A stretch of DNA of 64,000 bases from Polytrichum commune (Eukaryota; Streptophyta; Polytrichopsida; Polytrichales; Polytrichaceae). The stretch lies in the NCBI GenBank assembly GCA_950295325.1, contig OX485808.1, positions 18,682,527 to 18,746,526 on the forward strand. The letters are read 5' to 3'. Below, piece after piece: positions 1 through 64,000 of this stretch (position 1 is the stretch's first letter; every line of letters begins with the position of its first letter). Under the pieces are notes generated by a model. It was not told the origin of the DNA. It saw nothing but the letters and a program-made list of their open reading frames with translations, and did not search any database. The position numbers and the translations under genes are program-made.

Positions 1-342
1 ACCCGAGGCCGAACGGCACGGCCTCCATGGGCTTTGGCCCATTGTGAGGCCATAGTTGCCTAGTATGGTTCGGGTTGTTGTAGTGTTGCTCCGGCAACAC
101 GATGATCAACATAGGATTGGACTTCCATGGATGGAAGTCCACATCAAAGAAATGGGTTACCGATTAAGGGGTGAGTCCCGAAAGCAAAGTAGGAGGGTTG
201 GTTCCCCTTCTATGAACTATATGGTCCGGGGTAAGAGGAGCTAACCATTAGCATGGCGGTATGCGAAGGGTTAGCGCTCGTAACCTTTGCTAGAATTGAA
301 AATTGGCAAGATTGTCAAGGGGGGCTAGCAAGGGTTGCGACA
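1..342 (+). repeat. LTR of element S, 3' part (cut by the window edge)
   Basis: The 3' third of a plus-oriented family LTR, ending in the diagnostic GGGTTGCGACA at 342. It is followed directly by minus-strand pol sequence of element B (CTTAC...), not by a primer binding site. It is therefore a solo LTR or the 3' LTR of an element inserted in B. The left end and its target duplication lie outside the window. Confidence 0.9.
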
Positions 343-1733
343 CTTACCTCATGTTCCAAATGACGTCCACAAGGTCGGGACGTGGCCTAATCACTTGCTT
401 GTGATCGGGCCATAAGGTGTCGTCCTAAAATGACTTTCGTAATGAGACATGAAATGTCGGATGCACTTTGATCTCCGGCGGTAATTCCAACTTATATATG
501 TCCTTGACCACTTGTTCCACAATGGGAAACGGAGCTCCAATTTTGGACATGAACTTTGGAGTGAGGCCTTCCGGCTAAGTGAAGTTGTTCACATTCAACA
601 ACGCCTTTTGGCACACCTCATTCTCCACTTCGCGTCTTCCGGCATTGATTTGCACTCCGTAGCACCTTCGGGCTTTCTCCACCAACAACTTGGTCATCTC
701 CAAGACTTGTTCACGCTTCTTGGCCAAGTCCTCACCATCTTGGTTGAACTCTAGTGTTGAATGTGCCCCCTCGAGAGCTAGGTTAATAGGTTGGAGCGCA
801 TCCACTCCATAAGCCACCACCAAAGACCACCCCTTGGTAGCCAAGTGCGTGGCTACATTGCAATTACACTCCGCTCGACCCACATAGTCCGCCCAATCTC
901 CTTGGTCCGCCCCCACCAAGTTCCTCAAGTATTGCTTCAAGACTCCATTCACACGCTCCGATTTCCCATTCATTTGGGAATGCAAGGTCGTGCTAAACCT
1001 TAGTTTCATTCCGACCTCTTTAGAGAAATGCATTGAAAATGCACTTGTGAACTTTGGATCTTGATCCCACACAATCACTCTTGGCAACCCGTGGTGCCTC
1101 AACCATCCTTTGAGAAAAGGCTATGCGGTCTCCAACGCGGTGGCGGTTCCCACAATCGGCACCATGTGTGCCCACTTGGCAAACCGCTCTACCATCAACA
1201 AGATGGCATCATACCCATGTGACTCCGGCAAACTTGTGATCAAGTCCATGCACATACCATGCCATGGCGCCAACGGGATAGGCAACGGTTGCAAAAAGCC
1301 GCCTTGCTTTTTGTAAGAGGCTCGGTTCACTTGGCACTTTGATTCAAGCCTTCACAAAGTGGGCTATATCTTCCTTTATGCACCGCCAATGGTACCTCTT
1401 TGACACCATTCTATGGCGGCTTTTTCTTTCTCCTCTATGGCCGGCAATAGGACTATCATATTCCTCCTTTAAAACCGATAGCCTCAACTTGCCTTGTGGC
1501 ACATATACCCGACTTTGTTTGCACTTGAACAATCCGTCCACCAACTTAACCTCTTTGAGCACCTTGCTCTTGCGAAGCTCACCTAAAAGCTTTTGTGCTT
1601 TGGGGTAGTTAATTTACCCCTCCCGTATCTTGCATCACAAGTTTCCTTTGCCGGCACACATTAGCCACAAGGTTTGGATGGTTCTCATTGCTTGGAACTC
1701 TTCCGGTCTACTTCGCGCATCCGGCACCACATT
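343..1733 (-). pseudogene. B integrase, start of chromodomain, and end of RNase H (broken)
   Basis: On the minus strand, from the right: the RNase H tail with VVPDARSRPEEFQAMR (to 1733), the integrase zinc-finger region (1344-1562), the first catalytic Asp in MDLITSLPES (1121-1330), then WDQDPKFTS and the ERVNGVLKQYL motif with the catalytic Glu (575-1102). A C-terminal GPF-like linker follows and is cut at 343 by the S LTR. A TAG codon (CTA at 1121-1123) separates the two catalytic Asp residues, and a TGA follows the zinc-finger region. The frame is otherwise largely readable. It cannot make a whole integrase. Confidence 0.85.
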
Positions 1734-2726
1734 TGTCGCAACCCTTGCTAGCCCCCCTTGACAATCTTGCCAATTTTCGTTTCTAGCAAAGGTTACGAGC
1801 GCTAACCATTCGCATTCCGCCATGCTAATGGATAGCTCCTCTTACCCCGGACCAATAGTTCATAGGAGGGAACCAACCCTCCTACTTTGCTTTCGGGACA
1901 CACCCCTTTAATCGGTAACCAACCCCTTTAATCGGTAACCAATCCTTAGATGTGGACTTCCATCCATGGAAGTCCAATCTTATGTTGATCATCGCGTTGC
2001 CGGAGCAACACTACAACAACCCGAACCATGCTAGGCAACTATGGCCTCACAATGGGCCAAAGCCCATGGAGGCCGTGCCGTTCGGCCTCGGGTGGGTGAG
2101 GCCACACCACCTCACCCATATAAGCCTCTAGGACTCTACGCGGGGCCCCTACCCCACCGTCAACCAACCTCTTGTCTCTCTACCAAGAGTTGGGGCCAAG
2201 TGGACATTTCCCCTTAGCCGCTGGGCCTAGAAGCCCCCAGGAGCTTCAGACCATCATAACTTCCTTGTATGATGTCTGATTCCAGCAACCAACCACTCCA
2301 TCTTCATCTACGCTTCACGTAGATGCCGATGGACTCCTCACTTGCGCCATTCGGGCAAGTCTTGAGGAAGTTATGCCTGTTTGAACCTTGGCAGTCCCGG
2401 GAATCACTCCCAGGCACTGCTGTAGCAGGGCGCTGTCCCGGGACAGCGCCCCACTCAAATGGCCATAACTCCTAGCTCACACCTCCGATTGAGGTGTTCT
2501 TGAGCATTCTAGAATCACTACGCCATGAGCTACGCATAGCTCATGGCCTCACCCTCATGCCTCCTAGTCTTTGTGGGTGGGAGGCGTTCCCAACGCCCGG
2601 GGCCCTCACCCACACTAGGATCACTTGGGCCCTCTCACCAACGGCGCCACAAGTCCCGGGTGTCACTCCGGGGTCCCCCTTGTGCCCATGGTGTTTCGGC
2701 CACTCCTCATGGAGAGGTGCGCGACA
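1734..2726 (-). repeat. Element A 3' LTR (993 bp)
   Basis: On the plus strand it reads TGTCGCAACCC to GTGCGCGACA, the reverse of the family LTR. A purine tract (seen as CTCACCCCCACC) abuts it at 2727. The duplicated CCCCTTTAATCGGTAACCAA near 1911-1948 is a short tandem duplication that the 5' LTR of this element also carries, confirming the two as a pair. Confidence 0.95.
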
Positions 2727-2738
2727 CTCACCCCCACC
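2727..2738 (-). other. Polypurine tract of element A
   Basis: Minus-strand GGTGGGGGTGAG directly abuts the 3' LTR. In LTR retrotransposons this is the plus-strand primer site. Confidence 0.85.
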
Positions 2739-3540
2739 AAACGGAGTCGATGCCCTCATCGACTATACTCGTAGTCGGCACACCAATTCTCAAGTTGCCA
2801 TCCTCTATGGTGCGGCATTGTGTTTACCTTAGGGCGCGACCCCCACAATGCATCTTCAAATTTGGCATGGTCCCAAAGGTGTCGTTCCTAGGTGGTCCGT
2901 TAGCGACCTTGGATCTCTCATCCAAGGACCTAACCTATACTAGACCCACCTACTTTGGGACTCACTTGGGTTGCCCCTCCTTTGGGGCCTCCCCCGTTAG
3001 GCTCCACTAGCCTAACATGACACATCTAGGCGAGACCTCAACGCTTCCACTAAGTTGTCTCGGTTGCAACTCCGAGATGGCTTTCCATTGTTAAGCCACG
3101 CCTCGATCGCACGGGGGTGATGCCAAGTCCCGCCCGACTCGGTTCCCACTTTGCTCTTTCGAGACATGGGTTCATGACTCCCATGCGCCAACTCTCGTTA
3201 GCTCGCGGGTAGCACTTTTATGAGCACGCGCCATCACCTTGTCCCCGCCCGGACAAGCCCACACCTAAGAAGTTTCTTGGGTTTATCCAAGGCCCCTCCA
3301 AGCCATGGCCCCCAATTACTCGGCTTACCCAACCTAGTTTGGCATGTCTATTCCCCCTCTTCCATTAACCAAGCACAAGTACAAGACTAGGACCTCATCT
3401 CATACTTTTCTCTTTGCACCACTAAAGTTTGGACTTTATTCCCTCAAGCCAAAGAACAAGTGCATGTTGTGGAGCAATTAACCTCGAAGCTATGTTTGCT
3501 ACTAGAGTCTCTCCCCCACTAAAGGAGATTGATGTCCTCA
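2739..3540 (-). other. Element A 3' non-coding region
   Basis: About 0.8 kb between the chromodomain stop and the PPT, present in every complete copy. No protein similarity is recognised. It holds several short perfect hairpins, for example the AGCCTAAC/GTTAGGCT-type stem near 2996-3016 and the CTTGGAT/ATCCAAG-type stem near 2909-2929. Confidence 0.7.
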
Positions 3541-4958
3541 TCAATGCCTACGCTTCTTTTTATTGGAATCCTTAGCCTTAGTTTCCTCAAAGTACTTCAC
3601 GAATTCCTTGTCGTTCACCATGTCTCTTGCCGCCACCCAAGCGGTTTCTTTCTCATGGTATCTTCACCATTTCACCAAGTATTTCTTTGTACTTTTTCTT
3701 TCATTTTCACTTGGGCTTCCTACACTTGAGGATGCCCTCCTACCTCATGTTCCAAATGACCTCCACAAGGTCGGGAGGTGGCCTAATCACTTGCTTGTGA
3801 TCGGACCACAAGGTGTCGTCCTAAAATGACTTTTGTAATGAGACATGAAATGTCGGATGCACTTTGATCTCCGGCGGTAATTCCAACTTATATATGTCCT
3901 TGACCACTTGTTCCACAATGGGAAACGGAGCTCCAATTTTGGACATGAACTTTGGAGTGAGGCCTTCCGGCTAAGTGAAGTTGTTCACATTCAACAACGC
4001 CTTTTGGCCCACCTCATTCTCCACTTCGCGTCTTCCGGCATTGACTTGCACTCCGTAGCACCTTCGGGCTTTCTCTACCAACAACTTGGTCATCTCCAAG
4101 ACTTGTTCACGCTTCTTGGCCAAGTCCTCACCATCTTGGTTGAACTCTAGTGTTGAATGTGCCCCCTCGAGAGCTAGGTTAATAGGTTGGAGCGCATCCA
4201 CTCCATAAGCCACCACCAAAGACCACCCCTTGGTAGCCAAGTGCGTGGCTACATTGCAATTACACTCCGCTCGACCCACATAGTCCGCCCAATCTCCTTG
4301 GTCCGCCCCCACCAAGTTCCTCAAGTATTGCTTCAAGACTCCATTCACACGCTCCGATTTCCCATTCATTTGGGAATGCAAGGTCGTGCTAAACCTTAGT
4401 TTCATTCCGACCTCCTTAGAGAAATGCATTGAAAATGCACTTGTGAACTTTGGATCTTGATCCCACACAATCACTCTTGGCAACCCGTGGTGCCTCAACC
4501 ATCCTTTGAGAAAAGGCTATGCGGTCTCCAACGCGGTGGCGGTTCCCACAATCGGCACCATGTGTGCCCACTTGGCAAACCGCTCTACCATCAACAAGAT
4601 GGCATCATACCCATGTGACTCCGGCAAACTTGTGATCAAGTCCATGCACATACCATGCCATGGCGCCAACGGGATAGGCAACGGTTGCAAGAAGCCGCCT
4701 TGCTTTTGGTAAGAGGCTCGGTTCACTTGGCACTTTGATTCAAGCCTTCACAAAGTGGGCTATATCTTCCTTTATGCACCGCCAATGGTACCTCTTTGAT
4801 ACCATTCTATGGCGGCTTTTTCTTTCTCCTCTATGGCCGGCAATAGGACTATCATATTCCTCCTTCAAAACCGATAGCCTCAACTTGCCTTGTGGCACAA
4901 ATACCCGACTTTGTTTGCACTTGAACAATCCGTCCACCAACTTAACCTCTTTGAGCAC
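3541..4958 (-). pseudogene. Element A integrase and chromodomain (broken)
   Basis: Read on the minus strand: zinc-finger region 4740-4958, first catalytic Asp segment 4517-4726 (MDLITSLPES), second Asp and Glu segment 3971-4498 (WDQDPKFTS, then SERVNGVLKQYL), GPF-like linker, and a chromodomain ending at the TGA whose complement is TCA at 3541-3543. An in-frame TAG (CTA 4517-4519) lies between the first and second Asp. The HHCC finger keeps AGH but has YDSP where HDSP is usual, and the first Cys position is a TGA. The chromodomain is typical of chromoviruses, which use it for targeting to heterochromatin. Confidence 0.85.
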
Positions 4959-4982
4959 CTTGCTCTTGCGAAGGTCACCTAA

Positions 4983-5329
4983 AAGCTTTTGTGCTTTGGG
5001 GTAATTAATTTACCCCTCCCGTATCTTGCATCACAAGTTTCCTTCGCCGGCACACATTAGCCACAAGGTTTGGATGGTTCTCATTGCTTGGAACTCTTCC
5101 CGTCTACTTAGCGCATCCGGCACCACATTTCCACGGTCCGGTTTGTGGACTAAATCCACCTTCATAAGCGCCAAGCTATCATGCCAACGCAATGACTTGG
5201 CGCTCACTTGCGCTTGTATGTCAAAATACTTTTAGGACACATTGCCCTTGTAGACCTTTACTTTGTGCGACCCCAACTAGTGTCGCCACATCTTTAAGCA
5301 ATGCACTACGGCAAAGAAATTCTTTGTCA
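4983..5329 (-). pseudogene. Element A RNase H, C-terminal part (broken)
   Basis: On the minus strand it encodes the end of RNase H and the linker to integrase: QRRQPTHDKELL-type sequence, a VYMDNVSLKYF-like stretch read across frameshifts, then VDLVHKPDRGNVVPDALS. The His-Lys-Pro motif and the PDALSR tail are standard in Ty3/gypsy RNase H. Several frameshifts interrupt it. Confidence 0.75.
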
Positions 5330-6235
5330 TGAGTTGGTTGTCTTCTTTGACAACCATCGAGCTTCATGCTCGCATATGCAATGGCCATCCAATTACACAT
5401 AATCCACCATTGGCAAAGTCGCTCACCCCCGTATGCACCTCGAAAGGTTTGTCAAGCTCCGCGAACTTGAGCACGGGCGGCGAAGAGAACTTGGTGTTAA
5501 GCTCCCCAAAGACTCGTGACAAACATCATCCCACTATTGGGATAGCCATTTCTTCCACAAGTCGGACAAGGTGGGACAACCATCGAGCTTCATGCTCTCA
5601 TATGCCATGGCCATCCATCTTGCCTCAACATCCGCCAATGGTAAAGTCACTCGCCCCCGTATGCACCTCAAAAGGTTTGTCAAACTCCGCGAACTTGAGC
5701 ACGGGCTGCGAAGGTCACTTGCTCTTAAGCTTCTCAAAGACTTGGTGGCAAGGCTCATCCCACTCTTGGGATAGCCATTTCTTTCACAAGTCGCACAAGG
5801 TTTGACAACCTTTAAGCTTAATGCTCCCATATGCAATGGGCATCCATCTTGGATCAACATCCGCCAATGGTAAAGTTACTCGCCCCCGTATGCACCTCAA
5901 AAGGTTTGTCAAATTTTGCAAACTTGAGCACGGGCGGCGAAGAAAACTTGGTCTTAAGCTCCTTAAAAACTTGGTGGCAAAGCTCATCCCACTTTTGGGA
6001 TAGCCATTTCTTGCATAAGTTGGACAAGGTCGGACAACCATCGAGATTCATGCTCTTATATGCAATGGCCATCCATTTTGCCTCAACATCCGCCAATGCT
6101 AAAGTCACTCGCCCCCGTATGCACCTCAAAAGGTTTGTCAAAGTCCGCGAACTTAAGCACGGGCGGCGAAGAGAACTTGTTTTTGAGCCCCCCAAAGGCT
6201 TGGTGACAAGGCTCATCCCACTCTTGGGATAGCCA
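5330..6235 (-). repeat. Four-copy tandem array of a ~229-bp unit at the RT/RNase H junction (A)
   Basis: The landmark GTATGCACCTC recurs at 5431, 5659, 5888 and 6117, spacings 228, 229 and 229. Each unit encodes, on the minus strand, the end of the RT connection (KKWLSQEWDEPCHQ), the link (FEELKTKFSSPPVLKFAEF) and the start of RNase H (DKPFEVHTGAS, then IAYxSxKLDGC). Only the leftmost unit runs on into the rest of RNase H; the others join back to a new RT end. In every unit the first RNase H catalytic Asp (HTDAS) is Gly (HTGAS). Confidence 0.9.
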
Positions 6236-6600
6236 TTTTCTTCAATAAGTTGAATAAGGTCCTAGCAACCTTAGAAAACTCTCGAATGAAGTTGTGGTAC
6301 TAACTGGCTAGGCCAACAAATGACCTAAGCCCTTTTGAATCAAGGGCCAATTCTCCTTTTGGATTGCCTTGACATTCTTCATGTTCGTCCACCAACTTCA
6401 TTTATCACCACATACCTCAAGAGCTCAATCTCTCGTTGAACAAAGTTATTTTTCACTTCTTGGCGGTAATTTTTTTTTTGGGCAACATATTGGTGAATAC
6501 ATCCTTGTATTTCACCAACATCACACCAATATTATTTGGGGGAGGCCCATCTTTCCTAGCCTCCCCATACGTTCCTTGGAGTTGCTCCAATTGAACCACG
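6236..6600 (-). pseudogene. Element A RT remnant without catalytic core
   Basis: Minus strand: the N-terminal RT lead-in (RYKDVFTNVLP) is followed, across a junction at about 6441-6462, directly by REIEFLxYVV and then LRSFVGLAN...FIREFS, which belong near the RT C-terminus. The fingers and palm, including the YxDD motif, are absent. The same junction is found in the other copies, so it was inherited rather than private to A. Confidence 0.8.
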
Positions 6601-7010
6601 ACCATTATGTTTTCCTTTTTTTTATTCGGTCCATTAAGACCAAATTCAACTTAGGTCCTCCTACCATAGGAGTCATTGTTAATTTGAACTTCAATTCTTT
6701 GCCATTATGACACATCATAATGCACCGCAAGCACACCGGCTTGCACCTCACATCTATCATGTGAGTTTCAAAGAAGGCGGCCTTCACAATGACATGCATT
6801 TTATCTATTTCACTTGGTGTGAAATTTTGACAAAAATCCAATGTCCCACGTTGAAAGGTTACATGCATCGCGGCCTCCTTTGTCTCATGCGGATCGCCCT
6901 TTCCAAACCGCACCTTGGTGGGCTTGGCCGCTCTACCAATCGGCAAGCCCCAACTCCCTTATGAATTTTGGGCTCAAGAAGAAGTGGTAGCCTCTTTATC
7001 AATACATGAG
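6601..7010 (-). pseudogene. Element A protease-like region (broken)
   Basis: Minus-strand frame 6605-6946 carries KPTKVRFGKGDPHETKEAAM, CQNFTPSEIDKMHVIVKAAF and MVGGPKLNLVL, the body of a retropepsin-like domain in plant gypsy elements. The catalytic DTGA position in front of it is altered and stop-containing here (TGATAAAGAG in coding sense), matching D-K-E in other copies. Confidence 0.75.
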
Positions 7011-7740
7011 ACATTTCTCCCATTCATTTGAGCCTCAAGGTACAAAAGACTTGGCCTCGGCTTAAGGCTACTAGCCTTGGCCACAATGCCATCGTCTTAC
7101 ATTCGGTTCGCGGCACAAGTATTATTTGGCGGGGTACCTATCTCCCCTCAACGTCCATTGTTGTAACGCACCGCCAAATTGCTTAATGGGATCATCAGCC
7201 TTGATGCTCATGGCAATTTTGATGATCCCCGCCACAACCTCAATAAACTTTGGAAATTTGAACTTGGTATTCACCACCCGCTTTTGAAACCCACCTAAAA
7301 CGATGTATTTCTTAGAAAACTCGTTCATCTAAGATGTACAATTCATTTGGGTGTGAAATGCGTGCATATACGCCTTAAGAGGCCCGAACGCCTCATTTCC
7401 ACCAAATTCATTCCAACATCAATACCTTCCAAGCATTTGGAATTGGAATTTCAATCCAACAATAATGCCCTCCAAGGTTTTGGGTGCTTTCGGTATTCTA
7501 GGCCCCAAATGTTTTTTTGAGGTTTGCGGGAGTCCTTTTCAAAGCACTCCTCCATTTTCCTCACCGAATCCACCCTCATGCCCACCATTACCATTAAAAT
7601 CAATGGTATGGTCAAACTCCATTTGCACATGATCCTTGTTCCAATTTGAGCCTCACAACCTTTTGGAAACCCCGGGCTCACCATCATAACCCGCATTTTT
7701 TATACCCATGTTTCCCTCAAAGTGCGAGCTCAAAACTTGG
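7011..7740 (-). pseudogene. Element A gag remnant with shortened nucleocapsid region
   Basis: Lies between the PBS and protease. Recognisable family stretches are the N-terminal region near 7451-7696 (MCKWSLTIPLILMVMVGMRV) and NEFSKKYIVLGGFQK near 7260-7328. The Cys-rich tandem repeat region present in E, F and H is reduced to about 60 bp near 7085-7140. Several frameshifts; no intact Gag. Confidence 0.65.
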
Positions 7741-7746
7741 AACCCT

Positions 7747-7758
7747 GCTCTGATACCA
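7747..7758 (-). other. Primer binding site of element A (tRNA-iMet)
   Basis: Minus-strand TGGTATCAGAGC, two bases inside the 5' LTR. It is complementary to the 3' end of plant initiator-Met tRNA. Confidence 0.95.
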
Positions 7759-7760
7759 AG

Positions 7761-8752
7761 TGTCGCAACCCTTGCTAGCCCCCCTTGACAATCTTGCCAA
7801 TTTTCGTTTCTAGCAAAGGTTACGAGCGCTAACCATTCGCATTCCGCCATGCTAATGGATAGCTCCTCTTACCCCGGACCCATAGTTCATAGGAGGGAAC
7901 CAACCCTCCTACTTTGCTTTCGGGACACACCCCTTTAATCGGTAACCAACCCCTTTAATCGGTAACCAATCCTTAGATGTGGACTTCCATCCATGGAAGT
8001 CCAATCTTATGTTGATCATCGCGTTGCCGGAGCAACACTACAACAACCCGAACCATGCTAGGCAACTATGGCCTCACAATGGGCCAAAGCCCATGGAGGC
8101 CGTGCCGTTCGGCCTCGGGTGGGTGAGGCCACACCACCTCACCCATATAAGCCTCTAGGACTCTACGCGGGGCCCCTACCCCACCGTCAACCAACCTCTT
8201 GTCTCTCTACCAAGAGTTGGGGCCAAGTGGACATTTCCCCTTAGCCGCTGGGCCTAGAAGCCCCCAGCAGCTTCAGACCATCATAACTTCCTTGTATGAT
8301 GTCTGATTCCAGCAACCAACCACTCCATCTTCATCTACGCTTCACGTAGATGCCGATGGACTCCTCAGTTGCCCCATTCGGCAAGTCTTGAGGAAGTTAT
8401 GCCTGTTTGAACCTTGGCAGTCCCGGGAATCACTCCCAGGCACTGCTGTAGCAGGGCGCTGTCCCGGGACAGCGCCCCACTCAAATGGCCATAACTCCTA
8501 GCTCACACCTCCGATTGAGGTGTTCTTGAGCATTCTAGAATCACTACGCCATGAGCTACGCATAGCTCATGGCCTCACCCTCATGCCTCCTAGTCTTTGT
8601 GGGTGGGAGGCGTTCCCAACGCCCGGGGCCCTCACCCACACTAGGATCACTTGGGCCCTCTCACCAACGGCGCCACAAGTCCCGGGTGTCACTCCGGGGT
8701 CCCCCTTGTGCCCATGGTGTTTCGGCCACTCCTCATGGAGAGGTGCGCGACA
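7761..8752 (-). repeat. Element A 5' LTR (992 bp)
   Basis: Near-identical partner of 1734-2726, including the same internal short tandem duplication (7930-7966). By eye there are single-base differences around 7880, 8268 and 8369, plus one missing base near 8377. Confidence 0.95.
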
Positions 8753-8757
8753 ACATT

Positions 8758-8906
8758 TGCACGGTCCGGTTTGTGGATCAAATCCACCTTCATAAGCGCC
8801 AAACTATCATGCCTCCGCAATGACTTGGGGTTCACTTACGCTTGTATGTCAAAATACTTTTAGGACACATTGTCCTTGTAGACCTTTACTTTGTGCGAGC
8901 CGAACT
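8758..8906 (-). pseudogene. Element B RNase H fragment
   Basis: Continues B across element A: minus-strand VDLIHKPDRAN and the linker toward the integrase. It is cut at 8906 by the solo LTR. Confidence 0.8.
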
Positions 8907-9195
8907 TGTCGCAACCCTTGCTAACCCTCCTTGACCATCTTGCCAATTTTCGTTTCTAGCAAAGGTTACGAGCGCTAACCATTCGCATTCCGCCATGCTA
9001 ATGGATAGCTCCTCTTACCCCGGACCAATAGTTCATAGGAGGGAACCAACCCTCCTACTTTGCTTTCGGGACTCACCCCTTAATCGGTAACCCATTTCCC
9101 CAATGTGGACTTCCATCCATGGAAGTCCAATCCTATGTTGATCATCGCGTTGCCGGAGCAACACTACAACAACCCGAACCATACTAGGCAACTAT
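8907..9195 (-). repeat. Solo LTR 1, left part
   Basis: Begins TGTCGCAACCC (minus orientation) and stops mid-LTR at ACTAT, where element C entered. Together with 16240-16924 it makes one LTR of about 974 bp. Flanks in B are GAACT (8902-8906) and CAACT (16925-16929), a target duplication with one substitution. No internal sequence is attached, so it arose by LTR-LTR recombination. Confidence 0.9.
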
Positions 9196-10168
9196 TGTCG
9201 CGCACCTCTCCATGAGGAGTGGCCGAAACACCATGGGCACAAGGGGGACCCCGGAGTGACACCCGGGACTTGTGGCGCCGTTGGTGAGAGGGCCCAAGTG
9301 ATCCTAGTGTGGGTGAGGGCCCCGGGCGTTGGGAACGCCTCCCACCCACAAAGACTAGGAGGCATGAGGGTGAGGCCATGAGCTATGCGTAGCTCATGGC
9401 GTGGTGATTCTAGAATGCTCAAGATCACCTCAATCGGAGGTGTGAGCTAGGAGTTATGGCCATTTGAGTGGGGTGCTGTCCTGGGACAGCCCCCAGGTAC
9501 AGCAGTGCCTGGGAGTGATTCCCGGGACTGCCAAGGTTCAAACAGGCATAACTTCCTCAAGACTTGCCCGAATGGGGCAAGCGAGGAGTTCATCGGCATG
9601 TACGTGAAGCGTAGATGAGGATGGAGTGGTTGGTTGTGATGATCAGACATCATACAAGGAAGTTATGATGGTCTGAAGCTGCTGGGGGGGTTCTAGGCCC
9701 AGTAGCTAAGGGAAAATGTCCACTTGGCCCCAACTCTTGGTAGAGAGACAAGAGGTTGGTTGGCGGTGGGGTAGGGGCTCCGTGTAGAGTCCTAGAGGCT
9801 TATATGGGTGAGGTGGTGTGGCCTCACCCACCCGAGGCCGAACGGCACGGCCTCCATGGGCATTGGCCCATTGTGGGGCCATAGTTGCCTAGTATGGTTC
9901 GGGTTGTTGTAGTGTTGCTCCGGCAACGCGATGATCAACATAGGATTGGACTTCCATGGATGGAAGTCCACATTGGGGAAATGGGTTACCGATTAAGGGG
10001 TGAGTCCCGAAAGCAAAGTAGGAGGGTTGGTTCCCTCCTATGAACTATTGGTCCGGGGTAAGAGGAGCTATCCATTAGCATGGCGGAATGCGAAGGGTTA
10101 GCGCTCGTAACCTTTGCTAGAAACGAAAATTGGCAAGATTATTAAGGGACCTAGCAAGGGTTGCGACA
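9196..10168 (+). repeat. Element C 5' LTR (973 bp)
   Basis: TGTCGCGCACC to GGGTTGCGACA, followed after CT by the PBS. The central 22-bp palindrome seen in other LTRs (around 9474-9495) has decayed here. Confidence 0.95.
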
Positions 10169-10170
10169 CT

Positions 10171-10182
10171 TGGTATCAGAGC
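10171..10182 (+). other. Primer binding site of element C (tRNA-iMet)
   Basis: TGGTATCAGAGC, two bases after the 5' LTR. Confidence 0.95.
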
Positions 10183-10218
10183 AGGGTTCCAATATTTGAG
10201 CTAGCACTTTGAGGGAAG

Positions 10219-10990
10219 CATGGCTATCATATAAGAGGGTTATAATGGTGACCCGGGGTTTCCAAAAGGTTGTGAGGCTCAAATTGGAACAAAGATCATG
10301 TGTAAATGGAATTTGACCATACCATTGGTTCAAATGACAATGGTGGGCATGAGGGTGGATTCGGTGAGGAAAATGGAGGAGTGCTTTGAAAAGGCTCCCG
10401 CAAACCTCGAAAAGTATTCAGGGGCTAGAATACCGAATGCACCCAAAACCTTGGAGGGCATTAATGTTGGATTGAAATTCCAATTCGAAATGCTTAGAAG
10501 GTGGTGATGTTGAAATGAAGTTGGGGCACATGAGGCACGCGGGGTCTCTTAAGGCGTATATGTGCGAATTTCACACCCAAATGAATGGTACATCTAGGAT
10601 GGACAAGCTTTCTAAGAAATGCATCGTTTTAGGTGGGTTTCAAAAGCGGGTGGTGAAAACCATGTTCAAGACCCCAAAGCATCTTGAGGACGTAGTGCGA
10701 ATCATAAAGATTTGAAGAGCATTGAAGCCGATGTTCCTAAGAAGAAGTTGGACGGCACATCACCACAAAGTGGGTTTAGCCGAAAGAGGCCCCAAGGAAA
10801 TGAGCGCAAGTAGTTTGGCCCATTCTACCAAGGCAAATCATGCTAGCTCGTGCCGTGGATGAAATGTGAGAAGGTGGTTTGGTGGTACCAAGCTAGATCA
10901 TATTTGTGCCACGGACGGAGTGTTAAAAGTTGGCCTTGCGGACCAAGCCAAACTCATGGTGTTGCCGAGGACCAAATGTTAGACGAAGGC
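10219..10990 (+). pseudogene. Element C gag and short nucleocapsid remnant
   Basis: Family gag stretches in two frames (10298-10507 and 10515-10715, the latter with DKLSKKCIVLGGFQKRVVK). The tail (10850-10990) retains about three Cys-rich repeat units (TGCCGTGGA, TGCCACGGACGG, TTGCCGAGGACC spacing). Stops and frameshifts throughout. Confidence 0.65.
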
Positions 10991-11039
10991 TTTGTGGCCA
11001 AGGCTAGTAGCCTTAAGCCAAGGCCAACTATTTTATATC

Positions 11040-11474
11040 TTGAGGCTCAAATGAATGGGACAAGCATCTAATGGGTTGACAAAGAGGCAAGCCATGCCTT
11101 CTTGAGCCCAAAACTCATAAGGGAGTTGGGGCTTGCCGATTGGTAGACCCGGCAAGCCCACCAAGGTGCGGTTTGGAAAGGGCAAACCGCATGAGACAAA
11201 GGAGGCCGCAATGCATGTAACCTTTCAACGTGGGACATTGGATTTTTGTCAAAATTTCACACCAAGTGAAATAGATAAAATGCATGTCATTGTGAAGGCC
11301 GCCTTCTTTGAAACTCACATGATAGATGTGAGGTGCAAGCCGGTGTGCTTGCGGTGCATTATGATGTGTCATAATGGCAAAGAATTGAAGTTCAAATTAA
11401 CAATGACTCCTATGGTAGGAGGACCTAAGTTGAATTTGGTCTTAATGGACCGAATAAAAAAAAGGAAAACATAA
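11040..11474 (+). pseudogene. Element C protease-like region (catalytic motif altered)
   Basis: The frame before 11133 reads VDKEASHAFLSPK, aligning with the retropepsin motif VDTGASHxF. Asp is kept but Thr-Gly are Lys-Glu. The body of the domain (11133-11474) is one open frame of 113 codons with KPTKVRFGKGKPHETKEAAM and CQNFTPSEIDKMHVIVKAAF. Confidence 0.75.
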
Positions 11475-11839
11475 TGGTCGTGGTTCAATTGGAGCAACTC
11501 CAAGGAACGTATGGGGAGGCTAGGAAAGATGGGCCTCCCCCAAATAATATTGGTGTGATGTTGGTGAAATACAAGGATGTATTCACCAATGTGTTGCCCA
11601 AAAAAAAATTACCGCCAAGAAGTGAAAAATAACTTTGTTCAACGAGAGATTGAGCTCTTGAGTTATGTGGTGATAAATGAAGTTGGTGGACGAACATGAA
11701 GAATGTCAAGGCAATCCGAAAGGAGAATTGGCCCTTGATTCAAAAGGGCTTAGGTCATTTGTTGGCCTAGCCAATTAGTATTACAACTTCATTCGAGAGT
11801 TTTCTAAGGTTGCTAGGACCTTATTCAACTTATTGAGGA
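11475..11839 (+). pseudogene. Element C RT remnant without catalytic core
   Basis: YKDVFTNVLP (around 11570-11600) passes at 11617-11632 into FVQREIELLSYVV and then LRSFVGLAN and FIREFSKVARTLFNLL. RT motifs between these, including YxDD, are absent. A TAG interrupts the NYY position (ANxYYN) near 11777. Confidence 0.8.
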
Positions 11840-12650
11840 AAATGGCTATCCCAAGAGTGGGATGAGCCTTGTCACCAAGCCTTTGGAGGGTTCAAAAACA
11901 AGTTCTCTTCGCCGCCCGTGCTTAAGTTCGCGGACTTTGACAAACCTTTTGAGGTGCATACGGGGGCGAGTGACTTTAGCATTGGCGGATGTTGAGGCAA
12001 AATGGATGGCCATTGCATATAAGAGCATGAATCTCGATGGTTGTCCGACCTTGTCCAACTTATGCAAGAAATGGCTATCCCAAAAGTGGGATGAGCTTTG
12101 CCACCAAGTCTTTAAGGAGCTTAAGACCAAGTTTTCTTCGCCGCCCGTGCTCAAGTTTGCGAAATTTGACAAACCTTTTGAGGTGCATACGGGGGCGAGT
12201 AACTTTACCATTGGCGGATGTTGATCCAAGATGGATGCCCATTGCATATGGGAGCATTAAGCTTAAAGGTTGTCAAACCTTGTCCGACTTGTGAAAGAAA
12301 TGGCTATCCCAAGAGTGGGATGAGCCTTGCGACCAAGTCTTTGAGAAGCTTAAGAGCAAGTGACTTTACCATTGGCGGATGTTGAGGCAAGATGGATGGC
12401 CATGGCATATGAGAGCATGAAGCTCGATGGTTGTCCCACCTTGTGCGACTTGTGGAAGAAATGGCTATCCCAAGAGTGGGATGATGTTTGTCACGAGTCT
12501 TTGGGGAGCTTAACACCAAGTTCTCTTCACCGCCCGTGCTGAAGTTCGCGGAGCTTGACAAACCTTTCGAGGTGCATACGGGGGTGAATGCCTTTGCCAA
12601 TGGTGGATTATGTGTAAGATGGATGGCCATTGCATATGGGAGCATAAAGC
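11840..12650 (+). repeat. Tandem ~229-bp array at RT/RNase H junction (C, four units, one internally deleted)
   Basis: The landmark GAGGTGCATACGGGGG starts at 11951, 12180 and 12569. The 389-bp gap holds two unit starts, but the first of these lost about 68 bp (AAGAGCAAG joined to TGACTTTACC at 12360). The last unit runs into RNase H. HTGAS replaces HTDAS in every unit that keeps the site. Confidence 0.9.
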
Positions 12651-13020
12651 TCGATGGTTGTCAAAGAAGACAACCAACTCATGACAAAGAACTTCTTTGC
12701 CGTAGTGCATTGCTTGAAGATGTGGCGACATTATATGGGGTCGCACAAAGCAAAGGTCTACATGGACAACGTGTCCTAAAAGTATTTTGACATACAAGCG
12801 TAAGTGAACGCCAAGTCATTGCGGAGGCATGATAGTTTGGCGCTTATGAAGGTGGATTTGATCCACAAACCGGACCGTGGAAATGTGGTGCCGGATGCGC
12901 GAAGTAGACCGGAAGAGTTCCAAGCAATGAGAACCATCCAAACCTTGTGGCTAATGTGTGCCGGCGAAGGAAACTTGTGATGCAAGATACGGGAGGGGTA
13001 AATTAACTACCCCAAAGCAC
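12651..13020 (+). pseudogene. Element C RNase H, C-terminal part (broken)
   Basis: LDGCQRRQPTHDKELL is readable in frame 12488-12790, then a frameshift leads into the MDNVSLKYF-like segment and VDLIHKPDRGNVVPDARSRP (near 12845-12920). The catalytic Glu of KELL is retained; the first catalytic Asp is not. Confidence 0.75.
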
Positions 13021-13052
13021 AAAAGCTTTTAGGTGAGCTTCGCAAGAGCAAG

Positions 13053-14470
13053 GTGCTCAAAGAGGTTAAGTTGGTGGACGGATTGTTCAAGTGCAAACAA
13101 AGTCGGGTGTATGTGCCACAAGACAAGTTCAGGCTATCGGTTTTGAAGGAGGAATATGATAGTCCTATTGCCGGCCATAGAGGAGAAAGAAAAAGCCGTC
13201 ATAGAATGGTGTCAAAGAGGTACCATTGGCGGTGCATAAAGGAAGATATAGGCCACTTTGTGAAGGCTTGAATCAAAGTGCCAAGTGAACCGAGCCTCTC
13301 ACCAAAAGCAAGGCGGCTTCTTGCAACCGTTGCCTATCCCGTCGGCGTCATGGCATAGTATGTGCATGGACTTGATCACAAGTTTGCCGGAGTCACATGG
13401 GTATGATGCCATCTTGTTGATGGTAGAGCGGTTTGCCAAGTGGGCACACATGGTGCCGATTGTGGGAACCGCCACCGCGTTGGAGACCGCATAGCCTTTT
13501 CTCAAATGATGGTTGAAGCATCACGGGTTGCCACAAGTGATTGTGTGGGATCAAGATCCAAAGTTCACAAGTGCATTTTCAATGCATTTTTCTAGGAGGT
13601 CGTATTGAAACTAAGGTTTAGCACGACCTTGCATTCCCAAATGGATGGGAAAACAAAGCGTGTGAATGGAGTCTTGAAGCAATACTTGAGGAACTTGGTG
13701 GGGGCGGACCAAGGAGATTGGGCGGACTATGTGGGTCGAGCGGAGTGTAATTGCAATGTAGCCACGCAATTGGCTACCAAGGGGTGGTCTTTGGTGGTGG
13801 CTTATGGAGTGGATGCGCTCCAACCTATTAACCTAGCTCTCGAGGGGGCACATTCAACACTAGAGTTCAACCAAGATGGTGAGGACTTGGCCAAGGATGG
13901 TAAACAAGTTTTGGAGATGACCAAGTTGTTGGTGGAGAAAGCCCGAAGGTGCTACGGAGTGCAAATCAATGCCGGAAGACGCGAAGTGGAGTATGAGGTG
14001 GGCCAATAAGGTGTTGTTGAATGTGGACAACTTCACCTTGCCCAAAGGCCTTACTTTAAAAGTTCATGTCCAAAATTGGAGCTTCGTTTTCCATTGTGGA
14101 ACAAGTGTTCAAGGACATGTATAAGTTGGAATTACCACCGGACATCAAAGTGCATCCGACATTTCATGTCTCATTACGAAAGTCATTTTAGGACGACACC
14201 TTGTGGCCCGATCACAAGCAAGTGATTAGGCCACCTCCCGACCTTGTGGAGGTCATTTGGAACATGAGGTAGGAGGGCACCTTCAAGTGTAGGAAACCCA
14301 AGTGAAAATGAAAAAAATGTACAAAAGAGTACTTGGTGAAATGGTGAGGATACCATGAAAAAGAAACCGCTTGGGTGGCGGCAAGAGACATGGTGAACAC
14401 CAATGAATAGGTGAAGCACTTTGAAGAAACTAAGGCTAAGGATTCCAATAAAATGAAGCGTAGGCATTGA
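13053..14470 (+). pseudogene. Element C integrase and chromodomain (broken)
   Basis: Zinc-finger region 13053-13271 (ends in a TGA at the usual Cys position), first Asp segment 13285-13494 ending in the family TAG, second Asp in WDQDPKFTS (13530-13580, then a frame break), Glu in KRVNGVLKQYL within 13605-14009. The GPF-like linker and chromodomain follow to the TGA at 14468-14470. In the chromodomain, EYLVKW is followed by TGA where Arg or Lys is expected. Confidence 0.85.
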
Positions 14471-15249
14471 TGAGGACATCAATCTCCTTTAGTGGGGAGA
14501 GACGCTAGTAGCACACTTAGCTTCGAGGTTAATTATGCGACAACATGAACTTGTTCTTTGGCTTGAGGGAATAAAGTCCAAACTTTAGTGGTGCAAAGAG
14601 AAAAGTATGAGATGAGGTCCTAGTCTTGTACTTGTGCTTGGTTAATGGAAGAGGGGGAATAGACATGCCAAACTAGGTTGGGTAAGCCGAGTAATTGGGG
14701 CCATGGCTTGGAGGGGCCTTGGATAAAACCAAGAAACTTCTTAGTTGTGGGCTTGTCCGGGCGGGGACAAGGTGATGGCGCGTGCTCATAAAAGTGCTAC
14801 CCACGAGCTAATGAGAGTTGGCGCATGGGAGTCATGAACCCATGTCTCGAAAGAGCAAAGTGGGAACCGAGTCGGGCGGGACTTGGCATCACCCCCGTGC
14901 GATCGAGGCGTGGCTTAACAATGGAAAGTCATCTCGGAGTTGCAACCGAGACAACTTAGTGGAAGCGTTGAGGTCTCGCCTAGATGTGTCACGTTAGGCT
15001 AGTGGAGCCTAACGGGGGAGGCCCCAAAGGAGGGGCAACCCAAGTGAGTCCCAAAGTAGGTGGGTCTAGTATAGGTTAGGTCCTTGGATGGGAGATCCAA
15101 GGTCGCTAACGGACCACCTAGGAACGACACCTTTGGGACCATGCCAAATTTAAAGATGCATTGTGGGGGTCGCGCCCTAAGGTAAACACAATGCCGCACC
15201 ATAGAGGATGGCAACTTGAGAATTGGTGTGCCGACTATGAGTATAGTCG
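14471..15249 (+). other. Element C 3' non-coding region
   Basis: Conserved non-coding tail with hairpins such as GTTAGGCT/AGCCTAAC (14994-15014). Relative to the other copies about 20 bp just before the PPT are missing. Confidence 0.7.
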
Positions 15250-15261
15250 ATGAGGGGTGAG
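15250..15261 (+). other. Polypurine tract of element C (variant)
   Basis: ATGAGGGGTGAG abuts the 3' LTR. A deletion has shortened the usual GGTGGGGGTGAG, probably after insertion. Confidence 0.65.
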
Positions 15262-16234
15262 TGTCGCGCACCTCTCCATGAGGAGTGCCCGAAACACCAT
15301 GGGCACAAGGGGGACCCCGGAGTGACACCCGGGACTTGTGGCGCCGTTGGTGAGAGGGCCCAAGTGATCCTAGTGTGGGTGAGGGCCCTGGGCGTTGGGA
15401 ACGCCTCCCACCCACAAAGACTAGGAGGCATGAAAGTGAGGCCATGAGCTATGCGTAGCTCATGGCGTGGTGATTCTAGAATGCTCAAGATCACCTCAAT
15501 CGGAGGTGTGAGCTAGGAGTTATGGCCATTTGAGTGGGGTGCTGTCCTGGGACAGCGCCCAGGTACAGCAGTGCCTGGGAGTGATTCCCGGGACTGCCAA
15601 GGTTCAAACAGGCATAACTTCCTCAAGACTTGCCCGAATGGGGCAAGCGAGGAGTCCATCGGCATGTACGTGAAGCGTAGATGAGGATGGAGTGGTTGGT
15701 TGTGATGATCAGACATCATACAAGGAAGTTATGATGGTCTGAAGCTGCTGGGGGGGTTCTAGGCCCAGTAGCTAAGGGAAAACGTCCACTTGGCCCCAAC
15801 TCTTGGTAGAGAGACAAGAGGTTGGTTGGCGGTGGGGTAGGGGCTCCGTGTAGAGTCCTAGAGGCTTATATGGGTGAGGTGGTGTGGCATCACCCACCTG
15901 AGGCCGAACGGCACGGCCTCCATGGGTTTTGGCCCATTGTGGGGCCATAGTTGCCTAGTATGGTTCGGGTTGTTGTAGTGTTGCTCCGGCAACGCGATGA
16001 TCAACATAGGATTGGACTTCCATGGATGGAAGTCCACATTGGGGAAATGGGTTACCGATTAAGGGGTGAGTCCCGAAAGCAAAGTAGGAGGGTTGGTTCC
16101 CTCCTATGAACTATTGGTCCGGGGTAAGAGGAGCTATCCATTAGCATGGCGGAATGCGAAGGGTTAGCGCTCGTAACCTTTGCTAGAATTGAAAATTGGC
16201 AAGATTATTAAGGGACCTAGCAAGGGTTGCGACA
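15262..16234 (+). repeat. Element C 3' LTR (973 bp)
   Basis: Partner of 9196-10168. It ends GGGTTGCGACA and is followed by the ACTAT target duplication and the rest of solo LTR 1. Confidence 0.95.
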
Positions 16235-16239
16235 ACTAT

Positions 16240-16924
16240 GGCCTCACAATGGGCCAATGCCCAGGGAGGCCGTGCCGTTCGGCCTCGGGTGGGTGAGGCC
16301 ACACCACCTCACCCATATAAGCCTCTAGGACTTCACGCGGGGCCCCTACCCCACCGTCAACCAACCTCTTGTCTCTCTACCAAGAGTTGGGGCCAAGTGG
16401 ACATTTTCCCTTAGCTGCTGGGCCTAGAACCCCCCCAGCAGCTTCAGACCATCATAACTTCCTTGTATGATGTCTGATCATAACAACCAACCACTCCATC
16501 CTCATCTACGCTTCACGTAGATGCCGATGGACTCCTCACTTGCCCCATTCGGGCGAGTATTGAGGAAGTTATGCCTGTTTGAACCTTGGCAGTCCCGGGA
16601 ATCCCTCCCAGGCACTGCTGTACCAGGGCGCTGTCCCGGGACAGCGCCCCACTCAAATGGCCATAACTCCTAGCTCACACCTCCGATTGAGGTGATCTTG
16701 AGCATTCTAGAATCACCACGCCATGAGCTACGCATAGCTCATGGCCTTACCCTCATGCCTCCTAGTCTCTGTGGGTGGGACGCGTTCCCAACGCCCGGGG
16801 CCCTCACCCACACTAGGATCACTTGGGCCCTCTCACCAATGGCGCCACAAGTCCCGGGTGTCACTCCGGGGTCCCCCTTGTGCCCATGGTGTTTCGGGCA
16901 CTCCTCATGGAGAGGTGCGCGACA
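16240..16924 (-). repeat. Solo LTR 1, right part
   Basis: Resumes where 9195 stopped and ends GTGCGCGACA at 16924, followed by CAACT and the RNase H of B. Confidence 0.9.
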
Positions 16925-16929
16925 CAACT

Positions 16930-17660
16930 AGTGTCGCCACATCTTCAAGCAATACACTACACAAAGAAGTTCTTTGTCATGAGTTGGTTGTCTTCTTTGA
17001 CAACCATCGAGCTACATGCTCGCATATGCAATGGCCATCCATCTTACACATAATCCACCATTGGCAAAATCATTCACCCCCATATGCACCTCAAAAGGTT
17101 TGTCAAGCTCCGTGAACTTGAGCACGGGCGGCGAAGAGAACTTGGTCTTAAGCTCCCCAAAGACTCGTGACAAACATCATCCCACTCTTGGAATAGCCAT
17201 TTCTTCCACAAGTCGCACAAGGTGGGACAACCATCGAGCTTCATGCTCTCATATGCCATGGCCATCCATCTCGCCTCAACATCCGCCAATGGTAAAGTCA
17301 CTCGCCCCCGTATGCACCTCAAAAGGTTTGTCAAACTCCGCGAACTTGAGCACGGGCGGCGAAGAGAACTTGCTCTTAAGCTTCTCAGAGACATGGTGGC
17401 AAGGCCCATCCCACTCTTGGGATAGCCATTTCTTTCACAAGTCGCACAAGGTTTGACAACCTTTAAGCTTAATGCTTCCATATGCAATGGCCACCCATCT
17501 TGCATCATCAACATCCGCTAATAGTAAAGTCACTCGCCCCCATATGTACCTCAAAAGGTTTGTCAAGCTCCGGGAACTTGACCACGGGTGGCAAAGACAA
17601 CTTTGTATTAAGCTCCCCACAGACTTGGGGACAAGGCTCATCCCACTCTTAGGATAGCCA
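16930..17660 (-). repeat. Element B RNase H start and three-unit ~229-bp array
   Basis: The first 60 bp are the QRRQPTHDKELL segment of RNase H. The array landmark (x)ATATGCACC/GTATGCACC lies at 17081, 17310 and 17541 (spacings 229 and 231). The middle unit is the best preserved, with SSPPVLKF-like and FEVHTGAS sequence on the minus strand; the right unit is more diverged. Confidence 0.85.
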
Positions 17661-18440
17661 TTTTTTTTTTTTAATATTTTTTTCAACAAATTGACTAAGG
17701 TCCTAGCAACCTTAGAAAACCTCGAATGAAATGGTGGTAGCAGTTGGCTAGGCTAACAAATGACCTAACTTAGCCGTTTTTTTGAATCAAAGACCAATTC
17801 TCCTCTTGGATTGCTTTGACATTTTTCATGTTCTTCCACCAACTTCCTTTGTCACCACATACCTCAAAAACTCAATATCTTGTTGAGCAAAGTTGTTTTT
17901 CACTCCTTGGCGGTAACTCTTTGGGCAACACATTGGTGAATACATCCTTGTATCTCACCAACATCCCACCAAACGGTTTAGGGGAGGCCCATCTTTCCTA
18001 GCCTCCCCATAAGTTCTTTGGAATTGCTCCAATTGAACTCCAACCATTATGTTTTCCATTTTGCATTTGGTCCATTAAGACCAAATTCAACTTGGATCCT
18101 CCTACCATAGGACTCCTTGTCAATTTCAACTTCATCTCCTTGCTATTATGACACATCATAATGCATTGCAAACACCCGGCTTGCACCTCACATCTATCAT
18201 GTGAGTTTCAAAGAAGGCGGCCTTCACAATGACATGCATTTCATCTATTTCACATGGTGTGAAATTTTGACAAAAATCCAATGTCCCACATTGAAAGGTT
18301 ACATGCATCGCGGCTTCCTTTGCTTCATGCGGTTCGCCCTTTGCAAACCGCACCTTGGTGGGCTTGCCCGCTCTATGCGTTGACAAGCCCCAACCCCCTT
18401 ATGAGCTTTGGGCTCATGAAAGAGTCCATTGCCTCTTTGT
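17661..18440 (-). pseudogene. Element B RT remnant and protease-like region
   Basis: Minus strand: protease body 18156-18386 (KPTKVRFAKGEPHEAKEAAM), MVGGSKLNLVLMDQMQ near 18080, then the RT lead-in joined at 17890-17912 to AQQDIEFLRYVV. Same core-less RT junction as in A and C. The protease motif is VDKEAMDSF in place of VDTGAxHxF. Confidence 0.75.
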
Positions 18441-18489
18441 CAACTCATGAGACATATCTCCCATTCATTTGAACCTCAAGGTATACATG

Positions 18490-18850
18490 ACTTGGCCTTG
18501 GCTTAAGGCTACTAGCCTTGGCCACAAAGCCACCATCTAATTCTCCGTCCACCGCAACAATATGTTTTGGCTCGGTCCGCAAAGCCAACTTTTAACATTT
18601 CGTCCGTGGGACGAATTGGTTTAGTGCCACAAAAGCAATTTCCAATAATTTGTCCACAAAACAAACATGTTTTCCCTTGATAGCACAAAGCCACCTTCCC
18701 ACACTCCGTATGCGGCACGAACATGAATTGCCTTGGTAGGACAAACCCACCTTCCAACATTCCGTCCGCGGCATGAGTATGATTTGCCTTGGAAGCATAA
18801 AGCCACCTTTCAACATTCCGTTAGCGGCACCAACATATTTTGCCTAAGTA
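18490..18850 (-). repeat. Nucleocapsid-region tandem repeats of element B
   Basis: About six minus-strand units of 52-60 bp with the core TGCCGCGGACGGAATGTT and variants, separated by a CCAAGGCAAA-type segment. They encode Cys/Arg/Gly-rich peptides (for example CRGRNVGRW) in shifting frames. The position between gag and protease suggests derivation from CCHC zinc knuckles; spacing no longer fits CX2CX4HX4C. Confidence 0.7.
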
Positions 18851-19490
18851 AAATGAACCAAACAATTTGCACTCATTTCTTTGGGACCAACTTTGGCTAA
18901 AGCCACTTGTGGTGATGCGCCGTCGAACTTATCTTTGGGACCATTGGCTTCAATGCTCTTGCAAACTTGATGGTCCCCACCGTGTCCTCAAGAAGCCTTG
19001 GGGACTTAAACAAGGCATCCACCACCCGCTTTTAAAACCCCACCTAAAAGGATGCATTTCTTAGAAAGCTCGTCCGTTTTAGGTGTATCCTTCATTTGTG
19101 CGTTTGAATAGCGCACATGGGCCTTAAGAGGCCCCGGGTGCCTCATTAGCACCAAATTCATTCCAACATCAATACCTTCCAAGCATTTCGAATTGGAATT
19201 TCAATCCAACATTAATGCCCTCCAAGGTTTTGGGTGCTTTCGGTATTCTAGGCCCCAAATGTTTTTTGAGGTTTGCGGGAGCCCTTTTCAAAGCACTCCT
19301 CCATTTTCCTTACCAAATCCACCCTCATGCCCACCATTGTCATTTGAACCAATGGTATGGTCAAATTCCACTTGCACATGATCCTTGTTCCAATTTGAGC
19401 CTCACAACCTTTTGGAAACCCCGGGCTCACCATCATAACCCGCATTTTTGATACCCATGTTTCCCTCAAAGTGCGAGCTCAAAACTTGGA
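18851..19490 (-). pseudogene. Element B gag remnant
   Basis: Minus-strand family gag with DELSKKCILLGG-like sequence near 19045-19075 and the N-terminal MCKWNLTIPLVQMTMVGMRV near 19320-19380. Frameshifted and stop-containing. Confidence 0.65.
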
Positions 19491-19495
19491 ACCCT

Positions 19496-19507
19496 GCTCT
19501 GATACCA
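19496..19507 (-). other. Primer binding site of element B (tRNA-iMet)
   Basis: Minus-strand TGGTATCAGAGC next to the 5' LTR starting at 19510. Confidence 0.95.
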
Positions 19508-19509
19508 AG

Positions 19510-20483
19510 TGTCGCAACCCTTGCTAGGTCCCTTAATAATCTTGCCAATTTTCAATTCTAGCAAAGGTTACGAGTCGCTAACCCTTCGCATTCCGCCATG
19601 CTAATGGATAGCTCCTCTTACCCCGGACCAATAGTTCATAGGAGGGAACCAACCCTCCTACTTTGCTTTCGGGACTCACCCCTTAATCGGTAACCCATTT
19701 CCCCAATGTGGACTTCCATTCATGGAAGTCCAATCCTATGTTGATCATCGCATTGCCGGAGCAACACTACAACAACCCGAACCATACTAGGCAACTATGG
19801 CCTCACAATAGGCCAAAGCCCATGGAGGCCTTGCCGTTCGGCCTCGGGTGGGTGAGGCCACACCACCTCACCCATATAAGCCTCTAGGACTCTACACGGA
19901 GCCCCTACCCCACCGTCAACCAACCTCTTGTCTCTCTACCAAGAGTTGGGGCCAAGTGGACATTTTCCCTTAGCTGCTGGGCCTAGAACCCCCCCAGCAG
20001 CTTCAGACCATCATAACTTCCTTGTATGATGTCTGATCATAACAACCAACCACTCCATCCTCATCTACGCTTCACGTAGATGCCGATGGACTCCTCACTT
20101 GCTCCATTCGAGCAAGTCTTGAGGAAGTTATGCCTGTTTGAACCTTGGCAGTCCCGGGAATCCCTCCCAGGCACTGCTGTACCAGGGCGCTGTCCCGGGA
20201 CAGCGCCCCACTCAAATGGCCATAACTCCTAGCTCACACCTCCGATTGAGGTGATCTTGAGCATTCTAGAATCACCACGCCATGAGCTACACATAGCTCA
20301 TGGCCTTGCCCTTGTGCCTCCTAGTCTCCGTGGGTGGGAGGCGTTCCCAACGCCCGGGGCCCTCACCCACACTAGGATCACTTGGGCCCTCTCACCAACG
20401 GCGCCACAAGTCCCGGGTGTCACTCCGGGGTCCCCCTTGTGCCCATGGTGTTTCGGGCACTCCTCATGGAGAGGTGCGCGACA
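19510..20483 (-). repeat. Element B 5' LTR (974 bp)
   Basis: Complete minus-oriented LTR. It carries the T:A version of the conserved stem (ACTTGCTC at 20097-20104, GAGCAAGT at 20110-20117) where most copies have C:G. Followed by gag of plus element D. Confidence 0.95.
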
Positions 20484-21158
20484 AGTGGCTTTAGACAAAG
20501 TAGGTCCCAAAGAAATGAGTGCAAATTGTTTGGTCCATTTTACTTAGGCAAAACATGTTGGTGCCGCGGACGGAATGTTGGGAGGTGGGTTTGTCCTACC
20601 AAGGCAATTAATGTTCGTGTCGCGGACGGAGTGTGGGAAGGTGGCTTTGTGCTACCAAGGCAAAACATGTTTGTTTTACGGACAAACTATTAGAAATTGG
20701 TTTTGTGGCACCAAACCAATTTGTCCCGCGGACGAAATGTTTAAAGTTGGTTTTGCGGACCAAGCCAAGCCAAGTTGCCGAGGACCGAATGTAAGACGAT
20801 GGCATTGTGGCCAAGGCTAGTAGCCTTAAGCCAAGGCCAACTATTTTATATCTTGAGGCTCAAATGAATGGGACAAACGTCTAATGGGTTGACAAAGAGG
20901 CAAGCCATGCCTTCTTGAGCCCAAAACTCATAAGGGAGTTGGGGCTTGCCGGTTGGTAGAGCAGGCAAGCCCCCCAAGGTGCGGTTTGGAAAGGGCAAAC
21001 CGCATGAGACAAAGGAGGCCGCGATGCATGTAACCTTTCAATGTGGGACATTGGATTTTTGTCAAAATTTCACACCAAGTGAAATAGATGAAATGCATGT
21101 CATTGTGAAGGCCACCTGCTTTGAAACTCACATGATAGATGTGAGGTGCAAGCCGGTG
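20484..21158 (+). pseudogene. Element D nucleocapsid repeats and protease start (broken)
   Basis: 20540-20830 holds about five 52-60-bp Cys-rich units (TGCCGCGGACGGAATGTT core). 20870-21158 is the protease region with VDKEASHAF, KPPKVRFGKGKPHETKEAAM and CQNFTPSEIDEMHVIVKA. It is cut after the codons for RCKPV by the 5' LTR of element E. Confidence 0.75.
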
Positions 21159-22130
21159 TGTCGCGCACCTCTCCATGAGGAGTGCCCGAAACACCATGGG
21201 CACAAGGGGGACCCCGGAGTGACACCCGGGACTTGTGGCGCCGTTGGTGAGAGGGCCCAAGTGATCCTAGTGTGGGTGAGGGCCCCGGGCGTTGGGAACG
21301 CCTCCCACCCACGAAGACTAGGAGGCACAAGGGTAAGGCCATGAGTTATGCGTAGCTCATGGCGTGGTGATTCTAGATAGCTCAAGAACACCTCAATCGG
21401 AGGTGTGAGCTAGGAGTTATGGCCATTTGAGTGGGGCGCTGTCCCGGGACAGCGCCCTGGTACAGCAGTGCCTGGGAGTGATTCCCGGGACTGCAAAGGT
21501 TCAAACAGGCATAACTTCCTCAATACTTGCCCGAATGGGGCAAGTGAGGAGTCCATCAGCATCTACGTGAAGCGTAGATGAAGATGGAGTGGTTGGTTGT
21601 TATGATCAGACATCATACAAGGAAGTTATGATGGTCTGAAGCTGCTGGGGGGTTCTAGGCCCAGCAGCTAAAGGAAAATGTCCACTTGGCCCCAACTCTT
21701 GTGAGAGAGACAAGAGGTTGGTTGACGGTGGGGTAGGGGCCCCGCGTGAAGTCCTAGAGGCTTATATGGGTGAGGTGGTGTGGCCTCACCCACCCGAGGC
21801 CGAACGGCAAGGCCTCCATGGGCTTTGGCCTATTGTGAGGCCATAGTTGCCTAGTATGGTTCGGGTTGTTGTAGTGTTGCTCCGGCAACGCGATGATCAA
21901 CATAGGATTGGACTTCCATGGATGGAAGTCCACATTGGGGAAATGGGTTACCGATTAAGGGGTGAGTCCCGAAAGCAAAGTAGGAGGGTTGGTTCCCTCC
22001 TATGAACTATTGGTCCGGGGTAAGAGGAGCTATCCATTAGCATGGCGGAATGCGAAGGGTTAGCGCTCGTAACCTTTGCTAGAAACGAAAATTGGCAAGA
22101 TTATTAAGGGACCTAGCAAGGGTTGCGACA
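21159..22130 (+). repeat. Element E 5' LTR (972 bp)
   Basis: TGTCGCGCACC to GGGTTGCGACA. It contains the C:G form of the covarying hairpin (ACTTGCCC 21525-21532, GGGCAAGT 21538-21545). Confidence 0.95.
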
Positions 22131-22132
22131 CG

Positions 22133-22144
22133 TGGTATCAGAGC
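22133..22144 (+). other. Primer binding site of element E (tRNA-iMet)
   Basis: TGGTATCAGAGC, two bases (CG) after the LTR. Confidence 0.95.
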
Positions 22145-22170
22145 AGGGTTCCAAGTTTTGAGCTCGCACT

Positions 22171-22790
22171 TTGAGGGAAACATGGCTATCAAAAATGCGG
22201 GTTATGATGGTGAGCCCGGGGTTTCCAAAAGGTTGTGAGGCTCAAATTGGAACAAGGATCATGTGCAAGTGGAATTTGACCATACCATTGGTTCTAATGA
22301 CAATGGTGGGCATGAGGGTGAATTTGGTAAGGAAAATGGAGGAGTGCTTTGAAAAGGGCTCCCTCAAACCTCAAAAAAACATTTGGGGCCTAGAATACCG
22401 AAAGGACCCAAAACCTTGGAGGGCATTAATGTTGGATTGAAATTCCAATTCGAAATGCTTGGAAGGTATTGATGTTGGAATGAATTTGGTGTTAATGAGG
22501 CACCCGGGGCTTCTTAAGGCCTATGTGCGCTATTCAAACGCACAAATGAAGGATACACCTAAAACGGACGAGCTTTCTAAGAAATGCATCGTTTTAGGTG
22601 GGGTTTTAAAAGCGGGTGGTGGATGCCTTGTTTAAGTCCCCAAGGCTTCTTGAGGACATGGTGGGGACCATCAAATTTGCAAGAGCATTGAAGCCGATGG
22701 TCCCAAAAAGAAGTTTGGCGGCGCATCACCACAAGTGGCTTTAGCCAAATTAGGTCCCAAAGAAATGAGTGCAAATTGTTTGGTCCATTT
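22171..22790 (+). pseudogene. Element E gag remnant
   Basis: The N-terminal frame 22171-22440 (89 codons, with MCKWNLTIPLVLMTMVGMRV) is intact, then stops interrupt. The downstream KTDELSKKCIVLGG segment (22560-22605) and the MVGTIKFARALKPMVPK-like segment (22660-22715) are in different frames. No complete Gag. Confidence 0.7.
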
Positions 22791-22799
22791 TACTTAGGC

Positions 22800-23140
22800 A
22801 AAACATGTTGGTGCCGCGGACGGAATGTTGAAAGGTGGCTTTATGCTTCCAAAGCAAATCATACTTGTGCCGCGGACGGAATGTTGGGAGGTGGGTTTGT
22901 CCTACCAAGGCAATTCATGTTCGTGCCGCGGACGGAGTGTGGGAAGGTGGCTTTGTGCTACCAAGGCAAAACATGTTTGTTTTGTGGACAAACTATTAGA
23001 AATTGGTTTTGTGGCACCAAACCAATTTGTCCCGCGGACGAAATGTTTAAAGTTGGCTTTGCGGACCAAGCCAAGCCAAGTTGCCGAGGACCGAATGTAA
23101 GACGATGGCATTGTGGCCTAGGCTAGTAGCCTTTAGCCAA
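22800..23140 (+). repeat. Nucleocapsid tandem repeats of element E (about six units, 52-57 bp)
   Basis: Repeat cores at about 22813, 22869, 22925, 22983, 23031 and 23083. Two overlapping open frames run through it (22776-23126 and 22825-23100), giving KTCWCRGRNVERWLC in one. The Cys-x-Cys...Cys pattern and the place after gag suggest multiplied zinc knuckles. Confidence 0.75.
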
Positions 23141-23159
23141 GGCCAAGTCTTTTGTACCT

Positions 23160-23580
23160 TGAGGCTCAAATGAATGGGAGAATTGTCTCATGGGTTGACA
23201 AAGAGGCAGGCCATTCCTTCTTGAGCCCAAAACTCACAAGGGAGTTGGGGCTTGCCGATTGATAGAGCGGGCAAGCCCACCAAGGTGCGGTTTGGAAAGG
23301 GCGAACCGCATGAAACAAAGGAGGCCGCGATGCATGTAACCTTTCAATGTGGGACATTGGATTTTTGTCAAAATTTCACACCAAGTGAAATAGATGAAAT
23401 GCATGTCATTGTGAAGGCCGCCTTCTTTGAAACTCACATGATAGATGTGAGGTGCAAGCCGGTGTGCTTGCGGTGCATTATGATGTGTCATAATGGCAAA
23501 GAATTGAAGTTCAAATTGACAAGGACTCCTATGGTAGGAGGACCTAAGTTGAATTTGGTCTTAATGGACCAAATGAAATA
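23160..23580 (+). pseudogene. Element E protease-like region (D-K-E motif)
   Basis: GAC at 23197-23199 begins D-K-E-A-G-H where D-T-G-A-x-H is expected. The domain body is one open frame, 23252-23641, 129 codons, through MVGGPKLNLVLMDQMK. The body is well kept while the catalytic motif is not. Confidence 0.75.
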
Positions 23581-23955
23581 TAGAAAGTATAATGGTCGTG
23601 GTTCAATTGGAGCAACTCCAAGGAACGTATGGGGAGGCTAGGAAAGATGGACCTCCTCCAAACAACATTGGTGTGATGTTGGTGAGATACAAGGATGTAT
23701 TCACCAATGTGTTGCCCAAAAAAATTGCCGCCAAGGAGTGAAAAATAACTTTGCTCAACGAGAGATTGAGTTCTTGAGGTATGTGGTGACAAAGGAAGTT
23801 GGTGGACGAACATGAAGAATGTCAAGGCAATCCAAAAGGAGAATTGGCCCTTGATTCAAAAGGGCTTAGGTCATTTGTTGGCCTAGCCAATTAGTACCAC
23901 AACTTCATTCGAGAGTTTTCTAAGGTTCCTAGGACCTTATTCAACTTATTGAGGA
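23581..23955 (+). pseudogene. Element E RT remnant without catalytic core
   Basis: The lead-in MLVRYKDVFTNVLPKKIAAK/LPPR-like segment joins at 23736-23748 to FAQREIEFLRYVVTKE, then FVGLAN and FIREFSKVxRTLFNLL. Missing codons correspond to the RT fingers and palm (roughly 150-200 residues by family knowledge). Confidence 0.8.
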
Positions 23956-24590
23956 AAATGGCTATCCCAAGAGTGGGATGAGCCTTGTCACCAAGCCTTT
24001 GGGGGGCTCAAAAATAAGTTCTCTTCGCCGCCCGTGCTTAAGTTCGCGGACTTTAACAAACCTTTTGAGGTGCATATGGGGGCGAGTAATTTTACCATTG
24101 GCGGATGTTGATCCGAGATGGATGCCCATTGCATATGGGAGCATTAAGCTTAATGGTTGTCGAACCTAGTGCGATTTGTAAAAGAAAGGACTATCCCAAG
24201 AGTGGGATGAGCCTTGTCCCCAAGTCTTTGGGGAGCTTAATACAAAGTTGTCTTTGCCACCCGTGTTCAAGTTCGCGGAGCTTGACAAACCTTTTGAGGT
24301 GCATACGGAGGGGGGCGAGTGACTTTGCCATTGGCGGATGGTTAACGTAAGATGGATGGCCATTGCATATGAGAGCGTTAAGCTTGATGGTTATCCGACC
24401 TTATCCGACTTGTGGAAGAATTGGCTATCCCAAGAGTGGGAGGAGCCTTGCCACCAAGTCTTTGGGGAGCTTGAGAGCAAGTTCTCTTAGACGCCCGTGC
24501 TCAAGTTCGCGGAGCTTGACAAACCTTTTGAGGTGCATACGGGGGTGAATGACTTTGCCAATGGCGGATTGTTGATTTAAGATGGATGGC
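23956..24590 (+). repeat. Three-unit ~229-bp array at the RT/RNase H junction (E)
   Basis: GAGGTGCATA landmarks at 24067, 24296 and 24530 (spacings 229 and 234). The second unit has four extra bases (CGGAGGGG). The third runs into RNase H. Confidence 0.9.
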
Positions 24591-24955
24591 CATTGCATAT
24601 GGGAGCATGAAGCTCGATGGTTGTCAAAGAAGACAACCAACTCATGCCAAACAACTTCTTTGCCGTAGTGCCTTACCTGAAGATGTGGCGACACTATTTG
24701 GGGTCGCACAAAGCAAAGGTCTATATGGACAATGTGTCCTAAAAGAATTTTGACATTCAAGCGCAAGTGAGCGCCAAGTCATTGCGGTGGCATGATAGTT
24801 TGGCGCTTATGAACGTGGATTTGATCCACAAACCGGACCGTGGAAATGTGGTGTTGGATGCGCGAAGTAGACCGGAAGAGTTCCAAGCAATGAGAACCAT
24901 CCAAACCTTGTGGCTAATGTGTGCTGGCGAAGGAAACTTGTAATGCAAGATACGG
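24591..24955 (+). pseudogene. Element E RNase H, C-terminal part (broken)
   Basis: LDGCQRRQPTHAKQLL, a frame break, then VDLIHKPDRGNVVLDARSRPEEFQAMR and the CAGEGNL linker. The KELL Glu has become KQLL here. Confidence 0.75.
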
Positions 24956-25015
24956 GAGGGGTAAATTAACTACCCCAAAGCACAAAAGCTTTTAGGTGAG
25001 CTTCGCAAGAGCAAG

Positions 25016-26433
25016 GTGCTCAAAGAGGTTAAGTTGGTGGACGGATTGTTCAAGTGCAAGCAAAGTTGGGTGTATGTGCCACAAGGCAAGTTGAGGCTAT
25101 CGGTTTTGAAGGAGGAATATGATAGTCCTATTGCCGGCCATAAAGGAGAAAGAAACAATTGCCATAGAATGGTGTCAAAGAGGTACCATTGGCGGTGCAT
25201 AAAGGAGGATATAACCCACTTTGTGAAGGCGTGAATAAAGTGCCAAGTGAACCGAGCCTCTTACCAAAAGCAAGGCGGTTTCTTGCAACCGTTGCCTATC
25301 CCGTCGGCGTCATGGCATAGTATGTGCATGGACTTGATCACAAGTTTGCCGGAGTCACATGGGTATGATGCCATCTTGTTGATGGTAGAGCGGTTTGCCA
25401 AGTTGGCACACATGGTGCCGATTGTGGGAACCGCCACCGCATTGGAGACCGCATAGCCTTTTCTCAAAGGATGGTTGAGGCACCACGGGTTGCCAAGAGT
25501 GATTGTGTGGGATCAAGATTCAAAGTTCACAAGTGCATTTTCAATGCATTTCTCTAAGGAGGTCGGAATGAAACTAAGGTTTAGCACGGCCTTGCATTCC
25601 CAAATGGATGAGAAAACGGAGCGTGTGAATGGAGTCTTGAAGCAATACTTGAGGAACTTGGTGGGGGCGGACCAAGGAGATTGGGCGGACTATGTGGGTC
25701 GAGCGGAGTGTAATTGCAATGTAGCCACGCACTTGGCTACCAAGGGGTGGTCTTTCGTGGTGGCTTATGGAGTGGATGCGCTCCAACCTATTAACCTAGC
25801 TCTCGAGGGGGCACATTCAACACTAGAGTTCAGCCAAGATGGTGAGGACTTGGCCAAGGATGGTAAACAAATCTTGGAGATGACCAAGTTGTTGGTGGAG
25901 AAAGCCCGAAGGTGCTACGGAGTGCAAATCAATGCCGGAAGACGCGAAGTGGAGTATGAGGTGGACCAATAAGGTGTTGTTGAATGTGGACAACTTCACC
26001 TTGCCCAAAGGCCTTACTCCAAAAGTTCATGTCTAAAATTGGAGCTTCGTTTTCCATTGTGGACAAGTGTTCAAGGACATGTATAAGTTGGAATTACCGC
26101 CGGAGATCAAAGTACATCCGACATTTCATGTCTCATTAGGAAAGTCATATAAGGACGACACCTTGTGGCCCGATCACAAGCAAGTGATTAGGCCACGTCC
26201 CGACCTTGTGGAGGTCATTTGGAACATGAGGTAGGAGGGCATCCTCAAGTGTAGGAAGCCCAAGTGAAAATGAAAAAAAATGTACAAAGGAGTACTTGGT
26301 GAAATGGTGAGGATACCATGAGAAAGAAACCGCTTGGGTGGCGGCAAGAGACATGGTGAACACCAATGAATTGGTGAAGCACTTTGAAGAAACTAAGGCT
26401 AGATATTCCAATAAAATGAAGCGTAGGCATTGA
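25016..26433 (+). pseudogene. Element E integrase and chromodomain (broken)
   Basis: Zinc-finger region 25016-25234; first Asp segment 25247-25456 ending at the family TAG (25454-25456); second Asp and Glu segment 25475-25972 (WDQDSKFTS, TERVNGVLKQYL), then TAA. The GPF-like linker has indels. Chromodomain EYLVKW, TGA, GYHEKETAWVAA, ending at TGA 26431-26433. YDSP replaces HDSP in the zinc finger. Confidence 0.85.
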
Positions 26434-27238
26434 TGAGGACATCAATCTCCTTTAGTGGGGGAGAGACGCTAGTAGCACACTTAGCTTCGAGGCTAATTAC
26501 TCCACAACATGAACTTGTTCTTTGGCTTGAGGGAATAAAGTCCAAACTTTAGTGGTGCAAAGAGAAAAGTATGAGATGAGGTCCTAGTCTTGTACTTGTG
26601 CTTGGTTAATGGAAGAGGGGGAATAGATGTGCCAAACTAGGTTGGGTAAGCCGAGTAATTGGGGGCCATGGCTTGGAGGGGCCTTGGATAAAACCAAGAA
26701 ACTTCTTAGTTGTGGGCTTGTCCGGGCGGGGACAAGATGATGGCGCGTGCTCATAAAAGTGCTACCCGCGAGCTAACGAGAGTTGGCGCATGGGAGTCAT
26801 GAACCCATGTCTCGAAAGAGCAAAGTGGGAACCGAGTCGGGCGGGACTTGGCATCACCCCCGTGCGATCGAGGCGTGGCTTAACAATGGAAAGCCATCTC
26901 GGAGTTGCAACCGAGACAACTTAGTGGAAGCGTTGAGGTCTCGCCTAGATGTGTCACGTTAGGCTAGTGGAGCCTAACGGGGGGGGAGGCCCCAAAGGAG
27001 GGGCAACCCAAGTGAGTCCCAAAGTAGGTGGGTCTAGTATAGGTTAGGTCCTTGGATGAGAGATCCAAGGTCGCTAATGGACCACCTAGGAACGACACCT
27101 TTGGGACTATGCCAAATTTGAAGATGCATTGTGGGGGTCGCGCCCTAAGGTAAACACAATGCCGCACCATAGAGGATGGCAACTTGAGAATTGGTGTGCC
27201 GACTACGAGTATAGTCGATGAGGGCATCGACTCCGTTT
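26434..27238 (+). other. Element E 3' non-coding region
   Basis: About 0.8 kb without recognised protein. Hairpins seen: GTTAGGCT/AGCCTAAC (26958-26965 / 26971-26978) and CCTTGGAT/ATCCAAGG (27050-27057 / 27063-27070). A second purine run, TAGTGGGGGAGAG, lies at its start (26454-26466) and might be a central-type or relic PPT. Confidence 0.7.
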
Positions 27239-27250
27239 GGTGGGGGTGAG
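27239..27250 (+). other. Polypurine tract of element E
   Basis: GGTGGGGGTGAG immediately before TGTCGCGC of the 3' LTR. Confidence 0.9.
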
Positions 27251-28222
27251 TGTCGCGCACCTCTCCATGAGGAGTGCCCGAAACACCATGGGCACAAGGG
27301 GGACCCCGGAGTGACACCCGGGACTTGTGGCGCCGTTGGTGAGAGGGCCCAAGTGATCCTAGTGTGGGTGAGGGCCCCGGGCGTTGGGAACGCCTCCCAC
27401 CCACGAAGACTAGGAGGCACAAGGGTAAGGCCATGAGTTATGCGTAGCTCATGGCGTGGTGATTCTAGATAGCTCAAGAACACCTCAATCGGAGGTGTGA
27501 GCTAGGAGTTATGGCCATTTGAGTGGGGCGCTGTCCCGGGACAGCGCCCTGGTACAGCAGTGCCTGGGAGTGATTCCCGGGACTGCAAAGGTTCAAACAG
27601 GCATAACTTCCTCAATACTTGCCCGAATGGGGCAAGTGAGGAGTCCATCAGCATCTACGTGAAGCGTAGATGAAGATGGAGTGGTTGGTTGTTATGATCA
27701 GACATCATACAAGGAAGTTATGATGGTCTGAAGCTGCTGGGGGGTTCTAGGCCCAGCAGCTAAAGGAAAATGTCCACTTGGCCCCAACTCTTGTTAGAGA
27801 GACAAGAGGTTGGTTGACGGTGGGGTAGGGGCCCCGCGTGAAGTCCTAGAGGCTTATATGGGTGAGGTGGTGTGGCCTCACCCACCCGAGGCCGAACGGC
27901 AAGGCCTCCATGGGCTTTGGCCTATTGTGAGGCCATAGTTGCCTAGTATGGTTCGGGTTGTTGTAGTGTTGCTCCGGCAACGCGATGATCAACATAGGAT
28001 TGGACTTCCATGGATGGAAGTCCACATTGGGGAAATGGGTTACCGATTAAGGGGTGAGTCCCGAAAGCAAAGTAGGAGGGTTGGTTCCCTCCTATGAACT
28101 ATTGGTCCGGGGTAAGAGGAGCTATCCATTAGCATGGCGGAATGCGAAGGGTTAGCGCTCGTAACCTTTGCTAGAAACGAAAATTGGCAAGATTATTAAG
28201 GGACCTAGCAAGGGTTGCGACA
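27251..28222 (+). repeat. Element E 3' LTR (972 bp)
   Basis: Near-identical partner of 21159-22130. It is followed by AATGC and minus-strand RNase H of element F. Confidence 0.95.
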
Positions 28223-29018
28223 AATGCACTACGACAAAGAAGTTCTTTGTCATGAGTTGGTTGTCTTCTTTGACAACCATCGAGCTTCATGCTCCCATAT
28301 GCAATGGCCATCCATCTTACATCAACAATCCGCCATTGGCAAAGTTAATCAACCCCGTATGCACCTCAAAAGGTTTGTCAAGCTCCGCGAACTTGAGCAC
28401 GGGCGGCGAAGAGAACTTGCTCTTAAGCTCCCCAAAGACTTGGTGACAAGGCTCATCCCACTCTTGGGATAGCCCTTTCTTTCACAAGTCACACAAGGTT
28501 CGACAACCATTAAGCTTAATGTTCCCATATGCAATGGGCATCCATCTTGGATCACATCCGCCAATGGTAAAGTTACTCGCCCCCGTATGCACCTCAAAAG
28601 GTTTGTCAAACTCCGCGAACTTGAGCACGGGCGGCGAAGAGAACTTGCTCTTAAGCTCCTCAAAGACTTGGTGGTAAGGCTCATCCCACTCTTGGGATAA
28701 CCATTTCTTGCACAAGCCGGACAAGGTTCGACAACCATTAAGCTTAATGCTTACATATGTAATGGTCATCCATCTTGGATCAACATCCGCCAATGGTAAA
28801 GTTACTCGCCCCCATATACACCTCAAAAGGTTTTTCAAAGTCCGCGAACTTAAGCACGGGCGGCGAAGAGAACTTGCTTTCGAGCTCCTCAAAGACTTGG
28901 TGGCAAGGCTCATCCCACTCTTGGGATAGCCATTTCTTGCACAAGCCAGACAAGGTTCGACAACCATTAAGCTTAATGCTTACATATGCAATGGTCATCC
29001 ATCTTGGATCAACATCCT
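28223..29018 (-). repeat. Three units plus a partial fourth of the ~229-bp array (F)
   Basis: Landmarks at 28357, 28585 and 28813, exactly 228 bp apart, which keeps frame (76 codons). The minus frame 28482-28967 reads through almost two units for 161 codons (SQEWDEPYHQVFEELKSKF, FEVHTGASNF). The fourth unit is cut at 29018, where sequence jumps to the RT part. Confidence 0.85.
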
Positions 29019-29176
29019 TTGTCACCACATACCTCAAGAACTCACTCTCTTGTTGAGCAAAGTTATTTTTCACTCCTTGGTGGTAACTTTTGGGCAACAC
29101 ATTGGTGAATACATCCTTGTATCTCACCAACATCCCACCAAAGTGGTTTAGGGGAGGCCCATCTTTCCTAGCCTCC
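29019..29176 (-). pseudogene. Element F RT remnant (extra deletion)
   Basis: Minus strand: DVFTNVLPKSYHQGVKNNFA joined to QESEFLRYVVTKD, the family RT junction (29060-29082). It then fuses to the partial array unit, so the GLANYY and IREFS segment is deleted in this copy alone. Frame 28780-29184 crosses the fusion without a stop. Confidence 0.8.
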
Positions 29177-30147
29177 TGTCGCAACCCTTGCTAGCTCCCT
29201 TAACAATCTTGCCAATTTTCGTTTCTAGCAAAGGTTACGAGCGCTAACCATTCGCATTCCGCCATGCTAATGGATAGCTCCTCTTACCCCGGACCAATAG
29301 TTCATAGGAGGGAACCAACCCTCCTACTTTGCTTTCGGGACTCACCCCTTAATCGGTAACCCATTTCCCCAATGTGGACTTCCATCCATGGAAGTCCAAT
29401 CCTATGTTGATCATCGCGTTGCCGGAGCAACACTACAACAACCCGAAGCATACTAGGCAACTATGGCCTCACAATAGGCCAAAGCCCATGGAGGCCTTGC
29501 CGTTCGGCCTCGGGTGGGTGAGGCCACACCACCTCACCCATATAAGCCTCTAGGACTTCACGCGGGGCCCCTACCCCACCGTCAACCAACCTCTTGTCTC
29601 TCTACAAGAGTTGGGGCCAAGTGGACATTTTCCTTTACCTGCTGGGCCTAGAACCCCCCAGCAGCTTCAGACCATCATAACTTCCTTGTATGATGTCTGA
29701 TCATAACAACCAACCACTCCATCTTCATCTACGTTTCACGTAGATGCCGATGGACTCCTCACTTGCCCCATTTGGGCAAGTTATGAGGACGTTATGCCTC
29801 TTTGAACCTTGGCAGTCCCGGGAGTCACTCCCAGGCACTGCTGCACCAGGGCGCTGTCCCGGGACAGCGCCCCACTCAAATGGCCATAACTCCTAGCTCA
29901 CACCTCCGATTGAGGTGTTCTTGAGCATTCTAGAATCACCACGCTATGAGCTACGCATAGCTCATGGCCTTACCCTCATGCTTCCTAGTCTCAGTGGGTG
30001 GGAGGCGTTCCCAACGCCCGGGGCCCTCACCCACACTAGGATCACTTGGGCCCTCTCACCAACGGCGCCACAAGTCCCGGGTGTCACTCCGGGGTCCCCC
30101 TTGTGCCCATGGTGTTTCGGGCACTCCTCATGGACAGGTACGCGACA
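29177..30147 (-). repeat. Solo LTR 2 (971 bp)
   Basis: Complete LTR in minus orientation with a perfect CCTCC target duplication (29172-29176, 30148-30152). No PBS or PPT adjoins it, so it is a solo LTR left by recombination between the two LTRs of an element. The last bases read ACAGGTACGCGACA rather than AGAGGTGCGCGACA. Confidence 0.95.
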
Positions 30148-30152
30148 CCTCC

Positions 30153-30600
30153 CCATAAGTTCTTTGGAGTTGCTTCAATTGAACCACAACCATTATGTTT
30201 TCCATTTTTCATTTGGTCCATTAAGACCAAATTCAACTTGGGTCCTCCTACCATAGGACTCCTTGTTAATTTGAACTTCATCTCTTTGCCATGATGACAC
30301 ATCATAATGCACCGCAAGCACACCGGCTTGGGCCTCACATCTATCATGTGAGTTTCAAAGAAGGTGACCTTTACAATGACATGCACCTCATTAATTTCAC
30401 ATAGAATAAAATCTTGACAAAAATCTAATGTCCCACATTAAAATGTGACATGCATCGCCTCCTCCTTTGCTTCATGCGGTTCGCCCTTTGCAAACCGCAC
30501 CTTGGTGGGCTTGCCCGCTCTACGCGTCAGCAAGCCCCAACCCCCTTAAGAGCTTTGGGCTCATGAAAGACTGCCTTAACTCTTTGTCAACCCATGAGAC
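30153..30600 (-). pseudogene. Element F protease-like region (broken)
   Basis: Minus strand: VDKELRQSFMSPKLL (30550-30600), with D-K-E in place of D-T-G, the KPTKVRFAKGEPHEAKEEAM region, then MVGGPKLNLVLMDQMKNGKH near 30190-30255. Confidence 0.7.
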
Positions 30601-30614
30601 AAGTCTCCCATTCA

Positions 30615-31000
30615 TTTGAGCCTCAAGGTACAAAATACTTGGCCTCGGCTTAAGGCTACTAGCCTTGGCCACAAAGCCATCGTCCAACATTTGGTCCTCG
30701 GCAACTTGGCTTGGCTTGGTCCGCAAAGCCGACTTTTAAACATTTCGTCCGCGGGACAAATTGGTTTGGTGCCACAAAACCAATTTCTAATAAATTACCC
30801 GCAAAACAAACATGTTTTGCCTTGGTAGCATAAAGCCACCTTCCCACACTCCGTCCGCGGCACGAACATGAATTGCCTTGGTAGGACAAACCCACCTCCC
30901 AACATTCCGTCCGCGGCACAAGTATGATTTGCTTTGGAAGCATAAAGCCACCTTTTAACATTCCGTCCGCGGCACCAACATGTTTTGCCTAAGTAAAATG
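30615..31000 (-). repeat. Nucleocapsid tandem repeats of element F
   Basis: Minus-strand 52-60-bp units, about six, in two overlapping open frames (30659-30961 and 30795-31010). The frame KHVCFAGNLLEIGFVAP and CRGRNVKRWLY segments alternate. Confidence 0.7.
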
Positions 31001-31620
31001 GACCAAACAATTTGCACTCATTTCTTTGGGACCTACTTTGGCTAAAGCCACTTGTGGTGATGCGCCGCCGAACTTCTCTTTGGGACCATCGGCTTCAATG
31101 CTCTTGCAAACTTGATGGTCCCCACCATGTCCTCAAGAAGCCTTGGGGACTTAAACAAGGCATCCACCACCCGCTTTTAAAACCCCACCTAAAAGGATAC
31201 ATTTCTTAGAAAGCTCGTCCGTTTTAGGTGTATCCTTCATTTGTGCGTTTGAATAGCGCACATAGGCCTTAAGAGGCCCCGGGTGCCTCATTAGCACCAA
31301 ATTCATTCCAACATCAATACCTTCCAAGCATTTCAAATTGGAATTTCAATCCAACATTAATGCCCTCCAAGGTTTTGGGTGCTTTCGGTATTCTAGGCCC
31401 CAAATGTTTTTTGAGGTTTGCGGGAGCCCTTTTCAAAGCACTCCTCCATTTTCCTTACCAAATCCACCCTCATGCCCACCATTGTCATTTGAACCAATGG
31501 TATGGTCAAATTCCACTTGCACATGATCCTTGTTCCAATTTGAGCCTCACAACCTTTTGGAAACCACGGGCTCACCATCACAACCCGCATTTTTTTATAG
31601 CCATGTTTCCCTCAAAGTGC
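31001..31620 (-). pseudogene. Element F gag remnant
   Basis: Minus strand: TPKTDELSKKCILLGG (near 31190-31250) and the N-terminal MCKWNLTIPLVQMTMVGMRV (31460-31530). Broken by stops. Confidence 0.65.
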
Positions 31621-31641
31621 AAGCTCAAAATTTGGAACCCT

Positions 31642-31653
31642 GCTATGATACCA
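31642..31653 (-). other. Primer binding site of element F (one mismatch)
   Basis: Minus-strand TGGTATCATAGC; one base differs from the tRNA-iMet match seen in all other copies, consistent with decay after insertion. Confidence 0.85.
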
Positions 31654-31655
31654 CG

Positions 31656-32629
31656 TGTCGCAACCCTTGCTAGCCCCCTTAGCAATCTTGCCAATTTTCC
31701 TTTCTAGCAAAGGATACGAGCGCTAACCCTTCGCATACCGCCATGCTAATGATTAGCTCCTCTTACCCCGGACCATATAATTCAAAGGAGGGGAACCAAC
31801 CCTCCTACTTTGCTTTCGGGACTCACCCCTTAATCGGTAACCCATTTCTTCGATGTGGACTTCCATCCATGGAAGTCCCATCTTATGTTGATCATCGCAT
31901 TGCCGGAGCAACACTACAACAACCCGAACCATACTAGGCAACTATGGCCTCACAATGGGCCAAAGCCCATGGAGGCCGTGCCGTTCGGCCTCGGGTGGGT
32001 GAGGCCACACCACCTCACCCATATAAGCCTCTAGGACTTCACGCGGGGCCCCTACCCCACCGTCAACCAACCTCTTGTCTCTCTACCAAGAGTTGGGGCC
32101 AAGTGGACATTTTCCCTTAGCCGCTGGGCCTAGAAGCCCCCAGCAGCTTCAGACCATCATAACTTCCTTGTATGATGTCTGATTCCAGCAACCAACCACT
32201 TTATCTTCATCTACGCTTCACGTAGATGCCGATGGACTCCTCACTTGCCCCATTCGGGCAAGTCTTGAGGAAGTTATGCCTGTTTGAACCTTGGCAGTCC
32301 CGGGAATCACTCCCAGGCACTGCTGTAGCAGGGCGCTGTCCCGGGACAGCACCCCACTCAAATGGCCATAACTCCTAGCTCACACCTCGGATTGAGGTGT
32401 TCTTGAGCATTCTAGAATCACCACGCCATGAGCTACGCATAGCTCATGGCCTCACCCTCATGCCTCCTAGTCTTTGTGGGTGGGAGGCGTTCCCAACGCC
32501 CGGGGCCCTCACCCACACTAGGATCACTTGGGCCCTCTCACCAACGGCGCCACAAGTCCCGGGTGTCACTCCGGGGTCCCCCTTGTGCCCATGGTGTTTC
32601 GGCCACTCCTCATGGAGAGGTGCGCGACA
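31656..32629 (-). repeat. Element F 5' LTR (974 bp)
   Basis: Complete minus-oriented LTR, TGTCGCAACCC to GTGCGCGACA, followed by GCTTG of element G. Confidence 0.95.
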
Positions 32630-32634
32630 GCTTG

Positions 32635-33105
32635 AGAGCAAGTGTTTTTAGACGCCCATGCTCAAGTTCGCGGAGCTTGACAAACCTTTTGAGGTGCATA
32701 CGGGGGTGAATGACTTTGCCAATGGCGGATTGTTGATGTAAGATGGATGGCCATTGCATATGGGAGCATGAAGCTCGATGGTTGTCAAAGAAGACAACCA
32801 ACTCATGCCAAACAACTTTTTGGCGTAGTGCATTGTTGAAGATGTGGCGATACTATTTGGGGTCGCACAAAACAAAGGTCTACATGGACAATGTGTCCTA
32901 AAAGAATTTTCACATTCAAGCGCAAGTGAGCGCCAAGTCATTGCGGTGGCATGATAGTTTGGCGTTTATGAAGGTGGATTTGATCCACAAACCGGACCGT
33001 GGAAATGTGGTGCCGGATGCGCGAAGTAGACCGGATGAGTTCCAAGCAATGAGAACCATCCAAACCTTGTGGCTAATGTGTGCCGGCGAAGGAAACTTGT
33101 GATGC
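32635..33105 (+). pseudogene. Element G last array unit and RNase H (broken)
   Basis: Starts inside the last ~229-bp unit (CAAGTTCGCGGAGCTTGACAAACC at 32663 on; FEVHTG motif), then LDGCQRRQPTHAKQLF, a frameshift, and VDLIHKPDRGNVVPDARSRPDEFQAM. The upstream array units lie outside the preserved piece. Confidence 0.75.
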
Positions 33106-33159
33106 AAGATACGGGAGGGGTAAATTAACTACCCCAAAAGCACAAAAACTTTTAGGTGA

Positions 33160-34594
33160 ACTTCGCAAGAGCAAGGTGCTCAAAGAGGTTAAGTTGGTGG
33201 ACGGATTGTTCAAGTGCAAGCAAAGTTGGGTGTATGTGCCACAAGGCAAGTTGAGGCTATCGGTTTTGAAGGAGGAATTTGATAGTCCTATTGCCGGCCT
33301 TAGAGGAGAAAGAAAAAACCGCCATAGAATGGTGTCATGGAGGTACCATTGGCGGTGCATAAAGGAAGATATAGCCCACTTTGTGAAGGCTTGAATCAAA
33401 GTGCAAAGTGAACTGAGCCTCTTACCAAAAACAAGGCGGTTTCTTGCAACCGTTGCCTATCCCGTCGGCGCCATGGCATAGTATGTGCATGGACTTGATC
33501 ACAAGTTTGCCGGAGTCACATGGGTATGATGCCATCTTGTTGATGGTAGAGCGGTTTGCCAAGTTGGCACACATGGTGCCGATTGTGGGAACCGCCACCG
33601 CGTTGGAGACCGCATAGCCTTTTCTCAAAGGATGGTTGAGGCATCACGGGTTGCCACAAGTGATTGTGTGGGATCAAGATCCAAAGTTCACAAGTGCATT
33701 TTCAATGCATTTCTCTAAGGAGGTCGGAACGAAACTAAGGTTTAGCACGGCCTTGCATTCCCAAATGAATGGGAAAGCGGAGCATGTGAATGGAGTCTTG
33801 AAGCAATACTTGAGGAACTTGGTGGGGGCGGACCAAGGAGATTGGGCGGACTATGTGGGTCGAGCGGAGTGTAATTGCAATGTAGCCACGCACTTGGCTA
33901 CCAAGGGGTGGTCTTTCGTGTTGGCTTATGGAGTGGATGCGCTCCAACCTATTAACCTATCTCTCGAGGGGGCACATTCAACACTAGAGTTCAACCAAGA
34001 TGGTGAGGACTTGGCCAAGGATGGTAAACAAGTCTTGGAGATGACCAAGTTGTTGGTGGAGAAAGCCCGAAGGTGCTACGGAGTGCTAGTAAATGCCGGA
34101 AGACGCGAAGTGGAGTATGAGGTGGGCCAAAAGGTGTTGTTGAATGTGAATAATTTCACTTAGCCGGAAGGCCTCGCTCCAAAAGTTCATGTCCAAAATT
34201 GGAGCTTCGTTTTCCATTGTGGAACAAGTGTTCAAGGACATGTATAAGTTGGAATTACCGCCGGACATCAAAGTGCATCCGACATTTCATGTCTCATTAC
34301 GAAAGTCATTTTAGGACGACACCTTGTGGCCCGATCACAAGCAAGTGATTAGGCCACGTCCCGACCTTGTGGACGTCATTTGGAACATGAGGTAAGAGGG
34401 CATCCTCAAGTGTAGGAAGCCGAAGTGAAAATGAAAGAAAATGTACAAAGGAGTACTTGGTGAAATGGTGAGGATACCATGAGAAAGAAGCCGCTTGGGT
34501 GGCGGCAAGAGACATGATGAACGCCTAGGAATTGGTAAAGCACTTTGAAGAAACTAAGGCTAATGATTCCAATAAAATGAAGCGTAGGCATTGA
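33160..34594 (+). pseudogene. Element G integrase and chromodomain (broken)
   Basis: The zinc-finger frame 33080-33394 is open for 104 codons but has EEFDSPIAGLRGER, losing both His ligands. TAG at 33615-33617 ends the first Asp segment. 33636-34163 (175 codons) carries WDQDPKFTS and AEHVNGVLKQYL, then reads on to QKVLLNVNNFT. Linker, chromodomain and stop at 34592-34594. Confidence 0.85.
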
Positions 34595-35395
34595 TGAGGA
34601 CATCAATCTCCTTTAGTGGGGGAGAGACGCTAGTAGCACACTTAGCTTCGAGGCTAATTGCTCCACAACATGAACTTGTTCTTTGGCTTGAGGGAATAAA
34701 GTCCAAACTTTAGTGGTGCAAAGAAGAAAGTACGAGATGAGGTCCTAGTCTTGTACTTGTGCTTGGTTAGTGGAAGAGGGGGAATAGATATGCCAAACTA
34801 GGTTGGGTAAGCCGAGTAATTGGGGCCATGGCTAGGAGGGGCCTTGGATAAAACCAAAAAACTTCTTAGCCGTGGGCTTGTCCGGGCGGGGACAAGGTGA
34901 TGGCGCGTGCTCATAAAAGTGCTACCCGCGAGCTAACGAAAGTTGGCGCATGGGAGTCATGAACGCATGTCTCGAAAGAGCAAAGTGGGAACCGAGTCGG
35001 GCGGGACTTGGCATCACCCCCGTGCGATCGAGGCGTGGCTTAACAATGGAAAGCCATCTCGGAGTTGCAACCGAGACAACTTAGTGGAAGCGTTGAGGTC
35101 TCGCCTAGATGTGTCACGTTAGGCTAGTGGAGCCTAACGGGGGAGGCCCCAAAGGGGGGGCAACCCAAGTGAGTCCCAAAGTAGGTGGGTCTAGTATAGG
35201 TTAGGTCCTTGGATGAAAGATCCAAGGTCGCTAACGGACCACCTAGGAACGACACCTTTGGGACTATGCCAAATTTGAAGATGCATTGTGGGGGTCGCGC
35301 CCTAAGGTAAACACAATGCCGCACCATAGAGGATGGCAACTTGAGAATTGGTGTGCCGACTACGAGTATAGTCGATGAGGGCATCGACTCCGTTT
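34595..35395 (+). other. Element G 3' non-coding region
   Basis: Non-coding tail matching that of E, with the same hairpins and early purine run (TTTAGTGGGGGAGAGAC). No gene seen. Confidence 0.7.
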
Positions 35396-35407
35396 GGTGG
35401 GGGTGAG
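35396..35407 (+). other. Polypurine tract of element G
   Basis: GGTGGGGGTGAG touching the 3' LTR. Confidence 0.9.
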
Positions 35408-36381
35408 TGTCGCGCACCTCTCCATGAGGAGTGCCCGAAACACCATGGGCACAAGGGGGACCCCGGAGTGACACCCGGGACTTGTGGCGCCGTTGGTGAG
35501 AGGGCCCAAGTGATCCTAGTGTGGGTGAGGGCCCCGGGCGTTGGGAACGCCTCCCACTCACGAAGATTAGGAGGCACAACGGTAAGGCCATGAGTTATGC
35601 GTAGCTCATGGCGTGGTGATTCTAGAAAGCTCAAGAACACCTCAATCGGAGGTGTGAGCTAGGAGTTATGGCCATTTGAGTGGGGCGCTGTCCCGGGACA
35701 GCGCCCTGGTACAGCAGTGCCTGGGAGTGATTCCCGGGACTGCCAAGGTTCAAACAAGCATAACTTCCTCAAGACTTGCTCAAATGGAGCAAGTGAGGAG
35801 TCCATTGGCATCTACGTGAAGCGTAGATGAAGATGGAGTGGTTGGTTGTTATGATCAGACATCATACAAGGAAGTTATGATGGTCTGAAGCTGCTGGGGG
35901 GGTTCTAGGCCCAGCAGCTAAAGGAAAATGTCCACTTGGCCCCAACTCTTGGTAGAGAGACAAGAGGTTGGTTGACGGTGGGGTAGGGGCCCCGCGTCAA
36001 GTTTGAGAGGCTTATATGGGTGAGGTGGTGTGGCCTCACCCACCCGAGGCCGAACGGCAAGGCCTCCATGGGCTTTGGCCTATTGTGAGGCCATAGTTGC
36101 CTAGTATGGTGCGGGTTGTTGTAGTGTTGCTCCGGCAACGCGATGATCAACATAGGATTGGACTTCCATGGATGGAAGTCCACATTGGGGAAATGGGTTA
36201 CCGATTAAAGGGGTGAGTCCCGAAAGCAAAGTAGGAGGGTTGGTTCCCTCCTATGAACTATTGGTCCGGGGTAAGAGGAGCTATCCATTAGCATGGCGGA
36301 ATGCGAAGGGTTAGCGCTCGTAAGCTTTGCTAGAAACGAAAATTGGCAAGATTGTTAAGGGACCTAGGAAGGGTTGCGACA
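35408..36381 (+). repeat. Element G 3' LTR (974 bp)
   Basis: Plus-oriented LTR with the T:A form of the covarying stem (ACTTGCTC/GAGCAAGT near 35773-35793). Followed by CATTT and minus-strand gag of X. Confidence 0.95.
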
Positions 36382-36990
36382 CATTTCTTTGGGACCAACT
36401 TTGGCTAAAGCCACTTGTGGTGATGCGCTGCCAAACTTTTCTTTGGGACCATCGGATTCAATGATCTTGCAAACTTGATGATCCCCACCATGTCCTCAAG
36501 AAGCCTTGGGGACTTAAACAAGGCATCCACCACCCGCTTTTAAAACCCCACCTAAAACGATGCATTTCTTAGAAAGCTCATCCGTTTTAGGTGTATCCTT
36601 CATTTGTGCGTTTGAATAACGCACATAGGCCTTAAGAGGTCCCGGGTGCCTCATTAGCACCAAGTTCATTTCAACATCCGAACCTTCGAAGCATCTCGAA
36701 TTGAAATTTCAATCCAACATTAATACCCTCCAAGGTTTTGGGTGCATTCGGTATTCTAGGCCCAATATACTATTTGAGGTTTGCGGGAGCCCTTTCAAAG
36801 GACACCTCCATTTTCCTCACCGAATCCACCCTCATGCCCACCATTACCATTAAAATCAATGGTATGGTCAAACTCCATTTGCACATGATCCTTGTCCCAA
36901 TTTGAGCCTCACAACCTTTTGGAAACCCGGGCTCACCATCATAACCCGCATTTTTGATACCCATGTTTCCCTCAAAGTGCGAGCTCAAAA
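36382..36990 (-). pseudogene. Element X gag fragment
   Basis: Minus strand: TPKTDELSKKCIVLGG near 36550-36600 and the MCKWSLTIPLILMVMVGMRV start near 36830-36890. It begins abruptly at 36382, where D/G entered. Confidence 0.65.
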
Positions 36991-37001
36991 CTTGGAACCC
37001 T

Positions 37002-37013
37002 GCTCTGATACCA
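37002..37013 (-). other. Primer binding site of element X (tRNA-iMet)
   Basis: Minus-strand TGGTATCAGAGC. Confidence 0.95.
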
Positions 37014-37015
37014 AG

Positions 37016-37992
37016 TGTCGCAACCCTTGCTAGCCCCCCCCTTGACCATCTTGCCAATTTTCAATTCTAGCAAAGGTTACGAGTGGCTAACCCTTCGCAT
37101 ACCGCCATGCTAATGGATAGCTCCTCTAACCCCGGACCAATAGTTCATAGGAGGGAACCAACCCTCCTACTTTGCTTTCGGGACTCGCCCCTTAATAGGT
37201 AACCCATTTCCCCAATGTGGACTTCCATCCACGGAAGTCCAATCCTATGTTGATCATCGCGTTGCCGGAGCAACACTACAACAACCCGAACCATACTAGG
37301 CAACTATGGCCTCACAATAGGCCAAAGCCCATGGAGGCCTTGCCGTTCGGCCTCGGGTGGGTGAGGCCACACCACCTCACCCATATAAGCCTCTAGGACT
37401 TCACGCGGGGCCCCTACCCCACCGTCAACCAACCTCTTGTCTCTCTACCAAGAGTTGGGGCCAAGTGGACATTTTCCTTTAGCTGCTGGGCCTAGAACCC
37501 CCCCAGCAGCTTCAGACCATCATAACTTCCTTGTATGATGTCTGATCATAACAACCAACCACTCCATCTTCATCTACGCTTCACGTAGATGCCCATGGAC
37601 TCCTCACTTGCTCCATTTGAGCAAGTCTTGAGGAAGTTATGCCTGTTTGAACCTTGGCAGTCCCGGGAATCACTCCCAGGCACTGCTGTACCAGGGCGCT
37701 GTCCCGGGACAGCGCCCCACTCAAATGGCCATAACTCCTAGCTCACACCTCCGATTGAGGTGTTCTTGAGCTTTCTAGAATCACCACGCCATGAGCTACG
37801 CATAACTCATGGCCTTACGCTTGTGCCTCCTAATCTTCGTGGGTGGGAGGCGTTCCCAACGCCCGGGGCCCTCACCCACATTAGGATCACTTGGGCCCTT
37901 TCACCAACGGCGCCACAAGTCCCGGGTGTCACTCCGGGGTCCCCCTTGTGCCCATGGTGTTTCGGGCACTCCTCATGGAGAGGTGCGCGACA
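37016..37992 (-). repeat. Element X 5' LTR (977 bp)
   Basis: Complete LTR carrying the T:A stem form (CTTGCTCC/TTGAGCAAG near 37608-37625). It borders non-family DNA at 37993. Confidence 0.95.
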
Positions 37993-39084
37993 GTAGTTGT
38001 CCATCAAGCCCGTGTAGGTTGGAGTGGCAGTGTTTTTCCCATCCTGCACAATCCGTGCGATGCACTTCTTCTTAGTGATTGCTTGTTGAGCAAAGCACGC
38101 CTTGGCGGATGTCTTTTGTAGGCGTGCGATATGCCATTCAGAAGGGTTGCTTGCTGTCTCCTCAGCTGCAGTGACGTGGTAGCGATCAAGCTGCTGAGTA
38201 GGTTTGTGTGTTGGAAGATTTAGCTCCTCGTCATCGGTAGCTATAGGAGAATCCGGAACTACCACAGGTTGTGGAAAGTTGTTATTATTGCGCGCTGATC
38301 TGGTTTGGACGCGCAGTCTGGATATGCTGATCTTGTCAGGCCTGTGAGACTCAAGTTCAGAACCAAACGCGGTACCTGGTTTTCATTTAAGAGAAACAAA
38401 TACCTCTTCCCCTTCAAGGTGAGGAGTTCTGGTGCATCACTCGTCGGCGCCAGGCATATTCAAGAAGGCCTCGTGAAGCTGTTTCGAGTTTCCTGTTCGA
38501 GCCGCCGACCTTTGAGCACGTCTGAGCTTCAATTCCTCCTTTGATGGTCCAGTACCAGGGCGCTCTCCTTTGAGGAATTGGTAATATGCAACACACTGCA
38601 TGAAGGCACGCACGAAGTCATCCACTGTAGCCACAAACAAGTCGTTGCCCCGATCGCCCGATTGTTGTTTCCACTTGTTATGGATAGATTCTGCAAGGTT
38701 ACAAGATAGCATTTCAGCAAGTTCGTCCTCACTGAGGTCCTCCAATCAAATAATTGTCATAGATTAGCGTAATGGTGGGATACATGTGGAAGTAGTATGC
38801 ACAATGATGCATAGAAAATAGGTAGAAGAAAATAGCGGACTTACCAACTCCATAAATCCACCCCATTGGCGGTAACGGAAATGCCAGAAGGCAAGCCAAA
38901 GCTCCAGTCGAGGTAGGCCTTGTTCAGATGCAGCACCGGATGACATCCACCATGCTCGAATTGCAAGATACTTAGTCTCAGCCTCCGCCATGGACTTGGC
39001 ATTCTTGTACTGTTGGCAGAGTTTTTGATGTTGGGATTGGAGGTCTTGACGGATGTCGCCCTTGGTGTGCTTTTCCAGGGACTG
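37993..39084 (-). pseudogene. Unrecognised intron-containing coding fragment between X and Y
   Basis: Not part of the retrotransposon family. Minus-strand exon 1 (39084 to 38845) encodes LAIRAWWMSSGAASEQGLPR and LAFWHFRYRQWGGFMEL. A GT-AG intron of 105 bp follows (38844-38740, GTAAGT donor). Exon 2 encodes LSEDELAEMLSCNLAESIHN, then VATVDDFVRAF and PSKEELKLRRAQRS. The same frame continues to 37993 through two TGA codons (38437-38439 and 38383-38385), both one C-to-T change from CGA. The NLAESIHNKW stretch loosely recalls Mutator-like transposases or a plant protein of unknown function. Both ends are cut by LTRs, so it is a fragment. Confidence 0.5.
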
Positions 39085-39842
39085 TGTCGCGCACCTCTCC
39101 ATGAGGAGTGCCCGAAACACCATGGGCACAAGGGGGACCCCGGAGTGACACCGCCCGGACAGCGCCCTGCTACAGCAGTGCCTGGGAGTGATTCCCGGGA
39201 CTGCCAAGGTTCAAACAGGCATAACTTCCTCAATACTTGCCCGAATGGGGCAAGTGAGGAGTCCATCGGCATCCACGTGAAGCGTAGATGAGGATGGAGT
39301 GGTTGGTTGTTATGATCAGACATCATACAAGGAAGTTATGATGGTCTGAAGCTGCTGGGGGGTTCTAGGCCCAGCAGCTAAAGGAAAATGTCCACTTGGC
39401 CCCAACTCTTGGTAGAGAGACAAGAGGTTGGTTGACGGTGGGGTAGGGGCCCCGCGTGAAGTCCTAGAGGCTTATATGGGTGAGGTGGTGTGGCCTCACC
39501 CACCCGAGGCCGAACGGCACGGCCTCCATGGGCATTGGCCCATTGTGAGGCCATAGTTGCCTAGTATGGTTCGGGTTGTTGTAGTGTTGCTCCGGCAATG
39601 CGATGATCAACATAGGATTGGACTTTCATGGATGGAAGTCCACATCGAAGAAATGGGTTACCGATTAAGGGGTGAGTCCCGAAAGTAAAGTAGGAGGGTT
39701 GGTTCCTTCCTATGAACTATAAGGTCCGGGGTAGGAGGAGCTAACCATTAGCATGGCGGAATGCGAATGGTTAGCGCTCGTAACCTTTGCTAGAATTGAA
39801 AATTGGCAAGATTGTCAAGGGGGGCTAGCAAGGGTTGCGACA
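39085..39842 (+). repeat. Rearranged LTR at the start of Y (758 bp, internal deletion)
   Basis: Starts TGTCGCGCACC and ends GGGTTGCGACA, but about 218 bp are missing where GGAGTGACACC meets GCCCGGACAGCGCC (39144-39167). It is not followed by a PBS but by TAGAG and a second LTR tail. Left flank is GACTG in the unknown coding fragment. Confidence 0.85.
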
Positions 39843-40219
39843 TAGAGGCTTATATGGGTGAGGTGGTGTGGCCTCACCCACCCGAGGCCGAACGGCACGG
39901 CCTCCATGGGCTTTGGCCCAATGTGAGGCCATAGTTGCCTAGTATGGTTCGGGTTGTTGTAGTGTTGCTCCGGCAACGCGATGATCAACATGGGATTGGA
40001 CTTCCATGGATGGAAGTCCACATCTAGGAATGGGTTACCGATTAAGGGGTGAGTCCCAAAAGCAAAGTAGGAGGGTTGGTTCCCTCCTATGAGCTATATG
40101 GTCCGGGGTAGGAGGAGCTATCCATTGGCATGGCGGAATGCGAATGGTTAGCGCTCGTAATCTTTGCTAGAATTGAAAATTGGCAAGATTGTCAAGGGGG
40201 GCTAGCAAGGGTTGCGACA
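39843..40219 (+). repeat. Tail of the true Y 5' LTR (377 bp)
   Basis: Begins inside the LTR at TAGAGGCTTATATGGG and ends GGGTTGCGACA, followed by the PBS. A second LTR inserted at TAGAG, followed by recombination between the two overlapping LTR starts, would leave exactly this fused pair. Confidence 0.85.
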
Positions 40220-40221
40220 CG

Positions 40222-40233
40222 TGGTATCAGAGC
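40222..40233 (+). other. Primer binding site of element Y (tRNA-iMet)
   Basis: TGGTATCAGAGC. Confidence 0.95.
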
Positions 40234-40270
40234 AGGGTTCCAATATTTGAGCTAGCACTTTGAGGTAGAC

Positions 40271-41080
40271 ATGGCTATCAAAAATGCGGGTTATGATGGT
40301 GACCCGGGGTTTCCAAAAGGTTGTGAGGCTCAAATTGGAACAAGGATCATGTGCAAGTGGATTTTGACCATACCATTGATTCTAATGACAATGGTGGGCA
40401 TGAGGGTGGATTCGGTGAGGAAAATGGAGGAGTGCTTTGAAAAGGCTCCCGCAAACCTCGAAAAATATTCGGGGGTTAGAATACCGAATGCACCCAAAAC
40501 CTTGGAGGGCATTAATGTTGGATTGAAATTCCAATTCGAAATGCTTAGAAGGTGGTGATGTTGAAATGAAGTTGGGGCACATGAGGCACGCGGGGTCTCT
40601 TAAGGCGTATATGTGCGAATTTCACACCCAAATGAATGGTACATCTAGGATGGACGAGCTTTCTAAGAAATGCATCGTTTTAGGTGGGTTTCAAAAGCGG
40701 GTGGTGAAAACCATGTTCAAGACCCCAAAGCATCTTGAGGACGTAGTGCGAATCATAAAGATTTGAAGAGCATTGAAGCCGATGTTCCTAAGAAGAAGTT
40801 GGACGGCACATCACCACAAAGTGGGTTTAGCCGAAAGAGGCCCCAAGGAAATGAGCGCAAGTAGTTTGGCCCATTATACCAAGGCAAATCATGCTAGCTC
40901 GTGCCGTGGACAAAATGTGAGAAGGTGGTTTGGTGGTACCAAGCTAGATCATATTTGTGCCACGGACGGAGTGTTAAAAGTTGGCCTTGCGGACCAAGCC
41001 AAACTCATGGTGTTGCCGAGGACCAAATGTTAGACGATGGCTTTGTGGCCAAGGCTAGTAGCCTTAAGCCAAGGCCAACT
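40271..41080 (+). pseudogene. Element Y gag and short nucleocapsid remnant
   Basis: The 5' frame 40271-40558 is open for 95 codons (MCKWILTIPLILMTMVGMRV), then a break, then DELSKKCIVLGGFQKRVVK (40566-40766). The nucleocapsid repeat is short, as in C, with about three units near 40900-41040; C and Y share this structure and form a subgroup. Confidence 0.65.
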
Positions 41081-41094
41081 ATTTTATATCTTGA

Positions 41095-41476
41095 GGCTCA
41101 AATGAATGGGACAAACGTCTAATGGGTTGATAAAGAGGCAAGCCATGCCTTCTTGAGCCCAAAATTCATAAGGGAGTTGGGGCTTGCCGATTGGTAGAGC
41201 GGGCAAGCCCACCAAGGTGCGGTTTGGTAAGGGCAAACCGCATGAGACAAAGGAGGCCGCGATGCATGTAACCTTTCAATGTGGGACATTGGATTTTTGT
41301 CAAAATTTCACACCATGTGAAATAGATGAAATGCATGTCATTGTGAAGGCCGCCTCCTTTGAAACTCACATGATAGATGTGAGGTGCATGCCGGTGTGCT
41401 TGCGGTGCATTATGATGTGTCATAATGGCAAAGAATTGAAGTTCAAATTGACAAGGACTCCTATGGTAGGAGGACC
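41095..41476 (+). pseudogene. Element Y protease-like region, cut by H
   Basis: TTGATAAAGAGGCAAGCCATGCC is the D-K-E-A-S-H site. The domain body 41184-41476 is open (KPTKVRFGKGKPHETKEAAM, CQNFTPCEIDEMHVIVKAAS). Interrupted at GGACC by element H. Confidence 0.75.
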
Positions 41477-42451
41477 TGTCGCAACCCTTGCTAGTCCCCC
41501 TTGACCATCTTGCCAATTTTCGTTTCTAGCAAAGGTTACGAGCGCTAACCCTTCGCATTCCGCCATGCTAATGGATAGCTCCTCTTACCCCGGACCAATA
41601 GTTCATAGGAGGGAACCAACCCTCCTACTTTGCTTTCGGGACTCACCCCTTAATCGGTAACCCATTTCCCCAATGTGGACTTCCATCCATGGAAGTCCAA
41701 TCCTATGTTGATCATCGCGTTGCCGGAGCAACACTACAACAACCCGAACCATACTAGGCAACTATGGCCTCACAATGGGCCAATGCCCATGGAGGCCTTG
41801 CCGTTCGGCCTCGGGTGGGTGAGGCCACACCACCTCACCCATATAAGCCTCTAGGACTCTACACGGAGCCCCTACCCCACCGCCAACCAACCTCTTGTCT
41901 CTCTACCAAGAGTTGGGGCCAAGTGGACATTTTCCCTTAGCTGCTGGGCCTAGAACCCCCCCAGCAGCTTCAGACCATCATAACTTCCTTGTATGATGTC
42001 TGATCATAACAACCAACCACTCCATCCTCATCTACGCTTCACGTAGATGCCGATGGACTCCTCACTTGCCCCATTCGGGCAAGTCTTGAGGAAGTTATGC
42101 CTGTTTGAACCTTGGCAGTCCCGGGAATCACTCCCAGGCACTGCTGTACCAGGGCGCTGTCCCGGGACAGCGCCCCACTCAAATGGCCATAACTCCTAGC
42201 TCCCACCTCCGCTTGAGGTGATCTTGAGCATTCTAGAATCACCACGCCATGAGCTACGCATAGCTCATGGCCTTACCCTCATGCCTCCTAGTCTTTGTGG
42301 GTGGGGAGGCGTTCCCAACGCCCGGGGCCCTCACCCACACTAGGATCACTTGGGCCCTCTCACCAACGGCGCCACAAGTCCCGGGTGTCACTCCGGGGTC
42401 CCCCTTGTGCCCATGGTGTTTCGGGCACTCCTCATGGAGAGGTGCGCGACA
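41477..42451 (-). repeat. Element H 3' LTR (975 bp)
   Basis: TGTCGCAACCC to GTGCGCGACA, followed by the reverse-strand PPT. Confidence 0.95.
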
Positions 42452-42463
42452 CTCACCCCCACC
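42452..42463 (-). other. Polypurine tract of element H
   Basis: Minus-strand GGTGGGGGTGAG abutting the 3' LTR. Confidence 0.9.
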
Positions 42464-43264
42464 AAACGGAGTCGATGCCCTCATCGACTATACTCGTAGT
42501 CGGCACACCAATTCTCAAGTTGCCATCCTCTATGGTGCGGCATTGTGTTTACCTTAGGGCGCGACCCCCACAATGCATCTTCAAATTTGGCATAGTCCCA
42601 AAGGTGTCGTTCCTAGGTGGTCCGTTAGCGACCTTGGATCTCTCCTCCAAGGACCTAACCTACACTAGACCCACCTACTTTGGGACTCACTTGGGTTGCC
42701 CCTCCTTTGGGGCCTCCCCCGTTAGGCTCCACTAGCCTAACGTGACACATCTAGGCGAGACCTCAACGCTTCCACTAAGTTGTCTCGGTTGCAACTCCGA
42801 GATGGCTTTCCATTGTTAAGCCACGCCTCGATCGCACGGGGGTGATGCCAAGTCCCGCCCGACTCGGTTCCCACTTTGCTCTTTCGAGACATGGGTTCAT
42901 GACTCCCATGCGCCAACTCTCGTTAGCTCGCGGGTAGCACTTTTATGAGCACGCGCCATCACCTTGTCCCCGCCCGGACAAGCCCACAATTAAGAAGTTT
43001 CTTGGTTTTATCCAAGGCCCCTCCAAGCCATGGCCCCCAATTACTCGGCTTACCCAACCTAGTTTGGCATATCTATTCCCCCTCTTCCATTAACCAAGCA
43101 CAAGTACAAGACTAGGACCTCATCTCATACTTTTCTCTTTGCACCACTAAAGTTTGGACTTTATTCCCTCAAGCCAAAGAACAAGTTCATGTTGTGGAGC
43201 AATTAGCCTCGAAGCTAAGTGTGCTACTAGCGTCTCTCCCCCACTAAAGGAGATTGATGTCCTC
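42464..43264 (-). other. Element H 3' non-coding region
   Basis: No gene seen. Same hairpin series as E; the CCTTGGAT stem is imperfect here (CTCC in place of ATCC on one arm, near 42635-42655). Confidence 0.7.
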
Positions 43265-44683
43265 ATCAATGCCTACGCTTCATTTTATTGGAATCCTTAG
43301 CCTTAGTTTCTTCAAAGTGCTTTACCAATTCCTTGCCGTTCATCATGTCTCTTGCCGCGACCCAAACGGCTTCTTTCTCATGGTATCCTCACCATTTCAC
43401 CAAGTACTCCTTTGTACATTTTCTTTCATTTTCACTTGGGCTTCCTACACTTGAGGATGCCCTCTTACCTCATGTTCCAAATGACCTCCACAAGGTCGGG
43501 ACGTGGCCTAATCACTTGCTTGTGATCGGGCCACAAGGTGTCGTGCTAAAATGACTTTCGTAATGAGACATGAAATGTCGGATGCACTTTGATATCCGGC
43601 GGTAATTCCAACTTATACATGTCCTTGAACACTTGTTCCACAATGGAAAATGAAGCTCCAATTTTGGACATGAACTTTTGGAGCGAGGCCTTCCGGCTAA
43701 GTGAAGTTGTTCACATTCAACAACACCTTATGGCCCACCTCATTCTCCACTTCGCGTCTTCCGGCATTTACTAGCACTCCGTAGCACCTTCGGGCTTTCT
43801 CCACCAACAACTTGGTCATCTCCAAGACTTGTTTACCATCCTTGGCCAAGTCCTCACCATCTTGGTTAACCTCTAGTGTTGAATGTGCCCCCTCGAGAGC
43901 TAGGTTAATAGGTTGGAGCGCATCCACTCCATAAGCCACCACGAAAGACCACCCCTTGGTAGCCAAGTGCGTGGCTACATTGCAATTACACTCCGCTCGA
44001 CCCACATAGTCCGCCCAATCTCCTTGGTCCGCCCCCACCAAGTTCCTCAAGTATTGCTTCAAGTCTCCATTCACACGCTTTGTTTTCCCATCCATTTGGG
44101 AATACACGGCCGTGCTAAACCTTAGTTTCAATACAACCTCCTTAGAGAAATGCATTGAAAATGCACTTGTGAACTTTGGATCTTGATCCCACACAATCAC
44201 TCTTGGCAACCCGTGGTGCCTCAACCATCCTTTGAGAAAAGGCTATGCGGTCTCCAACGCGGTGGCGGTTCCCACAATCGGCACCATGTGTGCCAACTTG
44301 GCAAACCGCTCTACCATCAACAAGATGGCATCATACCCATGTGACTCCGGCAAACTTGTGATCAAGTCCATGCACATACTATGCCATGGCGCCGACGGGA
44401 TAGGCAACGGTTGCAAGAAACCGCCTTGCTTTTGGTAAGAGGCTCGGTTCTCTTGGCACTTTATTCACGCCTTCACAAAGTGGGTTATATCCTCCTTTAT
44501 GCACCGCCAATGGTACCTCCATGACACCATTCTATGGCGGTTTTTTCTTTCTCCTCTATGGCCGGCAATAGGACTATCACATTTTTCCTTCAAAACCGAT
44601 AGCCTCAACTTGCCTTGAGGCACATACACCCGACTTTGCTTACACTTGAACAATCCGTCCACCAACTTAGCCTCTTTGAGCAC
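43265..44683 (-). pseudogene. Element H integrase and chromodomain (broken)
   Basis: Minus strand: zinc-finger region 44465-44683 (KCDSPIAGHRGER; TGA at the Cys site), first Asp segment upstream of the TAG (CTA 44243-44245), second Asp and Glu frame 43697-44224 (WDQDPKFTS, KRVNGDLKQYL, continuing to NVNNFT), GPF-like linker, chromodomain ending at TCA 43265-43267. Confidence 0.85.
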
Positions 44684-44719
44684 CTTGCTCTTGCGAAGCT
44701 CACCTAAAAGCTTTTGTGC

Positions 44720-45110
44720 CTCGGGGTAGTTAATTTACCCCTCCCGTATCTTGCATCACAAGTTTCCTTCGCCGGCACACATTAGCCACAAGGTTTGGAT
44801 GGTTCTCATTGCTTGGAACTCATCCGGTCTACTTAGCGCATCCGGCACCACATTTCCATGGTCCGGTTTGTGGACCAAATCCACCTTCATAAGCGCCAAA
44901 CTATCATGCCAGCGCAATGATTTGGCGCTCACTTGCACTTGTATGTCAAAATACTTTTAGGACACATTGTCCTTGTAGACCTTTACTTTGTACGACCCCA
45001 ACTAGTGTCGCCACATCTTCAAGTAATGCACTACCGCAAAGAAGTTCTTTGTCATGAGTTGGTTGTCTTCTTTGACAACCATCGAGCTTCATGCTCGCAT
45101 ATGCAATGGC
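44720..45110 (-). pseudogene. Element H RNase H, C-terminal part (broken)
   Basis: Minus strand: CQRRQPTHDKELL in frame 44946-45200, then a shift to VSAKSLRWHDSLALMKVDLV and HKPDHGNVVPDALSRPDEF in frame 44756-44938. This is the best-preserved RNase H tail among the minus copies. Confidence 0.8.
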
Positions 45111-45740
45111 CATCCATCTTACACATAATCCATAATTGGCAAAGTTACTCGCCCCCGTATGCACCTCAAAAGGTTTGTCAAACTCCATGAACTTGAGCAC
45201 GGGCGGTGAAGAGGACTTGCTCTTAAGCTCCCCAAAGACTTGGTGACAAGGCTAGTCCCACTGTTGGGATAGCCATTTCTTTCACAAGTCGGACAAGGTC
45301 TTACAACCATCGAGCTTCATGTTCCCATATGCAATGGCCATTTTTTTTTTACATCCACATCCGCCAAATAAAATCTCTCGCCCCCGTATGCACCTCAAAA
45401 GGTATGTCAAACTCCGCGAACTTGAGCAGGGGCGGCAAAGAGAACTTCGTCTTAAGCTCCTCAATGGCTTGGTGGCACGGCTCATCCCACTCTTGGGATA
45501 GCCATTTCTTGCACAAGCCGGACAAAGTTCGACAACCATGGAGCTTAATGCTCTCATAAGCAATGGTCATCCATCTTGGATCAACATCCGCCAATGATAA
45601 AGTCCTTCGTCTCCATGTGCACCTCAAAATGCTTATGAAAACCCGGAAACTTAACCACATCTTGTGAAGGGAACTTGCTCTTGAGCTTCCCAAGGGCTTG
45701 GTGACAAGGCTCATCCCACTCTTGGAATAGCCATTTCCTC
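45111..45740 (-). repeat. Three-unit ~229-bp array (H)
   Basis: Landmarks at 45157, 45386 and 45614 (spacings 229 and 228). The third, outermost unit is diverged (CATGTGCACCTCAAAATGC), and resembles the first unit of W (GTGCACATGGAGGCG), so unit order is inherited between elements. Confidence 0.85.
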
Positions 45741-46120
45741 AATAAGTCGAGTAAGGCCCTAGCAACCTTAAAACAAATCTAGAATGAAGTGGTGGTAGTA
45801 GTTGGCTAGGCCAACCAATGACCTAAGCTCTTTTTTTTGAGTCAAGGACCAATTCTCCTCTTGGATTGCCTTGAAATTCTTCATGTTTGTCCACCAACTT
45901 CTTTTGTCACCACATGCCTCAAGAACTCAATTTCTTCTTGAGCAAAGTTGCAATTCACTTCTTGGCGGTAACATTTTGAGCAACACATTGGTGAATACAT
46001 CCTTGTATCTCACCAACATCACACCAATGTTGTTTGGGGGAGGCCCGTCTTTCCTAGCCTCCCCATACGTTCCTTGGAGTTGCTCCAATTGAACCACGAC
46101 CATTATGTTTACCATATTTC
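45741..46120 (-). pseudogene. Element H RT remnant without catalytic core
   Basis: Minus strand: VRYKDVFTNVLLKM joined at 45943-45963 to SRRNxVLEAC-type sequence equal to AQEEIEFLRHVV across a shift, then FVGLANYYHHF. Core RT motifs absent. Confidence 0.75.
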
Positions 46121-46520
46121 ATTTGGTCCATTAATACCAAATTCAACTTGGGTCCTCCTACCATAGGAGTCCTTGTCAATTTGAACTTCAATTCTTTGCC
46201 ATTATGACACATCATAATGCACCGCAAGCACACCGGCTTGCACCTCACATCTATCATGTGAGTTTCAAAGAAGGCGGCCTTCACAATGACATGCATTTCA
46301 TCTATTTCACATGGTGTGAAATTTTGACAAAATTCCAATGTCCCACATTGAAAGGTTACATGCATCGCGGCCTCCTTTGTCTCATGCGGTTCGCCCTTTC
46401 CAAACCACACCTTGGTTGGCTTCACCACTCTACCAATCGGCAAACCCCAACTCCCTTGTGAGCTTTGGGGTCATGAAAGAATGCCTTAACTCTTTGTCAA
46501 CCCATGAGACAAGCCTCCCA
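46121..46520 (-). pseudogene. Element H protease-like region (D-K-E motif)
   Basis: Minus strand: VDKELRHSFMTPKL (near 46460-46500) in the same open frame as the nucleocapsid repeats (46430-46870), then the KPTKVWFGKGEPHETKEAAM body in frame 46054-46443. A frame change at about 46440 separates them. Confidence 0.75.
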
Positions 46521-46539
46521 TTCATTTGAGCCTCAAGGT

Positions 46540-46900
46540 ACAAAATACTTGGCCTCGGCTTAAGGCTACTAGCCTTGGCCACAAAGCCATCGTCCAACAT
46601 TTGGTCCTCGGCAACTTGGCTTGGCTTGGTCCGCAAAGCCAACTTTAAACATTTCGTCCGCGGGACAAATTGGTTTGGTGCCACAAAACCAATTTCTAAT
46701 AATTTGTCCGCAAAACAAACATGTTTTGCCTTGGTAGCACAAAGCCACCTTCCCACACTCCGTCCGCGGCACGAACATGAATTGCCTTGGTAGGACAAAC
46801 CCACCTCCCAACATTCCGTCCGTGGCACAAGTATGATTTGCTTTGGAAGCATAAATCCACCTTTCAACATTCCGTCCGCGGCACCAACATGTTTTCCCTA
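46540..46900 (-). repeat. Nucleocapsid tandem repeats of element H
   Basis: Two long overlapping minus frames of 146 codons each (46430-46870 and 46569-47009) pass through about six 52-57-bp units without a stop, the longest such run in the window (KTCWCRGRNVERWIY, CRGRSVGRWLC, KHVCFADKLLEIGF). Confidence 0.75.
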
Positions 46901-47520
46901 AGTAAATTGGACCAAACAATTTGCACTCATTTCTTTGGGACCTACTTTGGCTAAAGCCACTTGTGGTGATGCGCCGCCGAACTTCTCTTTTTAGGACCAT
47001 CGACTTCAATGTTCTTCAAATCTTAAAGATTCCCGATACATCCTCAAGAAGCTTTGGGGACTCCGACATGGAATTCACCACCCGCTTTTGAATTCCCACC
47101 TAAAACGATGCATGTCTCACAAGGTCGTCCATTTTAGGTGTATCCTTCACTTGTGCGTTTGAATAGCGCACATAGGCCTTAAGAGGCCCCGGGTGCCTCA
47201 TTTGCACCAATTCCAACATCACCACCTTTTAAGCATTTCAAATTGGAATTTCAATCCAAAATTAATACCCTCCAAGGTTTTAGGTGCATTCGGTATTCTA
47301 GGCCCCAAATATTTTTGGAGGTTTGTGGGAGCCCTTTTCAAAGCACTCCTTCATTTTCCTTACCGAATCCACCTTAGTGCCCACCATTGTCATTAGAACC
47401 AATGGTATGGTCAAACTCCACTTGCACATGATCCTTGTTCCAATTTAAGCCTCACAACCTTTTGGAAACCACGGGCTCACCATCACAACCCGCATTTTTT
47501 GATAGCCATGTTTCCCTCAA
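46901..47520 (-). pseudogene. Element H gag remnant
   Basis: Gag stretches on the minus strand near 47050-47140 and 47330-47500, with several stops. More diverged from E than F is; nearly identical to the gag of W (53620-54120). Confidence 0.65.
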
Positions 47521-47546
47521 AGTGCGAGCTCAAAATTTGAAACCCT

Positions 47547-47558
47547 GCTCTGATACCA
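47547..47558 (-). other. Primer binding site of element H (tRNA-iMet)
   Basis: Minus-strand TGGTATCAGAGC. Confidence 0.95.
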
Positions 47559-47560
47559 CG

Positions 47561-48536
47561 TGTCGCAACCCTTGCTAGTCCCCCTTGACCATCTTGCCAA
47601 TTTTCAATTCTAGCAAAGGTTACGAGTGCCTAACCCTTCGCATACCGCCATGCTAATGGTTAGCTCCTTTAACCCCGGACCAATAGTTCATAGGAGGGAA
47701 CCAACCCTCCTACTTTGCTTTCGGGACTCACCCCTTAATCGGTAACCCATTTCCCCAATGTGGACTTCCATCCATGGAAGTCCAATCCTATGTTGATCAT
47801 CGCGTTGCCGGAGCAACACTACAACAACCCGAACCATACTAGGCAACTATGGCCTCACAATGGGCCAATGCCCATGGAGGCCTTGCCGTTCGGCCTCGGG
47901 TGGGTGAGGCCACACCACCTCACCCATATAAGCCTCTAGGACTCTACACGGAGCCCCTACCCCACCGCCAACCAACCTCTTGTCTCTCTACCAAGAGTTG
48001 GGGCCAAGTGGACATTTTCCCTTAGCTGCTGGGCCTAGAACCCCCCCAGCAGCTTCAGACCATCATAACTTCCTTGTATGATGTCTGATCATAACAACCA
48101 ACCACTCCATCCTCATCTACGCTTCACGTAGATGCCGATGGACTGCTCGCTTGCCCCATTCGGGCAAGTCTTGAGGAAGTTATGCCTGTTTGAACCTTGG
48201 CAGTCCCGGGAATCACTCCCAGGCACTGCTGTACCAGGGCGCTGTCCCGGGACAGCGCCCCACTCAAATGGCCATAACTCCTAGCTCCCACCTCCGCTTG
48301 AGGTGATCTTGAGCATTCTAGAATCACCACGCCATGAGCTATGCATAGCTCATGGCCTCACCCTCATGCCTCCTAGTCTTTGTGGGTGGGGAGGCGTTCC
48401 CAACGCCCGGGGCCCTCACCCACACTAGGATCACTTGGGCCCTCTCACCAACGGTGCCACATGTCCCGGGTGTCACTCCGGGGTCCCCCTTGTGCCCATG
48501 GTGTTTCGGGCACTCCTCATGGAGAGGTGCGCGACA
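47561..48536 (-). repeat. Element H 5' LTR (976 bp)
   Basis: Partner of 41477-42451, ending GTGCGCGACA and followed by the GGACC duplication and the rest of Y. Confidence 0.95.
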
Positions 48537-48541
48537 GGACC

Positions 48542-48950
48542 TAAGTTGAATTTGGTCTTAATGGACCAAATGAAAAATAGAAAGCATAATGGTCGTGGTT
48601 CAATTGGAGCAACTCCAAGGAACGTATTGGGAGGCTAGGAAAGATGGGCCTCCCCCAAACAACATTGGTGTGATGTTGGTAAGATACAAGGATGTATTCA
48701 CCAATGTGTTGCCCAAAAAGTTACCGCCAAGGAGTGAAAAATAACTTTGCTCAACGAGAGATTGAGTTCTTAAGGTATGTGGTGACAAAGGAAGTTGGTG
48801 GACGAACATGAAGAATGTGAAGGCAATCCAAAAGGATAATTGGCCCTTCATTCAAAAATGGCTTAGGTCATTTGTTGGCCTAGCCAACTACTACCACCAC
48901 TTCATTCGAGAGTTTTCTAAGGTTGCTAGGACCTTATTCAACTTATTGAG
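48542..48950 (+). pseudogene. Element Y RT remnant without catalytic core
   Basis: Resumes Y with LNLVLMDQMKNRKHNG, then VRYKDVFTNVLPKKLPPR joined at 48729-48746 to FAQREIEFLRYVVTKE, KGLRSFVGLANYYHHFIREF and ARTLFNLL. This copy keeps LANYYHHF intact. Confidence 0.8.
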
Positions 48951-49340
48951 GAAAATGGCTATCCCAAGAGTGGGATGAGCCTTGCCACCAAGTCTTTGAG
49001 GAGCTTAAGACCAAGTTCCTCTTTACCACCCGTGTTCAAGTTCGCGGAGCTTGAAAAACCTTTTGAGGTGCATACGGGGGGCGAGTGACTTTACCATTGG
49101 CGGATGTTGATGCAAGATGGATGGCCATTGCATATGAGAGCATGAAGCTCGATGGTTCGACTTGTGAAAGAAATGGCTATCCCAAGAGTGGGATGATGTT
49201 TGTCATGAGTCTTTGGGGAGCTTAAGACCAAGTTCTCTTCCCCGCCCGTGCTCAAGTTTGCGGAGCTTGACAAACCTTTTGAGGGGTGCATACGGGGGTG
49301 AATGACTTTGCCAATGGTGGATTGTTGATGTAAGATGGAT
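48951..49340 (+). repeat. Two-unit ~229-bp array (Y)
   Basis: Landmarks at 49065 and 49281 (spacing 216; about 13 bp lost after GATGGTTCGACTTG). This is the shortest array in the window, showing that copy number varies from two to four. Confidence 0.85.
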
Positions 49341-49700
49341 GGCCTTTGCATATGCGAGCATGAAGCTCGATGGTTGTCAAAGAAGACAACCAACTCATGA
49401 CAAAGAACTTCTTTGCCGTAGTGCATTGTTTGAAGATGTGGCGACACTATTTGGGGTCGCACAAAGCAAAGGTCTACATGGACAATGTGTCCTAAAAGAA
49501 TTTTGACATTCAATCGCAAGTGAGCGCCAAGTCATTGCGGTGGCATGATAGTTTGGCGTTTATAAAGGTGGATTTGATCCACAATCCGGACTGTGGTAAT
49601 GTGGTGCGGATGCGCTAAGTAGACCAGATGAGTTCCAATCATTGAGAACCATCCAAACCTTGTGGCTAATGTGTGCCGGCGAAGGAAACTTGTGATGCAA
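49341..49700 (+). pseudogene. Element Y RNase H, C-terminal part (broken)
   Basis: LDGCQRRQPTHDKELL, then frame breaks, VDLIHNPDCGN and a one-base loss in the PDALSR segment. Confidence 0.7.
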
Positions 49701-49749
49701 GATACGGGAGGGATAAATTAACTACCCCAAAGCACAAAAGCTTTTAGGT

Positions 49750-51086
49750 GAGCTTCGCAAGAGCAAGGTGCTCAAAGAGGTTAGTCGGTGGACGGATTGT
49801 TCAAGTGCAAGCAAAGTTGGGTGTATGTGCCACAAGGCAAGTTGAGGCTATTGGTTTTGAAGGAGGAATTTGATAGTCTTATTGCCGGCCTTAGAGGAGA
49901 AAGAAAAAAACCGGCGTAGAATGGTGTCATGGAGGTACCATTGGCGGTGCATAAAGGAAGATATAGCCCACTTTGTGAAGGCTTGAATCAAAGTGCCAAG
50001 TGAACCGAGCCTCTTACCAAAAGCAAGGCGGTTTCTTGCAACCGTTGCCTATCCCGTCAGAGCCATAGCATAGTATGTGCATGGACTTGATCACAAGTTT
50101 GCCGGAGTCACATGGGTATGATGCCATCTTGTTGATGGTAGAGCGGTTTGCCAAGTTGGCACACATGGTGCCGATTGTGGGAACCGCCACCGCGTTGGAG
50201 ACCGCATAGCCTTTTCTCAAAGGATGGTTGAGGCACCACGGGTTGCCAAGAGTGATTGTGTGGGATCAAGATCCAAAGTTCACAAGTGCATTTTCAATGC
50301 ATTTCTCTAAGGAGGTCGGAATGAAACTAAGGTTTAGCACGACCTTGCGTTCCCAAATGGATGGGGAGGCGGAGCATGTGAATGGAGTCTTAAAGCAATA
50401 CTTGAGGAACTTGGTGGGGGAGGACCAAGGAGATTGGGCGGACTATGTGGGTCGAGCGGAGTGTAATTGCAATGCAACCACGCACTTGGCTACCAAGGGG
50501 TGGTCTTTGGTGGTGGCTTATGGAGTGGATGCGCTCCAACCTATTAACCTAGTCCTCGAGGGGGCACATTCAACACTAGAGTTCAACCAAGATGGTGAGG
50601 ACTTGGCCAAGGATGGTAAACAAGTCTTGGAGATGACCAAGTTGTTGGTGGAGAAAGCCCGAAGGTGCTACGGAGTGCAAATCAATGCCGGAAGACGCGA
50701 AGTGGAGTATGAGGTGGGCCAATAAGGTGTTGTTGAATGTGGACAACTTCACCTTGCCCAAAGGCCTTACTTCAAAAGTTCATGTCCAAAATTGGAGCTT
50801 CGTTTTCCATTGTGGAACAAGTGTTCAAGGACATGTATAAGTTGGAATTACCGCCGGACATCAAAGTGCATCCGACATTTCATGTCTCATTACGAAAGTC
50901 ATTTTAGGACGACACCTTGTGGCCTGATCACAAGCAAGTGATTAGGCCACGTCCCGACCTTGTGGAGGTCATTTGGAACATGAGGTAGGAGGGCATCCTC
51001 AAGTGTAGGAAGCCCAAGTGAAAATGAAAGAAAATGTACAAAGGAGTACTTGGTGAAATGGTGAGAATACCATAAGAAAGAAGCTC
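49750..51086 (+). pseudogene. Element Y integrase and truncated chromodomain
   Basis: Zinc-finger region with EEFDSLIAGLRGER, first Asp segment ending at TAG 50207-50209, then 50228-50725 (WDQDPKFTS, AEHVNGVLKQYL). The linker has indels; the chromodomain begins (EYLVKW, TGA) and ends abruptly at the GCTCGGGGGGGGGC junction. Confidence 0.85.
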
Positions 51087-52595
51087 GGGGGGGGCAGTCA
51101 ATGGTTGGAGTAGCTACCTACGTGCGAACAAATGATAGGGTATTTTAAAAACATGGGAGCTAAAAATTATAAATGAACTTAGAGTAATATAGGGTATCAA
51201 AATGACACTAGACATCTTTAAAGTACTATAGGGTATGGAATAATAGGTCCCATTAGAAAATGAAGTAGTTCTAAAATACCCCCCTTTATATTATTATTTT
51301 TGACCAAAAGTATGAAAATGCTACATTGTGAGTTATCCTAAAATATAGAAGAGCTTAGTGGCCTCTCATTATTAGGTGTGTAAGAGCTTGGCTGTCTTCA
51401 AACTCATGCACAATTAGTTTAATGGTCGGAAAAAATGGCTTCCCCTCCCCTCCCCTTGCCTTGTGCCTCTCAGGCATCAACCCCCCTGCGCTAGCTCTCT
51501 GTCTCTCTCTTTCTCTCCCTCTCTCTCTGCCTCCCTCGTTCGCCCTTTGCCCGCGCTTCCCTCTCTCTGGATGCTCCAGCTGCACTCCCTCGGATTGCAC
51601 CCCAATTACTGCTGCCTCGCCACACACACCGCCAACCTTCCTCGCAACATCGTAAGTCTCCGCATCCCTAGCCACCTCAATTTCTGGATTTTAGGATTCG
51701 ATGGCTTGGCAGACCCGCGTGTTCCCACCGACAATATGCTTGTGTGAGGTTTAAAGGAATGCACACTGTGTGGTTAGAGAGAGAGAGAGCATGTAGAGAT
51801 GGTTGTCTGTAAGGTACCGTAGATGTATTGTCTTCTTGCCAGTGTTGGATATGCGATCTTACTGCATCGGCTCCGTAGATTTAGTATTTTGAGTCTTTCT
51901 TGTGAGTTTAAAATTTTCATTTTTCATTTTTTGTATGGAGAGAGGAGTTGGCGGTGGAGATCATCACGACTTCAACCTTTGGGACTTGGTCGCTGGTTTT
52001 TATCCGAAGGTGAATTGATGTGATGATCAAAATTTTCTGAAGCTCACCATCGGGTGACAGTGTCAAGCTTGGGGTCGACAAAATCGATGTCATTAGTGAG
52101 AAGGATGCGGGCAGAGTATTGTACTGTAAGTTTCCCCAGCCTCTTGATCTATCCTCACCTCCAATAATTGTTGGACTTCTTTTTGACTTCAGCATTGCAT
52201 TTGATCTGGGCCTTAAATTATAATACGCCAGCTCTCAGAAACCTCACAGTCTGAGCTTTACTACAACCTTCTTCTTGGAATATTGTGAAGAGCGATTTTC
52301 TAATAGCTGCTCCCTGTATTTAGAAAGCACCAGAACTGATTTATCACCAGGAAAGAAAGTAGTCTCCGAGAACTTGAAAGCCAACACAGGAGGAATATGA
52401 TACTTCTGATGAGAGGGCCTGGTTACTTAAGCTTCAGCAGCAATTATGGTATTCCTGAAAGCTCCGCTTGTTTTTCATTACAGTCCTTTAGATCGTGGCA
52501 ATCCTGAAAGTGAAGCTACCTGGTCCACTAATTGCAGCTATGAATATCGACGTACATACTTCCTTCTCTGTATTGGTATCTTCTTCCTTGTTAGT
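51087..52595. other. Low-copy, gene-like DNA left of element W
   Basis: Differs from the repeats in composition: AT-rich at first (TATATTATTA near 51287), then a CT-rich tract (about 51490-51560) like a plant 5' leader, a GTAAGT donor-like site at 51652, and a short GA repeat at 51776-51789. A frame at about 52032-52219 reads SSPSGDSVKLGVDKIDVISE and on to RVLYCKFPQPLDLSSPPII before TAA; a GTAAGT (52128) lies inside it. No family is recognised. It may be the 5' part of a host gene on the plus strand; it continues at 59826 once W is removed. Confidence 0.4.
51490..51560 (+). repeat. CT-rich microsatellite-like tract
   Basis: Irregular (CTCT)n with interspersed G and C. It gives low-complexity Leu/Ser-rich frames that are unlikely to be protein. 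Confidence 0.7.
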
Positions 52596-53572
52596 TGTCG
52601 CGCACCTCTCCATGAGGAGTGCCCGAAACACCATGGGCACAAGGGGGACCCCGGAGTGACACCCGGGACTTGTGGCGCCGTTGGTGAGAGGGCCCAAGTG
52701 ATCCTAGTGTGGGTGAGGGCCCCGGGCGTTGGGAACGCCTCCCACCCACGAAGATTAGGAGGCACAAGGGTAAGGCCATGAGTTATGCGTAGCTCATGGC
52801 GTGGTGATTCTAGAAAGCTCAAGAACACCTCAATCGGAGGTGTGAGCTAGGAGTTATGGCCATTTGAGTGGGGCGCTGTCCCGGGACAGCGCCCTGGTAC
52901 AGCAGTGCCTGGGAGTGATTCCCGGGACTGCCAAGGTTCAAACAGGCATAACTTCCTCAAGACTTGCTCAAATGGAGCAAGTGAGGAGTCCATCGGCATC
53001 TACGTGAAGCGTAGATGAACATGGAGTGGTTGGTTGTTATGATCAGACATCATACAAGGAAGTTATGATGGTCTGAAGCTGCTGGGGGGGTTCTAGGCCC
53101 AGCAGCTAAAGGAAAATGTCCACTTGGCCCCAACTCTTGGTAGAGAGACAAGAGGTTGGTTGACGGTGGGGAAGGGGCCCCGCGTGAAGTCCTAGAGGCT
53201 TATATGGGTGAGGTGGTGTGGCCTCACCCACCCGAGGCCGAACGGTATGGCCTCCATGGGCATTGGCCCAATGTGAGGCCATAGTTGCCTAGTATGACTC
53301 GGGTCGTTGTAGTGTTGCTCCGGCAACGCGATGATCAACATAAGATGGGACTTCCATGGATGGAAGTCCACATCTAGGAATGGGTTACCGATTAAGGGGT
53401 GAGTCCCGAAAGCAAAGTAGGAGGGTTGGTTCCCCTCCTATGAACTATATGGTCCGGGGTAAGAGGAGCTAACCATTAGCATGGCGGAATGTAAAGGGTT
53501 AGCGACTCGTAACCTTTGCTAGAATTGAAAATTGGCAAGATTGTCAAGGGGGGGCTAGCAAGGGTTGCGACA
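52596..53572 (+). repeat. Element W 5' LTR (977 bp)
   Basis: Contains a perfect 22-bp palindrome (52872-52893), the T:A hairpin (52962-52969 / 52975-52982), a CATCTACG stem (52997-53004 / 53010-53017) and an AGCTGCTGGG stem (53077-53086 / 53098-53107). The TATA-like TTATATGG lies at 53200-53207; on the opposite strand it reads CCATATAAGCC. Confidence 0.97.
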
Positions 53573-53574
53573 TT

Positions 53575-53586
53575 TGGTATCAGAGC
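53575..53586 (+). other. Primer binding site of element W (tRNA-iMet)
   Basis: TGGTATCAGAGC, two bases (TT) after the LTR. Confidence 0.95.
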
Positions 53587-53619
53587 AGGGTTCCAAATTT
53601 TGAGCTCGCAGTTTGAGGG

Positions 53620-54120
53620 AAACATGGCTATCAAAAAAATGCGGGTTGTGATGGTGAGCCCGTGGTTTCCAAAAGGTTGTGAGGCTTAAATTGGAACAAG
53701 GATCATGTGCAAGTGGAGTTTGACCATATCATTGGTTCTAATGACAATGGTGGGCACTAAGGTGGATTCGGTAAGGAAAATGAAGGAGTGCTTTGAAAAG
53801 GGCTCCCACAAACCTCCAAAAGTATTTGGGGCCTAGAATACCGAATGCACCTAAAACCTTGGAGGGTATTAATTTTGGATTGAAATTCCAATTTGAAATG
53901 CTTAAAAGGTGGTGATGTTGGAATTGGTGCAAATGAGGCACCCGGGGCCTCTTAAGGCCTATGTGCGCTATTCAAACGCACAAGTGAAGGATACACCTAA
54001 AATGGACGACCTTGTGAGACATGCATCGTTTTAGGTGGGAATTCAAAAGCGGGTGGTGAATTCCATGTCCGAGTCCCCAAAGCTTCTTGAGGACGTATCG
54101 GGAATCTTTAAGATTTGAAG
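53620..54120 (+). pseudogene. Element W gag remnant
   Basis: Gag-like stretches with early stops (a TAA after GTGAGGCT near 53690) and shifted frames; no open frame over 80 codons. Broken even though the LTRs are identical, so the breaks predate this insertion. The same stop-bearing gag is in H. Confidence 0.65.
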
Positions 54121-54124
54121 AACA

Positions 54125-54505
54125 TTGAAATTGATGGTCCTAAAAAGAAGTTCGACGGCGTACCACCATGAAGTGGGTTTAGCCGAAAAAGGTCTCAAGG
54201 AAATGGGCGTAAGTAGTGTGGCCGTTATACCAAGGCAAATCATGCTCGTTCCGCGGACGCAATGTGGGAAGGTGGCTTTGTGGTACCAAGCCAAATCATA
54301 TTTGTGCCGTATGCGGAATGTTAGAAGTTGGTTTTATGCTACTAATCCATATAATGTTTGGGCCGCGGACGGAATGTTACAATGTGAATTGGTGGTACCA
54401 AGCTAGAACATATTTGTGCCGCGGACGGGATGTTAAAAGTTGGCTTTGCGGACCAAGCCAAAACATATTGTTGCCGTGGACCGAATGTTAGACTATGGCT
54501 TTGTG
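54125..54505 (+). repeat. Nucleocapsid tandem repeats of element W
   Basis: About five units (cores near 54250, 54305, 54362, 54419 and 54473, spacings 54-57). Frame 54216-54491 is open for 91 codons: GKSCSFRGRNVGRWLCGTKP and NHICAVCGMLEVGF. The CAVCGML stretch is the closest thing to a CX2C knuckle in the family. Confidence 0.75.
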
Positions 54506-54559
54506 GCCAAGGCTAATAGCCTTAAGCCAAGGCCAAGTCTTTTATACCTTGAGGCTCAA

Positions 54560-54990
54560 GTAATCGGAGATATGTCTCATGAGTTGACAAAGAGGCAATG
54601 GACTCTTTCATGAGCCCAAAGCTCATAAGGGGGTTGGGGCTTGTCGACGCATAGAGCGGGCAAGCCCACCAAGGTGCGGTTTGCAAAGGGCGAACCGCAT
54701 GAAGCAAAGGAAGCCGCGATGCATGTAACCTTTCAATGTGGGACATTGAATTTTGTCAAAATTTCACACCATGTGAAATTAATAAGGTGCATGTCATTGT
54801 AAAGATCACCTTCTTTGAAACTCACGTGATAGATGTGAGGCCGAAGCCGGTGTGCTTGCGGTGCATTATGATGTGTCATAATGACAAGGAGATGAAGTTC
54901 AAATTGACAAGGACTCCTATGGTAGGAGGATCCAAGTTGAATTTGGTCTTAATGGACCAAATGCAAAATGAAAAACATAATGGTTGGAGT
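54560..54990 (+). pseudogene. Element W protease-like region (D-K-E motif)
   Basis: GAC 54586-54588 begins D-K-E-A-M-D-S-F where D-T-G-A is expected. The body is split by a frameshift near 54745; the second part (54736-55029) includes CQNFTPCEINKVHVIVKITF and MVGGSKLNLVLMDQMQ. Confidence 0.75.
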
Positions 54991-55009
54991 TCAATTGGAG
55001 CAACTCCAA

Positions 55010-55345
55010 AGAACTTATGGGGAGGCTAGGAAAGATGGGCCTCCCCTAAACCGTTTGGTGAGATACAAGGATGTATTCACCAATGTGTTGCCCAAAAAGT
55101 TACCGCCAAGGAGTAAAAAATAACTTTGCTCAACAAGAGATTGAGTTCTTGAGGTATGTGGTGACAAAGGAAGTTGGTGGACGAACATGAAGAATGTGAA
55201 GGCAATCCAAAAGGAGAACTGGCCCTTCATTCAAAAAAGGCTTAGGTCATTTGTTGGCCTAGCCAACTACTACCACCACTTCATTCGAGAGTTTTTGAAG
55301 GTTGCTAGGACCTTATTCAACTTATTGAAGGAAACGGCTATCCCA
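55010..55345 (+). pseudogene. Element W RT remnant without catalytic core
   Basis: RYKDVFTNVLPKKLPPR, then TAA at the junction (55107-55127), FAQQEIEFLRYVVTKE, FVGLANYYHHFIREFLKVAR. Same core deletion as in older copies, which dates the deletion before the most recent transposition. Confidence 0.85.
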
Positions 55346-56170
55346 AGAGTGGGATGAGCCTTGTCGCCAAGCCTTTGGGGAGCTCAAGAGCAAGTTCTCT
55401 TCACAAGATGTGGTTAAGTTTCCGGGTTTTCATAAGCATTTTGAGGTGCACATGGAGGCGAAGGATTTTACCATTGGTGGATGTTGATCCAAGATGGATG
55501 ACCATTGCTTGTGGGAGCATTAAGCTCCATGGTTGTGGAACCTTGTCCGGCTTGTGCAAGAAATGGTTATCCCAAGAGTGGGATGAGCCTTGCCACAAAG
55601 CCTTTGGGGAACTTAAGAGAAAGTTTTCTTCGCCGCTTGTGCTCAAGTTCGCGTAGCTTGACTATCCTTTTGAGGTGCATATGGGGGCGAGTGACTTTAC
55701 CATTGGCGGATGTTGAGGCAAAATGGATGGCCATTGCAGATAAGAGCATGAAGCTCGATGGTTGTCCGACCTCGTCCAACTTGTGCAAGAAATGGCTATC
55801 CCAAGAGTGGGATGAGCCTTCCCACCAAGTCTTTGAGGAGCTTAAGACCAAGTTCTCTTCGCCGCCCGTGCTCAAGTTCGCGGAGTTTGACATACCTTTT
55901 GAGGTGCATACGGGGGCGAGTAACTTTACCATTGGCGGATGTGATCCAAGATGGATGCCCATTGCATATGGGAGCATTAAGCTTAACGGTTGTCGAACCT
56001 TGTGCGACTTGTGAAAGAAAAGGCTATCCGAAGAGTGGGATGAGCCTTTTCACCAAGTCTTTGGGGAGCTTAAGAGCAAGTTCTCTTCGCCGCCCGTGCT
56101 CAAGTTCGCGGAGTTTGAGAAACCTTTTGAAGTGCATACGGGGGCGAGTGACTTTGCCAATGGTGGATTA
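55346..56170 (+). repeat. Four-unit ~229-bp array at the RT/RNase H junction (W)
   Basis: Landmarks at 55443, 55672, 55901 and 56129 (spacings 229, 229 and 228). Unit 1 is the most diverged (FEVHMEAKDFTIGGC) and units 2-4 resemble each other, as expected if unit 1 is the ancestral copy and the others spread by duplication. The frame 55505-56014 crosses two units for 169 codons. Confidence 0.92.
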
Positions 56171-56545
56171 TGTGTAAGATGGATGGCCATTGCATATGGG
56201 AGCATGAAGCTCGATGGTTGTCAAAGAAGACAACCAACTCATGACAAAGAACTTCTTTGCCGTAGTGCATTGCTTGAAGATGTAGCGACACTATTTGGGG
56301 TCGCACAAAGCAAAAGTCTACATGGACAATGTGTCCTAAAAGTATTTTGACATACAAGAGCAAGTGAACGCCAAGTCATTGCGGTGGCATGATAGTTTGG
56401 CGCTTATGAAGGTGGATTTGATCCACAAACCGGACCGTGGAAATGTGGTGCCGGATGCGCGAAGTAGACCGGAAGAGTTCCAAGCAATGAGAACCATCCA
56501 AACCTTGTGGCTAATGTGTGCCGGCAAAGGAAACTTGTGATGCAA
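56171..56545 (+). pseudogene. Element W RNase H, C-terminal part (broken)
   Basis: MAIAYGSMKLDGCQRRQPTH and DKELL in frame 56096-56350 with a frameshift before the DNVS segment, then VDLIHKPDRGNVVPDARSRP. The first catalytic Asp is Gly in the adjoining array unit (HTGASDF). Confidence 0.8.
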
Positions 56546-56612
56546 GATACGGGAGGGGTAAATTCACTACCCCAAAGCACAAAAGCTTTTAGATGAGATT
56601 CACAAGAGCAAG

Positions 56613-58031
56613 GTGCTCAAAGAGGTTAAGTTGGTGGACGGATTGTTCAAGTGCAAGCAAAGTTGGGTGTATGTGCCACAAGGCAAGTTGAGGCTATCGG
56701 TTTTGAAGAAGGAATATGATAGCCACATTGCCGGCCAAAGAGAAGAAAGAAAAAACCGCCATAGAATGGTGTCTTGGAGGTACCATTGGCGGTGCATAAA
56801 GGAGGATATAACCCACTTTGTGAAGGTTTGGATGAAGTGCCAAGTGAACCGAGCCTCTAACCAAAACCAAGGTGGTTTCTTGCAACCGTTGCCTATCCCG
56901 TTGGCGCCATGGCATGGTATGTGCATGGACTTGATCACAAGTTTGCCGGAGTCACATGGGTATGATGCCATCTTGTTGATGGTAGAGCGGTTTGCCAAGT
57001 TGGCACACATGGTGCCGATTGTGGGAACCGCCACCGCGTTGGAGACCGCATAGCCTTTTCTCAAAGGATGGTTGAGGCACCACGGGTTGCCAAGAGTGAT
57101 TGTGTGGGATCAAGATCCAAAGTTCACAAGTGCATTTTCAATGCATTTCTCTAAGGAGGTCGGAATGAAACTAAGGTTTAGCATGACCTTGCATTCCCAA
57201 ATGGATGGGGAAGCGGAGCGTGTGAATGGAGTCTTGAAGCAATACTTGAGGAACTTGGTGGGGGCGGACCAAGGAGATTGGGCGGACTATGTGGGTCGAG
57301 CGGAGTGTAATTGCAATGTAGCCACGCACTTGGCTACCAAGGGGTGGTCTTTGGTGGTGGCTTATGGAGTGGATGCGCTCCAACCTATTAACCTAGCTCT
57401 CGAGGGGGCACATTCAACACTAGAGTTCAACCAAGATGGTGAGGACTTGGCCAAGGAGCAAAAAAACAAGTCTTGGAGATGACCAAGTTGTTGGTGGAGA
57501 AAGCCCGAAGGTGGTACGAAGTGCGAATCAATGCCGGAAGACGCAAAGTGGAGAATGAGGTGGGCCAAAAGGTGTTGTTGAATGTGAACAACTTCACTTA
57601 CCCGAAAGGCCTCACTCCAAAGTTTATGTCCAAAATTGGAGCTCCGTTTCCCATTGTGGAACAAGTGTTCAAGGACATGTATAAGTTGGAATTACCGCCG
57701 GAGATCAAAGTGCATCCCATATTTCATGTCTCATTCCTAAAGTCATTTAAGGACGACACCTTGTGGCCCGATCACAAGCAAGTGATTAGGCCACCTCCCG
57801 ACCTTGTGGACATCATTTGGAACATGAGGTAGGAGGGCACCCTCAAGTGTAGGAAGCCCAAGTGAAAAGGAAAAAAAATGTACAAAGGAGTATTTGGTGA
57901 AATGGTGTGGATACCATGAGAAAGAAGCCGTTTGGGTAGCGGCAAGAGACATGCTAACCACCAATGAATTGGTGAAGCACTTTGAAGAAACTAAGGCTAA
58001 GGATTCCAATAAAATGAAGCGTAGGCATTGA
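56613..58031 (+). pseudogene. Element W integrase and chromodomain (three open blocks)
   Basis: Best-preserved integrase. Block 1 (56613-57053, 146 codons) runs from the zinc-finger region through MDLITSLPES to the TAG; here the Cys position is TGG (VWMKCQ) where most copies have TGA. Block 2 (57072-57482) has WDQDPKFTS and AERVNGVLKQYL, then a frameshift in a run of seven A. Block 3 (57473-57832) has FPIVEQVFKDMYKLELP and IFHVSFLKSF, the GPF-like C-terminus. A chromodomain (YLVKWCGYHEKEAVW) follows to TGA 58029-58031. The finger reads EYDSHIAGQREER, lacking two His. Confidence 0.88.
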
Positions 58032-58831
58032 TGAGGACATCAATCTCCTTTAGTGGGGGAGAGACGGTAGTAGCACACTTACCTTCGAGGTTAATTGCTC
58101 CACAACATGAACTTGTTCTTTGGCTTGAGGGAATAAAGTCCAAACTTTAGTGGTGCAAAGAGAAAAGTATGAGATGAGGTCCTAGTCTTGTACTTGTGCT
58201 TGGTTAGTGGAAGAGGGGGAATAGACATGCCAAACTAGGTTGGGTAAGCCGAGTAATTGGGGGCCATGGCTTGGAAGGGCCTTGGATAAAACCAAGAAAC
58301 TTCTTAGCCGTGGGCTTGTCCGGGCGGGGACAAGGTGATGGCGCGTGCTTATAAAAGTGCTACCCGCGAGCTAACGAGAGTTGGCGCATGGGAGTCATGA
58401 ACCCATGTCTCGAAAGAGCAAAGTGGGAACCGAGTCGGGCGGGACTTGGCATCACCCCCGTGCGATCGAGGCGTGGCTTAACAATGGAAAGCCATCTCGG
58501 AGTTGCAACCGAGACAACTTAGTGGAAGCGTTGAGGTCTCGCCTAGATGTGTCATGTTAGGCTAGTGAAGCCTAACGGGGGAGGCCCCAAAGGAGGGGCA
58601 ACCCAAGTGAGTCTCAAAGTAGGTGGGTCTATTGTAGGTTAGGTCCTTGGAGGAGTTCCAAGGTCGCTAACGGACCACCTAGTAACGACACCTTTGGGAC
58701 TATGCCAAATTTGAAGATGCATTGTGGGGGTCGCGCCCTAAGGTAAACACAATGCCGCACCATAGAGGATGGCAACTTGAGAATTGGTGTGCCGACTACG
58801 AGTATAGTCGATGAGGGCATCGACTCCGTTT
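58032..58831 (+). other. Element W 3' non-coding region
   Basis: No gene seen. The hairpin at 58646-58664 is shortened to CCTTGGA/TCCAAGG (E has CCTTGGAT/ATCCAAGG); the stem stays perfect despite the deletion. Early purine run at 58050-58064. Confidence 0.7.
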
Positions 58832-58843
58832 GGTGGGGGTGAG
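58832..58843 (+). other. Polypurine tract of element W
   Basis: GGTGGGGGTGAG abutting the 3' LTR. Confidence 0.9.
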
Positions 58844-59820
58844 TGTCGCGCACCTCTCCATGAGGAGTGCCCGAAACACCATGGGCACAAGGGGGACCCC
58901 GGAGTGACACCCGGGACTTGTGGCGCCGTTGGTGAGAGGGCCCAAGTGATCCTAGTGTGGGTGAGGGCCCCGGGCGTTGGGAACGCCTCCCACCCACGAA
59001 GATTAGGAGGCACAAGGGTAAGGCCATGAGTTATGCGTAGCTCATGGCGTGGTGATTCTAGAAAGCTCAAGAACACCTCAATCGGAGGTGTGAGCTAGGA
59101 GTTATGGCCATTTGAGTGGGGCGCTGTCCCGGGACAGCGCCCTGGTACAGCAGTGCCTGGGAGTGATTCCCGGGACTGCCAAGGTTCAAACAGGCATAAC
59201 TTCCTCAAGACTTGCTCAAATGGAGCAAGTGAGGAGTCCATCGGCATCTACGTGAAGCGTAGATGAACATGGAGTGGTTGGTTGTTATGATCAGACATCA
59301 TACAAGGAAGTTATGATGGTCTGAAGCTGCTGGGGGGGTTCTAGGCCCAGCAGCTAAAGGAAAATGTCCACTTGGCCCCAACTCTTGGTAGAGAGACAAG
59401 AGGTTGGTTGACGGTGGGGAAGGGGCCCCGCGTGAAGTCCTAGAGGCTTATATGGGTGAGGTGGTGTGGCCTCACCCACCCGAGGCCGAACGGTATGGCC
59501 TCCATGGGCATTGGCCCAATGTGAGGCCATAGTTGCCTAGTATGACTCGGGTCGTTGTAGTGTTGCTCCGGCAACGCGATGATCAACATAAGATGGGACT
59601 TCCATGGATGGAAGTCCACATCTAGGAATGGGTTACCGATTAAGGGGTGAGTCCCGAAAGCAAAGTAGGAGGGTTGGTTCCCCTCCTATGAACTATATGG
59701 TCCGGGGTAAGAGGAGCTAACCATTAGCATGGCGGAATGTAAAGGGTTAGCGACTCGTAACCTTTGCTAGAATTGAAAATTGGCAAGATTGTCAAGGGGG
59801 GGCTAGCAAGGGTTGCGACA
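58844..59820 (+). repeat. Element W 3' LTR (977 bp)
   Basis: Appears identical to 52596-53572, followed by the TTAGT duplication. Confidence 0.97.
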
Positions 59821-59825
59821 TTAGT

Positions 59826-61470
59826 TGCGCTTTCAGTGTCCTGCTTCCAAATCGAAATCAATCCTCTCTCGTGAGAAAGTGACAGAAAGAGCCAAATCAA
59901 AGGGGCTCTTCTTGATTGTCCTTGCCACCTACTCTCGTTGTTCAACAGTGCACGAGTTGGAAGGCTGCAGCTGCAGCTACACTCTCACTTTCCATGTACG
60001 TAATGTTTCAATGCACCTCTGTTTCAACCCTTGATGTTGCTACACATTGAGCTTATATCTTGTGCACAGAGTCTACATTGCGCTGGTCATTCACGACAAC
60101 TCGTCAATGGCAGCATTGACGACGAATATTAATAGACACTGCAGTGTAGGGAGCGCCAGCTGAACTTGATCAAAAGTTCAAGAAAATCCGCTTGGGAGAA
60201 ACAGTCGAGTTATTTGTTAGTATGTGTTCAGTGATCGGGGAGATTGTTGGGCATAATCGGTTGAGATCCGAGTGTTTGCAAGTCCAACCGGTTACATGTT
60301 GGCATCCTCCAGTTTTCCTTTATACAATTGCCGTGTATTCCATAAATTCCTCTAAAATGATCGGTAGTTTTCTTGCAGTCTTGAACTTCGACCAGTTATT
60401 TCTCAAACTCAACCGGTTCATCTGTAACTAAGTGCCAGTTCTCCCCGATCATTGTATGTGTTAGTGGAGTGAGTGGTTGCATGAAGAAGTAGGGGCTAAT
60501 CTGGTACCCTGCAATGGCATTCAGAAAATCTTGTGGGATAGTTTTGCATGTGGTGATAGAGTTTGGTTATCACGGATATTTATGGTGATCAGTAAGAATC
60601 GGCTGGGCCTCAAGAGAGGCTGAGCTGTGAGCTGTTGATCACTTGATTATTTGAGTGAGAGGTTTTTGTTGCCACAAAGAATCTGGAAAGACGACCAGTG
60701 AAACCATGGTCCTCAGTTTAGGTAATCAAATATGAGCTCTGGGGCCCCCGAAATATTGAGGCTCGAAGTAGAAAGGGTTTCCACCTTGGAATATTAAGCA
60801 TAATCCATATTTATGTCTGGCATGTTATCCACTAAGACATAATCGAGATATGTCTGGCTGATTGTGATTCTCTTCAGCGAATTTTGTGCAAAAGAAGAAT
60901 CAGGAATCTAGAGAAATCTAAGGATTGGAATCGTAGATACTGACTGTTTAGGAAGAGGGTGGGCAGAATGTAATTGCATGTCTTGTGCCATGTTGTGTAC
61001 TGATGGGCACCTTTGGGATTTGGAACACAAGTATGTAGGGGTACATGAGTTACCAAGGGGCATTACATTTTCTTGATAATACCTGTTGGTGGAGGCTAAT
61101 AGGTGTGTAATGGTAAATTTGGTACCTATGAGTGTTTTTTAAAGTAAATTGGCAATAAGATTACCCTGGATGCTGATGGAGGGGTTCTATCTGAGCTCAT
61201 GAGAATATGGATGCATTTTCCATGCAGGTCTCGGCTGCCGGTGTGGTGATCTAGCTTCCTCAACTTTGAGCTAAGGCGAGGCTGCCATTGAAGAATCCAT
61301 TCGTTTTGCAATGCGACATTCATTTTTCTAGGGACTTATTTTCTCTTTGATTGATTGGATGCGAGAGAGAGGTGGAATGATTGAGCAAGTCGAATCATAA
61401 GAGGGAAAATTCAATCATCCCAGCCGCAGCTCAAGTGCACTAGCAGCTCTGGTTTTGGTTGGTGTGGAAG
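59826..61470. other. Low-copy, gene-like DNA right of element W
   Basis: Continues the locus left of W. Joined across the insertion, CTTGTTAGTTGCGCTTTCAG looks like the end of an intron. The frame 59825-60034 (KVTERAKSKGLFLIVLATYS) is short and unidentified. The rest (60035-61470) has stops in all frames and no recognised gene, RNA or repeat; it could be leader and intron sequence of the ORF starting at 61471. Confidence 0.4.
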
Positions 61471-61735
61471 ATGGCGCTGAATTTCAAGATTAGGTTGTAC
61501 TCGGTTGAAGATGATGTTTCGCGGCCGGAGCTATTGAGCCCCTTCTTTTGCCAAACGGGCGACACTTATGCTGATTTGCGCACGCGCTTGGAGAATGGTG
61601 GATGCGTGGAGTGGCCTTTCCTTTTTTGGGACTTCCAAGATGAATGTCGAATCCTCAAGAGGTTTGAGGCCATGAATCCTGTGACAGACCGTGTCTATGT
61701 CATTCCTTTATTGGAGGACGAAGGTGGACTTCAGA
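61471..61735 (+). CDS. 5' end of an unidentified protein gene, cut by element V
   Basis: The first ATG (ATGGCGCTGAATTTC) in an otherwise stop-rich region opens a frame of 88 host codons: MALNFKIRLYSVEDDVSRPE, then CVEWPFLFWDFQDECRILKR and DRVYVIPLLEDEGG. Codon use and absence from the surrounding repeats argue for a real exon. The V LTR enters right after a CAG codon, so the gene is truncated here unless its remainder lies beyond V. No family recognised; it could also be an old repeat ORF. Confidence 0.45.
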
Positions 61736-62708
61736 TGTTGCAACCCTTGCTAGCTCCCTTAACAATCTTGCCAATTTTCGTTTCTAGCAAAGGTTACGAG
61801 CGCTAACCATTCGCATTCCGCCATGCTAATGGATAGCTCCTCTTACCCCGGACCAATAGTTCATAGGAGGGAACCAACCCTCCTACTTTGCTTTCGGGAC
61901 TCACCCCTTAATCGGTAACCCATTTCTTGGATGTGGACTTCCATCCATGGAAGTCCAATCCTATGTTGATCATCGCGTTGCCGGAGCAACACTACAACAA
62001 CCCGAACCATACTAGGCAACTATGGCCTCACAATGGGCCAATGCCCATGGAGGCCGTGCCATTCGGCCTCGGGTGGGTGAGGCCACACCACCTCACCCAT
62101 ATAAGCCTCTAGGACTTCACGCGGGGCCCCTACCCCACCGCCAACCAACCTCTTGTCTCTCTACCAAGAGTTGGGGCCAAGTGGACATTTTCCCTTAGCT
62201 GCTGGGCCTAGAACCCCCCCAGCAGCTTCAGACCATCATAACTTCCTTGTATGATGTCTGATCATAACAACCAACCACTCCATCTTCATCTACGCTTCAC
62301 GTAGATGCCGATGGACTCCTCGCTTGCCCCATTCGGGCAAGTCTTGAGGAAGTTATGCCTGTTTGAACCTTGGCAGTCCCGGGAATCACTCCCAGGCACT
62401 GCTGTACCAGGGCGCTGTCCCGGGACAGCACCCCACTCAAATGGCCATAACTCCTAGCTCACACCTCCAATTGAGGTGATCTTGAGCATTCTAGAATCAC
62501 CACGCCATGAGCTGCGCATAGCTTATAGCCTTACCCTTGTGCATCCTAGTCTCCGTGGGTGGGAGGCGTTCCCAACGCCCGGGGCCCTCACCCACACTAG
62601 GATCACTTGGGCCCTCTCACCAACGGCGCCACAAGTCCCGGGTGTCACTCCGGGGTCCCCCTTGTGCCCATGGTGTTTCGGGCACTCCTCATGGAGAGGT
62701 GCGCGACA
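61736..62708 (-). repeat. Element V 3' LTR (973 bp)
   Basis: Starts TGTTGCAACCC, one change from the usual TGTCGCAACCC, and ends GTGCGCGACA. Confidence 0.93.
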
Positions 62709-62720
62709 CTCACCCCCACC
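62709..62720 (-). other. Polypurine tract of element V
   Basis: Minus-strand GGTGGGGGTGAG abutting the 3' LTR. Confidence 0.9.
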
Positions 62721-63523
62721 AAACGGAGTCGATGCCCTCATCGACTATACTCGTAGTCGGCACACCAATTCTCAAGTTGCCATCCTCTATGGTGCGGCAT
62801 TGTGTTTACCTTAGGGCGCGACCCCCACAATGCATCTTCAAATTTGGCATAGTCCCAAAGGTGTCGTTCCTAGGTGGTCCGTTAGCGACTTTGGATCTCT
62901 CATCCAAGGACCTAACCTATACTAGACCCACCTACTTCGGGACTCACTTGGGTTGCCCCTCCTTTGGGGCCCCCCCCGTTAGGCTCCACTAGCCTAACGT
63001 GACACATCTAGGCGAGACCTCAACGCTTCCACTAAGTTGTCTCGGTTGCAACTCCGAGATGGCTTTCCATTGTTAAGCCACGCCTCGATCGCACGGGGCT
63101 GATGCCAAGTCCCGCCCGACTCGGTTCCCACTTTGCTCTTTCGAGACATGGGTTCATGACTCCCATGCGCCAACTTTCGTTTGGTCGCGGGTAGCACTTT
63201 TATGAGCACGCGCCATCACCTTGTTCCCGCCCGGACAAGCCCACTGCTAAGAGGTTTCTTGGTTTTATCCAAGGCCCCTCCAAGCCATGGCCCCCAATTA
63301 CTCGGCTTACCCAACCTAGTTTGGCATGTCTATTCCCCCTCTTCCATTAACCAAGCACAAGTACAAGACTAGGACGTCATCTCATACTTTTCTCTTTGCA
63401 CCACTAAAGTTTGGACTTTATTCCCTCAAGCCAAAAAAACAAGTTCATGTCGTGGAGTAATTAACCTCGAAGCTAAGTGTGCTACTAGCGTCTCTCCCCC
63501 ACTAAAGGAGATTGATGTCCTCA
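62721..63523 (-). other. Element V 3' non-coding region
   Basis: No gene seen; same layout and hairpins as in A and H. Confidence 0.7.
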
Positions 63524-64000
63524 TCAATGCCTACGCTTCATTTTATTGGAATCCTTAGCCTTAGTTTCTTCAAAGTGCTTCACCAATTCATTGGTGTTCA
63601 CCATGTCTCTTGCCGCCACCCAAGCGGTTTGTTTCTCATGGTATCCTCACCATTTCACCAAGTACTCCTTTGTACATTTTCTTTCATTTTCACTTGGGCT
63701 TCCTACACTTGAGGATGCCCTCCTACCTCATGTTCCAAGTGACCTCCACAAGGTCGGGACATGGCCTAATCACTTGCTTGTGATCGGGCCACAAGGTGTC
63801 GTCCTAAAATGACTTTCGTAATGAGACATGAAATGTCGGATGCACTTTGATCTCCGGCGGTAATTCCAACTTATACATGTCCTTGAACACTTGGTCCACA
63901 ATGGAAAACGAAGTTCCAATTTTGGACATGAACTTTTGGAGTAAGGCCTTTGGGCAAGGTGAAGTTGTCCACATTCAACAACACCTTATTGGCCCACCTC
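63524..64000 (-). pseudogene. Element V chromodomain and integrase C-terminus (partial)
   Basis: Minus strand, from the stop at 63524-63526: MVNTNELVKHFEETKAKDSN, the GYHEKQTAWVAA chromodomain block with an upstream stop, and the GPF-like linker near 63800-63930. The integrase core would start beyond 64000. Confidence 0.8.

Follow-up and report, generated by a model that had tools for sequence, protein, structure and literature searches.

A tandem array of units of about 229 bp lies inside the pol remnants of a family of LTR retrotransposons of Polytrichum commune, at the border between reverse transcriptase (RT) and RNase H, and was inherited by the family, not remade in each element. The window analysed here, a 64,000-nucleotide stretch of contig OX485808.1, is a nest of copies of this one family, with many near-identical copies side by side. 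We give a probability of about 0.75 to the whole account, in which young, enzyme-dead chromovirus copies carry an inherited array, are moved in trans and exchange sequence in a unit-shifted manner. The array arose within pol, was passed down in the family and went on spreading with it once the enzymes had been lost.

Tandem arrays between the RT tail and RNase H

Tandem Repeats Finder (TRF) reported arrays with a period of 218–234 at all eight places listed below, and a scan with a 40-base anchor found 26 unit starts; the same anchor gave none in five base-shuffled windows.

5323–6238, minus strand: array A, 4 units by anchor scan (229, 229, 229, last); TRF 5349–6250
11840–12687, plus strand: array C, 4 units, the third shortened by 68 bp to 161 bp; TRF 11817–12361
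16974–17663, minus strand: array B, 3 units; TRF 16996–17667
23956–24647, plus strand: array E, 3 units, the first chimeric (A1-like then A2-like); TRF 23933–24622
28250–28935, minus strand: array F, 3 units, truncated at both ends, with a partial fourth at 28936–29017; TRF 28272–29017
32629–32786, plus strand: ninth copy, starting within a last unit and adjoining an LTR end
45050–45736, minus strand: array H, 3 units; TRF 45148–45737
48953–49399, plus strand: array Y, 2 units; TRF 48953–49375
55332–56246, plus strand: array W, 4 units; TRF 55331–56222

In all seven copies whose RT tail and exit into RNase H are preserved (A, B, C, E, H, Y and W), there are at least two units. Four units is the maximum for any array in the window, and every unit lies inside an element copy. 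A preliminary description of this DNA had reported arrays of about 229 bp at these eight places with a unit number varying between elements; both methods recovered them, with 2–4 units per array, and its coordinates agreed with ours to within about 100 bp. Pieces containing units match the Pfam family RT_RNaseH_2, and the unit reaches from the RT end into RNase H, as had been proposed. The proposal that only the last unit runs on was also correct, since the continuation CAAAGAAGACAACC into RNase H is present in 8/8 last units. The period needed revision. For its codon count the earlier description had taken 228 bp, but among 18 unit-to-unit distances 229 occurred 12 times and 228 only twice, with 161, 218, 232 and 234 once each.

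Coding capacity, class and age of the elements

The family has no working RT or RNase H; it is coding-dead, and the stretches tested show no codon constraint. The remnants are illustrated by element W.

55060–55335, plus strand: RT remnant, the RT start joined to the RT tail without the catalytic block; the stop in the tail is shared
56205–56480, plus strand: RNase H remnant after the array, with a stop after NVS common to the 7/7 copies compared
57443–57829, plus strand: integrase C-terminal remnant (PF24626, SH3_Tf2-1, 1.2e-11)
57828–58028, plus strand: chromodomain remnant (PF00385, 3e-9)

Both the RT deletion junction and the RT-tail stop are common to all seven copies compared. The RT tail of the relative P0091 is matched at eight places in the window, but no match to its YIDD block was better than E 0.16, and the RT catalytic block was not found. 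Pfam searches of seven window pieces around the RT deletion did not find RVT_1, two matches falling below the cut-off. No codon for the first RNase H aspartate stood at its site in the 25 readable units. Changes by codon position were even in the units (35, 29 and 41; p 0.36) and in an integrase stretch (12, 10 and 7; p 0.52); in the RNase H stretch that follows the array they were 15, 15 and 22 in seven copies. Three pieces from the usual gag position matched no Pfam family, although gag may still be present. The preliminary description had placed the array at a catalytic-domain border. The place is indeed unusual, but the domains are not working ones: in the copies examined RNase H is broken and no RT core was found.

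On its chromodomain and LTR features the family is a plant-type chromovirus (Ty3/gypsy) whose RT catalytic block is missing from the window. The chromodomain stands at the integrase end, after PF24626. The LTRs end in TGTCGC..GCGACA and are followed by TGGTATCAGAGC, which we take to be the initiator-Met tRNA primer site. Five copies are near-complete.

1734–8752, minus strand: element A, LTR pair 99.60% identical (4 mismatches in 992), target-site duplication ACATT
9196–16234, plus strand: element C, LTR pair 98.66% identical (13 in 973), target-site duplication ACTAT
21159–28222, plus strand: element E, LTR pair 99.90% identical (1 in 972), without a target-site duplication
41477–48536, minus strand: element H, LTR pair 98.67% identical (13 in 975), target-site duplication GGACC
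52596–59820, plus strand: element W, LTR pair 100% identical (0 in 977), target-site duplication TTAGT

With LTR pairs 98.66–100% identical and 5-bp target-site duplications in four of the five, these copies are young and have spread recently despite their lost enzymes. Since enzymes are missing or broken in recently moved copies, the family is a non-autonomous LTR retrotransposon. The array travels with the element, because five near-complete coding-dead copies have near-identical LTR pairs, four of them with target-site duplications; it is probably carried along by an element that is moved in trans. A related intact element would supply this movement. No intact partner was found within the window; intact single-unit relatives are present elsewhere, outside it, and by eye the relatives P0006 and P0024 resemble single-unit forms with a broken site.

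Relationships between units and exchange between elements

The preliminary description had suggested a unit-level tree, and when built on the units of the window it gave clades by position, against an independent duplication in each element. All eight last units form one clade with support of 100/100. Several inner units also paired by position (H1 with W1, 100/100; A1 with C1, 100/97; A2 with C2, 100/99; A3 with C3 and B2, 96/89), in a tree with 9 of its 23 inner forks weak. Units of A and C at the same position are 96–99% identical, compared with 80–90% among A1–A4, so the units within one array are not homogenised. H1 and W1, the outermost units of their arrays, are the most diverged, as had been noticed earlier: their identity is 70–84% with all other units and 94% between the two. 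From the single clade of last units and the positional pairing of several inner units we conclude that the array is inherited by the family. The age of the units makes them distinguishable, and they thus preserve a history of unit gain and loss during retrotransposition that is hidden in homogenised satellites.

Unit E1 is chimeric, with informative sites 17:0 for A1 and then 1:17 in favour of A2 (0 of 2,000,000 permutations). After allowing for the 7365 triplets tested, the signal was clear only for E1 and its reciprocal A1; B1 was borderline (16 of 2,000,000), and the signals of F1 (47 of 2,000,000) and W3 (188 of 2,000,000) were lost. The order within F1 is later-type then earlier-type, which deletion alone would not yield. 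Whole elements are mosaic as well: H resembles W at 98% and then falls to 74%, and there it is 98% like E. Chimerism within units and mosaicism of whole elements both point to unit-shifted recombination or template switching. Units would be gained and lost by unit-shifted template switching between co-packaged RNAs, or at the genomic level by gene conversion or unequal recombination. A rival view, that unit number was altered solely at the genomic level through gene conversion or unequal crossing-over among nested copies and not in reverse transcription, is unlikely, though it deserves serious weight. The many near-identical neighbouring copies would favour it, the mosaicism is compatible with conversion, and for the primate LAVA/SVA elements remodelling of the VNTR was assigned to the DNA level (PMC4432496). 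However, W and E, with 0–1 LTR mismatches, are already unequal in unit number, and the mosaic blocks extend beyond the array across the whole 5′ part of the elements.

Relation to satellite DNA and to known elements

The place of the array is unusual, while the kind of phenomenon is already known. The Tat-lineage elements Ogre, Gmr9/GmOgre and Retand likewise have short arrays in a Ty3/gypsy element, which differ from copy to copy and are spread by the element, and some members are non-autonomous as here; their arrays, however, lie between pol and the 3′ LTR, whereas that of P. commune lies inside pol remnants, between the RT tail and RNase H (PMC7004042, PMC3305785, PMC11963269). The chromodomain remnant also sets the present element apart, chromodomains being reported in PMC6317226 from no group except chromoviruses. 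CRM1TR and CRM4TR of maize are also chromovirus-derived tandem repeats, reported to arise by illegitimate recombination at short matches; unlike the present array, they derive from LTR plus UTR and form long arrays outside the element (PMC3648361). Retroelement coding sequence serves as the unit, as here, in the gag-related repeats of Aegilops and rye and in LINE ORF2 satellites, but these are satellites and not arrays retained within an element, and the review passages on them mention no RT/RNase H border unit (PMC9659126). LAVA/SVA, non-autonomous VNTR composites, similarly have a central array whose unit number changes and are moved in trans, but are non-LTR primate elements with units of 30–50 bp (PMC4432496). 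Among the titles and abstract openings listed in an open-licence library, none describes such an array at the junction of RT and RNase H.

Should the host genome contain long free arrays of the unit, the route from coding sequence to satellite could be traced. We nevertheless consider it improbable that the array is a seed of host satellite DNA or was captured from it. Nine Lathyrus satellites are described as derived from short arrays within Ogre elements (PMC7004042), but the arrays in the window have at most four units, none lies outside an element and the units lack the homogenisation of satellite DNA. Against capture there is also the origin of the unit, which is pol sequence of the element itself, as its RT_RNaseH_2 match indicates. 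Also improbable is that a long-lived non-autonomous chromovirus lineage made its decayed RT/RNase H border a tandem cis module, one that persists through repeated transposition, aids packaging or recombination and can seed satellites out of coding sequence. Most likely the array is simply tolerated as a passenger of a decayed pol.

In wider searches, two stretches in viral contigs and 115 in bacterial and archaeal genomes fitted a pattern, and none was confirmed as a relative; a 25-base pattern had no exact match in the viral contigs. Among solved structures the last unit of W had no match, and the relatives P0014 and P0009 matched Ty3 and other RT/RNase H chains.

Origin and reading frame of the array

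A separate duplication in each element at a slippage hotspot would suit the unequal unit number between copies, but it is very improbable given the single clade of last units and the unit-by-unit identity of A and C; the unit tree speaks against independent duplication. In the inherited-array account, reverse transcription would have jumped back early on, between sites that share GGTTG, to give the first duplication.

The preliminary description had stated that this duplication kept the reading frame. It may have done so, because the stretch of the intact relative P0029 that matches the unit is 76 codons (228 bp) and the unit junctions are in phase. For the present arrays the statement fails: they are out of frame, since 12 of the 18 distances are 229 and only three are multiples of three, and in most units the frame breaks after ..IGG. 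That the array is translated as extra protein repeats of a working polyprotein, for example with frameshifting, is hardly credible, as the P0029 length, the in-phase junctions and the 228-bp units W3 and F2, which read through, are outweighed by the shared stops, the missing RT block, the lack of a catalytic aspartate and of a third-position excess, and the scarcity of in-frame distances; the period counts, the shared stops and the codon-position test speak against a frame-keeping protein array.

The GGTTG match comprises only 5 bases, and element E is without GGTTG upstream.

Arrays and elements

Tandem arrays were detected by Tandem Repeats Finder (TRF) at all eight places claimed in the preliminary description. 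With an anchor of 40 bases placed where the unit begins, we located 26 unit starts over the eight arrays in the window; no anchor matches were obtained in five base-shuffled windows. Successive starts were 229 bp apart in 12 of 18 cases and 228 bp in two, while 161, 218, 232 and 234 bp occurred once each. At least two units occur in every one of the seven copies in which the RT tail and the passage into RNase H are both preserved (A, B, C, E, H, Y and W). Copy F, truncated on both sides, retains three units and a portion of a fourth, and a ninth copy starts at 32629, within a last unit.

The window is a nest of copies of a single LTR family, five of which are near-complete, with 5-bp target-site duplications in four (A, C, H and W).

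Near-complete copies of the family
1734-8752, minus strand, element A: target-site duplication ACATT; LTR pair with mismatches at 4 of 992 aligned positions
9196-16234, plus strand, element C: target-site duplication ACTAT; LTR mismatches 13/973
21159-28222, plus strand, element E: no target-site duplication; LTR mismatches 1/972 (99.9% identical)
41477-48536, minus strand, element H: target-site duplication GGACC; LTR mismatches 13/975
52596-59820, plus strand, element W: target-site duplication TTAGT; LTR mismatches 0/977

These five copies are recent movers, and the array was carried along in each. A chromodomain remnant (PF00385, 3e-9) argues for placing the family among the chromoviruses.

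Reading frame and coding decay

Two stop-free, unit-bearing pieces of W matched the Pfam domain RT_RNaseH_2 (PF17919; 2.5e-13 and 8.6e-10). In P0029, an intact protein relative from outside the window, the stretch equivalent to the unit is 76 codons, or 228 bp. With this length, the arithmetic behind the earlier proposal of a frame-keeping duplication would suit a founding duplication in frame; it does not suit the present arrays, in which 3 of the 18 distances are divisible by three. Translations of most units show a frame break after IGG.

The pol of the family is coding-dead. One stop and one junction of RT start to RT tail are common to all seven copies A, B, C, E, H, Y and W, and a stop in RNase H is common to all seven compared there (A, C, E, H, W, Y and the ninth copy). 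In the relative P0091, RVT_1 with YIDD lies immediately ahead of an RT tail equivalent to that in the window. The P0091 tail gave eight matches in the window, all with E of 0.008 or lower; the best match to its YIDD block in the window reached only E 0.16, and matches of full-length P0091 start at residue 44 or later. When the relative P0009 was aligned with the RT-RNase H chain of Ty3, its TDAN fell opposite TDAS, and we take the aspartate of both to be the catalytic aspartate of RNase H. At the first catalytic position, an aspartate codon is absent from all 25 readable units: the residue is glycine in most units and glutamate in H1 and W1 (the first units of H and W), small insertions occur in E2 and Y1, and the site is missing from C3. 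Changes were even over the three codon positions: the counts were 35, 29 and 41 (p 0.36) for the first 126 unit positions, and 12, 10 and 7 (p 0.52) for a stretch of integrase compared in eight copies. The integrase stretch is open in seven of the eight copies, yet has no third-position excess; before RVN or HVN it has Lys in C (13495-13740) and H (43996-44242) versus Glu in the six other copies.

Relatives and known arrays

The last unit of W matched 28 proteins, 16 of them with the junction motif. Among the 24 with a detectable site motif, P0009 alone has aspartate at the site; P0006 and P0024, judged by eye, resemble single-unit forms with a broken site. P0009 as query gave 209 protein matches, of which 120 were listed. 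The junction motif was found in none of 118 further relatives among those listed, an absence due partly to selection, as these proteins were retrieved with a query of one unit and under a limit on length. Aspartate was present in 54 of the 67 of these 118 that have a rough site motif. Where named, the relatives among the matches listed are from plants (Striga, Cucumis, Prunus, Olea, Bauhinia); the element's host is probably a plant as well.

Ty3/gypsy elements with internal tandem arrays are already known, the main examples being Ogre and Retand (PMC7004042, PMC11963269, PMC3305785), whose arrays sit between pol and the 3′ LTR; the present array lies inside pol remnants. The CRM repeats are described in the cited text as derived from LTR plus UTR (PMC3648361), in contrast to the RT/RNase H sequence of our unit, and the coding sources of repeats named in the cited part of a review are gag and LINE ORF2 (PMC9659126). 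What is new is the position of the array, within the decayed pol of a coding-dead chromovirus.

Relationships among units and recombination

A maximum-likelihood tree was built from all 26 units; of its 23 inner forks, 9 are weak. It unites the eight last units in a single clade (support 100/100). Further clades are H1+W1 (100/100), A1+C1 (100/97), A2+C2 (100/99) and A3+C3+B2 (96/89). Unit by unit, A and C are 96-99% identical, compared with 80-90% among the units inside A. By our own reading rather than a formal test, the order of unit types is compatible across copies of differing unit number.

Chimeric units were sought by a maximum-chi-square scan of 7365 triplets, followed by 2,000,000 permutations for each of five triplets. 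E1 is A1-like (17:0 sites) and then A2-like (1:17), and no permutation was as extreme; nor was any when the roles were exchanged and A1 was treated as the chimera. Permutations as extreme numbered 16 for B1, 47 for F1 and 188 for W3. Given 7365 triplets, E1/A1 alone stands clearly and B1 is borderline; F1 and W3 do not stand as chimeras. The order of unit types in F1 is one that deletion alone would not produce.

Recombination extends beyond the array, and the elements are mosaics of one another. Over the 5′ part, identity between H and W is 98% across the first two 300-column windows and drops to 74% in the third, in which H shares 98% identity with E. B tracks E and then, in the fourth such window, W (93% to W versus 85% to E). 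Template switching during reverse transcription, which we favor, would generate both the unit changes and the mosaics; gene conversion may have acted instead.

Other features of the copies

The near-identical LTR pair of element E without a target-site duplication is a pattern as after inter-copy recombination. Element A has a perfect 20-bp tandem duplication in both LTRs (1902-1942 and 7929-7969), and TRF listed no other LTR in the window with one. A reverse-orientation LTR piece of 692 bp (16233-16924) adjoins the 3′ LTR end of element C head to head. A second tandem array, with 2.2 to 5 copies of a 56-bp unit, lies upstream at the expected position of gag.

Arrays of 56-bp units (TRF)
18664-18845
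20546-20671
22796-23012
30806-30990
46715-46899
54228-54506
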